From positions 71,771,992-71,835,991 of the forward strand of contig NC_060253.1 of the NCBI RefSeq assembly GCF_921293095.1: 64,000 nt of DNA. The letters run 5' to 3'. Origin of the DNA: Ischnura elegans. Taxonomy: Eukaryota > Arthropoda > Insecta > Odonata > Coenagrionidae. Positions 1-64,000 of the stretch are shown here, in pieces. How positions within the stretch are numbered: position 1 is the stretch's first letter; every line of letters starts with the position of its first letter. The notes beneath the pieces were generated by a model that made no database searches, had not been told where the DNA came from, and was given only the letters and a program-made list of their open reading frames with translations. The position numbers and the translations under genes were made by a program.

Positions 1-1177
1 AAAACAGCGACAATGGGTGATTTTTTAAAAGTATCGTGTATTGAAAGTACCTGTATTGAAAAAAAGGAAAGAGAGGAAAATTTTCAAAATTCGAGTCACA
101 GGAAAATGCTGGCAGGAATCTCCTTAATACATTTCCTGAATATTTCAAGATGTTATCGTAAAGTTTAGACGAGTAACAAATCAATTAAGAAGATAGGTCG
201 AGAGAAATAGTTGCGTTCTCTTAAACCTAGTATTCAACCACAGGTGGATAATATACGACCATGGAGAATTTATGCAGATTTCATTATTCGGCTGTAGCAG
301 AAAGTTTCACGAATAATTTAACCCTTTCATTACAGTCAAAACCAAGGAGAAAAACCTGATATCCGATCTCATGCACCTGCATTTCAAAATAAGATTTCTG
401 AATTCATAAGTTTAAAGCTTCACATTTGGCCAGGGGTAATGTGGCTTTTAGTTCCACATTTGGCAAAGGGCAATGAACCCGCACGTTTTCAACGACTTCT
501 GCGTGCGTCATAAGCCCGGAAATGCATTAATACCGGTAACATTCCCATCGTAAAGAAGTCTGAGTTGATATGCGACCATGATCTGAGACGGAGTCTCTTA
601 AAGGTACTTAATTGGTGTGGTCTATATATAACTGAGCTCGCGAGATTTCGGGCTTGTTATTGAGAAAAGCGTTTGCCACGCAGAAATGACCAAATATAAA
701 AGGCCGAATAAAAAATATCAAAGAAGACACATAAAGTCGACACGATAGAGGCACCTTACTTGCATTTCATTACAATCTTGAGATAAAAGTATCGAGAAAA
801 TCGTCTGGAGTATTGAATAGAAATGAGAGTCAAGAATAACATCTCTTACGTTTTTACAAAGTGAATTTGAAGCAGACCATTTATTTGATGACGTATAGCA
901 TAGATGAAACAAACTCGGGATTTCAACCGGTTCAGAGTTGCTCCTTCAAAAATCTCGGCATAATATTCATAATTCTCGGTTATAAAGAACAAAATACGGT
1001 TGAGAGGCGCATGAAAAATTGAACACGGCACTGAGCGTTCCGAATGTTCGCGCTAATTTTCATGATCATTCAAAATGGACCCAACCCACTCTAATTTTAT
1101 TAGGTTCCGCGAATTGTTTTTACATCAATACCGCTATTGAAGAGAATTTACTGGAATTCACAATTAATGTGAATGTA
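1..1177. other. No recognised feature
   Basis: AT-rich sequence with only short open frames (64 codons or fewer, two of them on the minus strand at 718-1031). None has recognisable motifs. I see no repeat boundary, tRNA or gene here. Confidence 0.6.
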
Positions 1178-2089
1178 TTAGTTGCGCAACTAAGTTCCCG
1201 CTGTTTGTTAACATATGGCTCTAGCAGTTCTTACTGGTCGATTTCGACGTATCGGAAACATCACATATCAAGGTTAGACATTTGGTTAAAAAATCGCTGG
1301 ATAACAATGGCGAGTTTTTTTTATCGTCATATCTTAATTATTGCGTGAAAATGTCCGAGTTTGTGCCAGGTAACCGTGCGGTGCGGTAATTTGCGGGCAG
1401 TGTTTAATTTTCTTCTTCCATTCGAAGAAAACAGAGGCTGAAGTGCATGCAGAGCTCCAAAAAGTTACCAGAGGTGCTGCTCTAAATGAAACAACGTGCC
1501 GTGATTGCTTCCATCGCTTCAAAGAACGTCATTCCAATGCTGACGTGAAGGAAGACCAAAAACCTTCGATGACGCTGAATTGGAGGCATGGCTCGATGTA
1601 GATCAGTATCAAACTGAAGAAGAGCTTGCTCATGCTTTAGGAGTTACCCACCAATCCATTTCCAAGCGATTGGATGCGTTGGGATTTATTCAAAAGCAAG
1701 GAACTTGGATTCTACAGCATGACTACGCTCGACCCCACGTTGCAAAATCCGTTAAAACCTACCTGTAAACGCTCAAATGGGAAGTCCTGACCCCCCCGCT
1801 GTATTCCCCACATATTACGCGGTCCGATTCTTACTTTTTATTCTATATGGCACATGGTCTGGCTGATCTGCAGAAGCGCTCATACGAAGACACCAAAAAA
1901 TTACATGATTCGTGGGTAGCCTCAAAAAATGGACACTTTTACCGTTACGGTATTGGCCTCTGCCACATTATTGGGGAAAAGTTGTAGCTAACGATGGACA
2001 ATACTTTGAATGATTCATTTATAACAATTTTTTCACGATAAAGCTGTATTTTCGTTCAAAAAACACCGGGAACTTAGTTGCGCACCTAA
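1178..2089 (+). mobile_element. Internally deleted mariner-family transposon
   Basis: The outer ends are inverted repeats. The left end at 1178-1200 (TTAG, then GCGCAACTAAGTTCCCG) is matched in reverse at 2067-2089. The left end is preceded by TA, as expected for mariner target sites; the right flank is TTTATT, so the duplication is not intact there. The body carries pieces of a mariner transposase in the correct order but is about 0.9 kb, against about 1.3 kb for a full element, so it has lost its middle. It cannot make transposase and would be a passive passenger at best. Family assignment rests on the ends and the transposase fragments. Confidence 0.85.
1351..2020 (+). pseudogene. Mariner transposase remnant, frameshifted, internal deletion
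   Basis: The frame opens at 1351 with MSEFVPGNRAVR and hits a stop. The N-terminal helix-turn-helix region continues in shifting frames to about 1560. An open stretch at 1580-1765 encodes the second helix-turn-helix (AHALGVTHQSISKRLDALGF) and then jumps at about 1705 into the motif around the second catalytic aspartate (ILQHDYARPHVAKSV). The block holding the first catalytic D and most of the core between them is missing. Downstream the region of the third D is visible near 1815-1840 (YSPHITRSD, with the usual SPD changed to SPH), followed by the C-terminal tail to about 2010. At least three stops or shifts break it. Mariner enzymes are DD34D cut-and-paste transposases. This copy is certainly dead. 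Confidence 0.85.
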
Positions 2090-4370
2090 TTTATTGCTAA
2101 TTTATCCTATAAACCGGGCTTTACTCACTGGAAAACCCTAATTTATAATAGTAGTAACGTATTTAATGCCAAAATTTTTGTTGCACAAACTGGTAAAAGC
2201 AAAGGAGAGGGAGCTTTATGTGGTCTCTAAGGTCATAAGACCAGCCAGAAAATAAAAACAAATAATACATAAAATATAAACGCAGTAATTGTTACTGCAA
2301 TGAAATATTATCAAAATAAATGTTCTAAATTTTTATGACACATGACATATTTTCGGGTATCGTCGATTAACGATAGGAAAAATCAAGCGAGGAAGATAGA
2401 AAAAATAAACTGTAGAGTAGTAAGATATAAGGTTGCATTCTCTCCTCGGGCTATTAGTGGCATAAGGTAAAAAAATACACTGATAACTTATTTGCATATT
2501 CATTCAAGCGTATAGCGTGCGAGATTCGGATGGAAATAGCATTCAATTGAGACACGATGGATAGCGAATCATCTTCCAGGGGCACATACGTAATTGCGAC
2601 TCAACACACGCTTGCCATTATACCATTGGAAAAGTTCACGCTGAATGTCAGCGGTGAGGCGATTTCGGTTCATCCAGATATTTCCTTGTGGCGACGCGAC
2701 GGGTGGATGGAGCTGCAAGAAGAGAGAAGCTATGAGAAGGATTTTAACCCTTAGGCTTCCGTTACGGCGATGGATATTATTTTTTTCACGATATCGCCGT
2801 CAGGATCTCGATATTCCCTCGCTTCGGTTCAGCGATTACGGCATTCTGAGCACGCACCATCGCGGAAGCAAAAGATGATCCACGGGTTTTCATAGCTCCA
2901 GGGCTTCAATTTTCAGCGACATTCACTTCGGCAGAATTTTAAGAATATCGCGATGAAGTCTTTCAAAAATATTCCGGAAATCCAATTATGCTTTCATTTA
3001 ATATTCACAGAAACGGTTTTTTCGTCATGTACCAACAGATACGCCCGCAAGCATCACTCACCGTAGTGAATTTTGCTTCATTTTGGTTCCAACACAGGTC
3101 GGAGCTTGAATGCCGCATGGTTTCTCTTTACAAATAGCAAAATTTCCGAATGTGGCTAGTCCCGGTATACTTAAATTAGCACAATTTCCATTAATTTTTA
3201 TTTTTACCTATTTTAATAAGTGTTAATATTTATTTGCAAAACATGGTAAGCCCTAAGCACATATTTTTACAGCGTTTAAGGAAAACGATATCGATCTATG
3301 TCTAAGCTATCAGAATAACTAGACGATCTCCAATTCGGAGAGTATATTCGAGATAAAATGTATCAACAAACTAACTCATGCATACCAAAAACATCGGTAA
3401 AATGTAAAATAGAAACATTAAGTAGTTTTATCATTTGATACTAAACAATCCAATTTCACATTGAATAATTTCCGTGCATTTACTTGAGACCTACATTTCT
3501 AATGCTACTAATTAATTCATTACACAAATAATTATATACACTGAGTATGAGGCAATCATGAAGTATGTACATTACCAAACTATGTAGGGATGACATTATT
3601 ATTATTATACATTGCTGCAAGTAGACTATTGCGTGGTGGCAGCATTAGATGTACATGAATAACAAATGTGTACATACCAAGTCTCTATCTATCTAATACA
3701 AAGTTTAGAAACAGAATAGACACCCATGGTAAAAATAATGCACTAATTCTAATCTCATACCGAAATCTCATATCGAAACAACAGAAGGCAAAACTGACTC
3801 CCATGAAACAAAAACGGAATATACGCATCTGCGCTGGATCAAGGATCATGGCCAGGAAACATTCACGTTAAATCCAATTACCGGCTTCGTGATAATCTGC
3901 AAGGCTTCCTTTCGTCTTTTAACTTTGACCTTCAGCCAGTTCAATTATTCAAGTCTTCCCTCTCTTCACTTCAAGGCTAGACTCAATTTTGTGTTTGCAA
4001 GTAATACAGTGAAACCAGTTTTAGGCGGCCACCGTAAGGCTTGAAGAAAAATTTCCTGCTTAAGGAGGAGGTTTATTTATTTTTTTCCAAGGGATAATAC
4101 CATTCTACAACACTTATTAACTGGAGATAATGTTTTGAACAAGTTTAAACCACGTTGAAAATTTTGAGGTAGTATTTTCTTGAATGACGTTTCATGATTT
4201 TTTTCATGATTCTGCCATTGTTTATCCAGATAACAATCAGTGTAGAGTAGGTGGTTAGAACAATATCTTATTTTATTTTAAGCCTGCGCTGTAATTTTGA
4301 AGTAATATTTACACATGCAAAAGAGTGTACACATTGTATAAAATTGCTCCAATAAATTTTTATATGTTCT
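2090..4370. other. No recognised feature; GC-richer patch 2540-2880
   Basis: Mostly AT-rich DNA. A patch at about 2540-2880 has higher GC and two overlapping short open frames (65 and 77 codons) with no motif I recognise. The rest shows no gene, RNA or repeat boundary. Confidence 0.5.
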
Positions 4371-4416
4371 TTGGGGGGATTTCTACCCCTCATCCTTCCC
4401 CATAGTTACGCCACTG
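4371..4416. repeat. Right end of a hAT-like MITE
   Basis: The segment ends ...CCCATAGTTACGCCACTG preceded by G and C runs. This is the reverse of a typical hAT-type end starting CAGTGGCGTAAC. The G-run/C-run hairpin next to the end resembles the other MITEs at 15774, 47893 and 58019. I could not find a matching left end upstream, so this may be a truncated copy. Confidence 0.4.
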
Positions 4417-4550
4417 ATTACTACAATTACCATTGAGATATTTCATTGCAACACATTTATAAAATTTGCATAATATTCTCTTCAAGTCGATGTCAAAAAC
4501 CATCACGTATTCACTTAGCGACTGCAGACCGTCACGGGAGTCTGAAGAGC

Positions 4551-4568
4551 GGGGGGGGGGGGGGGGGG
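4551..4568 (+). repeat. Poly-G tract (G18)
   Basis: An uninterrupted run of 18 G, at the limit of what assemblers resolve. Its length may be inexact. It lies 130 bp downstream of the MITE end at 4416. Confidence 0.9.
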
Positions 4569-5040
4569 AGCTTTGATAGAAATGAGCAATACGAATGCAA
4601 ACCAGTCCGTCGCCAGTGATTTCATCTCTTCTCCTCCACCTCGTGCGAGAGAAAAGAGTGACATGATATACGGATCCATTCAACCAAGCCCGATGGCATT
4701 GACCGCCAAGATGTGAACAGAGAAGCGCAAAGATATTGCAAGGTGAAATCTGCCCGCAATGCGCTGCAATATAATACCCAATCGCTGAACGATCAGGACC
4801 TTATTTCATCCTCTGAAGATATATATGTACATATACATGAGGGCTCAAGGTGACTGTGCAGTAAGCAAAAGCTGAGGCTAACACTGAAATCCCAACTTCA
4901 TTATTATTATGGGAAATGGAAAAAAGGTCGCAATTAATATACTAAAACACTACTCCACACCTGTGGGCACTCAAAACCAAGTCGATTTTTGATCTCGCCA
5001 ACAAGTTGTCCCCAGACTCCTGTCCTCCGCCATGTCGATC
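4569..5040. other. No recognised feature
   Basis: Short open frames only. Nothing recognised between the poly-G tract and the SINE. Confidence 0.5.
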
Positions 5041-5235
5041 TCGGTGGCGGCGGGGTAATATCCTGCCCTGCCAAACAAGAGGTCGCGGGTTCGAGTCCCG
5101 TCCGGGTAGGTTTCCCTTGTCCAGGGCATGGTTTTTCGTGTATACTTTTTAAATTTGTTAAATATCCCGATTTAAGCCTATTATCCCTATGCAAGCTGTA
5201 TTCGGTGGTTTGAGAGCAAAATAAATAAAATAAAA
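5041..5235 (+). mobile_element. tRNA-headed SINE, family 1, copy a (near full length)
   Basis: The head contains an RNA polymerase III B box (GGTTCGAGTCC at 5088-5098) inside a tRNA-like context (TGGCGG...GGTAA...GGTCGCGGGTTCGAGTCCCG), but it does not fold as a functional tRNA. The body continues with TTTCCCTTGTCCAGGGCATGG and ends in an A-rich tail (AAATAAATAAAATAAAA). The same order of blocks recurs at 57284-57471 (minus), 60437-60630 (plus) and, without the head, at 63233-63342, which defines a dispersed family. SINEs are copied by partner LINE enzymes and encode no protein. Confidence 0.85.
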
Positions 5236-5528
5236 TGTAAACCTCTCTAACTCTTCTCATGTCTTCAAACATTTGGTCATTCCATCTTAGTCTTGGTGTT
5301 CCTCATGGCCGGCATTCTTCTGTTTGATCTCTCCCCACTCTTTTCATGATTGCATCCTCTTCTATTCTTCTTACATGAACAAGCCACTTAATTCTCCCAC
5401 TTATTATCATGGTCACCATATTTGGTCTTCTGTATAGGTTCCTGAGCCCTCTGTTTCTCAGCATTCTCCATATCCCTTCTTCAAATTTTAGTCCATATTC
5501 CCTTCTCTATATTTCATTTCCAAAGGAG
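5236..5528 (-). pseudogene. LINE reverse-transcriptase C-terminal region (3' part)
   Basis: Read on the minus strand this encodes the C-terminal region of a non-LTR retrotransposon ORF2: EGIWRMLRNRGLRNLYRRPN, then IISGRIKWLVHVRRIEEDA, then a stop and RLRWNDQMFEDMRRVREVY. The pattern (short basic segment, RxxWxxHVxRxE, then W.D) is typical of the tail after the RT domain in endonuclease-encoding insect LINEs. Its upstream part lies at 5753-5850, with a LINE stub of opposite strand lodged between. The SINE at 5041-5235 abuts its 3' side. It is 5'-truncated and has at least one stop. Confidence 0.75.
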
Positions 5529-5529
5529 C

Positions 5530-5750
5530 CACAATTCTTAACAAACAAGCCACATTATGAGACATGATGGTCTGATGGAAAAAATCGTAGAAGGACAGGT
5601 GGAAGGGAAGAAGGGCAAGGAATGATTTACATAGGACAGGTTACAAAGGATGTAAAAGTGAAGAAATAAGTCGCTATGAAAAGGCTAGCGGATAGGAGAG
5701 AGGAATGGAGAGCTGCGTCAAACAAATGTTAGGATTATTGATGATGAAAA
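5530..5750 (+). pseudogene. LINE 3' stub, lodged inside a minus-strand LINE
   Basis: Matches the LINE 3' region seen intact in outline at 58347-58699. It carries the HDGLM...VEGQVEGKK block, then IGQVTKDVKVKK, then RLADRREEWRAASN, with stops, and ends in the repeated tail TTAGGATT.TTGATGATGA. It separates two pieces of a minus-strand LINE (5236-5528 and 5753-5850), so it inserted after that LINE did. No duplicated target site was obvious. Confidence 0.75.
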
Positions 5751-5752
5751 AC

Positions 5753-5850
5753 ACATTCTGGGTCTGATTTTTAGGGTCCATACCTCCGCCCCATACAAGA
5801 GAGCTGGCTGTATTATGACTGTGTATATTCTAATTTTTGTATTTCTTGAC
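5753..5850 (-). pseudogene. LINE reverse-transcriptase fragment (upstream part)
   Basis: On the minus strand it reads RIYTVIIQPALLYGAEVWTL followed by KIRPRMC. This is the well-known block at the end of the RT domain of LINE ORF2 (Y...P.LLYG.E.WTL). It continues, after the interruption at 5530-5750, into the tail at 5236-5528. It is part of a 5'-truncated dead copy. Confidence 0.8.
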
Positions 5851-6552
5851 ATTTACTCTTTAATAATTTTGATAGGCTCCAGTAACATCTGTTAGCGGCA
5901 TTTAACCGCATTTATATATCTTATTTTATTTTGGCTTGTAATGGTAACTCCCAAACAATTAAATTCTTCAGTTATTGTAAAGCTATATCACATAACGTCC
6001 AGCGTTAAATTATTATTGGACCCTGCCACGCTTCAAATTCGCAAATAAAATATAACTAAGATATATTCTTCTACTCCTCCTTTCTAATTAGTACGTAGTC
6101 AGTATGAAATTAAATTTCCTATGAAAACATATACAATAAAAATCTATCGCAATAGTCAGCCATCTTGAGTTTTCGCATTTAAATCTATGAAAGCGTAGAA
6201 GCCCATTAAATTTCTACATTTAATTAAATTAAGGCCTAAGGCACAATTGCACGCCATGCCTGATACTTCTCCTTTTCGTGAGCCATAAATTAAATCAAAA
6301 CGAAATATTACATAAATAATAAAATAACTAACTGAAACAGTTCAAACAATTCTATCGATGAAATAAGCGAAACAGCTTTCACTGTGGTAGAGGGATTTAT
6401 GGAAACAAAAAGCATCTCTGAGGTAGAGACCAGATAGCTCAAACGAAATAGTTTTTGTTTGCTATCGCAGCGTTTTAAATGAAACTTATTAAAATAAACT
6501 GTAATATTGAAAAAAAATACATTTCAAAGGCAAATTTTTTTAAAAAGCGTCT
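5851..6552. other. No recognised feature
   Basis: AT-rich, no open frame of note, no repeat boundary recognised. Confidence 0.5.
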
Positions 6553-6730
6553 TCAAGCGCAACACTCCGTCCGTCGGAATGTACGTTAAGCCGTGGTCCC
6601 CTTGGCGCCTTTCGTGAAGAGGAAGCTAATGCCGGCGTCGGGTTCCTCTCCTTCTTTCCTTCCATACCCTTCCCTCATGGCGCAAATGATCTATGCTGTC
6701 GGTCGCCTCCTCAAAAACATCATACCATGG
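6553..6730 (+). mobile_element. SINE family 2, copy a (5'-truncated)
   Basis: Contains the family-2 core CACTCCGTCCGTCGGA, then ACGTTAAGCCGTGGTCCCCT and TGGCGCC, then the downstream CTTCCATACCCTTCCCTCAT and GGCGCAAATGA blocks. The same order is found at 9428-9530, 29115-29405 and, reversed, at 40425-40724. The tRNA-like head present in the two longer copies is missing here. Confidence 0.75.
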
Positions 6731-6842
6731 TATTCATTTGTTCCTGTCAGCGTTAGGTACACATCAAAACAGACCTCTGCAATATACGAGATTACGCCGA
6801 TTACAGAGGATGATTAGTAGAAAAATTCGCCGGGGGGCGGGG

Positions 6843-6881
6843 GATATATATAATATAATACAATATAATATAATATAATTT
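6843..6881 (+). repeat. AT-rich microsatellite (TATAA-type)
   Basis: Imperfect tandem TATAA/TATAC units directly after a G-rich stretch (GGGGGGCGGGGG). Confidence 0.8.
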
Positions 6882-7089
6882 ATTGTTCTCAGATTTTTAC
6901 ATCCGATGGAACATTTTTATATAAACGGTTTATAGCTCAGCAATCAGTTTAACAAATATAATAATCATTTGAATCAATTAACAAAAATGAGCATATACAA
7001 AATCTTCAAGATAATGAAACACAACAGAAAAAATAATTCGAACCAATTTACAACCAGTATAAGAGACAAATAATGTCTCACAGAATCGC

Positions 7090-7425
7090 TCGCAACCGTG
7101 ACCACTCAAGCGTGAAGCGGTGAACAGGAGCGCGTCACCCGTTGATGTCTCTGGAGGTGCGTGTGTCCGAAGAGGTCGTCGCGCGAGGCAACGATCTCGG
7201 CGCCGCAAATATGTCCGTGACCTGGTTGCTGGGGCCCTGCCCACACGTCGAGGGGGGGGGGGGGCGAAAGAGTGGGGCGAGGGCGGCGCCAAACGGGGGC
7301 GGAAAAAGGAGGGATTTGTGCCATCACGCCGCCCCTCCTCGGGAATCGAACGTCACGTCGTCTATCCCGCGCATTCCATCAGCATTAAGGGGGCGCATCA
7401 CTTGTACCTCCAGTCTTTTTGAAAT
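7090..7425. other. GC-rich island with poly-G tract, no supported gene
   Basis: A clearly GC- and CpG-rich patch in AT-rich DNA, with a G13 run at 7252-7264. Long overlapping open frames on both strands (up to 104 codons) are low-complexity (R, G, P rich), as expected from GC-rich sequence by chance. I see no domain. It could be a promoter-type island or a GC-rich repeat, and I cannot tell which. Confidence 0.5.
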
Positions 7426-9427
7426 GGAGATTTACTTCCTTAAAAATTAGGAAATGGAGCAGAAATGAACAGGGTACATTGAACATATCCTTGTTTACAT
7501 TCGTATGTTCCTCCAATTAGAACATTTTTCTTCACTATGTTCTCTGATATCAAATTTTCGTATAACGATAAAGGTAAACGTGGACAGAAGACTGAGAATT
7601 TCAAGACCATCATTTTTGTAAATATAAAAAAATCATAAAATGTAATTAACTGTAGTTCAATGTATTTTATAGTTTCATAAGCCATTATGTATTTCGTGAT
7701 GATGCTAGTTTCATAGTTCAATGTATTTCATAGTTTCGTTATGTCATGATATTAAATATAATTTGAGTGGTATAGAGGAAAATGCGCCCGTTTTACGTTG
7801 CATATGAAGCAAATAATTTTGAGACTTAGTCTCATAGAACATTTATTTTATTTTTTTATATCATTAGAAAATCGTTGATATTTTATAATCAAATATTTGT
7901 ATATTGTGATCTGTATACTACAGTATTTGATATGTAGCCACAGATATATTGACAAAAATCTACCAGGTACACCCTTAAAATTTGACAATGTCAGCTTATG
8001 ATTAAAATAAAGTAATATGTCACGAAAAAAGACAGGTCGAGTGGGAGTGATGTATCCTATTAATGGAGGCACACTACTTTAGCGGAAAGCGTGACTAATG
8101 GAAAGTAATGAAGGCGATTGCTCCCTTATCTTTGAATGAAAAAAACTGCATTTATAACAAAAGCATTCAGCATAGAACGTAGATTTCGAGTTTATCCAAT
8201 CACGTTGCGGAAACCAAGGAGAAAAATATGGCGTTTTGATATGAAGGAAAAGGATCATTCCTTATGAGTTTTTTTGATGATATTTTTCCTGATATTTTTC
8301 TTTTTGGGGTCAATATTTTATCCCTATATTCCAAGAGATGGTACTCTCGGGGCAGATGAATATTTATACTTGCTCTACCCTCTCGGTTTCATATCGGGCG
8401 TCGTTATATAAAAATATTATAATGACTATGCTATATTATTTTTGGAAATCGCACTAATGAATCCTTAAACGTACTACTATGGCGACGCGTCACCACTCTT
8501 CTTGTAGGCGGAAAAAATTGTAGATGGCCACAGTAAAATAATAGTAGTTTTGACAAAAACTGGTAGGAGGTGTTCCATAAAAAATGTTCAAGGAAAAAAT
8601 AGAACTTATGAAGCTAACACTCAAACTTCGGACTAATTAGCAATTTAATGCTTCGGCCGAAGTCAAAGTACGAAAGTTGAGAAAAAATAGCCCCACAAAA
8701 GTCGAATGATGACTCACGTATGCATTGAAAAATATGTATTCATCAACTAACCATCATACAATGTAGCCTAACTTGTTTTTTTTAATCTACAAGAATGCCC
8801 CATGTGAAACGATAAAAATAATATTTTCGAAGTAAATATCGAGAGAAAAAGGATTTGTTCTCAATGGCATAGCTGCAGCGTGGCCTTCTAAATTACGATC
8901 AATGACCCCATTCACTGGAATGCTTCAGATTTATGCTACTACGTTATTATACATTCGGGGTGATGTTGGGACATAGTTTTCCACGGTGAATGGCGATAGG
9001 TTCTATTTCTGAGATGCTTGATGGGAGAATGCCAAAATAAATTACTACTCTCCACGGCGATTTCTGGGAGGGTACGATTGACAACGCCCTTAATTAGCAT
9101 CTTTGACTATGGGCAAATATTAGGGCTGGAAAGGTTTAGAGAGAAGGCAAAGAGGGGAAGAGGTAGTTTATTATAGCCCGCGGTAAGACAGATAATGGAG
9201 GATTGCCTGCCTACAATTGATAGGAGAGAATGGATTCTAAGAGAAAGATTACACTAACGAATAAATTTGCAAGCTACTTACTATGGGAGCAATGTAATAC
9301 ACAGGGTTGTCATAAAAGAATGGTGCAGTTTAGCAGTTCATAAGAAGGTAGGTAGTATGGATAGGGTGACAGAAAGCTTTCAGAGGCTGCCCGATCTCTG
9401 CTCGAGTTCCTTGAGGTGGGTGATTCA
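7426..9427. other. No recognised feature
   Basis: Two kilobases of AT-rich sequence. Only short open frames (93 codons or fewer, low complexity). Nothing recognised. Confidence 0.5.
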
Positions 9428-9530
9428 AGTACAGCACTCCATCCGTCGGATGGGACGTTAAACCGTGGTCCCCTTGGCGCCTCTTTAGTTGAGAGTAGGC
9501 TAATTTTGACACCTGCTTTCTCTCTTGTCG
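9428..9530 (+). mobile_element. SINE family 2, copy b (partial)
   Basis: Carries the family core CACTCCATCCGTCGGATGG, then GACGTTAAACCGTGGTCCCC and TTGGCGCC, and the start of the next block (GAGTAGGCTAATTTTGACAC). The head and the 3' end are absent or too diverged to see. Confidence 0.7.
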
Positions 9531-9623
9531 AGCAAACAAGGATGCATATTTTTAAATTTATTGACTATATAAAAAAACTGTTTGAAACGATAAATTCGAA
9601 AAAGTAAAGCACATAACTATAAG

Positions 9624-10071
9624 TAGAGATATGTGAAAATCGCACTTTCAATAACAGTTCATTGCATTCTTAGTGTCTATTTTTTATTTTCATAATAAGG
9701 TAGATGACGATAAAATATAGTGAAACACAGTTATATGACAAAATACAGAATATTTTAAATAATCATGTTGTAGAACAATAATAAATTAAGGAGTAAGACG
9801 TATAGTCGCGGAGATGTAGCTTGGCCACGCCCACTTGTAGTTCCTGGCCACGTAGAGTCCCAGCCAACTAGCAGCTGGCCAGTCACTCACATGCTCAAAG
9901 CGGTGAGTGTCGGCGAAGCATTTTAACTGCGCTCGATATACAATGTAAGAATTTTGCCGTCGAAAAGTAAATTTGCGTAAAAATATCATAAATCTCCAGT
10001 CATCCCATCTATTTCGCATTTACTTTGGCACATTGCATCTATATCGCATTTGCGATTTTCACACATCTCTA
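9624..10071. mobile_element. Non-autonomous hAT element with 8-bp target duplication
   Basis: The left end TAGAGATATGTGAAAATCGC at 9624-9643 is matched in reverse at the right end (10052-10071, one difference over 20 bp). The flanks are ACTATAAG (9616-9623) and ATTATAAG (10072-10079), an 8-bp target duplication with one mismatch. TAGAGATG-type ends plus 8-bp duplication are the hallmark of the hAT superfamily. The 448-bp body has no transposase frame. The 77-codon minus frame at 9786-10019 is probably chance. Confidence 0.8.
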
Positions 10072-10079
10072 ATTATAAG

Positions 10080-10865
10080 TAATTCCGTTGCCACTTAAGT
10101 CATGTTCGAAAATGCACCATACTTATTTGATTACCCTGTATTCTTTAATTTAAATACTTTTGAAAGATAACATAAGAAAGGTATAATGGTTCCCTTAAGT
10201 GTATAGAGCTGACAAAATTTTCACAGTCATAAATTTCCTTTGATTACAATTCGCTGAAGTTTTCTCGGTTAAAAAGTTTAGTGTCCAAAAATTTTAAAAC
10301 CAACCAATGACGATGCGAAAAAATATGAATATATTTTCTCCAAAACCGGTATACTATTCATGATTAAAATTTGACAGCTGGGATTCATTCACTCTTACGC
10401 AAATAACATGTTTTTGTGCCAAAAGTTTGTCGTTAGCAGACAAGGCCAGGGCAAATATAATCTTGAAGCTTAGCGATCCAAACCGCCGAGGTTTCTCGTT
10501 CGAAAAACATCAACCAAGATGAAGGAAAATCTTGCAAGCATAAATAAATGCGGACATGACGTTAAATGTAAAATGAATAGCATGTGAACGATAAATAAAC
10601 TGAAATTCATCTGAGTGCCTAATTATTTGTCACCGACCACTTCACCCTTCGAGAAAGCCAAAAGCTTTCAAACAGGCGGGATATTGTGAAACAATAAATT
10701 TTCATCTCTCTGCACGGACCGATTGGAGTTATACCAGATTTCTAATTTGGTCCCCAAATAATGAAAATAGTCGATTAGATAAGAAATGGAAAATTTCCCC
10801 CAACACACAAAAGCCTGGACGGCAGCGAAATTTATTTCAAAGCACCTCGTAAAAGATACAGTTTT
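10080..10865. other. No recognised feature
   Basis: AT-rich, no gene or repeat boundary recognised. Confidence 0.5.
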
Positions 10866-11035
10866 CAGCAGCAGCGGAACCAGGATAGGGACAAAGGGGG
10901 GTGGGGGAAGGGGACCCCATTTCTCACTTATATACTTATTCGAAACAGAACAAAATCACCATTAATCTCGTGTAAGTTGGATACATAAGGAGGGGGGTAT
11001 ATAGCCCCCCTTAGCTGTCTCTGGATCCGCCACCG
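10866..11035. mobile_element. Short hAT-like MITE with G-run/C-run ends
   Basis: Imperfect inverted ends: CAGCAGCGGAACCAGGATAG at the left against the reverse of CTGGATCCGCCACCG at the right. A GGGGGG run lies inside the left end, and GGGGGG followed by CCCCCC lies near the right end. At about 170 bp without coding capacity it fits a MITE. I found no clean 8-bp duplication, so the superfamily is inferred only from the ends. Confidence 0.5.
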
Positions 11036-11357
11036 TTTTCCGGCGTAATTTGGATGAAATCTTTGTTATTTAGCATAGTTAAATCACTTGTCTACTTCCA
11101 CACTTCTTTCTTTCCACCGATCCAGGTTTGGGTACATTTTTTTCAAACTTTAAAATAGCATTATGTGCCGAATTCTGGGTCAGTAGAAAGAAATAGGTTT
11201 AGAAATAGATAAGTTCTTTCATCATGTTAAGTTTACTCATCGTAAGAGTCTCGTGAAATTCGGGCGATAACCTAAAAATGATATCAACAGAGTATTTAGA
11301 TTAAAACAACCATTGAATTAATTCGAAAATGCAATCTATTATACATCCTACGAAGTC

Positions 11358-11596
11358 TTCATGGTGAAACAAAAACACAGTACTATTCCACAAACTTTAT
11401 TTTAGCTGTCAACTAGTTTCGACGTTTACACCGTCATTATCAAGACTCTTTAGACTCTTCTATTAGTCTTGATAATGACGGTGTAAACGTCGAAACTAGT
11501 TGACAGCTAAAACAATGTGGAATAGTACTGTGTTTTTGTTTCACCATGAATATTTCTTCGTTCCACCAAGTAACGCCCAAATCAGTTGATTTTATA
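11358..11596 (+). mobile_element. Hammerhead foldback element E1 (Penelope-like, non-autonomous)
   Basis: Two inverted arms (11360-11449 and 11463-11548) match almost perfectly apart from a few indels near ACAAACTTTATTTT, and enclose a loop of about 13 bp. A one-sided tail follows the right arm (11549-11596, containing TTCCACCAAGTAACGCC and AATCAGTTGATTTTA). The whole is flanked by an 11-bp direct repeat, CCTACGAAGTC, at 11347-11357 and 11597-11607. Each arm holds a hammerhead motif, so both strands carry one. The tail is shared with element E2 at 23568-23697. Hammerheads of this kind are known in Penelope-like retroelements. The element encodes no protein. Confidence 0.75.
11466..11504 (+). 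ncRNA. Hammerhead-like ribozyme motif in E1 (a mirror copy at 11408-11446 minus)
   Basis: Stem I is GTC (11466-11468) with GAC (11502-11504). The core reads TTGATAA (11469-11475) where the consensus is CTGATGA. One T follows, then stem II GACG/CGTC (11477-11480, 11488-11491) with a 7-nt loop, then GAA, then a 2-bp stem III AC/GT closed by TA, and a cleavage-site triplet GTT ending at 11501. Two core positions have decayed (C to T, G to A), so activity is unlikely. The opposite arm carries the same changes. Confidence 0.6.
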
Positions 11597-12048
11597 CCTA
11601 CGAAGTCCTTCAGTCCAACGATTCGCTCGGAGTATACCTCTATGTGTATATATATTTCCTTAGTCAGAATTCGACCGATGAACAAATGCCGGCACAGATG
11701 AGAGAGATTGTACCGTAGACCGATAGTGGCGGCACACACTCCGCCGGAGTACTTTTCCTCCCGATAGTATGTACGCTCATGAGTTCATTGCCGTAGGGGA
11801 AGAGTGAAGGTGGTACTGGGCGTTTGTATCGAGGTTAAGATTATGCGGACCACTCTCGGGTTATGATCTCAGCAGAGAGAAGCCCATTGTCTGGGAGAAA
11901 AAAATGAATAAATTGGGGCAGTCTCAATTTCTCTTCGATCCACTCTTGGCATGCGAACATACCAACCGATCCCGGCATAGTGCCAACGAACGAGATCAAT
12001 TATGATGAACTTTCAGAGAAAATTTATGGGCGAAGTGTTCCGATAGCT

Positions 12049-12341
12049 GATTTTTCTTCCTCATAGGAAAATCTACTAGAATTGGTAGAATATTAATAGC
12101 GTATGCTTGGTTTCGCTGATGGTAGGACCTGCCCGCCTTGTGACGGTGCAGGATTCCTCGTCCTCTCCCTTCCTTCCCCGTCCTTCCCCTGGAGGCGTCG
12201 TCGGGCTCTCATCGCGGCGGCGCCTCCTTTCCTTGATCCTTCCCGTCCTTCCCCTTCTGGTGGTAGAGGAGAAGAGCTAACGCTTACAGTCCCTGCCCCA
12301 GGAGTGTACCCCGCGAGCCCATCCTAAGGGTTTCGTTCCAC
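12049..12341 (+). repeat. Repeat A, copy 1 (GC-rich interspersed repeat)
   Basis: Starts around GATTTTTCTTCCTCATAGGA and runs through a GC-rich centre (GAGGCGTCGTCGGGCTCTCA, GCGGCGGCGCCTCCTTTCCT) to GGGTTTCGTTCCAC. The reverse complement is found at 30619-32228, split by another element, and a diverged copy at 25096-25336. No open frame with a recognised domain and no polymerase III boxes were found. In the copy at 30.6 kb a 13-bp duplication (ACCATTAGGGCAG) flanks it, which suggests retroposition. The class is unknown to me. Confidence 0.7.
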
Positions 12342-14600
12342 CTGTCCTGAAAGCTGTAGCATTTTTCCTGAAACATACTTTAAGTGAACGTTAACGGAAT
12401 ACGGATTTTTGCATCAGACTCTTGGTCAAAAGTGAAATATACTTTTTTAAAGTCGCATTGAATAATATATGATATGAATTAATAATATTAATGTGCGTAT
12501 GGCTTTTGATAGCAATAAAATAATTAACTGTAGCTGGATTTTTGTGACAGCTGTTCACCATAACCGGTGTATATTGTATTTTGGTATAAAGGCATTTGAA
12601 CTGTCAGAAATATAAACCGAGCAAGAAAAGCACAGCCAGCTATTATCCCGTTCAATTCCATATGAAATAGAGGTTAGTCATTAAAAAAACAAAAGGTAAA
12701 AATATGAGTGAAAGTGTAAGTGAGTCAGGCCATGGAGGAAAAAGAATAATATCCTCTTTCAATGGACAAGGGTGAAAGTGATGGACATTGTGAGTATTAT
12801 AGAGTTGAGACAATGGAAATGAGTCACAGCGACTAAAAGAGCATAATACTTAATTATAAATAATAATGGGCTTACACGAATGATGCACATGGGTAGGTAT
12901 TTGAAAGGTTGTAAGTGACAAAGATGAAAAACTAAACGACTAGTTGAGTCCCCAAGAATTGTAGCAAAGAATGCGGCTATGTTACGACGACTTTAGTAAA
13001 ATGACCTTATTGTAGATCATAGATTTGAGTTTTGAACGTGAAATACAGATTAGGCAGCTGTTTAAAATTATAATGCTGATTCACATCATTCCAAAATTGA
13101 TCACAATAAGAAAAAAATATCTAGGTTCGGAAAATGACCTACAGACCTCAACATTTCCCGGAAACGGTAAAAAAATAATTTTATGCCGAGGATGAATTCT
13201 ATAAGCAATAATATTACGGAGGTAACAATAGAACCCTTTATCCCGGAGCAATGATCCAAAAAACCAAACACTCCTGGTCTAATTTATATGGTAAAAGAAT
13301 GTTTCTAAAAACAGTAAAAACTTTCTCCGTTCACGCGAAGGTCTGAAATAACCGTATTCAATGATACTACAAAATTTAAATTAATTCAAAAATAGAACAA
13401 CTATTTTTCAATAGAAAACAAATTGTAGCAAATATATCTCCGGATTTCATAACTAATATAATTTTTTTACCAAGAAAGGATATATCTTACTGTGATCAGT
13501 TATTAATCGTATCAGCTATTATTGATTTTAATAGATACGATAATTTTTTCTTAGGGTAACTAAAATCAGTCATTGTTTAAATAACTTTCCTGACTCCATC
13601 CTTGAGCTGGTGCATAAAGTTGCTTAAGGCATGGAAGAACCTATTTTTTGCAGCCTCTGACTTAAGCGAAGACATTATCCATTCTATTCGGGTGGGAGAA
13701 TTCAGTGACGCGGACTAACTAGGATAGATGGCCACTAGGTGAGGTGAAGTCACTATCGCGCAAGTGCCAGGTCGAGGCAGCCATTAATAACAGTGGAAGC
13801 ATCGTGGTTAACCATGCATTAATATACCTACTGCTTAGAATAACTTTGAAGATGCTTCCAAAGCTTAGGCTAGAATGATGCTCTGACGTAATAGATTAAG
13901 GGAAAGGAATTAAGGCTATTCCTCATATTAGAATGGAACTCAACATAAAGGAATATTAAATAAATTATTTTCAATGAACATAGCTTTGAGCAACTGTTCA
14001 AATCACTGGAGGTAACGGTCTAATAATTCAAAAAAGATGATTGGCCAAATGAAGGCCCGATGCGGGCCTTTGAAAACCATATAAAATCAGTGATCAGTGA
14101 ATGATATAGGTAAGAACCAGGTAAATACTAAATATTAATCGTACTTAATATTTACACTCGATAATGGAACCTAGATCAGCACTGTAATTATCAATCGGTC
14201 AGCTGTGCACCATAATTATTTTAAGATTACATTCATAAGCTACAGTTATATTCTTGGCAAAAGGATGTGGTATTACAGTAAATTCATTCTCAATGAATCA
14301 ATAATAAAAATAATAATAACATTATGTCCGAGCTAATATGCTTGAAAGTAATTTAGTTGTAAAAGGATCCAATGCAACCGGAGTATTGGCACACTGATGA
14401 CTGGATAAATGAAATATATAAAAAATTGCAAATAAGTTATGCTAAAATATCAGGAAATAATCTTAATAATGTTGGAGTACTGTTGGAACGCTGATCACCA
14501 TACTTTGGAGCAATAATACCTTTACAAGAACGAAAAAATATAATTATTCGACTATGGTAGAGAATATAATGATTTGTGGGGCAAAGACTAGGGCCATAAA
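12342..14600. other. No recognised feature
   Basis: AT-rich, few open frames, nothing recognised over 2.2 kb. Confidence 0.5.
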
Positions 14601-14607
14601 CGAAAGA

Positions 14608-14850
14608 GAAAGAAAATTAATTACGAGCCATAGAAATGGACTTTTGGCGAAGAGCCGCAAGAGTGTCCAGAAAAGACAAAATAAGAAATGATTAAACAAG
14701 AAAAATAATGGATAAGGATGTGGTGAATAATATCCAATAGAAGATTGCGATGGCTTGACAGCGTTGAAAGTATGGGGAGGAAAAAATTCCGAAAGCCGTT
14801 TTCAAAGGATCCGAGAAGGAGAAAGGCAGAAGGAAAAGACAAAGATGCGA
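14608..14850 (+). pseudogene. LINE ORF2 C-terminal fragment
   Basis: Reads RAIEMDFWRRAARVSRKDKI then RND, and after a 1-base shift TRKIMDKDVVNNIQ, a stop, then in another frame RRLRWLDSVESMGRKKFRKP. The order E-M-D-(F/Y)-W-R-R-A, S-R-x-D, then RLRW..(H/S)V..M matches the post-RT tail of endonuclease/RT-encoding insect LINEs. At least two frameshifts and a stop show it is dead. The 114-codon frame starting at 14745 overlaps its end and continues into unrelated DNA. Confidence 0.7.
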
Positions 14851-15704
14851 GAAGTCATAGTTTTTCAAACCCGATTACCAATAATTGTCACATTATCCTT
14901 AAAGCAGTTTCCACATTTTCTTATGCAAACTTATCTGGAATACGGAAAACCGTGATATATAAAAATAGCAAACATATTTTCCATTCCGGAAAGACCACAA
15001 GACTCGAAAATGAAACAAGTATACTACGCAGGAAAGTTTCCCTCACAAATTTAGTCTCACTGATTAAATATAAAAAATTGACTCCATAAATTAACACCAG
15101 CTACACGAATTGACGACAAAATGGAATAAAATAAACAAATTCGATAACTTATTAATACAAATGACAAATCTAAAACTAGGTAAGTAGATAATAATTTCTT
15201 CCATGCGAATTTACGCTGAAAAGGAGCAGCTGGAAATATATTTGGTCATCCTAAAGCCTAAAGCATAAGTTTTCCATGCAAGTAAACGCGTAAAGTAGCA
15301 CCTCGCGATGCTGCAACAACGCAGATACCTAACCCATCTGCGGAACATAAAGGAATAAATCATAAATTTAATGGGTGTCACTTTGCGTTATTATACGCTG
15401 ATTATAGAGCTGATGTGAGTGGAAGGGGTGATAAATACCGGCAAGCTTCTGGATAATTGTAGCCACGTCTGCGTGAAAGGAATACTTAATCGTGAATCAA
15501 CAAAGTCAAAGATATTGCGTCAGGACTTATCGCGATGGATTGGGGCGACAACCTACAGACCTTGGACGAAAAGTACACGCGCACACGATCTCTCTAATAC
15601 TTATGGAATCACTATAATTATCATTATTTATCTAAGGAATCACCATTTTCCTATTTTTCCATTATACTTGAAAGTAAGAACGGAAAAGGAAGACCTCACA
15701 TGAA
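14851..15704. other. No recognised feature
   Basis: AT-rich, short frames without motifs (for example 15419-15703). Confidence 0.5.
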
Positions 15705-16130
15705 ATACATGGAACAGGTAAAGAAGGACGTGAAAGAGAAGAAATACGTAGGTACGAAAAGATTAGCTGATAGTGGCGCAGCGAGGGGGGGTTTTGGGGG
15801 ATAAAACCCCCCCAGAGCTCATAGAAATTTTTAAGTTAAATCTATTTTACTTAATTGGAGTAATATTGCTCATAAAATAGTGTGAGGATTAATAAAATAT
15901 CCCTCAGAAGGCCATAAAAATCACCATGTTGAACCGTTTATCTTAATTTTTTCCGTCGCAGGGCCTCCGCACCTCCCGCTTACCCTGGCGGGTATGCAAT
16001 ACCCCAAGCCCCCATTATTAGTTGCGCCTGAAACCCCACCTAGCCTTAATTCCTAGCTGCACCCCTGGATAGGGGCATTGAGTGGAGAGCTGTGTCAAAC
16101 CAATCTTAGGATTGCTGACTAGTGATGTGA
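15705..16130 (+). pseudogene. LINE 3' stub interrupted by a hAT MITE
   Basis: The LINE tail (MEQVKKDVKEKKYVGTKRLA) runs to about 15773, is broken by a 294-bp insertion, and resumes at 16068 with GGATAGGGGCATTGAGTGG then AGAGCTGTGTCAAACCAATC and TTAGGATTGCTGACTAGTGATG, the same 3' tail as the copies at 5530-5750 and 58347-59030. GATAG is present on both sides of the insertion. Confidence 0.8.
15774..16067 (+). mobile_element. hAT MITE (same family as 58019-58312)
   Basis: Begins GTGGCGCAGCGAGGGGGGGT and ends AGCTGCACCCCTG. A G-run/C-run hairpin lies inside the left end (GGGGGGGTTTTGGGGGATAA, then AACCCCCCC). It aligns in reverse along its whole length with 58019-58312, which has clean 8-bp duplications. 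Here the 8-bp duplication is not intact; only GATAG is shared at 15769-15773 and 16068-16072. No coding capacity. Confidence 0.75.
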
Positions 16131-17281
16131 CGCGAAAATATGTATTTTTTTACCGAACCCGCTTTGGGGAAGATAAAAATAGTTTTTGGTGTAAAAAAAA
16201 GAATCCCCTTGAATCAAAATAAGTAAAATCATGACATAAACAGGAATTCAGATCTCATAAAGCACCACCTAAATGACATCTAAGGATAAGGATGGTTAGG
16301 TATGGAAGATATGCGTGCGAGAATGAGAAAAAATCACCACTTGCCTTTAACAGCAACTGCGATTTTTCCAGCCTTTTTCATGATAGTGATCACTAGCCAA
16401 CTCTAACTTTATTTATAGAAATGATGATTTTTTTCTTAATACGGTGTATACAGATATATTTTTTCTGTTAAAAACGATGAAAACATATTATTCTCAAAGT
16501 ATCAGAGTTGTTTTATAAAAATTCATTTTCCTGAAAGGGATTCACGAAATTCTCGATACGTAGAACAGTCATTGGCATTCACATCGTTTTATTTGCTAAA
16601 CATCACGGCAGAGATGATAGACGCCATATATTTGCAGGTTTCACGACCTTCAACAGTTATCATTAAAATTCTTCCAATAATTATGATGACTAGTCATAAA
16701 AGCAGTTATAATTTCAACTCGTAAAATACATGCAACAAAAGAAAACCTTATCAAATTTCCTCGATAAAATACCGTGATCGTGATAATCAAGGCTTGATTC
16801 AGAAAGCATCTCAAAGAAGTTGAGCATACTTCCTTGTTAAATTTCAAGACCAGCATCCAAGGGCTTTCCTTCCTAACAAACTGACACGTGTAGAAATTTC
16901 AAGTGTTGAATTTCATGATCAAGGAAATAGACTCACGTCAAACATAGGATAATATGAAATTGTATACATTGAATTTTAATCATTTTCCTGGACGGATCAT
17001 TCGCTATAACATTATTTTATGCAATTCTTAGGACTGACGTTCGCTTGCGATAGACGTACGTCATGCGAACCTGGTTGGTGATGTTGAATGTCCTCAGAGG
17101 ATACTTCCTAATTCGCCAATTCAACTGGTAATTCTTGTGTCCTCCTTTCTGTATGATTCCAATTCTTCCCCTGTATTTGAGACTGAATCGTGATTTCAGA
17201 AGCTAAAATACCGAGCGTCGGTTTAAGAATGCTACATAAAATATAATATTTCCTAGAATATGCCAATGGGAGAAAGAGTTG
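16131..17281. other. No recognised feature
   Basis: AT-rich, one 68-codon minus frame without motifs. Nothing recognised. Confidence 0.5.
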
Positions 17282-17289
17282 ATGAACAT

Positions 17290-17908
17290 CATAGGCGCCG
17301 ACTCCATGGGGCCTGAGGGGGCTCGAGCCCCCTCAATAATTCGTTTGGGGGGGCGGAGCCCCCCCAATAATTCAAGAAATTAATTAAGGTATGTAATGCT
17401 TTGTAAAATCACAAAAATATGTTGGTATTTTTTATTTTCCTTGTTTGACGATAGTTACCTTATAAAATAAATTCAGTGATGATATAAAACAAATAATTAT
17501 ACGGTATTAAACAGGTTAACTGAAAAAAGTGGTGTGAATCGGGATAGTGTTTCGAGGCTGCGACACACTTTGAACTTTTCCCGATGCGTGAACCTTCGGG
17601 TACAAACTGGCGGGCCAAGAGGGATTAGATTAGATTAGATTAGCCCGGTTGATTTAAATGGAAGAATGACTAATTTTATAAGAATGGAAGAATGACATAA
17701 AAAAATGTGTCAGGCTTGTAGAGTTTCCCGAAGTGTCGAGTTATAGAGAGTCGAGTTTTCGGGGTTCTAATATGGATCATATGACCCCTCGAAAAGGCTT
17801 TTAAAAAACTTTAAAACTCACTATTTTTGATCAAAAATTTAGAAAATTTCCCGAGGCAAGACCCGCGGTATGGGCCCCCCCAATATTTTTTACAAGTCGG
17901 CGCCCCTG
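17290..17908. mobile_element. Non-autonomous hAT element with perfect 8-bp duplication
   Basis: The left end CATAGGCGCCGACT and the reverse of the right end CAGGGGCGCCGACT agree at 12 of 14 positions. ATGAACAT flanks both sides (17282-17289, 17909-17916), a perfect 8-bp duplication. Just inside the left end are G-run/C-run hairpins (GAGGGGGCTCGAGCCCCCTC, GGGGGGGCGGAGCCCCCCC). At 619 bp and without a transposase frame it depends on an enzyme made elsewhere. It contains four ATTAG repeats at 17624-17643. Confidence 0.9.
17624..17643 (+). repeat. (ATTAG)4 tandem repeat
   Basis: Four perfect ATTAG units inside the hAT element. Confidence 0.95.
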
Positions 17909-17916
17909 ATGAACAT

Positions 17917-19520
17917 TGAAGAGTAGGCGTAGCATTCAGCATGGTGGAAAGAGCAAACGAGATCTTTTTCGCGGGATATTTCATGATGGAGTAATCCTAT
18001 GAGGTAATACCTCGTATACAGATTTAGCTGAAGTTCACGGCGTTTTGCGGTAGACGATTTTGAGGCTGGAAAATTTTATTTAGCTGAAAACGACTATCGT
18101 AGGTGAATCAATTTATGAATGAAACGATCGCAGATGGCTAATCTGCATTTCTTAGAATTCGTTAATCCCTTCCAATAAAATTAATTTTATTGTACAATGT
18201 CGATAGCTTTAAGAGCAATACTAATGTTTTTACCGTTTTAATAGATAAAATAGGTATTTATTTCCTTATAATTTTTACCGAAGCTATGCATAAGAATTAT
18301 AACTAATGAGGTACACCATATACAATGAGGAGCATAAAGTGAGGATTTTTTTATCAATCCTTACCTTGTCTCCTTCCCATTACAGAAAATATAGCGAAAT
18401 GTACCAAAAAGTTAACACAGCTAAAACAGGTGGACCTCCTTTTTAGGCTACAATTAGACTGATTTCACTCATTAATTTTTCGGCTCGCGTTAAAGGTTTT
18501 CGCGGACAGCTTTGAAAGTCTTGTGAGTACAGTAAAGACTAAAGACCCCATCTACCTTTGCATTATTAATGGATCTTCTAGCTGATTGATATTCCAATCA
18601 GAGTTGAATTGCTCAAAATGGCTAGGATTCTATTACTTCACTTTTCGGCTATGTTGGCCATTCAGTATGCTCACTCTTCTATTCTGCTTGCGTTAGTGCC
18701 AGCAATTTGTCATGGACTTTGACAGCAATATTCTCAGATACATATTTCCAACCAAACACCATCTGAGTAGCAAACGCTTTCCTAATGCACAGCAAGTGCC
18801 AACCCGAGAGTGCGGCACATATCAACTATTAGCATTGACGCGGTCGCCACCCTGACTCTCAATGAAATAGAATCATATATCTAGATGCTGTCACTGTAGT
18901 ATGCGGAACGGGTCTTCGCCACTTCCTGCTTAGCGATCGCCAAGATTCAAACAGGTTGATGAACTTGAAATGGGAGTTAGGATGAATGTACACCACTCAA
19001 ACAGATAATTTGTAATGGTATTTATAGACTAAGTGTATTACCGCGGAAAATACTGCAAGCATGCCGGAGGATAAACGTGCGTGCATGCACCTACCTATAT
19101 TGATTGTAATAGGAAAATGTGGGAGAAATATACAAAGAGTTGAGATCTGCTTTCTGGCTCGAATACCTTAATTAACCATGGCAGTTAATTCCAACACCGT
19201 TCACGCGGCGTGTTCGAAATGTATCACTGAGTAAGTCTTTTCTGATGGCCGTACCTCATTAACATACATTGTTAAGAATGTGTATATATTTTTGATTTTA
19301 ATGATGCTGTATTCCGGGATAACAGCGCCATCTGGTGTGTGTTACGTGAAAAAGAGCATGCCGGTTGTGACTATGACGCAAATGGACATCACTCACAAAT
19401 CTGTGCAGAGTTAAGTTCGAAGCGGTCCGACGTTTTGTACAAGACGACTTTTTAAAAAAGAAAATGCGATGTATGGCTAGACTATATATTATTATTAACG
19501 AACCATACCATCCAACATGT
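17917..19520. other. No recognised feature
   Basis: AT-rich, no supported gene or repeat boundary. Confidence 0.5.
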
Positions 19521-19528
19521 ATTATTCT

Positions 19529-20345
19529 CAGTGTTGGTAAATGTTCTAAGAAAAAGTAACTGGGCTCAATTACAGTTACCTACACCGTAAAAAAGTAATC
19601 AGTAACGAGTATATATTACTACTTTCAAAAAGTAACCAGTAAAACTACAGTTACAATTATAGTTACTTCTTGTGAGATTGTCCACTCTTGAGACCACCTG
19701 GCAAAAGTCGAACAGTGCAGTAAAAATGTGGAATAAACGAGTAATAGAAATTGCTAAAGTTGCAATTTCACTTGCGATACATAATGTTATAACTGTTGTA
19801 ACAACACAAGGGGTGTCATATTTTGTACCCACCAAAAGTACGCTACAACCGAGGTCGTACCCAGGATCAAAAATAGTGGGGGGCAAGTCGTGGTATTTCA
19901 AGTTGTAACATTTTAGCACAGAAAAGGTCAATGAAACCAAAATTTTAAGATTTTTTTCAAAAATTTCGTTAGGAACTAAATTTATTTTCACTTCTAGTGA
20001 GGGGGGGGGGCAGCTGCTCCCTCCTGCCCTACCCTGGGTACGTCTATGGCTACAATATAAGAGTGACTGAACCTGAACAAGCAAATTATTGGGATTTAGG
20101 ATAATTATTATCTCAGGGATTGTAAGTTACTTATAGGCCAAGGTAAATCAGTGTAATCGATAAAGTAATCGTCGATTACAAGCAAGCTATGATTTCAACG
20201 AAAGTAACGATTCTTCTTTCACCGTAAAAAATAAATTAAAAATAAAATTAAATTTCATCAAAAGTAATCGTTACCATAAAAATACTGCAAAAAGTAATAG
20301 TTGCAAGTAATCCGATTACTTTTACTCGATTGCTTACAAACACTG
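19529..20345. mobile_element. hAT-type element rich in GTAAC/GTAATC motifs
   Basis: Starts CAGTGTTGGTAA and ends TTACAAACACTG, imperfect inverted repeats. ATTATTCT (19521-19528) and GTTATTCT (20346-20353) form an 8-bp duplication with one mismatch. CAGTGTT ends with 8-bp duplication indicate hAT. Both halves are packed with AGTAAC, GTAATC and CGATTAC words, forming many weak internal inverted repeats that would fold the single strand. A smaller hAT MITE (19850-20048) is nested inside. No transposase frame. Confidence 0.8.
19850..20048. mobile_element. Nested hAT MITE (199 bp)
   Basis: Left end CGAGGTCGTACCCAGG against the reverse of the right end CATAGACGTACCCAGG, both closing in GTACCCAGG. 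Flanks are GCTACAAC (19842-19849) and GCTACAAT (20049-20056), one mismatch in 8. It includes a G11-type run near 20000. It lies inside the hAT-type element at 19529-20345, so it inserted later. Confidence 0.8.
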
Positions 20346-20854
20346 GTTATTCTTAGGTCCTGAAATTCTCTTCGAAAGATATATCATCGAAACTAGTAAC
20401 AGAGGTACTTAGCAGGCAATAGGGAGACCCTGGTACGAATCTCGGTGTAGTCGGATGATTAATTCACAACTTGAATTTCATTCTTGGTGAGTGGAATTAA
20501 GCAAGTGTGGAAAATTCTATATGGTAGATAAGGTATCCCCTAACATAGAACCGATTATAGTAAGTGTATTTATCGAGTAGAGATAGTTAGTAATTCACAT
20601 AGCAACTGATAAAATATATCATGTTTATGACCCATGCAACTACGTTAGTTAAATCGGCTCGTTTGTTTGAGCACTTTTGAACCATTGCTTTTCCAATGGA
20701 ATTAATTTATAGAATGTACAATTTGTCTTAATCATCGCCAATTTCCTTTAACGATGTCACGACGTTGGAGCTTTTTGAAAACAGACTCTTCCATCATTCT
20801 GGAAGCAGCGTCGATAGTACGAGACACGGAGTGTAGGCAACTTAATTTTTTATA

Positions 20855-20892
20855 TAATCAATAGGTTTCAACATCACACGTTCTTCAGGAGT
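20855..20892 (-). ncRNA. Possible degenerate hammerhead motif
   Basis: On the minus strand CTGAAGA (20882-20888), then AACGTGTGATGTT, in which AAC and GTT can pair, then GAAAC (20865-20869). The spacing matches the other hammerhead copies of the window, but no convincing stem I is visible and there is no clear inverted partner. Treat as tentative. Confidence 0.35.
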
Positions 20893-21659
20893 TTGCAGCA
20901 GGTATGAGGTTAACCCAATATGCTTATTATCCTAGAATAATAAAGTATATGAGCAAAAACGTTACTAAAGGCGGATTGAACCTTCGTAGAGGGATGTGCG
21001 GTATTTATCGGTGTACCGGCTTATCCGGTTAATTTTCCCGATTATAGATACATATCAGTATATTTTCCAGTTAACATACCGGTTTATTAGAAATACTAGT
21101 CTCCAATGGATTCCTAAAACTGATATTATATTTGAACAGACTGCAGTTATTTGCAATTTTAGCAATGTAAATCTATGGCTATTGCTTAAAGTTCTTCACC
21201 ATTTTACATATGAGCCATTGAATTTTTTATGTTTTTACATTTTTTTAGGTGCAAACGAAACAGTTGATATATAAAAAAAACAAAGACGTTCAGTATTCAG
21301 GGAAATAGTTTTACGGAGTGGGTTTGTCGAAAGATGCCGATAAACATTCGTGGTTACTTAACAGTAGTAAACTATCATATTTTAAAATTTTTGCCGAAAT
21401 CCCACGTTGGAATATCAAAGGAAAAAATCATATAATTACATCGCGATACGAAACAGTCTCCCGAATCTGCGCCGAGAGCCGTGGACTTTTTAGCATCCTA
21501 ATATCTTCGGGAAAAATTGCTCATAGGTGACTATGCCTGTGATGATCTCTACCCAAACCTATTCAACTAGTTTTCGGGTTGGATCACTCTAGTAAGTGTG
21601 AGTGAAACTCAGTCTTTTGACACTTATGCACTTGTTAATATTCCACAAATTTTATTTTT

Positions 21660-21696
21660 ACCCAAAAGGTTTCAACACGTGTCATCACCAAAAGAA
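21660..21696 (-). ncRNA. Possible degenerate hammerhead motif
   Basis: On the minus strand GTGATGA (21682-21688), then a short ACACGTGT stem region, then GAAAC (21669-21673) followed by CTTTTGGG. It resembles the hammerhead cores elsewhere but has a G in place of the first core C and a very short stem II. Weak. Confidence 0.3.
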
Positions 21697-22472
21697 CTAG
21701 TAAATTGAAATTAGTAGTCATATACTAAGAAAGGTGAAATTATTTTGGGACTACTCCCAGCAGTAAAAACTTGCAGTTAAAAATATACATTCAAGTTAAA
21801 TAGCTCAACTTAATACCCAATTTTTGAAAAAGAGGACTTGTTCAACCATACTAGTATTTTTAATCGGAATCAGTGCCTTGGCTGTAACTTAGTGGAATAA
21901 AATTAGCAACTAACTTAACTTGCTAAGGGTGTCACTCCCGCTCGATAAGTCTTGATACCTGAAATTATGATATCACCTAGAGAGTTACAGGAATTGTAGA
22001 GGAGACTCTCGTTAACATTTTCCAGCATCTATAGGCCTGGTTACCCGATGCATTGACACGCACGAGTGAATAGGTAAATCCACGAATGCGAGAATAAACA
22101 GGAGTGTGCGCTGAGAGACAGAAAAACTTTTATGAATGGAGGAACAGATAAAAAAAAACTTGTTCTAATTTGGTCCATGCATTTGTACATATTCTGTTCC
22201 ACTAAAACAGTTCATATTAGGTATATATTTAATCAACAAATTGGAATGCAGGTCTTGGTAAATTTTAAATGCAATCTTTTTCCAACGTTTGAGAATATAC
22301 ATACACTTTCATCAGGGCTTTTTGCAATGCTAATTTATGGCATGTCACCATGTTGAAATTTTTTTGAAGATTCGGCGTTTAAAACGCTAAATGCATGGAT
22401 TTCGCAGTGGGAAAATGATTAGAAACTCGAAAAAGAACGAAAAAATGATTTGAAAAAAGGTGTAAACTAATA

Positions 22473-22747
22473 CAGTGCTTAATTTCGACCGGAACGCGCC
22501 GGAACTTCGTTACGACACCTCTAAGTAAAAATTCGGTACCATAATTCGGCGCTGCGCCGGCAGTTTTAAAAATGGCATCGTTTTCTTATATTTGGTAAAA
22601 TATGATTCCTGATTGTATCTTTTATAACAAATTTACAGAAATCGGAAGTTTCAGGAGAGTATAAGGGGGCCTATGCTTGAAAATCATGTAAGGATTACAT
22701 GTGTGGATATGCGTTCCGGCACCTAAAATTTTAGAAATTAAGCACTG
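22473..22747. mobile_element. Short MITE with CAGTGCTTAATTT ends
   Basis: The left end CAGTGCTTAATTTC at 22473 is repeated in reverse at 22734-22747 (AAATTAAGCACTG). A second matching block, CCGGAACGC, occurs close to both ends. 275 bp with no frame. CAG...CTG ends suggest hAT, but the flanks (AACTAATA, CCATTATA) match at only 4 of 8 positions. Confidence 0.7.
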
Positions 22748-22839
22748 CCATTATATTTTTCACCGTGAAGGACGCGATGGCAGTAACAATGGCAATAATA
22801 AAAAGTAACCACGCCAAATTAATCACTCATAGAAGACAT

Positions 22840-23180
22840 CAGAGCAGGCGCAAGCAACATTCCTTCTGCACATTCCCTGCCCATTTTGCTTTGCCTCCGT
22901 GTGCGAGCTGAATCTTAAGCCATTGTCTCATCCCTGCGCCCTTGTGTGGACGGGGTGGCGCGTGCCTTCGGCTAAAGGGGTCGACGCACACGGGAGAGAC
23001 TGGACGCCCACGCGAACAGGCTCGCATGAACACAGTCACACCCACCAGAGTACAGAGGAGGAGAGGAAAAAATCAAATCACGTCCGTTTCGGAGACGAGG
23101 ACACTGGCGAGGGCGATAAAGAGGCGGCTATGAGGCTCGAAGCAGAGGCGCTGCCAATGGGGAAAGTTTTCACCTAAGCA
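22840..23180. other. GC-richer patch, no supported gene
   Basis: Higher GC than its surroundings. Overlapping frames on both strands (63-114 codons) show no domain. Nothing else recognised. Confidence 0.4.
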
Positions 23181-23567
23181 AACCACGATATGCGACCAAA
23201 CTCCTTTGAATACGCAGCACCAGGAATCGCTGTGACTCGACGCATAGTTACACAATACAAAAACCCGCGCGAGTTTATGTCTAAATGCATGAATGCCTTT
23301 GGTGGTCCGCAATAGAACATGTGCGAATGCACGAAATAAATTAGAATAGATTGTAGGTATTTCATTTTTGTGCAATTGTGCAAATAGGGTGGTTACACGG
23401 AGCATTTTGGCGTTCATCCAAGCATATATACACTCAATGTATATTAACTCATACGTGTTAATACATAGTGTAAACAGGCCTTCAGAGGGTTAAGTGTTGG
23501 GCAATGCACTGCAGCCTTTCGTGTCCAAAACAATGTTAAGTTTTTGTATTCTTATACCATACAATGT

Positions 23568-23697
23568 ATCTAAATAAAAGATGGTATCACTTTTCCACAA
23601 TATTATATCATATTATATTATATTCTGGAAAAGCGCTACCATCTTTTATTTAAATATGTCAAACTTCCACCACATAACGCCTGAATCTGTTGAACTT
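23568..23697 (+). mobile_element. Foldback element E2 (hammerhead family, core lost)
   Basis: Inverted arms around AAATAAAAGATGGTA and TTTTCCA (23571-23600 against 23632-23656) enclose an AT-only loop. A one-sided tail follows with TTCCACCACATAACGCC then GAATCTGTTGAA. Flanked by a 12-bp direct repeat, ACCATACAATGT (23556-23567 and 23698-23709). The tail matches that of E1 closely, so it belongs to the same family although no hammerhead core remains between the arms. At 130 bp it is the smallest member. Confidence 0.75.
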
Positions 23698-23709
23698 ACC
23701 ATACAATGT

Positions 23710-25095
23710 TGTTTTCTCGTCGAAGAATTTCCTTATAATTGCGGTTGAAAAGCAATAACTTTATAAATCCACATAAATTTCTTCAGGTGGACCACGTTTT
23801 GACGTTTCACGTATTCAATAGGTACTAAAAAATAGGAAAAACACACACGTATGTGTGTGTAAAAGCCAGACATAGCTCTATTCATAACGTATAGTCACAA
23901 TCTCGGTAAAGATGATGAAGGAGGGGTGACGTTGGGTGGTTGGAATGAAGTAACTTGAAGCTTGGGGTGGTGCAAGTTACTTCCTTTTGCTCAAGGTGCA
24001 CTAGAATATGGACTAGTGCATTGAAATCACAAATTAGTCTACGCATACAACAAGTTTTTCTACTTTTCTCATCTTCAGTCGACATTTAGTATTTCAAATT
24101 CAGCCCTCAGCCCTCTCCCCATCATTTCACGTACAGTGTATAAGGAGCCCGCGTAACACTTACAAAAGCTCAAAAACTTGTAGACGAAAAAAATGATGCA
24201 CAAAGATATCACACTGCGCACGCAATTTCAATTTCAAAAACTCTACTACACGTATTTCCATTGGCTTGCAATCATCATTAGCAACTGATGATCCTACAAC
24301 TTCAGAAGAGAATGTAATGTATATGTCTGTAAACCTAATTTAACACTGTATAATAGGTCTTTACTATACATGGATGCAAAGTTTTTTAATGCACTGCCTG
24401 AAAAAAAGAGAAAATGCTTTCACAAAGTTTCTTCGTTTAGTTAAAACATGGCTGTTTACACAAAAACATTGATACTCTATTCTAAAACTTAAGAATCAAA
24501 AATTGAGAATTTAGAATTAAAAATTAAGATTTAAGAATTAAAATTGGCTACTTCTGTTTATCAGAGGCTATTATATATAATCTGCTATACGCATATTGGT
24601 ATTTTTATCTTTTTGCTGTCCATTGGAGACTGTATCATATATTGTCATGTACGCAAAGGGATTTGTTCTGTTTTTTGTATGGGTAACGCATGTTTTTTTT
24701 CGAAGGAAGTCTTACTTCAGGAATAACCTTAAAGACTACCTAAATCTTTCACATTCGATATTAATATAGTTTTGTATATTATTTGATGGAAGAATAAGGC
24801 ATTCAATGATCAAAAACTATAGCAAGCAAGTCGAAATACGTGTGGTAGAGTTTGTGACACTAAAATTAAATGGATAGAACGATATCTTTGAGCATACTTT
24901 AATATATTCTTCCACGATATCTCCCCGAAAAAAGTTGACCTCATAGAAGTAGATCTTTAAATATTTACCACTATTTCCTCTGCACATGACAAAATTTTAA
25001 TGTAATTTAATTTCAGCTTCCAATGTACACCAATGAGACACCAATGAGAACCCAAGGGGGGTTCTTTCAGGGTTACAACACACTGGGGCCGGAAC
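23710..25095. other. No recognised feature
   Basis: AT-rich, short frames only. A CACACACGTATGTGTGTG stretch near 23843 is a simple repeat. Confidence 0.5.
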
Positions 25096-25336
25096 CCAGT
25101 AACTTAACTGATACGCCCGCGCTTCCGGGGATGGGTTTGGAAAGGAAGGAAAAAGGAAAGAGACGCCGCCGCAATAGGAGCCCGACGACGCCTCTGGGAT
25201 AGGGAGAGGGAAGGAAGGGCAGGATGGAAAAACCCTCGCCGCTATAGAAGCGACAAGGGCCCACAACCAGTGAAACCTGGCAACAGCCATTAATGTGCCA
25301 ACAATTTTGATGGATTTTCCTATAAATAAGAAAAAC
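25096..25336 (-). repeat. Repeat A, copy 3 (diverged)
   Basis: Shares with the other copies, in order, GCCGCCGC...TAGGAGCCCGACGACGCCTC, a GGGAGAGGGAAGGAAGGG-type block, GTGAAACCTGGCA, ATTAATGTGCCAA and GATTTTCCTATAAATAAG. The orientation is opposite to copy 1. The 148- and 157-codon minus-strand frames that cross it lie mostly in this GC-rich block and are not credible genes. Confidence 0.65.
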
Positions 25337-26096
25337 CCATTGATCAAAGCGTTGGATATCCGGGTGAAACATTTGGACAACAAAACAGCAAAAATCCTTG
25401 AGGATCGGGGGAGCGTAGGAATCAGCCCCACGCAGTAACTTGATCCAAAATGTGCGCCAATCCAAACCAATATTTGCGTCAGTTAAAACAGTGATGTGAA
25501 CTGTGGTGTCTCTTTGCAATGAAAAATGATATTATTTCACATCATTAAATTGAATATAATTTTTTCCTACAACTAATTATTATAATGGAATGGCACGAGG
25601 AAAATTATGCTACTTTAGCCAGCATGATGATAGTTCCTTTCAACTATTATGAGGGCGATCACCACTTGGACTCTCTCTGCACCTTTTAACCGGATAAAAA
25701 TAAATGATGCTTCCTCTTTTTAGAAAAAAAATTTCACTGCCCGTCCACATTATCAGCGTGAAATCATAATGTGCAAGGGGAAACCTCGCGACGTCTACAA
25801 AGGGCAGAGTGACTGTGAAAATATCGCAAACACAATAGAAACAATGGAGTGCCCTCAAAAATCAGGTGGAGAAATAATAACGTTTGACCTTTCATGCTAC
25901 TTATCACGAGGCTACTCATCACGAACTATGCATTTATTTGGGACAGAAAGTCCCTCACTTAAAGCTCTTTTCAAAAAAAGAATGGTATCATCATTTGCAA
26001 TCATTAACAATGTATTGCCTCTTTTTAGTTTCATTTTATGCATGGAGGAATTTTTACGCCTATTTTCAAGTTGAAACTGATTGTGATATTTCACTT
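25337..26096. other. No recognised feature
   Basis: AT-rich, frames up to 101 codons with no motif. Confidence 0.45.
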
Positions 26097-26186
26097 TTTA
26101 TACCATACAAATATTATAATATCCCATACCAATAAAATATGTATATGGGATATTATATATTGATACGGAATATTTGTATGGGATTT
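26097..26186. repeat. AT-rich imperfect inverted repeat
   Basis: ATACCATACAAATATT and ATAATATCCCATAC on the left fold against GTATATGGGATATTAT and AATATTTGTATGGGAT on the right, with about 14 extra bases in the right arm. It could extrude or form a transcript hairpin. No hammerhead core and no clear target duplication. Confidence 0.7.
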
Positions 26187-29110
26187 ATGTAATTTAAATA
26201 CTTTTCGAATAAAAATAAGTGTAATAACTAGCTATACTACTACTTGGATCATCAGTGAGCTACTTAAATCATTCTTATTATAATACTTCGCCTAGTGATA
26301 CCTAATACTACTATATTGAAAATTGTAAATTCATTTTTAAAATTTCCGAAAGAAAATTTCCAATGGCTATTATCATGGGTAGAATGATAGAAATTTCAAC
26401 ATAAAAGATAAGGATTGAGGTGGCCCCTAAAAAGTTAGAATTTATGGAATTTATATCACTTACAGCGGAAATACGTTCGATTCCATAGATGCACAGCATC
26501 TTATGGAGGTGGTCGCTGACTGGAGGTCGTATGGGCAATTCTATTTTATGACATCGCTAATTATTTCGTAATACCTGTTATACTGGCTTTGAGTGGAGAA
26601 CGTTTTCACAAAACTCCTTACACTCAACCTACCAAACACTAAACCGCTAAGACTGAGTGCTAAGGTCAAGAAATTGATTCAGAGACCATGCGAGAATTAG
26701 TAGCTAAGTCACGATATTCCTTGAAAACCAGAATCCGTGCCAGATGTTCAGACAGATCACTTTGGCGTCTAGTCATCTGAGCAATGACGCAAGTCCTCCT
26801 GCGCAAGTACCTGTCCTCCTGCATCAAAATGGCATCCGAGTTGAAGACTTTTCCTTGAAGCAAGTAGACATTAGCACTGCACACAAAAGGCGGCGAATAA
26901 CTATATCGATCAATCATTTGATTTTTTGCCCCTGCGAATTATTCCACACGAACTCAATGCGATAAGTAACAATTTAATCTTGATTCTTCCGGTTCCTTTC
27001 AATTTACGCATATTTTGCGGAAATTGTAAGTAACGAAAAATAGCTGTTTTTAATGTAATGCAATCATTGAAAACATGGTTATAAAACACCAAATATGGCT
27101 AATTTGAAATTAGAGCGTGTATATCTACGTAGAAAACGTCTATTCTTTCAATTTGTAATACAGATTCCGTAGTTTTATTAAACATATAATTATGAAAAGG
27201 GAATAAACAAAACCTCAAACTGCCATGCAAAGTGGCCTGTTTGTATAAATTTTCAAACAAAAAGTAATTTACTTTAAACTGCGTTCTTGAATACCTTAAA
27301 GCACGCCCCAGCAATAAGCCCAATCGATTATTTATACTACATCAAGAAAACCAGAGGACTATTTTTAGACGATAAAACCTTCCAACTCAATCATTAAAAA
27401 ATCATATGATCCTTTTTACGCGTAACAAAACATTGATCCTTTTTAAAAATATTGATCCAAGATAATTGTGAACCTATATTATGCAGAAACACATCCTGTT
27501 GAAAGGAGAACTTGTTAAGTCACCTTATTGGCTAATTATACTGCACAAAAGATTTAACAAAATATGAATCATTTTTGAAATAGATTAGTAGAGGAAAGAA
27601 TATACGTATGTAATTAAAATTGATTCAATTACACCTCGACAGGAGTATCCAATATATAGATTTACTGATGAAATGAAAGTATGTCTTGGTATAAATAACA
27701 TCTTATTAATGACCATGCAGATTGTCAACTTTTGGCAAACAGAAACAAAAAGCACTTCCAAGAGATTCTGCAAGAAAATTTAGTGGCAAAAGCTACTTTA
27801 CAAGAGGACAGAAAGTTTCAAGGTCCTCTTCTGTATGATACTTGAAAAGTAATTTGTCCAGTACTGATCGAGAGATATCGAATCAATGCACAGATATCAC
27901 CTATGCCTGAATCGAACCTATAATAAAGAGTTGAGATAGCTACGACCCAAAGATATTTCCTACGTTGAAGTGATAAAATTAGCTACAAGAAAGCACAAAT
28001 CTGTTTCGTGATGTATTGAAATGTTTTGATTTGACCGAGAAATCAACGTTATGCGCTGATAACTTCTTTGCTTACCTCCGGAAAGGAATGAAGCTGTAAT
28101 GAAGTTGCAAAATCACCGTGAAGCTCATTTGGGGCATCTGTAACCACGGAAGTGTGACACATGTACTTCCTGTCTTTGTTAATATGATTTTGCGCCAACA
28201 AGGGATGCGTTCATTAAGAGGGAATATTACCGACAGATTGACCGCACCTTCCACCCAGTCTGCGATTCAATTGTAGCGGCTGAAACATTCCGCTGCAGGC
28301 ATGCGTCAATTTTCCATCTCGTGCGCTTAAATGCACTGCTTTGCTTAAATCACACGTTGACATGGCTGACACTCAAAAGGCTAGAATTTCCCGCCAGGAA
28401 GTCGTTCTTCCACAACGGAAGTTGAAAAAGTACCACATCACGGGACAGATTTGTCGCTTGAAAATACTCTTCACTAACTTCATGCAACAGGTTGTTAACA
28501 TTTTTCAATCCAAGGTCATTCACCGTACATTACCGTCACCATAAAAGTATTGGTGGAATTACGAAAATTTTAAACCCATTTGGGCACATGTAGCTGCTTT
28601 AAATATAAAACATCTGTTTGAGGACAAAATGGTCATCTCTCTGGCCACCTTTTAGGTACATAGAGTCAGGGCCTAACTCTTCTTTGCTAAGAACATAAAG
28701 TGCGACACATGGCTTATCTAGCATCACGGAAATATGTCGTCTGCAGCTCACGTGCGACAGAATAGTTCCGAAAGAATTATAGCACATGAAAAAATAGATA
28801 TGCTAAGTAATTTCCAATTAATACACTTGTCACATTGAGGCTGGAATAAAATAATCACGCCAAGCAACCGCGAATAATAAACGGAGATAGGATAAATACC
28901 TTTGCCTCGAAGGAAATTATGGTCTTAAATACGGATGGAGTATGCTGACCCCTCCAGGTTAATTAATTTTTTTACCAGCATTCCGTGGAAAAAGCAATTT
29001 TCTACTTAAGAAACTGCTCTCCCGCTAAGAATTTTTAAATTTCACATGGTTTTGCATAGGGTGAGTTCTACCCTCACCTAAACAATAAAGCCAATCTATG
29101 GGTCGAAACG
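26187..29110. other. No recognised feature
   Basis: Nearly 3 kb of AT-rich DNA with short frames on both strands and no recognised domain, RNA or repeat end. Confidence 0.5.
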
Positions 29111-29114
29111 CCTA

Positions 29115-29405
29115 AGTGTGAATTAAGTAGTGTGGAGGATAGAACGTTAGTTTCCGATCCCGAGGAAAAGGGTTCGAATCCCGGCGGTGGCGAAGAGTTT
29201 TCAAAGGAAGTTCAATCCCTTCTTGAATGATATATTGAAAGCTCCTCAAGTTCAGCACTCCGTCCTCTAGATGGGACGTAAGGTTATGGTCTCCTTAGCG
29301 CCTTTTACGAATTATAAACTAATTTGACACCGGGCTTCTCTCCATACACCCTTCTCCAACGTTCCTTCGTGGCGCAAACGACGTCTTCTGTACGTTTCCT
29401 CCTCT
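29115..29405 (+). mobile_element. SINE family 2, copy d (with tRNA-like head)
   Basis: The head has a B box (GGTTCGAATCC at 29171-29181) followed by CGGCGGTGGCG. The body has AGTTCAGCACTCCGTC, GGGACGTAAGGTTATGGTC and TTAGCGCCTTTTA, then the downstream GGCTTCTCTCCATACACCCT and GTGGCGCAAACGA blocks. It aligns over its length with the minus-strand copy at 40425-40724. It is not a functional tRNA. Confidence 0.8.
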
Positions 29406-29744
29406 AAATATGCGTAAGCAACGAAAGTGTAAATAAAACACTGCCACGGAGATAAATGGAAACACATGAGATGGAAAGACTCAAGGACAAAATTCGCAAT
29501 CTTTTTCCCAATTCAACGCAACAAATGTCAACATATGAAAATTTTCCAATCCCTGATTTATCACGGTCGACTTCCGGTTTTTGAAATCGCAAGCCAAGCA
29601 AGCGCATCGTCTATGCAGGCAGTTAAGGGAAATGGCCTTCATGGACCAAAGCTGCGGTATTGTAGTAACTAAGGCCGATTTATTGAAAACATTAGCAGTC
29701 AATTTAAATAAAGAACTTAGAGAAAAATTGGCTTCACAGTTTTG

Positions 29745-29945
29745 GGACGTCCATAGAATAATGATGAGGATCAAATGGAGTGACCGCATCTGAGGAAGTC
29801 CTAATAAGCGTATGAGAGAAAAGAACCTCGTAAAAACCTTAAGAAGAAGACGGGACAACCTAATCTGCCATATCTGGATGCTTAGTGGCCTGATGAAGAC
29901 GATGGTCGAGGCACAAGTGGATGGCATCAACGGAAAAGGATGACC
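29745..29945 (+). pseudogene. LINE 3' stub
   Basis: Reads WDVHRIMMRIKWSDRI, a stop, then EKNLVKTLRRRRDNLICHIW, GLMKTMVEAQVDGINGKG and PRMKSPL. Aligned with 58347-58699 it is the same post-RT tail, with stops and truncated at both ends. A 206-codon frame on the opposite strand (29481-30101) is an accident of this sequence. Confidence 0.75.
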
Positions 29946-30676
29946 TCGAATGAAATCCCCTCTTAAGAGTTCTGGATAACCTTTACAGTTTGTGGTTATT
30001 TCCTTCACTATTTTATTTATGTTAGAACACAAAACACAAAAAAATTTCCTAATAAGGGCTACTGATTGTACAGTGGCGGAAAAAATTAACGCAAAGCTCA
30101 TTGGCGTCTGAAAGCGGCCAGTTCAGGAAGTACTACTTGTCTTCCAAAATTTTCCCCCTCGTAATGCTCTCATACAGCCGGGAATTTTAAAAGCCTTATG
30201 CCCGTTTTACTGTCGAAATAATCACATCCGTCGCATTATGACAACACGCAAAAGATCCAGCCACGAATTCTTCCCCATATTTTCCGAAGTATACTTCGCC
30301 CAACACTCACCTAGAATGGAGTTTACTCTAGTCGGGACAAATGTGGACACAGCCGATATATTGGGTATTGAGACTGCGTCGGAGCACAATCATTCCGGTG
30401 GTGTCGTGGGTAAAGTAGCATGCAATGAATCACAGGTTCCAAGGATCAAGTCTCAGTGGCGGATGATTTGATGCTGTACACACACAGCGGACATTTTCTG
30501 ATCTTAAAACTTCGAAAAACCTATCACAAGGTCAAGAGGATGTTGCACGACTATTGGATTCTTACGCGCTTATTTATTTGTCGAATTCAACTCCTATATT
30601 TCGTAACCATTAGGGCAGGTGGAACGAAACCCTTATGACGGGCTCGCGGGGTACACTCCTGGGGCAGGGACTGTAA

Positions 30677-31965
30677 GGGGGCCTTCACAGTTCGGCGTTG
30701 CGTTGACGCCGCGGCTAGCGAGCCAATCAGAGCCCGCCTTTGAGAATTGATGACGTCACGTCTCCAGCTCGCTGCGTCGTCGCAGAAAAACTGAACCTGT
30801 CGGATTTTCTCTGCGTCAAGGCGGCAGTACGCCGACGATTTCGAATTGGTGTTTGTTTCTGGGTATACAAATATGCAATATTAGCTCTAATGGGAGTGGC
30901 AAATGCTATTTATTTCATTATTTACTATTATTTTGAAGTGTTCAGCTTAGATATTTCGTATCTTTCCTAAACATAAGACAAATGTTAACCCTAAATTAGA
31001 TTACAATCACTGAGGAGCATAGATTAGCGTAACTCATACCCGTAAATGGTATCAAAAGCTAAATAAGGCGTGAGAGGTGCTTTTTGGTAGCTAAGGTAGT
31101 TAAAATTCCATTTTATATCCAATAATTGTGCCCTCATGATCTACTCAGTTAGAGCTATTTAGATAACATGACTAGGACAATCTGTTTGAACAATAGATAT
31201 CATTAATAAATATTCCTGATAACATTCCACGTTACTCATGTTCATTGAGTGTATGTAATTAGCTATTTGTCGAATATTCCGAGTTAGGAAATAAAATTTA
31301 AAGGTCATAATAATACATAGGCAAGGGCCATCACTACATACATTATTATCGACTTTATCATGGTCGCCATATTAACTTCAAATGCTATTTATAGTTAAGA
31401 TGAGCATTTTAAGAAATGAAATTGGGTAAACATGCAGAAATAAGGTCGTTAAAATTCCATTTTATATCCAATAATTGTGACCTCATGATCTACTCAGAGC
31501 TATTTAGATAACATGACTAGGACAATCTGTTTGAACAATAAATATCATTAATAAATATTCCTGATAACATTCCACGTTACTCATGTTCATTGAGTGCATG
31601 TAATTAGCTATCTTTCGAATATTCCGAGTTAGGAAATAAAATTTAAAGGTCATAATAATGCATAGGCAAGGGCCATCACTACATGCATTATTATCGACTT
31701 TATGGTCGCCATATTAACTTCAAATGCTATTTATAGTTAAGAAGAGCATTTTAAGAAATGAAATTGGGTAAACATGCAGAAAACAACGTATGTCTTGTGC
31801 GTTTAGTTCGAAATCATAAGATGACATGCTCACAGGCTGATTTTTAGGAGCCGACGCTTTTTGCCTTTCATTTGTTTTCGCAACGCAGAGCTGTGAAGGG
31901 CTCCAACTTGCTGCGATGAGTTAGCTCCGCCCCCAAGTACGCAACGCCGAGCTATGAAGGCACCC
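30677..31965. mobile_element. PIF/Harbinger-like non-autonomous element
   Basis: Ends GGGGGCCTTCACAG and, reversed, GGGTGCCTTCATAG, continuing into a common TCGGCGTTGCGT. That is about 27 bp of inverted repeat with three differences. The flanking 3-bp duplication is TAA (30674-30676, 31966-31968). Comparison with the unoccupied copy of repeat A at about 12275 (AACGCTTACAGTCC) confirms the empty site. GGG starts and TAA/TWA targets are typical of PIF/Harbinger. A second copy of the terminal motif (CGCAACGCAGAGCTGTGAAG) lies inside the right end near 31880. No transposase was seen. Confidence 0.85.
31092..31782 (+). repeat. Tandem duplication of a 349-bp unit
   Basis: Unit 1 spans 31092-31440 and unit 2 spans 31441-31782. 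They differ by a few substitutions and by two small deletions in unit 2 (4 bp near CTACTCAG, 3 bp near GACTTTAT). Both end in GGGTAAACATGCAGAAA. Near-identity points to a recent event within the Harbinger-like element. Confidence 0.95.
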
Positions 31966-32507
31966 TAAGCGTTAGCTTTTCTCCTCTACCACCAGAAGGG
32001 GAAGGACGGGAAGGAACAAGGAAAGGAGGCGCCGCCGCGATGAGAGCCCGACGACGCCTCCAGGGGAAGGACGGGGGAGGAAGGGAGAGGACGAGGAATC
32101 CTGCACCGTCACAAGGCGGGCAGGTCCTACTATTAGCGAAACCAAGCATACGCAATTAATATTCTACCAATCCTAGTAGATTTTCCTATGAGGAAGAAAA
32201 ATCTATCGATCGAATCGGTAGATTAGGGACCATTAGGGCAGTTAACCGCTTTCAGATGCCAATGAGCTTTGTGTTTTTTAACCCGCCACTGTACAGAAAT
32301 AGAGTACAGACGGAGTTTTCATTATTCCAGCAACACGCTCACCGAAGAGAGGGGATAACATCCACTCGCGACTTGAAGGCAGCCACGCGGTTCTTTCTGC
32401 GATGAGTGGGGGAGGGATGGAGGAAGATGAGCATTACTGCACGCTGTCTGGGCATCTCAGACGAAAGGTGAAGGCAAACCCTCTTCTCAATCATTTCTTA
32501 TCCCCAA

Positions 32508-32578
32508 GCATCGGTGGTTCAGTGGTAGAATGCTCGCCTGCCACGCGGGCGGCCCGGGTTCGATTCCCGGCCGATGCA
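32508..32578 (+). tRNA. tRNA-Gly (GCC)
   Basis: A 71-nt sequence that folds as a complete tRNA. The acceptor stem GCATCGG pairs with CCGATGC. A D arm GGTTCAGTGGTAGAATGC contains the A box. The anticodon arm CCTGCCACGCGGG has anticodon GCC. The T arm CCGGGTTCGATTCCCGG contains the B box GGTTCGATTCC. The discriminator is A (32578), with no encoded CCA and no intron. It decodes GGC/GGU glycine codons. A T7 run directly downstream serves as the polymerase III terminator. Unlike the SINE heads in this window, all stems pair, so this is very probably a functional gene. Confidence 0.96.
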
Positions 32579-32581
32579 GCA

Positions 32582-32588
32582 TTTTTTT
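32582..32588 (+). terminator. RNA polymerase III terminator (T7)
   Basis: A run of seven T begins four bases after the tRNA-Gly discriminator, as expected for a polymerase III stop. Confidence 0.9.
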
Positions 32589-32627
32589 GCCGTAAAAATA
32601 ACTTTTTGACATAGTAAATAATGAGAA

Positions 32628-32824
32628 AGTCTAATGAAGATTAGGAGAGAAGAGAAACCTCATAAAAATATTGCCAAGAAGACGGAGCAACCTTATAGGC
32701 CACACCTGGAGATATGATTGCCCGATGAGGACAATCGTCGAGGGAGAAGTAGATGGTTTTATAAGGAAGAACAGGTATAAAGGATGTGAAAGAGAAGAAA
32801 TATGTAGGTGCGAAAAGATTATCT
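32628..32824 (+). pseudogene. LINE 3' stub, part 1 of a split copy
   Basis: The LINE tail (EKRNLIKILPRRRSNLIGHT with stops, then GCERE..GR..KDVKEKKYVGAKRL-type sequence) runs to 32824, where a 1.1-kb insertion begins. The remainder resumes at 33956. It is the same family as 58347-58699. Confidence 0.75.
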
Positions 32825-33309
32825 TTTTATAAAATCAAATTAAGTGCTATTAATGTATTAATATAGAAATGTTTAATTTAAATTAAAGTTGATACTTAAA
32901 TTCACATTGCAAATTCCACTAAGAATGAAGCATAAATTTGTGCAAATTTTTTGATAATAGAAATAAAGATTCATATTAATTTTGAACCTGAACTTAAACT
33001 CAATAATCATTTTTAATAAGATTTTGAGGTTTGGTCATTTAAATGCATAATGCATAAATACGCAAGATCAATCCGTCAAATGTAAATAACATAAAACTCG
33101 CCAAATTATAATTCATGTTTTGACGACATTGACGATGACGATTGACGATTGAAATTGACGATGAAACTCTCTCAAGTGACGTATTGCAACTTCTGCTCAA
33201 CCTATAAATAAATATAGAAATATGCAAATATCCTAATGACAAAAATTATTGGTTGTAAATGTGATAAGAGGCTTGTGCTGATTTAAAGGTTGTAATATAA
33301 TTTGTATTA

Positions 33310-33515
33310 TCTCTATCGTAACAGGCTCAACTTTGTGGAGGTTCATAAATAAAAGCGAACAAACTATGTATAAATCCACCAATTTATTTATGTGGTACTA
33401 CTAGTTTCGACGTACCAGTACTAGGTACCTGATGATGACGCCGCTGCGACGAAACTAGTCGTACCACATAAATAAATTGGTGGATTTATACATAGTTTGT
33501 TCGCTTTTATTTATT
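33310..33515 (-). mobile_element. Hammerhead foldback element E3
   Basis: Inverted arms (33343-33412 and 33449-33515) share CGAAACTAGT, GTACCACATAAATAAATTGG and TGGATTTATACATAGTTTG. A tail lies on the left (33310-33342; on the minus strand CCTCCACAAAGTTGAGCCTG). It is flanked by a 13-bp direct repeat, ATAATTTGTATTA (33297-33309 and 33516-33528). The right arm contains a well-preserved hammerhead on the plus strand, while the left arm keeps only the GAAAC half. Tail, arms and target duplication match the organisation of E1, E2 and E4. Confidence 0.8.
33424..33465 (+). ncRNA. Hammerhead ribozyme, well-preserved core (E3)
   Basis: Stem I GGTAC (33424-33428) pairs with GTACC (33461-33465). The core CTGATGA is at 33429-33435, followed by one T. 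Stem II GACGC/GCGAC (33437-33441, 33446-33450) has loop CGCT and one A-A mismatch. GAA follows, then a 2-bp stem III (AC/GT) closed by TA. The predicted cleavage is after the C of GTC at 33460. Very short stem III is known for hammerheads in Penelope-like elements. The extra T before stem II departs from the textbook core and might lower activity. Confidence 0.75.
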
Positions 33516-33948
33516 ATAATTTGTATTAATTCACACTATGACATTGCAGCACTACAACCAGTACTCCAATACCGGATACACCAGCAATCCAAAGACACCG
33601 AGATAACAGAGATTAACAGCACTGCGAGAACATCACCTTCAACAGCAATAACACACCAGCATTACACGGTGGTCTACGTGGGGTTTTGCCGGTTTCCCTC
33701 ACGTCTCGGACGAACGTCGGACCAATAGCCATCCCGGAGGAAAAGATTTCCGGATTTTTTTGATTTTTTCCGTACCTGCTATATGCTCACAAACAATGTA
33801 TAAATAATAAAAAATATGACTAGCCCTGAAGAGGAAAGTATTCTTATAACGGGGACCTTACTGTATATATGTATTATAATATTCTACCTCACTATGTAAA
33901 CATTCATGTAAAACTTGCAGTATGGAAATAAACTTTATTTTGAATTGA

Positions 33949-34010
33949 ATTATCTGATATGAGAATGGAATGGAGAGCTGCATCAAACCAATATTAGGAT
34001 TGATGACCGG
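33949..34010 (+). pseudogene. LINE 3' stub, part 2 of the split copy
   Basis: Resumes the LINE tail (GAATGGAGAGCTGCATCAAA, then CCAATATTAGGATTGATGAC) interrupted at 32824. Confidence 0.75.
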
Positions 34011-35593
34011 CGATGAATAAAAGATAAGAAAACTTAAAAATACTGACAATGAAATTCTTTGGGATACGGCACCTGGTAAGAAATATGGAGTCAGCCGACC
34101 CGTTGAATTACGAATCGTTCCCCATTCTCAAGGCCACTTCAATGCACCGTTTTTTTCACATTACGTACGCGATTTTGAACTCAAAAAACTTCATCCATTT
34201 TTTTCGCTGCGTACACGTAGACCCATAGACCAATACAAAATCTTTTCATCGAAGTTATTGACAAATTTTTAGACTGGAGGAAAACGGAAAAAAACGAACA
34301 GATAAATATGTATACACATATATACACAGTTTAGCAGGAAACGATGAGTGTAGCATATGACAATAAAAACGGTATGTCACCAACAATTAATACAAAACAT
34401 ACAATAAAAGAACAGTCACAGAGGAAAAAAATGTCTTCAGCTTTCGAAGCACATGGCCTCTTTCTCAACTAGTAGGAGATAATTAACTGAGTAGGCATAT
34501 CTTCTCGTGAAATTGAGATGCACTGGAACTGGCACAATGAAGACACTGACCAATTTATCGATCTTAGCCTATTAAAAAATTCCCTGACAGCTCAACGATT
34601 TCCTCAAACACTTCTCTGGTTTCGCTAAAAAACTTTAAATTCCCTGATCTTACCCGGTTTTCCCACCAAATTTACACTCAGAGCCACAAATATAGGCGAA
34701 TTCATTCTAAGTGCGCACGGGATACTCGACTGTAAGTTTTACTGATATTATTAGATTGGGAAAATCGTATATGATGCTCACATGTGCTTCGTAATAGAGG
34801 AAGTACGCTCAAGTTCACTCGCATTCTGGTGAAGCGAGTTCTGTTTCCGGGACGTGCCTATCTCGTCCACGCCTAGAATCGTTGCCACACCAACTAATAG
34901 CAATTGAAAAATCGGATAGGCTGAGCTTCAGGAGATTTCATGCATTCAGGTTTGGCGAGAGAAATGAACGGTTTGGCGAGAATAGCGTTGTGTTCACGAA
35001 ACACCGCAACCGAACGCGTAATTATCGTGCACAACGCCCAGTCTTGGGAAAGATCCAGCGGTTTTCTATCCTTTTAAGTTACCATTCAACTCAAGTAATG
35101 CATAGAATACCTAAGTTGTGACGGAATATCTCGCAGTCAACAGAATTCCGTGGTTGTGGGCGCTAGAAGAGCTGAATATCAGCTTTTCCAAGGAGTGATA
35201 CAGAACAATGTAATTCTACGAGGTAGTTATAGAAATATTTCGAAATAGCAGAAGTCATTGTTAGTATAGTATTCAATAAATACATCATTTAAGTTAAAAG
35301 TAACACAAGCCAACAAAAAAATTTTGTTTGAAAACTTTTTTTTATTTTAATAGCTGATCTTTATAGATTTTGATGTGCCAAATCCAAACCTGGCCTTAGT
35401 TTGTTTGTATCACCCATAGTTTCCAAGCAATATGTATTTAATATTTAGTCTAATACCTCTATACGGTATACAGGAAAATCAATGCCACACTGTGTTACAT
35501 CATAAAATTGTTTGTATTTACTGTTCACTACATCGTGATAAAATTGTTTGCGTTTATTACAGCGTGATAATACAGGGTTCACTTGTCAACTGG
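34011..35593. other. No recognised feature
   Basis: AT-rich, one 79-codon frame at 34882-35121 without motifs. Confidence 0.5.
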
Positions 35594-35685
35594 AATTGCT
35601 CTACCTAATTCACTAACTCTTGGTTAACTATGTGGTATTCCATTATTTCCTGGATATAGACAGTTACTTATACCACTTATTTTAT

Positions 35686-35735
35686 AAGATCGCGACCCGG
35701 GTTTCAATGAGTAATCATCATCATCAGGCGCTAAT
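35686..35735 (-). ncRNA. Hammerhead ribozyme, left arm of E4 (opposite strand)
   Basis: Mirror copy on the minus strand: core CTGATGA at 35721-35727 and GAAAC at 35701-35705. The GTC cleavage triplet is at 35694-35696. It uses the same stems II and III as the right arm. Stem I has one change (AATTAG for AATAAG). Confidence 0.78.
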
Positions 35736-35961
35736 TATAATTTGTTTATCTACCTAGTTACTTGATGAATTTTAAAACGGACGCCAGAATAGGTGAAAAG
35801 GATGGGTAGAGGTATTCATTTATAAGGGTAGTATCTTGATTTTCAATAATTTTTAAAATTTCTAACTGTTCCCTAGAATCCAGTTCTCGGCGGTCATTGC
35901 AAAAATTTAAAATATTCATTTAAAAAAAACAAACAAATAATAATTAAATAAACAAATTATA

Positions 35962-36013
35962 ATAAGCGCCTGATGATGATGATTACTCATTGAAACCCGG
36001 GTCGCGATCTTAT
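35962..36013 (+). ncRNA. Hammerhead ribozyme, right arm of E4
   Basis: Stem I ATAAG-CGC (35962-35969) pairs with GCG-(AT)-CTTAT (36004-36013), with AT bulged. The core CTGATGA is at 35970-35976, then one T. Stem II GATGA/TCATT (35978-35982, 35987-35991) has loop TTAC, one G-U pair and the rest Watson-Crick. GAA is at 35992-35994. Stem III ACC/GGT is closed by CG. The predicted cleavage is after the C of GTC at 36003. All core residues are intact apart from the additional T seen throughout this family. Confidence 0.8.
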
Positions 36014-36059
36014 AAAATAAGTGGTATAAGTAACTATCTATATCCAGGAAATTGCTCTA

Positions 36060-36799
36060 TCTTTTCTTTCCCTTTTTCCTTGAAGCTTCTTGTGTAGCTT
36101 TTTCTGCGATGAACCGCCTGCTGAACTTCTCGGTGAAGTACCAACAGTAATCCCCATTATCTTCGTTCATTAGACCTACTTTTTCAACTTTATTGTAACT
36201 ATAAAAAAGCTGTTAAATTCTAAAAATGTTGCTTGATTTCATAAATTTAACTGTAAAATGTGAATAAATGGTGGGTGACACAACTTTAAAACCATTATAT
36301 TTGGATTCAGCAACTTTAAAAACATAAGAGTAAGGTATTTAAGTAAAACAGTTTTTTCATTGTTGGCCTGTGTAATGAATCAGAGAGTAGGACAAAAAAG
36401 TTTATATCCAAATTACCAAATGAAATACGCATACCTACTACAAACTTCATAATAACCTCTACGAGTTGATATTGGGAACTCCAAATTATTGGTCGATTAA
36501 TTTAAGAGCATTATAACAACTAAACACAATAAATATTCATAATATGTGATTAAGAAAACTCTTATTTAAATTATGAAAATACGCAGAGATTTTTTAAAAA
36601 TTCTCAAAATTTGTTAGTAGTAGTAATTCAATAAACGGACATACGCCACGGAAAAAATTAATTCAATAGCTTAAAACAAGATACGTATGTACAAATATAG
36701 GACAATTTAATCCCGATGCATTTTTTTATTTTTGAAATTTCAATGTTCATCTTAACTTGCGAGTATTAAGAGTTCACAAAACATGGAATGAGTGGGGAA
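36060..36799. other. No recognised feature
   Basis: AT-rich, no frame of note. Confidence 0.5.
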
Positions 36800-37310
36800 T
36801 TCAAAAGAATTTGTACACCACTTCCGCAAGTTAATTAATTTAACAGGCTAATAAGGGAAAGGATATCCACCAAAAGATAATAAACTAAAGTAAACAAGAC
36901 AAGGCCATCACAGAGGAACGTTTATTTAAGAGAAAACCTTAAATTACTTTTCGCTCAAGGCATCGGTACGCACTCTACTTAGCTATGAAAATAACGGAGT
37001 CATTATCTCCTAGGTACCAACACAATCGTCTAAAAAAACATGTCCTAAAGGATTTTAAATGCAATCCAAAAAGAACTAAGAAAGTTAGGACCATCCTCCA
37101 CGCGCCATATACCATTATTATTCATGCCATTCAGTCCATAATGAAATTAAGGAAAGGTACGTCAACCTAGCATACGACAGCAGACTTTGAGAGGATGGTG
37201 AGATATTGATTGTACGAGGTACATTCTAGGTACTTCATCTAAGAAAGACAAATTCGATTCCTAGACACGCTGATTAGTTTTAATCCAAAGCCAAGGGTCA
37301 GATATCGACG
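36800..37310 (+). repeat. Repeat B, copy 1
   Basis: Shares with 42680-43860, in the same order and orientation, CAAGTTAATTAATTTAACAG-type, TTCGCTCAAGGCATCGGTAC, AAAATAACGGAGTC, TGTCCTAAAGGATTTTAAATG, TTAGGACC and GATTCCTAGACACGCTGATT. The copies are well diverged. No coding motif. It may be an old segmental duplication or an unclassified repeat. Confidence 0.65.
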
Positions 37311-40300
37311 CAGCTCAAAAAGAGAAACTTATTTTTTTATTACCTAAACGCTTTTTTTGAAGATATTCAGGAGCATTAGCTTGAGGTATACGTAAAATCA
37401 GAATCGCCTTGTCCATCCCAAAGAAAAGATTTAGGAGAGGATGAAGGATACATAATACCTCAGTAAATACGAACTTTTATCGATTGTCTCGAATTCCATG
37501 GAGCTGTGGATACAAGGCTCATATCATACAATTATAAAAAAACAACTTATTCGAGAGGTATACCTTACCTTTAATCTTACCACGTAGCCTCGTGGACTAA
37601 GTACCTTATCAAAAAGGGTTTCGATAGAACCTGGAAATGGAAATAAATGCAAATGTAACATAAGAGGCAGACATCACACAAATCATAAATTTTATGCTAG
37701 AAAATTAATTACAGAAATACAGTACGGTATTCGACCGTAAACCGGCATAAACTTCAGAGTCCTGACATGATAACTACAATTGGATTATGCATAAACAAAA
37801 CACGTAGCAGGGTTTCCTCCAAGGTATTATCTCCTCTCCTAGATCAAAATTCAGAGCCATGGCGCTCTCTAGCGGCTATCTAAAGAAGAAGGTAATGAAT
37901 CCCGAATGAGGTGCTTAATAACAGCTACGAACCCAGCGAAGACTTGTGAGTGCGTCAATTAACGTGCTTGGCGCATTATTATGAGTCTACGCGCGTGCAA
38001 AAATCGCGATGCAACCTCTACATCAAAGCTAAATTTTTATGAGTGTATGCGGCGCTATGCCTACTGGTTTTCTCTTCTATCCAATGGAAAACGCATGGCT
38101 CAGCGATTTTGTTTTTTCTACCACTATTTCAAATCTTCATGAGCCAATTATCCAGCGAAGTTCTCGCGATAGATAAACATTAAATGTCTCATACAGAATA
38201 GCGCCTTGAGTAACTAAAAATTTTAAAATAATATTTTATACGTCCGAACCTGTTTCATAGCTATTTCAGAAATAATAAGGAAACAGGGAGCAATCAGTAA
38301 ATCCCATCGCCACATTGCCTTATTACACCTGAAACGTGTCGCGGTGATTTTATTGAAAAACTGCCATCGGCTTCTCTAAATCAAGACGGAAAGTAGGTCA
38401 TTTCAGAGTAATTAATGAGAAACCTTAAGTAAACAGGTTCCATTTCGCTAGAAAGTACCAAGTTGAATTTTGTTGCACATTGAATTAAATCGGATAGCCA
38501 TATAGATTTTAAGCTGCATGTGCTAAATACATATATCGAGTTGATGGAATGAATTATTATGGAAGGAAAATCAATAGAAGTTGCGGACAAAGTTTTTCTT
38601 ACCATTCGTCTGAATCATCGTGAAAACAGACGAATGTAAGGGATAAGTGGTTAATTATAGCAGAGAGTATAAGACGCACTCAAGTTTTACGAGCATTAAA
38701 TGAGAATTCACATACTCCCATACGCATCGTGTTTTAGGAGGCGAGCATTAGACGATACATTGGTCATCAGCTGTCCAGCGATCGGAAAAAGTGTCGTCTA
38801 AGCAGGACGACCAGTGGATAGCCTTTCCACCTTCAAATACGCAGTATCATTCCCACCTTCGTGACATTCAATTCTGTGATTGATACTGACTTTTTCGAGT
38901 CACTTTTGAAAGACAGCCAAATAAAAATCCATAATCTAAAAAAATGTTTGTATCCATGCATAAAACGCATCCTGTTACTTGATGGATATTTGCGGTGAAC
39001 AACGCACATTTGAAACCTTATTATAACATTATTGAAACCTTAATATAATATTTTATTCACCTTTATTTCCCCCATTTCACCCATATTCACCTTTATTTTT
39101 TTAGCAAATAATTGCGAAAAAATATGTACTATGTACAGACAATACGCTAATGTTAGTGGCTATAGGTAAAATGGCATTGAACTCCGAAACGCAGATATTT
39201 AGAGCCAAATTAAAGCAAGACATTCTACAATTTTATATCTCAATTTATAGGCAAAGCAGGTGTTCCTTCAAGTAAAAGAAAACTACCTACATGGCAGCAC
39301 GAAAGAACAGCGTTTTGGAGAAGGAGTTCTGAGAGGCACTTACAAAACAGACGAGAAACCAAAGACAAACGTTGAGGTATGCCCAATTACCTCATTTTAA
39401 CATGGACGATCCCCATAGAAAGTTGAATAACGCCCCAAAATCAATGATAAAATCATGCTATAATATTCCATGCAATAATTTAGAACTGTATAATTAAATT
39501 TAACTGTTCGTATCCATTAATCCGCATAAAATTTTGCCACGATTACGAATTAATCACCGAAGAGTTCACAACTAGTAGCAACTTCAATAGGCAGCTAACT
39601 AGTATTTCACTTAATAGTGAAATTCCTCTCTCAGAAAAGCCATTTTTATCCGCTTGCATTGCACAAACCTTAGTCTCACGACAGTGGATACTGGACACGG
39701 AAACTTTCGTGAGCTAGACCCAAAGGTCACACCCATTAGCAGCATGAGCAACCTTCGTTATGTAATTTTCCTCATAGCTTCTGAGTTTCTGCGAGTCAAG
39801 TATCGTGACACAGACCTGGGGTTTCAATAAAACTGAAAGGGTATTTTAAGAGTTGAAATTAAATAGATTATACCATTGAAATTGTGGAATAAATGGTACT
39901 GAGCAATGCAGAGGTTTCCAGAAAAATTTGAATTGATTTGATAAAAGTTGATTGCAGAAATATATAGCATTTAAAAAAAGACATTCACGAAAAATCGTCA
40001 CTGGAGAGCGAAAAATCAGCTAATTTCTTCCGTAGCATGAAAAATGCTACCTCACCTATCCTTTCTATCAATTTGGATACATAACAAGTAATGCATATTT
40101 AAATTTACGAAGGCGTCATGCATTCAGTGGATTTAGAAAGAATATTAAACATTAATCTACCGACAAAGACGTTTGTAGTCAATCCACAATTCCACCACAT
40201 AATTTAGCGCTTAAGTACGGTAACTATAGATAATTTTCATATTAAAGTCAGAAAACGTCAAAGAGCGTCTAAATGAAATAAATGTCTACCGTTCTATGCA

Positions 40301-40424
40301 AGAATAGTCCATCTTCGGCGCATTTACTCCAAGATAGGGACAGGTTTCTAATAAAATAATAGCACTTTGAAACTCTTGGAAATAGGTAACGATTATCGAA
40401 ATTATGCATACCTAATCTACAATA
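37311..40424. other. No recognised feature
   Basis: About 3.1 kb of AT-rich DNA. The only frame of note is 74 codons (38381-38605, minus), without motifs. Confidence 0.5.
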
Positions 40425-40724
40425 GTAGGTATGGTGTTTAGAGGAGGCGACCGGCGAGATGAAGTCATTTGCGCCATTAGGGAAGGGTATGGAAGGAAGC
40501 GTGGAGAAAAACGCGGCGTCAGCATTAGGCTGCTCATAACTAAAGGCGCCAAGGGGACCGCGGCTTGACGTCCCATCCGACGGAGTGTTGCGCTTGAAAT
40601 GTCCTTCACATAATATTCAAGCAGTAATCGTGATATCTCTGAAAATTCTCTGCCACCGCCGGGATTTGAACCCGAGCCCACAGGGTGAGAAGCCAACACT
40701 CAAGCCACTACACCATCCCGAGCT
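40425..40724 (-). mobile_element. SINE family 2, copy c (full length, tRNA-like head)
   Basis: On the minus strand the head reads GGGATGGTGTAGTGGCTTGA (A-box region), TTGGCTTCTCACCC and GGGTTCAAATCCCGG (B box GGTTCAAATCC, plus-strand 40662-40672). The acceptor ends do not pair, so it is not a tRNA gene. The head most resembles a tRNA-Glu type. The body carries the family core (ACTCCGTCGGATGGGACGTC, AAGCCGCGGTCCCCTTGGCG) and the 3' block ending GGTCGCCTCCTCTAAACACC. This is the best copy for reconstructing the family layout. Confidence 0.85.
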
Positions 40725-42679
40725 GCTGAGATTTTGATAAGCTCATAGCTGAGATTTTGATTTCTTATGATGGAACAGAATGAATTATTAGCTGAAAATA
40801 AGATATTCAAATTGTTATTTATTTTTTTTTAATATAACACAAAATCTGCTGGTACGAAAATATGAGAGAAAATCCCACCGAATAAGGGGTTAGCGAATTG
40901 TATTCAATTAATGAAATTCTTTAACAAACGTCCAGAAAAATAAATGATAAATGTATGTGCTTGACGTTGAGAAGAATAAGTGACAATTATTATAAATGGA
41001 AAAAATATAGGATTTTCATTTAATCAAGGAAAGGAATGCAAGAACTTTTTTTCATTATGTTTCCAAAAAGGATGTGATTTTTCGAAATGGATAACGCAAA
41101 CAACTACCTTAAGCGGGAAAGAAAATTTAGTCTCAGAACTCTAGTTAGGAAATTTAATTACAGAATCCAGTATTTTAAAAATTATGTCAAACAGTAATAA
41201 ACAGGAAAGGAAATAAAGTTTTATGGAAGATGCTTTGTAATTAAAATAATAGCATCTCGCCTTAAGGATAGCTGAATTACCGCTTGCTGACTGATTGGGG
41301 AAATGAAATGTATGCGAAAACATAAGGCCTCAGTCATACTAACACGTCATTAATTTGTCGTTCACATATTTGTTTAGGGAACTACAAATTGTAGCATTTA
41401 GGACATTAGGATTTTACGGGAATTACTTAGTTTAATCACTTGTTTTACACTAGCACGTTCTGATGGATAACTCACTCTTTACTTCAAAAGAAAAAATATC
41501 ATATCAGATTACGACTTTGGCATCAGCCAATTTTTTCACGTTGCAATGTATTCTCTCTTCACCTATAATATGCTACAAGTAACCCATATTCAAAAAAAGT
41601 TTACTTACCATTAACAAATTCGCGTTATAGTCAAGTGTCCTCTTAGCAGACTCAATTCAGCCATTTTGGCGATCAGGCGTTCACTGATATTGTACTAAGT
41701 AGGCCAAACTCTAAGGGATACTGCAGAAAAATAGAGAAAAATAGAAGCAAAAATCAGTATTTAATAAGCATATTTCTATATTTTAACGAAAACCAGGGAC
41801 AAATTCAAGCATACCTATATTCATTTTCCGATCCTCGAGAGTCATGGCAATATTCATGAAAATATTGTAATTTTAATAATTTATTCAAACTATTTTGAAC
41901 TATCAAGTGTTAAAAATTGTATTTTCTTCATTGGCATACCAAAAGATATGAGAAATGGCCCCCACGAACAGGATTCCTTGTCGGGAACTTTGATTATCCT
42001 CTGATGTATGCGACCCACAATACTTGTAGACTGATTAAATTTACATGATGAGTGGAACAGAAGCGGAAATGAGATTTCTGGGCTTTAGCTTAGCTACACC
42101 ATCTAAATAATATTAGTCCCATTTCAAAGAGATAAATGTTAAAGGTTATTTTCATTATTAGAATACGGGAAAGCCAGGTGGCAAAATTATCCAGGGTCGT
42201 CGTTGGCCGACGCAAAGATTAGATAGACCTACATTTCTTCGTCACTCGTTCATAACATGCGTTGTCAGCGTTGTATACATTTGCCCTCTCACTATTTCCT
42301 TAACATTTTCCTTTCTCAAAAAGGCCCAAGTCATAGCGAAAATTACTTCTTCTCGGAAGAGCTACTTTCAACCCTATCATCAATCGTAAATTGCCCCGCA
42401 ACATAATAAGGCAATCTAATCGCGTTTCCTTCTCAATCCAAGCCCTCCGTTCTCCATCCAACGGTCGAACCTCGTGTGAAATAATGAATGGCCACTAAAA
42501 GGAAAATTTGCTCGCTAAAGAGACAGATATTGAGACCAAAGTAAAGGCAGGGAAGCGCTACAAAAGAATACAAATGACATGAACAGGAATGTCACGGAAT
42601 GCACTGGATGCAGTTTAGACATTGACAATCAATGAAGACTACAGTAGATACTTATTACAAAAAGTAGGTAAAATAAAAC
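40725..42679. other. No recognised feature
   Basis: AT-rich, nothing recognised. Confidence 0.5.
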
Positions 42680-43860
42680 AATTTTACGACTTCCCCGTAA
42701 GTTAAAAAATTAAACAGGTTAAAAAGGCAAATAAAATCAATTAAAAGATGATATTATAAAGAAAATACGCCAATTTTATCACTAAGTAAAGTTTTTATAT
42801 GAGAAAATCTGCGTTTTTTTTCGCTCCAAGCATCAGGACGAACTCTGTTTAGCAATTAAAATAACGGAGTCTAGGCCTTCTAAGGATTTTTCAGCGGATA
42901 TTTTAACTAATAACATCTGATTAGCAATGAAAACACTTCCTTACTACCACAATTTATTTAAAATTACTACCGGTTTCGGCTCTCACGCCATTATCAAGTT
43001 CATTAATAACGTACATAATGAACTTGTGATCTATTCGGAAGAATTTGTCCTAAAGTATTTTAAATGATAGTCACAAAGCGTTAAGGAAATCAGGACCTCT
43101 ACTTGCCAGCTATTGTTAGTGTTCTTGCCATTCCGTTAATAATAACACTGGTCAACAAAAAAATTTCTGTCCTAGGAATATTACTGGGTGATCCTAAACC
43201 TGTTTTCATGCTGATTCAGAATCTGGACTCAGGATTTTTCTGTCACGTTTAGTTTCCTTAGGGTAAACCGGATTAAATATGCGTTCAAGGACGTTTTAGC
43301 AAATAAATCGTGCATATAAAAAATGTGAAAAATGGGTGCTTTTATGGTTACGCATATTTAATATCAGGAAAGTCCCTACTCAGCTTCTAGTAGTAATATC
43401 CTAACATGTAGCTGAACTTTCCTCATTTTTTACATGCGTAAAATATCCTGATGGAAACGCTCTTTTTCCAATTAAAGTCAACTGTTGTTGGAATTCCAAA
43501 TCCTCCAGCACTTCCCTTATCTAATAATACCTAGGAAAGGATCATGATGGAGCATTAGGACCAATCCATACGTGCCAGCTATTGCTAGTGTTCTTGCCAT
43601 TCAGTCAATAATAACTGATCAACAAAAATATTTTTTTTCTATCCATAGGAATATTGCTGGGTGATACTAAACGTGTTTTTCATGCTGAATCTGGACTCAG
43701 GTGAATAGGCCGACAGGTATCGCGTCAACTTTGCGGCTGAAAAGATGGTGAGACGTAAATTTTACGAGGTACAATCTGGGTAATTCATCAAAAAAAGACT
43801 AATTCGATTCTTAGACACGTTGATTAGTTGTAATTATTTTAATCCATTGATTCAGATGTT
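42680..43860 (+). repeat. Repeat B, copy 2 (with insertion and internal duplication)
   Basis: Aligns in pieces with 36800-37310 but is longer. It is interrupted by the hammerhead-type sequence at about 42935-43035. It also contains an internal direct duplication: 43103-43240 against 43557-43701, sharing TGCCAGCTATTG.TAGTGTTC, TTGCCATTC and GAATATT.CTGGGTGAT.CT. The final block TTCGATTCTTAGACACGTTG matches the end of copy 1. Confidence 0.65.
42935..43035 (-). mobile_element. Partial hammerhead foldback element E5
   Basis: On the minus strand it carries the degenerate core TTGATAA (42991-42997), one T, stem II GGC/GCC with loop GTGAGA, GAAAC (42973-42977) and stem III ACC/GGT, then AGTAATTTTAAATAAATTGTGG-like arm sequence. 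The second arm is reduced to AATGAACTT, which still pairs with AAGTTCATT. The same two core changes (C to T, G to A) occur as in E1. It lies inside repeat B copy 2, where copy 1 has no equivalent. Confidence 0.6.
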
Positions 43861-46800
43861 GACAACTTTTCAGTGACTCCGTTTTAAATGTATTAAGCAA
43901 TCGAACCCAATCGTGATTCACCACGTTCGTACATTCCACAACAGAGAAAAAAATTAAAATAAAATATTACTGTTATTGCATGGATTGCACTAAAATATGC
44001 ACATTTTTTGTTTCTGAAAAAAGAAAACACTGAAAAGCAAAAAATCTACGCCAAGTAATAATAAAACTTGATTTCATTCCCTATGGCCAAATTCGTTCCA
44101 ATAAATAAAATCAAAATAGCATAATTCATTAGCACAACAAGAATCTTTACATGCTTTAAGAAACATAAGAAGCGAAAAAAAAACGAAAATCACTCAAATG
44201 TACGCGTAGCCGTAACGAACTTAACTTAAAATGCATCCATAGTGTCCCCAATACATCGTTTGAGTTTGGCCAAAAGGTTATTCCATGGCTCACATTAGGC
44301 ATGGCGGGACTTATGAAGAGTCCTTGGCCAAGGTGATGGGAAGTTATGCGGCTATGTTTTGCATTTCCGATGGGAACGCGTTCATACTTGAAAAAATTTT
44401 ATTCCCATACGTGAGGGCTAACACCGGCAATTTGCCGTAACTCGACCATGAACGAAATATGAGATCTTAAGCTATCTGACCATCGACGCGGAGAATAGTG
44501 CTCTGCTGTCGCGTTGCCCACCAAACCTAAAAAAATGAGATGTATAGATCTGTATCACTAATGCGGATTTATCCACTACTATCACGGATATAGAGAGTTG
44601 TCACAGGCTTAATCTGGTGGAATTATTATTTATTAGTAATTTAAAAGTAGCTGGAAGTTTTGCACAAATGAAATACTGATTATCTACGGAAAAATGCTAG
44701 TAACTTTCAATTTACTATTACCCACAACTCTTTTTATCTAATGGCTTTCACATGGTATACAGCAGATATTTTTTGGTGATATAATCATTTTCCTTAACCT
44801 GGCAACGATCCTGGATATCCTAATTGCCGGTCTGGTAAGCTACAAATTGCATCACTTAAGTCAGAATTTTTAATGTGAATTTCTCTCGCCTGTTTACAAA
44901 TACTTCACCTTTATGGACTTACGTTACCAATAGATTACAACCTAAGATTGATGAAAATTGAACAAGGTCAAAGGAAATGCATTCCATAAAGGGTGAGAAC
45001 GTACCGAATACAACGCGGTATCAGTGGGATAATAATGTCTCCATTTTATTTATAATCTCTTGGATAGCTTCTATATCAGAGTAAATATTAACGCAAGCCA
45101 TCAGAATTTATGCGCAAATACCAAAAGCTTTGCTAACACTGAAATACAGCCCCTCAACTCCAATATTATAGGAATTAGAATATGTTGGTAATTGAAATAC
45201 TCAAAAGTAGATTTTTACTGTAATTCCAATTACTTCTCCTTATTCGTGAGAACTAATGAAAATAGACTTCACAATAGCAAGTAAATAAATTCAATCATTG
45301 GAATCGGGACCATCCGAGATCGCGTGAATTGGGAATTTGCCCAATAATTCTTGGTCGCATGCGCAGAAGCCGATAATAATCGTTCTTCTTCATTATCACG
45401 CTGTGGCAGTAGTGCCAGTATGACGAAAGTTTCGCGCTGCGTGCCACAGAATGACGTGTTTACTTAAGAGCCGCATTTTTCATAATTTCTTCATATACAT
45501 TATAAAGAATTTAAAGTTACTGGGAAATAAATTATTAAGATCTTCTTCATTCTTAAAATCTTAAAATTCTTAAGGAGAACATATAATAAGGATCTTCATT
45601 ACTAATTGTTAGATTCCTAACTTACGTCCAAAATTATGAATATTTTAGCTTAACTTCTGCCTTACTCTTCAATCACGAACCACGATAAAATACTTGGGAG
45701 TTTTACACATGCCGAGGTGCAATCTCCCTATCCGAACACCTTCGGTTTCGAAAACATGAAAAATAATCTTCTGTGCCACTCGCTCTACACTCGCTCTTGC
45801 CGCGACCGTAATCTTATCCGTGCTTGGGGTCTTCCTCTCCATACGAGTAATAGCCTACTGAGCCACGCAGTTTTTCTGAAATGATATGGGAGGACTGAGA
45901 GATTCCCAACGCCTTGAATATCCCCATGGGACGCAGAGGATGACGACTGCTGATCTCCGACGCCCAGGGCTAAAGCCCTGCATCCTGCCCGCCTATCTTA
46001 CTGCTCTCAATCCATATTCTCCTCGCAGCTATATATCCGGATATCCTCCATGAAGACGCAACGGATATTGAAGGAAATAAACTGAGGCAGTGTGCCGGAT
46101 TGCGATGATTCTGACGCGAAGAAATAGGAGAGCACTAAGATAAATATTGTACTTTCTTCGTAAAAGGGTCGAGGGGGATATAAAAACGTTATTTTTTTTA
46201 ATAAAAATAGGGAATAAATTTCACATAATCAATCTTGTACAGAGAAAAGTTTCTACGCCAACGCATAGAAATGCGTTTTAATTGTGTAGGAAAGTTGAAA
46301 CCCATATTCCCCAGCTAGCCATAGTTTTTTCTCTCTCTCGATATTTTCATGTGTCAATTTTCTTATACACACATTTCCTAGCCTCTGCGCTGTGAGCATA
46401 CCGCAATCGCCATCGCTAATAATAATTTGGAGTAAAACCTCCTAAATTATTCAACAAAAAGCTCCCACAGCACACTCGAAACCAACTCCGCTTTTAATCG
46501 GATTCAACATGGCAGCCCCCAGCGAGAGCCCGCCTGACCAAACGAAGCTATAAATCAAATCCTATAAGAACATATATTCACATACAATTTGTTTTATATC
46601 GAAATATAAATGTTTTAAAATCAATGGGTGACAGGCGACATGTAAAATTCATATAATTAACATATCAAATATTCATTACCGCCCAGCAGAGTCCTCTGGA
46701 TTGCCGATAATACACTATTATAGTTGATTGTACGCAATGAGTTTGGAATATTCTGGTGGGGCCAGAAAAGTGTGGCAAAAAGTGTGGGGCTCTTTGATAG

Positions 46801-47459
46801 TATAAGCAACGCCTACTTTGGCCAAAACACTGGCAATCTCATAAGGGTCAATGGGTAAATTTTGGTGAAATTTTTTTACAATTAGTTCATACATTTAAAT
46901 ACTACACTATGAAACGCACAGTAAATCTAAAATTACTTTATTGGTAGCCTTCGCGAAGGTATGTCTCAAACATATTTTTCCAGAGAAAAATTATTATCAA
47001 TCACTACGCTGTACAACCAGCTCAGCTGGAAATAAAATTTTACGAGCGTAAATTTCTCATTATCCTGCACTTATAATGGTATTTAATTTTATTAGAGCCA
47101 ATGGGAATCTGAAAATCCCTGTACAAAAGTATATTTTCGAGTATATTCCCACCAGTAAAGTTGCCATTAGGACACAAGAGATTATGCGTTATTAGTCGTG
47201 CGAATGATCGGAAAACTCCGATGACAATCATCAGCGTAATACAAGTGATAATGTCAGCATTATTTACTCAACGTAGTACATTTGCAGAACAAAACTTAGC
47301 CAACTCTTAATATCAGTCAGAGACTTAAGTCCAACCTCCTCGATTGCACCCCATGAGGGGGTAGTGTAGAGTACTGCGATCCAGTGACTTCCCGCCCAGG
47401 CAACAGCAGCGTTTATATGTTGGATTCGCCATTGGGACAGTTGAAAACTTAACAAAATA
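43861..47459. other. No recognised feature; NRF1-like motif near 45358
   Basis: 3.6 kb of mainly AT-rich sequence, no frame above about 63 codons. GGTCGCATGCGCAG near 45353-45366 resembles the NRF1 site (GCGCATGCGC), and some GC-richer sequence follows to about 45460, but no gene is seen next to it. Confidence 0.45.
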
Positions 47460-47760
47460 TTAGCGAAAATGTTCCACGTACTATATAACGCAGTTTTGTC
47501 GTCCGCTTGCGTGTGCCATCTCGCTTTAAGCCTCGGGTGGCGGAAGAAAAATGTTGATGTGGAGGAAGAAAAGAGGGTTGGCAGCGATGGGGGTCTCCCT
47601 CACATCGCCCCGCTTTGTGTTAAGCGCAAGACGACGGGCTTTTTTTCCGGGCTCCGTGCGTCGCAACGGGAGTGGCATTGGAGTGGAGCGGAGGTATTAT
47701 AAGGGAGGGCGAGGAATTCAGGAAAGCCCCGAGGGCAGAGAGGTACGCGGAACATAGCTA
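47460..47760 (+). other. GC-rich patch, no supported gene
   Basis: CpG-rich segment with a TATATAA at 47483 and two overlapping frames (77 and 68 codons) that are R/G rich with no domain. It could be an orphan promoter-like island or part of a repeat. Confidence 0.4.
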
Positions 47761-47892
47761 CGAAGTTAGGGGTTGATACCGTACGGCGTATCCCAATCGA
47801 CTATGCAGTTCACAACAAATCCTTATCCAATACTAGCAGTCCACCAGGCGTTGCTCGAGAAGAATGGGAAAATGATAAACCCGACTCCCTCC

Positions 47893-48156
47893 CAGTGGCG
47901 GGGTTTTCCGGATCACAACTCCCCCTTGAGCCTTCAAAAGAGGCGCCAAAAACGAGTGAGATGGTTTCAATAAATAACTTTTAAATGCTCGCACGAAATT
48001 ACTGTTTTTGAGTCCTAAAAACACGTTTTCAACATCATAGATCCAAAAATATTCCGGGGGAAGACCCCCATTAGCCCTGGGGTGTTTTCTATGCACCACG
48101 GAAGGGCCCCGAAATCTCCGGTAAACCCCCATTTCAAAATCCTGGTCACGCCACTG
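47893..48156. mobile_element. hAT-like MITE (264 bp)
   Basis: Starts CAGTGGCGGGGTTTTC and ends CCTGGTCACGCCACTG, inverted over CAGTGGCG. Flanks CTCCCTCC and CACCCTGC agree at 6 of 8 positions, consistent with an old 8-bp duplication. Internal G and C runs (CCGGGGGAAGACCCCC, CCCTGGGG) resemble the other CAGTGGCG elements. No coding capacity. Confidence 0.7.
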
Positions 48157-49848
48157 CACCCTGCTACCGTAATGTATCCCACGGTTGACTCAAATTGAAA
48201 TAAGACGGTGAGCGGAAGGCGCTGAACAGCAAACAATGAAAAAAAAAACGTTTTCGGTACGCCGCGCACTGAATCAACTTATACCCCGCTCCACAACATT
48301 GATCGTTTCGTGAGACCGTCATGTGCGTAGACCAAAAACGTAGTGTGAATGCATACGGCAGCAAAAAGGTTCGAACCAAGAGGATTAAAAACGAAGTGTA
48401 GCATCCTTTGAGTTACGTTTTCCGGTGGGATGTCGAACAACAGAAGTTGTATGTCGTGACAAACAAATAGTAACAAGAAAACGACCCAAAAGACAAGCAA
48501 GACGCAAGTAGGAAGACGTAAGACGGAAGTAGAATTACGGGCTTCGGAAGCATGAGATGCATTCATGTACCAACTTAGGTCGCAATTTGGGCAGCTGTAT
48601 GAAAATGTATAGCGGAAAGACAAAAACAGATATCCTCTAGCATAGTTTTTAAAATCCCCAACCAGTTCAGTACTTGCTCAACCCAAACTCTCCTTTTACA
48701 TATCTCATCTAAAATATTTTTTTCTCGCCCAACTTTCTTCATTCTACCTATTCAGGAATGAGAAAAAGTAAAATTATCCATACATTAATGTTGCACCGAA
48801 AACTGGCGTCATAATTTGACTAGAGTTAGGAAATTTTGATTTCACGTGTGTGAAAGAAGCAATATTGTGTGTGTGTATATATTTTTAAAAGTCGATCTCT
48901 CAAGGTAGCAGATTGGTCAGGAATTAAGATTGCACCCTTCCCTCGACGCTCTTTAGAAAGAAGAAGTCTAGAATTGAAGAGATCACATTTCATACAATGT
49001 TCCGAAGTATTTTGTGGATGCAAATGTCGGGGGTTGATGGCGTAAGTATTGGGTGGAAATTGGCCGGAAAAAGATGAGACCACTGACAATTGAGGAGGTG
49101 GATTTTACATTACTATTTGCGTTGCTTATATAAGAAATACGTGTGGTTCCAGATACACGGAGCCTATTGAGGTGGCCGCTGAATAAAGGTCTTTGGGGCA
49201 AGTTTCATTGTATTTACCCTGGTACCACAACATATGGTCGGATCCAATCCCAGTCGTTATTCTCCCTTTATGTTACTATTGAGCGTGTCAGAACTCTGTC
49301 TCCTACGCTTCAGCTTGACATATTTGTACTAGCCGATTTTTTTTAACCATAATTCATCAAGGGAGAAAAAAGCAAATAAATCTACCATTTCGCTTTTTAC
49401 GGGCCGCTATCATAAAGCCATACCACCCACTAACCTCTGATGCCAATTTGGGGCTCACTTCGGTTTTTAACGGTTTCTAAGGCAGAAATTGCTGTTATCA
49501 GAAACGAAAACAATTATGCTCCCGACTCTAGTTATTCCGAGAGTGAGAGTCTTGAATTTTTATCAGTACATAAATGTTTATAGTGGCTTACACAAGATCT
49601 CCATGGTTGAGAAAAATTAGCGCACGACTGATTGTGAGTCACAATTAGTAACATCTATCTCTAACGTTCATTATATGAAAATGTCATTCTTTCGAAGCAG
49701 TTTTTTACCTATATTTCTCGACCATTCGTCGAAAATTAAGGCATTGTCAAATTGACAAAGGCCTTTTGTCAAAATATCCTGAGACGCGGTATCACGATGA
49801 AAGGTAGATTCCTCGTGTCCATTTAAAAATGGCAGAGGGAATGAGGCA
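48157..49848. other. No recognised feature
   Basis: Frames up to 114 codons on the minus strand (48015-48623), with no recognised domain and overlapping each other. Confidence 0.45.
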
Positions 49849-50190
49849 ATGGCTGGCTCTAAGGCAATAATTTACAAATCGTATATTCAACCAATATTAT
49901 TATGTGCCGTACCCACGTAGCGTGGTTTGCTGACGAAAACAAAATTGAGAAAAATTTTTTTTACGATACATTTTTAAAATAAGACAATGTTTAAGCGACC
50001 AAACGGAGTAAGCGATCAATAAGGTGACAGCCACCCGGGAAATAATACTGAAACGAGCGAATAACTATTATGAAGGGCTAGCAGATAACGGGAACGAAGC
50101 CACACAAGGATTAACAAGGTTCAAAGATAGGTACAAAGACAGATTCCGTGGACCGGGTGGATATTTTAAACCTATGACGAAATTTAATTA
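49849..50190 (+). pseudogene. Jockey-type LINE reverse-transcriptase C-terminal fragment
   Basis: Reads AGSKAIIYKSYIQPILLCAV, PT, a stop, RGLLTKTKLRKIFFTIHF, a stop, then after a frameshift TATREIILKRANNYYEGLAD and ATQGLTRFKDRYKDR. The pattern K..IYK.YI.PI(L/M) followed by T...(I)..(A)..(Y/F)YE.L matches the end of the RT domain and C-terminus of Jockey/X-element LINEs, a different lineage from the RxxW.GH tails elsewhere here. Several stops make it a fossil. Confidence 0.7.
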
Positions 50191-51221
50191 TTATTTTCTG
50201 ACGGTCGCAAGGGCGTGATACCATGACTAGGAGCAAAAGAAACCAGAATACTTCAGACACCATTCAACTTCGACCACAACAGCAAGTTAAAAATCGCATC
50301 GTGATTTGTTTACTCAAGGAACTATATTAAAATTTCATACGCACTAGCACCTTTGAAAAAATGTGGGGGCCACCCAAGAAATTATTTTGGAGTAATGTAA
50401 ATAGCCAGGAAGAGGATCCTTAGTAGTTCTATACCTCCTGAAATTTTTCGCAGCTTCCAAAAATATTAGCACAGAAATGAAATCTATAAAAAAGTCAAAA
50501 CACGAAGTTTACGCAATATTATGTAAAAACTTATTCACAATTACCTACTGTTTCGATTATCCACAACGCAATTATGTGATCATTTATCTTTCGGAAACCC
50601 AAATATGAAGGCTAAATAGAACCCTACAAACTTCCAGGCTGCCAAGGTATAGGACTTAGCCCCCGAAATAAAATTCTCATCAAAGGTTTTATGCTAAAAA
50701 TCGGTTGCTTTAATTTTCCTCTATAAAGCTTTTCACGCACACTTTCTGCCACAAATATTTTGCCCAGTTCCTCTCTAAATGCTCGCAGGGAATATATCCG
50801 AATGCTGGAGACGATTCCCATACGGCAATATGGGATCTGACTGATGTCTGATAGCATCCCTTCTTCCGAACTGCCTTGGGGCAAGCTTTAGTGTGTATTT
50901 TTTTTCGCATCGCCGCACGTGCAGGGGAACACAATGGACTTAGGTAATGGTCTTTGCGCCATCGGGTCGCTTTCATTAGAAGAGGCTCCATTTGACATCC
51001 CCTTCATGAGACTGGCGACGCCACTTTAATTGCAGCGCGGGAATCACCATGGCAACTGAGCTCCACTTGCACCTGGCTAGTGGGAAAAGTAGCTATCGGG
51101 TTGAGCCTCAATCCCCGTTGACAACGCATTAAATCTGGAGTAACTTGATCCAACCTTATGTTGATTTTGGCCCCCCAAAGGTTCTTCTTACGTTACTACC
51201 TCATTCAATTAGTTCCTACGA
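50191..51221. other. No recognised feature
   Basis: Includes two overlapping minus-strand frames (86 and 93 codons, 50624-50991) without a recognised domain. Confidence 0.45.
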
Positions 51222-54200
51222 CACAGTGGGCTAGAATCGAAAAAAGCTGGCCAAAATTCGCTAGTCTAAATTATTAGTAAATTAACGAAACTTTTTACAT
51301 AGTGTGTATTGTAAATGTGCATTGAACTTATTTAGGATTATGTAGGCCACAATGTTGTTTAGAAGGGTGATAACAATTAAAAATTGCGAATGTGATGCGG
51401 GGAGCAAACTCTACAGGCCTACCTTCTGCTCAGGAAATATCAAGGGAAAAATAGAATTTTTTCTACTGTTAACAAAGTTAAAGCTATCAAATAGTTGTGC
51501 ATAAGGTAAATTTTGAGTCAAAAAGCAAACTTTTCTGGTATGTATTACCCGATTTTTTCTAATCTTCTAATGTTCTAATCCTTGTGTCGGGCTTCCAATG
51601 CCTCTTCGAAAAGCTGCCCAATAGGAAGAATGTCATACTTCACGATTCCCGCTCCATGTATTAAAACCTTGTGAATAGTTCCCTCTCTATTTGCCAAGAC
51701 GACACTATGTAAATCTTGACTTGTCACTGTCGTTGTATCCATAACTGAGCTACTACTCTGTGAACGTCCTTCGGCAATTCGACAAGGAATACTGAAGGGA
51801 AACTGACTCGGCTAGAAGTGAGCGAGCCAATCGCATAGACGGCTTATTTTGGGAAAATTCAATTTCTATATTGGAAACATTTGCACGTGTTCAAAGTAAA
51901 AGAACAAATCTGGGTACACAAATGGGCAACCGCCGAGTGAAAAGGGTTAGGAAAGCGCGCGAACCGATAGGTTTATTACCGTCCGCACGCGGCCTCCGCG
52001 CGAAGACCCAAGGGTAAACCGTCAGAAAAGGGTACATACCGTAAAGGCACCGCAAATAATAAGTAGGGGAGTGCAATGCAACATAAATGTAAACCAGTGG
52101 CAGAGACCATAATAATTTATAATTTTAATATTGAAGAAATATTAGCTAATAATTTCACTGCCAAAAACTTGAATCAAAAAGACATTTAAAAATATCAGGT
52201 AATCAGTTCCATCGGCAGCCGAACTATCATCATTCTTACATGGGTAGTAAAAAACAAATTGCGGACTCCAACTAGGAATCATTTTAAAAATTTTGCTTAA
52301 TTACAAACTGCTTCTCACCACAATGGAAAGTAAAATCTTTTTCGATGGATGCGGAGTACACTTATTGAAGTCACAACGAAACGGAGGCGGGTGCAAGGAG
52401 GCTTTGGTTTCCAGGTACAAGGAGGAAACTATATCCTCCTTTGAAGCGCTTCTGACGTTGAACAGATCAATCCAGTGTTATAGTGGATGTTCACTCGACA
52501 CTCTCTCTAGGACAACTGATGGATGTGGTACGCAAAAACAACCGAAAAACCCCTAGGGGCACTAGCTAAGAATTCCATTTGTCGGAACAAGTGGCGGTAA
52601 GGGTCGGCAAAAAGAGACAAAAAAGTGTAAAAAGCATAACTTGGAATATCTACCGATGAATTAGGGGAAGTAGAAAAGAGTCATTACTGGTAAGGTTGTA
52701 AAACCAGCATTGTCGGGCCAGTAAGTACGGAGGGTCGCAAATCCTCAACCAGTCGGCGTGGGCGCCTGTCGCTGCACGTGCGTGACCTTCCTAAACCCCT
52801 CGACCGCAGCCAGCCCATGATGCTTGAGGGAAAACCGCAATTCTGAGAAAATCCTTTCAAAGATTTTAGCCCATAACTCTGTTGAGAAACCTTCCAATGA
52901 CCTAATCGTAGAATTGCCAGTCACCAATATAGCAAGAAATTGTTACTTGCGACAAGATGTTCGTTGAATTAAGCCATTTACAGTATAATGTGCAAAAACA
53001 AGATGACAATTATTCATAAAATATGTATTCAAGTGACCAATGTCATTGGACTTTTAGTACTCCGTAGTCTTTATGCACGGATATCATATCCTTTCTTCGC
53101 TTAGTCCCGCCGCCGTTTCATGGCCGCCACAGTGGACCGTGCGGCGGATTCACATAAATATGGTTGTTAAAATTAGGATCGCAAGTTATCGCAAAAACTG
53201 CATTCTGAAAATTGTTCTATATGCTTTTGTCTATCTCACAGTGCAAATAACTCCGTGTAGCCTGATGTAGATACAAACGATAATTACCGTTAAACATAAA
53301 GTTCAATGAAAAATCAACACAGTTTTTGAAAAATTATAAAAATATGAATTAACAAGTAAAATGAAACAAACACTGTCTCTATTCATTTTATGAAGACCAA
53401 TTTTATAGATAAAAATACTTTGAAACCAATATACTTAACCTCTTCCCTACGCAGGGCGTGATTTCACGGCCTGTATTTTTCGAAGCAATATGGCCAAAGG
53501 CCGTGTTTTCACGGTTTCGCGGTCAAGAATGCCAAGTGGGTCCCAACCGTCATTAGGGTCCCTCGGCGCGAGAGGTCCGACCCTCTCCTATTGTCCGTGT
53601 GGGGATTACCTCTGCCCATTTCGGCTCTCAGTGTCCCACTCAAGGAAGGTGCTCATGGTCACTTATTTGTTTATAAGGTGAAATAACTAAAAACGTTCAT
53701 GTTGCATTTATTGAAAATCAATGCGAGGAATAACATTCTGTATGTTCTGCTGATTGGTTCCAAATTTTAAACGGAATTCTAGCGTTCATATTAACGGAGT
53801 TGATCATCACCTAGAACAATTTTTGGAGACGCTAAGGTTAGATGTTTAATTGTTATTTTTATAACTTACTAGCAAGTTTATAGGAGCGATATTGTAATGA
53901 TTTACATCTAAAAATATACGTTACTCTTTAATTACATTCTAAGTGTACATTTGCGGTGAAATTCGACAGAATATCCTATTTTATTTCTATGAAAAAGAGC
54001 CCTCGTAATGTAATAAAATTTGATTCTCTCAGTTCTTTGTCGTGAGCCAAAATTACAGCGGCTATTTTTAATAACCTCTTACCAACCTTTAAATACAAAG
54101 GTATTATAAACGAATTTCGCTATAAATACTGATTAATGCATATCCTAAAAATTCGTAAATTTAATGTACCAATAGGGAATGTTATACGTAGACACATGTT

Positions 54201-54927
54201 GTGAGAAGCATTCCATACCATTGCAGGAATAAGAACTGCTCTACCCATGTAATTACTCTCATATTGTAAGTACTCTCTTTGGTGTAAGTATTGTCCTACT
54301 GAAATATGTACGTGGAAGATGATAACCTCACTCTTCTCGGAAAAGCTCATTTGGCAATGATATAGTGCCGTTTTGCTGAAAACCCTAAAAATAACCGTAG
54401 AACTTCGTTTAAAAGTTCTACAGTCATTGCAAAATTAAAGGAATACATTGATGAACTGACATTTAATGCAACAGTAACAATTAAAAAAATTAAAATTGCA
54501 CTGGCAATAATAAACTGACCGCAAAAGTACGCCGGGATTAACTGCCATCGGGGAAAAGGGTCGAGGATTATATTTGCCCAGTTGCCGAGGAAAGGGTACC
54601 TGGTCAGTCCCAAGCCGAAAAAAAAACTCCGTACAGGGCGAAAGCAACTTCCCGCGAAAGAGCTCGGCGCGAAAAGGTTAACAACGGCTCTGTAATGAAG
54701 CCACAAATTTAGCTATTTTCAACGGAAAAAAATTTGGTCGCTAAAATCACTCCGACATGCTCTGCTTTGAACAGCTGTAAAAATTATATTAACGTATTCC
54801 ATGCTCTGTATGGTATCCTATCTTATAGAGTACATGCTTAATAATGAATATCAACAGTTTTTGGTTGATTTGCGCTAACTTCATTTTTCGACTTTTGGCC
54901 AGCTTTTTTGGATTTTGGCCCACTGTG
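51222..54927. mobile_element. Candidate 3.7-kb DNA transposon with CACAGTG ends
   Basis: The left end at 51222 (CACAGTGGGCTAGAATCGAA, then AAAAGCTGGCCAAAATTCG) is repeated in reverse at the right end, finishing at 54927 (CACAGTGGGCCAAAATCCAA, then AAAAGCTGGCCAAAAGTCG). That is about 35 identities in 39. CGA lies outside both ends (51219-51221, 54928-54930), a possible 3-bp duplication. The interior has GC-richer patches (51950-52020, 52380-52560, 52740-52820, 53450-53690, 54540-54690) and short frames (up to 119 codons), none recognisable as a transposase. The CACAGTG start recalls Transib/RAG-type ends, but Transib duplicates 5 bp, so the superfamily is open. It could also be two unrelated short copies facing each other. 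Confidence 0.5.
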
Positions 54928-56984
54928 CGACAGTATATATATATAAATTTCTACATCATTCCCGACTTCTGAAAGGACAGTGAAGGATTTTGATCCTGTT
55001 TCAGTTAAAACGCTACTAGATAATAATAATTATTATTAATCTACCTGCGATTTAAGTTTCAAAAATGACGCCGAAGCCATAGGCGAAACCTCAATGGCTT
55101 GTTTCCAAACACGATTTTCTGACAACGGTTTTCTTACACGGCAAAACCTCATTCACAACAAATATACTTGGGAAACAGCCTAAATTATTTAATATTCCTT
55201 TGCATGGTAATTAAATTGGCACACAAACGGCGTATCAATCGTTACTATTGGTTAGTTCCAAGAGATAATTGAACTTATCTCAACTAATTGCCGTCTTACG
55301 TCCATTTGTGGCAAAGAAAGAGAAATCATGAGGATTCATATATACTGTCAAAAAATGGCTTTTGTGCTATAGGGAAGTGAAGTTTTAACAAAGAAACTTA
55401 ACATTTAAAGTTCTTAATTTAAGGTATTTTGTGTGTTTGTAATTGCTGTGTATTTCTGAAAGCAAGTTATTTATGGTGTATGTTAGTTTTTTTATGTATG
55501 TAAAATGAAAGGATTGTTAAAATTGAATACTCAAGCGAAAATAGAATAAAAATAATCACTGAATTGAATTAAATAAAATTTGAATGATAAAATTATGGTA
55601 CCAGTCATGTAGGAACAATAAGTAAAAATACCCCGAAAACTTCCTCGGAACGAAGATGTCGAGCGGATATCAGGGAGTCAGTCCACTTCACGCAAACCTA
55701 GGGCAGATAATTTCGTCTAAGAGCAATGACTTGGACGCGGCAGCGATTTCGAGGGGATTCGTAAAAGCTTCGCATCTCAATCTCCAATTCTATCACTCGA
55801 CATCGGCAAAAACATAGGTTTTAGGGCGATATTATTATTATTATTATATTTTGTTCTTTGATTTTCTTCAGTTTTCACTGAGTAGCTTTAGTGTTAAGAG
55901 CACGGGTTCTCACCAAGGTAACTCTTTACTGTTGAATTGGGTTGAGAAATTTTCTCGTGATATGACAGGTTGAAATTATTACAGCCTTTTGCAGTTTGAT
56001 GTATGTATTTGGATGGAGGTTGAGTATTTTGAAACTATTTTGTATATGTTTTGGAATGATACCGGTAGCTGAGATGACAATTGGAGCTATATAAACCTGT
56101 TCCATATTCCATATTCTTTTTATTTCTATTGCCAATTCTTGGTACTTGTTAATTTTTCCTGTAATTGTCTTTTCGATGTTATGCGACATGTTATTATTAT
56201 TATTAAAGTATTCTAGCGATTAAGGTAGATTTCCATGGAGCACCTTATAAGTATTCTGATAACCTACCCTTCCTTCAAGAACGTCCATCTTCGCAATAAG
56301 GCCTACTCTCTTTCATATCCTATTCTCTTCCTCACTCTCCCTTGTTAGCCCAACATTCTACCCTCATAAACTGTTTTCAACATACCCTGCCCGCTAAGTA
56401 CTCGCTCTATCCATACCTTCTGTCTCCTCCATATCTCACTCATCTCGAGGCTGCCTCTCCTCACCCACCATGTCCATCACTTTGTCGTTCCACCTCCCTC
56501 CTCCACTCCGTCCACTTCACCTTCTCCATTTAAGATAATGGTGAAAGTATTATGGAAATAATGATTCCCGAACAAATATAAAATACCACCGTTTGACCGG
56601 TAGATGCATCCTCTTCATACCCACACGTTGACAATTCCAATCTCTCGCAAAAAACATAGCCGCTATAATACATTTGAGACCAGTGTAAATGGAGAAGTTA
56701 TGTCTCCTCCCGACACGGAGAACCTGTCTATTCCACTGATTTTGTAAAAGGGATACTATAAATGTGTGTATAAGCGGAATAAAAGTAATTCATCAACAAA
56801 ATTATACTAATTTAATCATTATTTCAATTAAAATAAAGTTAAATAAATAATTTTAATAAATAACTAAAAGGAAAAAAAATTAAATAATAATAAATTAAAC
56901 TATAACGTAATTTTAAAGATGGTTGATTTTAGTCCTACTAAATTTATAAAATGAAAGTAATCATAGTAAAAAATATATTATTTA
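54928..56984. other. No recognised feature; simple repeats
   Basis: AT-rich. ATT repeats at about 55833-55850 and 56190-56203, and a pyrimidine-rich stretch at 56260-56530 whose open frame (63 codons) is low-complexity. Confidence 0.5.
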
Positions 56985-57265
56985 AGGAATATTTCTCGGG
57001 TTTTCCACCGGGTATGATTTTGGGTAATTGCTCCCAACGTTTCAACGGCTGAGTCTGCCATTGTCTTCTTTACGGTATTTTCTTTATTCAAACAAAACAC
57101 CGTGATGAATGGCTTTAGATTATACTCCTGAAGACGATGGCAGACTCAGCCGTTGAAACGTTGAGAGCAATCACCCAAAACCACATCCGGTGGGAAACCA
57201 GAGAAAATTTCCTTCGAACTACACGCCGAGAAAAAACTAAAATTCTACATACATTATTATTATAG
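56985..57265 (+). mobile_element. Hammerhead foldback element E6
   Basis: Arms 56992-57069 and 57129-57207 are inverted copies sharing GCAGACTCAGCCGTTGAAAC then GTTG.GAGCAAT.ACCCAAAA and GGTGG(G)AAA. The right tail (57208-57245) contains CTTCGAACTACACGCCGAGA then AACTAAAATTCTA, like the tail of E7. The plus-strand core CTGAAGA (57128-57134), C, stem II GATGGC/GCCGTT (two wobbles) and GAAAC (57155-57159) form a hammerhead-like motif. The left arm has lost the CTGA part. No clean target duplication was found. Confidence 0.65.
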
Positions 57266-57283
57266 GGTACCGCAACATAGTTT

Positions 57284-57471
57284 TCCTTTTTTTTTATTCT
57301 AAAACCACCGGATACAGCTCTTATTGGCCATTTTACACCGGGGTGTTTAACAAATGTAACAAGTAAACGTACACAAACAACCATGCCCTGGACCAGGGAA
57401 ACCTACCCAGGCGGGACTCGAACCCGCGACCTTTTGTTTGGCAGGCGAAGACGTTACCCCACCGCCACCGA
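57284..57471 (-). mobile_element. SINE family 1, copy b
   Basis: Minus-strand copy with TCGGTGGCGGTGGGGTAACG, the B box GGTTCGAGTCC (plus-strand 57414-57424), GGTTTCCCTGGTCCAGGGCA, and a 3' end AGCTGTATCCGGTGGTTTTA followed by an A-rich tail. It aligns over its full length with 5041-5235. Confidence 0.85.
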
Positions 57472-57506
57472 GGCCGGCAAAACTTTTTATTTTTTTTTTG
57501 TCGACA

Positions 57507-57541
57507 ACGACAAAAAGTTTTTTCGACAAAAAGTTTTTTCA
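57507..57541 (+). repeat. Two-copy 18-bp tandem repeat
   Basis: CGACAAAAAGTTTTTT occurs twice in a row just upstream of the SINE head (minus orientation). Confidence 0.85.
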
Positions 57542-57640
57542 AAACTTATTAAAACCCACTGTATCGATCATTGTATCGACCCATCAGAAACTTTTTACTT
57601 GTTTTTTTTAATAATGTAAGCACATATCTAAACTTCTGTT

Positions 57641-58010
57641 TCACACAATTTTGAAGACCAAGCCATGTAGGTGACGTCCCCCACTCTTCAGACAATGAGT
57701 AAACCATTTTCTGGCGTTTGCCACGGCTGTTACCAGCATATCAGGGGGTATGCTGGCAAATTCATCCCGAATGTTGGTATTCAAAGCTTGCAGGGTCCTT
57801 GGACTGTGCACATAAACATGAGATATCAAAAAATTCCATTGAAAAAATCACAAGGGGCCAAATCAGGAGAGAGGGCCGGCCACTCCAAATCGCCCCTAGT
57901 TGAGATGAAGGAAGTTTTCCTTCAAAACAGCCATCTATGCTCTTGAAGTGTAAGCCGACTGAACGACGCATGGTGGCGATTGAATTTTGCAGAAACAAAA
58001 CTTTATAGTC
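57641..58010 (-). pseudogene. Tc1/IS630-type transposase C-terminal fragment
   Basis: On the minus strand one frame gives PALSPDLAPCDFF (around 57860-57900), the block with the conserved SPDL.P.D near the last catalytic residue of IS630/Tc1/mariner-type transposases. A frameshift follows, then ISHVYVHSPRTLQALNTNIR, DEFASIPPDMLVTAVANA and HCLKSGGRHLHGLVFKIV to a stop at 57641. The order (PRTLQ.L...I, IPPDML, SGGRH) is typical of the C-terminus of a widespread arthropod family. The N-terminal half is absent, and the hAT MITE at 58019 abuts the 5' side. Dead copy. Confidence 0.8.
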
Positions 58011-58018
58011 ACGCACCC

Positions 58019-58312
58019 CAGGGGCGCAGGGGTTTTAGGGGGGTTTTTAGGCACAACTAATACTGGGGTGTCTGGGGGTGTGGAATACCCGCCAGGGTAA
58101 GCGGGAGGTGGGGGGGCACTCCTTCAGAAAATTGTCAAGATAAATGGTACAAAATGGTGAGTTTTACGGCTTTCGAAGGGATATTTTATTAATATTTACA
58201 CTATTCTGTAGGTAAGTAAAATTAATCCAATTAAGTAAAATGGATTAAACTTAAAAATTTCTGAGCTCTGGGGGGGTTTTATCCCCCAAAACCCCCCCTC
58301 GCTGCGCCACTG
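58019..58312. mobile_element. hAT MITE with perfect 8-bp duplication
   Basis: Ends CAGGGGCGCAGGG and, reversed, CAGTGGCGCAGCG. Flanked by ACGCACCC on both sides (58011-58018, 58313-58320). A C-run/G-run hairpin lies at the right end (GGGGGGGTTTTATCCCCC). It aligns in reverse with 15774-16067. At 294 bp without a frame it must be moved by a hAT transposase encoded elsewhere. The clean duplication suggests it is one of the younger insertions in the window. Confidence 0.92.
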
Positions 58313-58323
58313 ACGCACCCTAC

Positions 58324-58346
58324 ATTATTATTATTATTATTATTAG
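58324..58346 (+). repeat. (ATT)n microsatellite
   Basis: About seven ATT units between the hAT MITE and the start of the LINE stub. Confidence 0.9.
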
Positions 58347-58699
58347 AGTGGGCAAGAGTGGAAGCATTCGATATGTGGTGCTACCGAAGAATGATGAGGA
58401 TAAAATGGATTGACCGTGTAAGTAACGAGGAAGTGCTATGAAGAGTGGGAGAAAAGAGAATCCTCCTAAAAACCTTAAGCAGAAGACGGGACAACTTAGT
58501 TGGGCACATTTTGAGGCACGATGGCCTGATGAAGACTACCGTCGAATGACAAGTGGAAGGGAAGAGGGCAAGGGAAGGCCCCGAATGAGTCACATAGGAC
58601 AGATTATGAAGGATGTAAAAGAGAAGAAATACGTCGCTAAGAAAAGGCTAGCGGATAGCAGAGAGGAATGGAGAGCTGCGTCAAACCAATCTAAGGATT
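58347..58699 (+). pseudogene. LINE 3' stub, best copy in the window
   Basis: Reads VEAFDMWCYRRMMRIKWIDR, VSNEEVL, a stop, RVGEKRILLKTLSRRRDNLV, GHILRHDGLMKTTVE, a stop, QVEGKRARGRPRMSHIGQIM, KDVKEKKYVAKKRLADSREE and WRAASNQS. This is the classic post-RT tail of endonuclease/RT-encoding LINEs (M.CYRRM.RI.W.DRV.NEEVL; L.GHI.RH; G.RGRPR). Two stops. It is interrupted at 58699 by foldback E7, and its last bases resume at 58994-59030. It serves here as the reference for the stubs at 5530, 15705, 29745 and 32628. Confidence 0.88.
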
Positions 58700-58993
58700 T
58701 AAAATTTTAGGCTCTCCCGGCTTATAGATTGATGAAAAATTTCTCGGGATTCCCACCGTGTGTTATTGAGTTAATTCTCCTAACGTTTCAATGGCTGAGT
58801 CTGCCATCGTCTTCAGGGGTTAACTCTTAATGGTGACCATACCATATTATAGACCATATTATATATATAAGAGACCGTACCATTAAGAGTTAACCCCTGA
58901 AGACGATGGCAGACTCAGCCATTGAAACTTTGGGCGAGCTTTGGGGGAATTAACCCAATACCACACCCGATGAGAATCCCGAGAATTTTTTAT
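58700..58993 (-). mobile_element. Hammerhead foldback element E7, inside a LINE tail
   Basis: Arms 58728-58840 and 58878-58990 are inverted copies around a loop of AT repeats. A tail lies on the left (58700-58727; minus strand ATAAGCCGGGAGAGCCTAAA then ATTTTA, like E6). The duplicated target is the LINE tail itself: CAATCTAAGGATT (58687-58699) and CAATCTTAGGATT (58994-59006), 12 of 13. Both arms carry hammerhead-like motifs of the CTGAAGA type. Confidence 0.82.
58768..58826 (-). ncRNA. Hammerhead-like motif in the left arm of E7
   Basis: On the minus strand, stem I GAGTTAA (58820-58826) pairs with TTAACTC (58768-58774). The core is CTGAAGA (58810-58816) plus one C. Stem II GATGGC/GCCATT has loop AGACTCA. 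GAAAC (58785-58789) follows. The right arm carries a similar motif on the plus strand (CTGAAGA 58897-58903, GAAAC 58924-58928). The core has A where most hammerheads have U at the variable position. No clear UH cleavage triplet is visible, so activity is uncertain. Confidence 0.55.
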
Positions 58994-59030
58994 CAATCTT
59001 AGGATTGCCGACTAATGATGAAGATTATTG
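58994..59030 (+). pseudogene. Distal end of the LINE stub
   Basis: CAATCTTAGGATTGCCGACT followed by AATGATGAAG completes the LINE 3' end interrupted by E7. It matches the ends of the copies at 5735 and 16105. Confidence 0.8.
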
Positions 59031-60436
59031 TTATTTTTATTATTTACGCAATTCCGAGTGGCTTTGTATTAGCCGACGACGATTTTGAGCTTAAAAATTC
59101 AAGAGTTGCGCCAAGTTAAGTCAAGTTATGTTGCTGTGACGAAGGAATAACAGCCGCGAGTCGATGTTGCCTCTCTTTCTCCCGTTCTCTTATTCTTCCC
59201 TCTCGCTCTCATCTCTGGAGGATCATCTCTTTTTTTCCTCGGATGCACCCCAAGCAAGCCACGAGTGCGCCGGCATCATCTCTCTACCTGGAGGATACTC
59301 CAATCCCCCTCGACCCTTCACGTGTCACCCTTCCACGATGGTGTCTCACGCCGCGTCGACGTATGCATGTGGCTCCTCGTATGTGGTCGAATCAAAATGA
59401 CACGCACGTTTATTTCATCCGACTCCCCTCCGCTCGTCTTTCTCTTACGGGTTCGGTGCACGTCTCCGAAAGAGCGTGATGCATATACTACACACGAGGT
59501 TCTTCGTTAAGGCAGGTTATCAATCGGACTGCAAAGCTTGAAAGGAGACGGTAGCATCGTCAAGATATTGATAATAATCAATATGGTTCGGTTAAGAGGG
59601 TACATCACTTCCTATCGAGAGGCCGTGTATTTCTCCTTTTTGTAACTTTTACTCGTTTAACTGTAAGGTAAACCGCATTGAAAATTTCAGGGTATTTAAA
59701 GTAGACATATAATAAAATAAGTAGACTTCGATAAAAACACTTATTTATTAACATAGGTGATTTTCTATCGCTGAAATAAAAAGTGATCATGAAAATCTTT
59801 CTAGCAATCGAAGTTTTCCAGTTCCCTTGTCAACACTTTCTTTTACCTTAAATTTAAAATAACTTACGTCAAAGAAAATACATAGGAAAATTCATGAAAT
59901 ATAACATACAGGCCAATGTTGACATGGGGTCCTTCTACACTCAGACCATTACTTCATGATAGTTTATGTTTTAAATGAATAGTAATTCCGAAAAAAGACC
60001 GGACGAGCGGGAGAGACACGAATTCTTACCTCGTTCAGTTTTCCTTACGAGCCACTCGAAATCGTAGACGCGAATCTAATAAATAAATACACAAAGCGTG
60101 TAAAACATCTTATAATGGCGGAAAAAGAAATGGACTGTCTTCTTTTATTATTCACACTGAGTACAATAATTTTCGCCCTATCATCCTAAATCCCATTGAG
60201 ATAATATAACCAACTGTCCTGAATTGGATTATTTCTCCTTTTAGTCTTTCAAATGAATTTTTGTACGTCAAATTATTCCGTATTTGAAAACCGTGAGTCC
60301 TAAAATGGCACAAGTCCACTTGGCAGAGATTTGGAATGAGTAGTGCTCTTGAATATCTTTAGTAATGCAATTCCTCCTGCTTAATTTATTTTCCTATGAA
60401 TGGATATTAGATACAGTAACATATCAATTCATGGAT
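59031..60436. other. No recognised feature; GC- and CT-richer patch 59150-59480
   Basis: Three overlapping plus-strand frames (78-81 codons) sit in a pyrimidine- and CpG-rich stretch with no domain. The remainder is AT-rich and empty. Confidence 0.45.
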
Positions 60437-60630
60437 GGTGGTGGCGGGTTTAAGTCCACGCCTGCCATGCAAGAGGTTGCGGGTTCGAGTCTTGCCTGAG
60501 TAGGTTGCTCTTAACAAGGACATGGGTGTTCGTGCACGAGTAATTGTTAATTTTTTTGTATACCCTGATGTAAAATGGCCAATGTGTGCTGTATTTGGTG
60601 GTATGGGAAAAATAAAAAATAAAAATAAAA
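60437..60630 (+). mobile_element. SINE family 1, copy c
   Basis: TGGTGGTGGCGGGTTTAAGT, then CCTGCCATGCAAGAGGTTGC and a B box (GGGTTCGAGTC at 60481-60491). The body GTAGGTTGCTCTTAACAAGG then ACATGGGTGTTCGTG, a 3' block TGCTGTATTTGGTGGTATGG, and an A-rich tail to 60630 follow. Layout as in 5041-5235. Confidence 0.82.
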
Positions 60631-63232
60631 GGCGAAGTGACGGCTTCGGTACATTTGATGATATACTGACGAGGTGATTTTCTCAGATGCCACTGAAATC
60701 GCGAACTGACGTGAAGAGGATGGCAATAGCAGGTAATTTTCCCTGATTTTGCATCTCATGGTGCCGTCATCATCGTAAATAACGGCAAAATAAGGTGCAA
60801 AAAAAAGGGTAAATTCTCACTTATAAAGTGAAAATGAAATGGCAATGATTTGTTTCCACAAAGTTTACGGCGTCAGACCTGATAATTAGCTAGAAATGTT
60901 TGATCTGTAGTTCGCGATAATCATACTCTCTATGCAGCACTGCCGGTTACACCAGTCAACAGCAAATATATGTTCCGTTATGTCAATAAAACACTTATTC
61001 ACAAACAAAAAATTTATTTTCTGTTGCTGAATAAAAATGTTAATGAAAAAGCTGTATCAAGCGAAGTTTTCTAGTTTCAGAAATCTCCCTATAAGATGGA
61101 GTACAAGAATGATTCGCAAAGAAAGAAAATAGAAAAGGCGTACCTTATCTTTCTTCCTCGAATTCATAATGGATCAATTTAAGGAAAAGTGTGTCGTGGT
61201 GACCTCATTTTGATTTAATATTCTACTTTATAATGCCAAATCTGTGCCACATCAGTTGGATAAATTAGCGGCAGATGAAAATGAGAGATCAATCTCTAAA
61301 TTGTTGTCAATTGGGATACTATATTCACCCATAATCACCCGCGCAAGTTTCTTTTCAGATGCAGGTTTAGTCAAAACTATTCCGTTTGATGGAGGTTTGC
61401 GTACATTAGGGATACTTACAATGCTTCCATGCACGTAAAAGGGCAGCGATAAATATTAGGAAATATATGACTAAGAAACCCATCAGCGAATGCAGAGAGG
61501 GATTTTCAAGATGAAGACTTGCACATTTTTAATTAAAAATTTACATTTTTAATGCAGAAGAGAGGCCACGAATTGAAATTAAGTAAGAATTAACCTACCA
61601 ACTACCTAGCAGCAACCAATTCCAAATCCTTTAAATGACTCATATTTTTCTTTATAAATAATGTCTAAAGATTCGGTTTAAGCGTTAAAGTGGAATTAAT
61701 CTTGAGTGTTCAAAAGGACTGAGGAAAAATAATCATCTAGTGTAAATTAGGAAAGGTAGGACAAGTAGAGGTTTCTTTCTGATATTTTGATAATATTGGA
61801 ACGAAACAGGTGGGTACTCTTGAAACTAAAAAAAAAATAAAATTATTTACCTCTACGTGTTTCTCAACATACAAGAAAATTTGTGTCCTGGCGATAATTT
61901 TGGCTCATATTTAGCCATTTTCCTTTGCCACCTGTGGAAATACCCATCTGACATGAAATCTAAAATGAATCCCTCAATGAATCAATTTAAGAAGTACACA
62001 AATACCTATGCTAAACTTTTAGACTAAAAAGCATTCGATAATGAGGTCATACTTGTCCGATTATTCGCCTTAACGTCGTTGAAACTCAGGTAGCTAGTTT
62101 CTACTCAGGTAGTTTATCTTCTCAATTCAATTCTAAATTCCTTTAACATCTCCAAAAAAGGATACCTTAACGCTGGTACCATCCCTCCCTGAGGTCATTT
62201 CACGGCGTAAAAGGGCCATGAAGGAGCCTTAACAACCCATAACCTCAAAACTGCGTAAAAGCCTTCATACCCCCTTTTAGTGATTCATTGCTCTTAACTG
62301 ACCGTGTTGTCTTAATAAGCAGTCGGAGCGAGTCGGCGGATGATAGCCATTCGCAAGGTCATAAACATTTCAATTTGTGTGTATTGTGATGAGTAATCCG
62401 CAAAAAAAATATTGCTGTAGTCAGAAGCGTGGAAAAAGCGAGGTGATATTCTTGGAACATTGATAAAATTCTTGGAAGAATCCATCCAGATTACATTCGG
62501 ATAAGGTTTGTTATTTCGCGAATGGTTGGGAGAATGGTGGGAACGCGACAGCCTGGAACGTGGTAAAGAGAGAGAGAGAGATCTTTATGTTATCAGTGCT
62601 GGGCGAGTAATCATGATTTTCTTTTCGAATGACTTGTATGCCCCTCTCAATTCCCGGAAAAAGCTCTCAGCAATTTTGTAGTACATCCAAAGTTTAACCC
62701 TTTAAGGTCCATAAAGAGTGCAGCCATTAGATTGCATAAAAATACGTTTTCAGACTAATATTAACGCGTAGATTCCAAATAAATTTATATGAAAGTGATA
62801 TCTCTAATAGTTTATGAGATACAGTCTGGGACGTGAAATAATATCAATTCTCGCTCCCTCATGGTCCATAGGGACATATGTGTCCCATGACATAAAAACA
62901 CTAATTTTGTGAAAATTAAAGCAAAATTGCGGAGTTTTTCGTACTAACTCCACAGGGTAGGTACACATAATGGATAAACCGAAATTCTTGTTATAATTAA
63001 CCTTCTCATTGATATGTTATAAAATGTAAAATATCCACTCCGTAAACAGTATTTCAAGTGAAAGTTCTTAACAATGTGGAACTACAATATCTAAAGTATA
63101 TCACAGAAAGAATGTAAAACTAGAAGCCAACAGTCTAATCTTATATAGAACCAATTCTTACATTCATACACCTTCTCATTTAACTTTGTGATAGTTTCAA
63201 AAATTTGGGACATACACCAATGCCATGCATGC
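60631..63232. other. No recognised feature
   Basis: 2.6 kb of AT-rich sequence. The overlapping frames at 61244-61438 are on opposite strands and show no motif. There is a short GA repeat at about 62567-62580. Confidence 0.5.
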
Positions 63233-63342
63233 CATGTTAATCAAGGGCATGGATGTTCGTGTGTGTTTAATTCCTACGTTAAAAAACCCCGATGTGAAAA
63301 GCCAATGGTGCTGTTTGCCGTGGTACAGGAATAAATTTTTTT
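63233..63342 (+). mobile_element. SINE family 1, copy d (head lost)
   Basis: Retains the second half of the family: TTAATCAAGGGCATGGATGT, TCGTGTGTG, CCCCGATGTGAAAAGCCAAT, and GTGCTGTTTGCCGTGGTACA followed by AATAAA. The tRNA-like head is missing (5' truncation). Confidence 0.75.
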
Positions 63343-64000
63343 AAATTTTATCTCCATACGCTACCCGATACGTAGTTGCAAAATCATATAATGAAGCAAA
63401 AAATTTTTTTTGCAATCCGATGCATTATGAATTCATTCAGTGCAAACATAGACGCTACATAACAAGACGAAATTGCCTAATCATAAAGTTTATAGTACAA
63501 GTTACCAACAAAATTTTCGTTGAAGTTATATCTCAGTAAAATTTGAGCAAGAGGCCAAGACATAAATGAATGATTACGGAATCGAAAGCTTTCGTTCTCA
63601 AAATGTTGAAGTTTCAAATTTTCCATCTATCGGAGAAAGAATGAATAACAAGTCAATACATTTAAGGTAACAAAAGTAACTAAGGCATTGGTGGGAGTTT
63701 TCATGGAATCTTAACCATCCGGACCAATATTTCTTTCAATAGGTTCTTCTTACATTCCCATCTCGATTCCTTACACTCTTTACTTCTTTCCAGGGTCAGG
63801 GAAATCGCAACAGAATTTCGTTCCAACAGAGTTATCGCCGGAATACTGCCTATATTTATTTATTCAATGATATCTCCAAGTTCATTTTATTAAACCATCT
63901 CTTTGGTATATGTCGAGAATCACAAACGTACTATTTTTATAAGGATAAGAGTAGACAAAAAATGTAATACTTGATCTAAGCAATAATCAATTACGCACTC
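63343..64000. other. No recognised feature
   Basis: AT-rich, nothing recognised to the end of the window. Confidence 0.5.

Follow-up and report, generated by a model that had tools for sequence, protein, structure and literature searches.

Six short foldback loci lie within a 64-kb window of Ischnura elegans DNA (the whole stretch that was analysed), and each is probably an insertion of a Penelope-like element (PLE) that left two head-to-head copies of the pseudo-LTR (pLTR) alone, separated by at most a little ORF sequence. With flanking repeats included, the loci span positions 11347-11607 (E1), 23556-23709 (E2), 33296-33528 (E3), 35594-36059 (E4), approximately 56985-57250 (E5) and 58687-59006 (E7). 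The architecture described in the initial annotation, inverted arms with a one-sided tail, was recovered in 6/6; its partial locus at 42935 (E6) proved to be a fragment and not a full locus. To the right of this fragment, from approximately 43046, begins another repeat that is also present at 37041-37092. Arm identity within a locus was 96% and 95% in E1 (two pieces), 87% in E2, 97% in both E3 and E4, 88% in E5 and 95% and 86% in E7 (two pieces). A tail of 33-46 nt was found on a single arm only in every full locus, measuring approximately 46 nt in E1, 42 in E2, 35 in E3, 44 in E4, 33-35 in E7 and 37 in E5, where the outer end (57244-57250) is an estimate. The sense strand points outwards, placing the pLTR pieces head to head, in all 10 motif-bearing arms of five loci; the orientation of E2 was judged from its tail alone. 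In the five loci with a GAAAC motif, one arm end lies 57-69 nt from this motif and the other 89-104 nt, and E2, which lacks GAAAC, likewise combines a tailed with a tailless arm. No pair of two tailed or two short arms occurred among the six. We counted the fixed position of the arm ends relative to GAAAC in favour of PLE insertion.

Table 1. Positions of arms, tails and flanking repeats (TSDs) in the 64-kb window.
Locus	Feature	Position	Strand	Remark
E1	TSD, left copy CCTACGAAGTC	11347..11357		0/3000 random places equal
E1	Short arm, pLTR antisense on +; degenerate hammerhead-like CTTGATAATGACG..GTCGAAACTAGTT	11358..11447	-	
E1	Tail arm, sense; GAAAC at 11492, ATG at 11546	11465..11550	+	
E1	Tail; from ATG 11546 reads MNISSFHQVTPKSVDFI	11551..11596	+	
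E1	TSD, right copy	11597..11607		
E2	TSD, left copy ACCATACAATGT	23556..23567		
E2	Inverted arms, loopless, without hammerhead; inner end 44 nt upstream of ATG 23656	23568..23655		
E2	Tail, reads MSNFHHITPESVEL	23656..23697	+	
E2	TSD, right copy	23698..23709		
E3	TSD, left copy TATAATTTGTATTA	33296..33309		
E3	Tail; minus strand reads MNLHKVEPVTIE from ATG at 33346	33310..33344	-	
E3	Tail arm, sense on -; GAAAC at 33408; 5' part of hammerhead missing	33345..33412	-	
E3	Short arm; hammerhead pattern CTGATGA..GAAACTAGTC at 33429-33460	33429..33514	+	
E3	TSD, right copy	33515..33528		
E4	TSD, left copy AATTGCTCTA	35594..35603		5/3000 random places equal
E4	Tail; minus strand reads MEYHIVNQELVN from ATG at 35643	35604..35647	-	
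E4	Tail arm; hammerhead pattern from 35727 down	35648..35752	-	
E4	Spacer open frame, 53 codons, stop before tail-arm pLTR	35758..35919	-	Spacer 35753-35944
E4	Short arm; hammerhead pattern from 35970	35945..36049	+	
E4	TSD, right copy	36050..36059		
E6	Fragment: one pLTR-like arm, degenerate CTTGATAATGG..GCCGAAACCGGT, few bases of second arm	42935..43026	-	
E5	Short arm	56985..57068	-	
E5	Tail arm; hammerhead pattern from 57128; ORF start ATG 57137	57128..57213	+	
E5	Tail, within open frame MADSAVETLRAITQNHIRWETRENFLRTTRREKTKILH	57214..57250	+	End uncertain, 57244-57250
E7	TSD, left copy CAATCTAAGGATT	58687..58699		Paralogous empty site near 16080-16127
E7	Tail, sense on -	58700..58732	-	
E7	Tail arm; hammerhead pattern from 58816 down; ATG at 58807	58733..58834	-	
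E7	Short arm	58879..58993	+	
E7	TSD, right copy CAATCTTAGGATT	58994..59006		

Direct repeats flank five of the six full loci (E1-E4 and E7), as had been proposed, with lengths of 10-14 bp; the E2 repeat reaches 13 nt if the preceding T is counted. Exact matches as long as the best one around the boundaries occurred at none of 3000 random places for E1, E2 and E3 and at 5 for E4. The E7 repeat, CAATCT(A/T)AGGATT, carries one mismatch between its copies and was not significant in this exact-match test (264/3000). The host site of E7 is a LINE copy, a paralogue of which, inside the window, contains CAATCTTAGGATT once and uninterrupted; we took this empty site as evidence for PLE insertion. The lack of a convincing repeat around E5 (7 nt; 76/3000 random places equal) was weighed against it. 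Inverted repeats bounded by TSDs also look like those of ordinary inverted-repeat DNA transposons (MITEs), the hammerhead-like motifs then being fortuitous, and the silence of Rfam described below suits this explanation. It is nonetheless highly improbable, being contradicted by TSDs that vary in length between 10 and 14 bp, the one-sided tail, the fixed distances from GAAAC, the in-frame ATG and the excess of descriptor matches.

Searches for the hammerhead motifs postulated for the arms gave mixed results. A descriptor of the Penelope-type minimal hammerhead gave 5 matches in the window, all within E3, E4, E5 and E7, compared to no match in 190 of 200 shuffled sequences and a single match in the other 10. 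The motifs of E1 and E6 are degenerate and, as the initial annotation had stated, E2 has none. Palindromic sequence continues past the motif in 10 of the 11 GAAAC-bearing arms, E6 counted; stem II did not outscore shuffled sequence in E1, E3 or E6. Rfam covariance models, which the initial annotation had named as the check on its proposal, detected no hammerhead at E<=1 anywhere in the window and none at E<=10 in E4 and E3 alone, literally the outcome that it had held to speak against the proposal. The miRNA families listed by the Rfam scan reflect long hairpins only. Both the Rfam result and the stem II result were counted against PLE insertion, and the descriptor excess and the palindromes in its favour. 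The Rfam silence was not treated as decisive because PLE hammerheads are described as minimal forms without, or nearly without, helix III (PMC7229834; PMC7761336). The ribozymes predicted here resemble these in that helix III is nearly absent. Dimeric cleavage has been reported for the minimal forms (Cervera and de la Pena 2014; Lunse 2017, via PMC7761336), and the palindromic helix III seen in these loci would suit a dimer.

Small elements with hammerheads are also known as metazoan non-LTR retrozymes, which give rise to small circular RNAs. Like the present loci, whose hammerheads are predicted, they are protein-less and have type I hammerheads and TSDs; they have been proposed to depend on a PLE helper, and the hammerhead motif, the 150-450 bp size and the TSDs all overlap with their description (PMC7229834). 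That the loci are such retrozymes deserves almost no credence, however, as retrozyme units follow one another in direct tandem and carry the canonical type I hammerhead, whereas these loci are inverted and their motif is minimal.

The tails can be read as the starts of ORFs. Inspection by hand placed an ATG no more than 5 nt from the end of the short arm in each of E1-E4, and the readings of the E1 and E2 tails, MNISSFHQVTPKSVDFI and MSNFHHITPESVEL, agree in frame. The E5 frame starts with MADSAVETL. Twelve PLE proteins with at least 25 residues preceding an L[YHF]G[EK] motif formed a set of N-termini, 6 of which contain M-x(4,7)-ET; all six continue as ETS, the reading expected from GAA ACx TCx. 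One of the six proteins comes from Anolis carolinensis and is perhaps that of the PAc element itself. Counted by methionine, M-x(4,7)-ET occurred at 7 of 20 upstream and 3 of 124 downstream methionines. Both this likeness and the readability of the tails were counted for PLE insertion. None of the six tail peptides (E1-E5 and E7) gave a positive result when compared with 105 PLE N-termini. In the narrower test against the 12 N-termini, run after the broad one had come out negative, E5 found weak support: its mean alignment was matched by 4 of 2000 shuffles and its best single score, only moderate, by 60 of 2000; the E7 peptide was negative. A database query with the E5 start found nothing. Pfam analysis of 10 of the 138 window frames of at least 70 aa gave no match of any kind, including to PLE domains, RT or endonuclease, and the loci are too short for the RT plus GIY-YIG ORF of an autonomous element. 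The negative peptide tests and the lack of a PLE domain were held against PLE insertion. The frame in the E4 spacer may, on weak evidence, represent the C-terminus of a PLE copy lying upstream: its peptide aligned weakly to a PLE C-terminal profile (109/5000 shuffles as good) and no better than chance to whole PLE C-ends (76/200), with no credible Pfam match. Among viral contigs, no PLE was found and two hammerhead patterns gave 0 matches. The tail pattern gave 19 matches, presumed to be due to chance. One PLE was recovered from genome contigs; it is decayed, lies on a contaminating contig (L001) and lacks a usable 5' end.

The initial annotation viewed the loci as one dispersed, MITE-like derivative family, and this part of its proposal was not supported. 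At least three arm types are present: E1 and E3, weakly alike (40 nt in common at 80%, with different spacer lengths), E4, and E5/E7. The arms of E2 and E4 match no other full locus, E2 being related only through its tail, to E1 (83% over 29 nt; E 0.006-0.012 within the window). The one clearly related pair is formed by E5 and E7, which have arms in common and tails that align, yet differ at the inner junction: the E7 arms stay paired for 18 nt past the hammerhead core and those of E5 part at the core, leaving spacers of 44 and 61 nt, respectively. Some of this difference could stem from decay of E5. Given the arm types and the unlike junctions, the loci look formed at insertion and not copied as one MITE, as would be expected if several PLE families had inserted independently. 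A true non-autonomous foldback family, MITE- or SINE-like and copied whole by PLE enzymes acting in trans, would explain the common architecture, small size, lack of protein and TSDs; the stretch common to E1 and E3 leaves it some room, to the detriment of PLE insertion, and integration of non-PLE DNA between pLTRs in trans has been described in Adineta (PMC3846280). We consider such a family unlikely in view of the arm types, the E5/E7 junctions and the placement of the tails where autonomous PLEs have their ORF starts.

Inverted pLTR pairs with a 31-bp tail and a TSD have already been described. Adineta vaga Penelope has inverted, head-to-head pLTRs, the 31-bp tail and TSDs of 8-10 bp; the tail, which is optional, sits on one of the pLTRs, as here. 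Likewise, TSDs are lacking in some copies and palindromes occur at the inverted junction, and the pLTR contains the first ORF codons, as may hold for the present loci (PMC3846280). Unlike the present loci, with little or nothing between the pLTR pieces, the A. vaga copies either have an ORF or captured DNA between their pLTRs or consist of a solo pLTR; the relevant passages of that account mention no hammerhead. In published PLEs, the tail corresponds to the 30-40 bp that separate two internal sites of RT initiation (PMC11167929). In Poseidon PAc of A. carolinensis, the hammerhead overlaps the ORF start and cuts 26 nt downstream of the ATG, RT starts internally at 111-118 nt and both target strands are extended (PMC11167929). 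The same 26 nt separate the ATG from the predicted cut in E5, and the tail ends 108-114 nt (E5) or 107-108 nt (E7) after the ATG. PAc differs in being autonomous, with a full protein, and in having its ORF start inside stem II; the putative ORF start of E1, E3 and E4 lies approximately 44-52 nt after the predicted cut. The published tail, the A. vaga pairs and the PAc-like spacing in E5/E7 all spoke for PLE insertion. Hammerhead type, one-sided tail, outward inverted arms, TSDs and ORF-start spacing, each in line with published PLEs, support the Penelope link that was originally suggested.

In the mechanism we envisage for PLE insertion, a PLE protein would make a staggered break, giving rise to the TSD, and pLTR RNA would be reverse-transcribed from an internal start at one of two fixed sites near the ORF start, which follow the hammerhead GAAA at approximately 60 and 100 nt. 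The far-site cDNA (arm plus tail) would go to one end of the target and the near-site cDNA (arm without tail) to the other. Both cDNAs would extend to the 5' end of the RNA and be joined in the middle; their meeting there would leave the sense strands pointing outwards around a variable centre. We tentatively propose, while regarding it as doubtful, that the ORF-less pairs record integrations in which both ends of the break primed RT on sense RNA, one always at the far site and the other always at the near site, and in which the loopless E2 was templated by ribozyme-cleaved RNA. The E2 arms stop 44 nt before the ATG, as compared to 44-52 nt from cut to ATG in E1, E3 and E4, which would fit such a template. 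PAc RT starts in vitro without strand difference (PMC11167929), so that pairs of two tailed or two short arms are expected; their absence (0/6) counts against the preferred reading. The same insertions could have acquired their second arm by self-priming, the first cDNA snapping back and being copied up to a bound protein or RNA short of the tail. This variant, to which we give somewhat less than an even chance, explains why exactly one arm is tailed in 6/6, why arms are alike within an element (97% in E3 and E4) and, as loops, the unpaired spacers of E4, E5 and E7. It was proposed by the Adineta authors, whose preference we set against our own reading (PMC3846280). By their account, self-priming on a sense template yields tail-to-tail pairs and not head-to-head ones (PMC3846280), and PAc extends both target strands (PMC11167929).

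These loci bear on the mode of PLE integration and the frequent inversion of pLTRs, for which the 2013 paper favours self-priming on antisense RNA and the 2024 biochemistry documents internal RT starts and extension of both strands. If true, priming from two ends would explain head-to-head pLTRs without the antisense template proposed earlier. In a minimal ORF-less insertion, 130-460 bp suffice to hold the two junctions, the two points of RT initiation and the centre. Simple counts over such insertions from a whole genome could therefore tell the models apart, the informative features being tailed-plus-short versus doubly tailed or doubly short pairs, one or two sources for the arms, and centres at or away from the ribozyme cut.

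The foldback loci reported in the initial annotation were found at the positions it had assigned, six complete (E1 to E5 and E7) and one fragmentary (E6), and they are real. Their arms, probably inverted pieces of the pseudo-LTR (pLTR) of Penelope-like retroelements (PLEs), rank among the ten longest inverted repeats listed for the window. In all five GAAAC-bearing loci the distance from arm end to GAAAC was 57-69 nt in one arm and 89-104 nt in the other; E2 lacks GAAAC, yet it too has one tailed and one tail-less arm. The sense strand of the motif pointed outward in 10/10 motif-bearing arms of the full loci. Exact direct repeats flank E1 to E4, and their lengths were equalled at 0, 0, 0 and 5, respectively, of 3000 random places. 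The repeat around E7 is imperfect and an exact-match test did not single it out (264/3000 random places equal). E7 is, however, inserted in the 58420-58700 copy of a repeated LINE-like 3' end, and the paralogue near 16080-16127 is continuous at the corresponding empty site, with a single CAATCTTAGGATT and a nearly identical continuation. The only flanking match of E5 (equalled at 76/3000 places) adjoins an ATT-rich stretch.

Foldback loci and other repeated or structured features of the window
Feature	Position	Tail (nt), side	Spacer (nt)	Flanking repeat (bp)	Minimal-hammerhead match	Peptide from ATG
E1	11347-11607	46, right	17	11		MNISSFHQVTPKSVDFI
E2	23556-23709	42, right		12-13		MSNFHHITPESVEL
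E3	33296-33528	35, left	34	14	33429 (+)	MNLHKVEPVTIE
E4	35594-36059	44, left		10	35970 (+), 35727 (-)	MEYHIVNQELVN
E5	~56985-57250	37 (outer end estimated), right	61	7 (not convincing)	57128 (+)	MADSAVETLRAITQNHIRWETRENFLRTTRREKTKILH
E6, fragment	42935-43026					
E7	58687-59006	33-35, left	44	12 of 13	58816 (-)	
Possible pLTR-like fragment	21610-21690 (-)					
LINE-like 3' end copies	58420-58700, 5551-5736, 29792-29953, 32616-32817, 15682-15773, 33956-34001, 16080-16127					
tRNA-derived SINE-like repeat (72-79% alike)	57280-57475, 5040-5225, 60437-60625, 63241-63335					
tRNA-scoring part of SINE-like repeat	57404-57474					
tRNA-Gly (GCC)	32508-32578 (+)					
Short repeat	43046-43097, 37041-37092					

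The initial annotation had placed hammerhead ribozymes in the arms and named a search with the Rfam models as the check. This search gave no match at E<=1 in the window and none at E<=10 when E4 and E3 were scanned individually, which would refute the motif on that annotation's own terms. Because PLE hammerheads are described, in the accessible text of PMC7229834 and PMC7761336, as minimal and lacking helix III, a dedicated pattern was searched for: CTGANGA, 8-32 nt, GAA, a palindrome starting with AC (the collapsed helix III), then any base except G. All five window matches fell within foldback loci; of 200 dinucleotide shuffles, 190 had no match and 10 had one. The palindrome following GAA is ACTAGT in E1 and E3, ACCCGGGT in E4, ACGT in E5 and E7, and ACCGGT in E6. 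GAAAC occupies the motif's place in 11 arms, and the palindrome continues in all of these except the short arm of E7. Five further GAAAC-plus-palindrome sites lie outside the arms, and the window total of 15 is unremarkable against shuffles (mean 10.5, maximum 19); it is thus position that counts, not number. In 6/6 cases the best-fitting stem II starts one base past the core and ends flush with GAAAC. This stem outscored shuffles for E5 (89/5000 did as well) and E7 (43/5000), was borderline for E4 (238/5000) and had no support for E1, E3 and E6 (759, 1811 and 3433 of 5000). E1 and E6 have CTTGATAA in place of an intact core. We consider the predicted hammerhead likely in E4, E5 and E7 and possible in E3; in E1 and E6 the hammerhead-like motif appears degenerate.

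The tails can be read as the starts of open reading frames. In E1 to E4 an ATG lies no more than 5 nt from the end of the tail-less arm and the frame runs on through the tail; in E5 and E7 the ATG lies inside stem II, and the E7 frame differs from that of E5 by an in-frame stop and in length. In E5, 26 nt separate the A of the ATG from the predicted cut, and the tail ends 108-114 nt past the ATG (107-108 nt in E7). Both E5 spacings and the E7 tail end agree with values published for PAc, a Poseidon PLE of Anolis carolinensis (26 nt from ATG to cut, internal reverse transcription start at 111-118; PMC11167929) and, according to its authors, the first PLE active in vitro. We compared 12 PLE proteins, filtered from 240 listed, with at least 25 residues preceding the L[YHF]G[EK] motif. 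Six contain M-x(4,7)-ET, in every case ETS, as the hammerhead GAAACxTC would translate; counted per methionine, it occurs at 7/20 upstream versus 3/124 downstream. The N-terminal M-x(4,7)-ETS looks dictated by the overlapping hammerhead. The six are P0187, P0132, P0155, P0208, P0216 and P0234; one comes from Anolis carolinensis and may be PAc itself. MADSAVETL is the start of the E5 peptide. Similarity at the protein level is weaker evidence: all six tail peptides were negative when first compared with 105 PLE N-termini. In a second comparison, with the 12 N-termini, 4/2000 shuffles equalled E5 on the mean and 60/2000 on the best score, and E7 was again negative. A decayed Penelope-like reverse transcriptase with its C-terminal part is encoded on L001, a contig assigned to a Pseudogulbenkiania MAG but evidently a contaminant of eukaryotic origin.

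For Adineta Penelope, the accessible text of PMC3846280 already describes pLTRs in inverted orientation, with a 31-bp tail on one side and a target-site duplication. Its authors propose self-priming on an antisense template, since self-priming on a sense template does not yield head-to-head arms. In PAc both target strands are extended, and reverse transcription starts without strand difference (PMC11167929). Were each end of the break to prime on sense RNA, the arms would lie head to head with their sense strand outward, the outer ends would be fixed at two sites and the centre would be free to vary. The lack of strand difference would also predict symmetric pairs, and a long arm is paired with a short one in 6/6 full loci (symmetric pairs 0/6), which two-end priming leaves unaccounted for. 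Snap-back copying (self-priming) of the second arm, halted before the tail, explains this pairing better; we give it not quite an even chance. The loopless E2 begins 44 nt upstream of its ATG; the predicted cut-to-ATG distance, taken by hand from coordinates, is 44, 52 and 50 nt in E1, E3 and E4. The E2 start would thus lie where a ribozyme-cleaved template begins, a single case in AT-rich sequence.

The loci had been taken for one dispersed MITE-like family, and this was not supported: the arms of E4 and of E5/E7 are distinct, and E5 and E7 differ at their inner junctions. The arms of E1 and E3 are 80% identical over 40 nt (E 0.01) around GTTTCGACG, and the two may be distant relatives. E5 and E7 are more closely related than these. 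Pairing in E7 extends 18 nt past the hammerhead core, whereas the E5 arms separate at the core; this argues against a foldback copied as a unit, which would keep its junction, and decay of the short arm of E5 could explain part of the difference. The E4 spacer holds a 53-codon open frame with a stop before the pLTR. This frame could represent the C-terminal end of a tandem copy lying upstream, with weak support; comparison with whole PLE C-ends was negative, and 109/5000 shuffles scored as well against a C-terminal profile. A possible eighth pLTR-like fragment at 21610-21690, with a single arm (TGATGACACGTGTTGAAACC..AAATTTGTGGAATATTA), matches E1 at 91% over 23 nt; no second arm was found among the inverted repeats listed for the window.

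The window is eukaryotic in character, with only four ATG/GTG/TTG frames of at least 120 aa. Of the 138 frames of at least 70 aa, 10 were compared with Pfam and none matched. Repeated fragments resemble the 3' end of a LINE and a SINE of tRNA origin, both names being our own reading. Rfam scored part of the SINE-like repeat as tRNA (33.1 bits) with no ARAGORN call; the tRNA-Gly scored 66.7 bits and was also called by ARAGORN. The short repeat adjoining E6 (77% over 52 nt) had no match at any other foldback locus.

The foldback loci are most plausibly ORF-less insertions left by several Penelope-like elements. In a limited body of literature, which is no proof of absence, we found no title or abstract that treats inverted pLTR pairs lacking an ORF as a class of their own. 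The loci are chiefly useful as material with which to test PLE integration.
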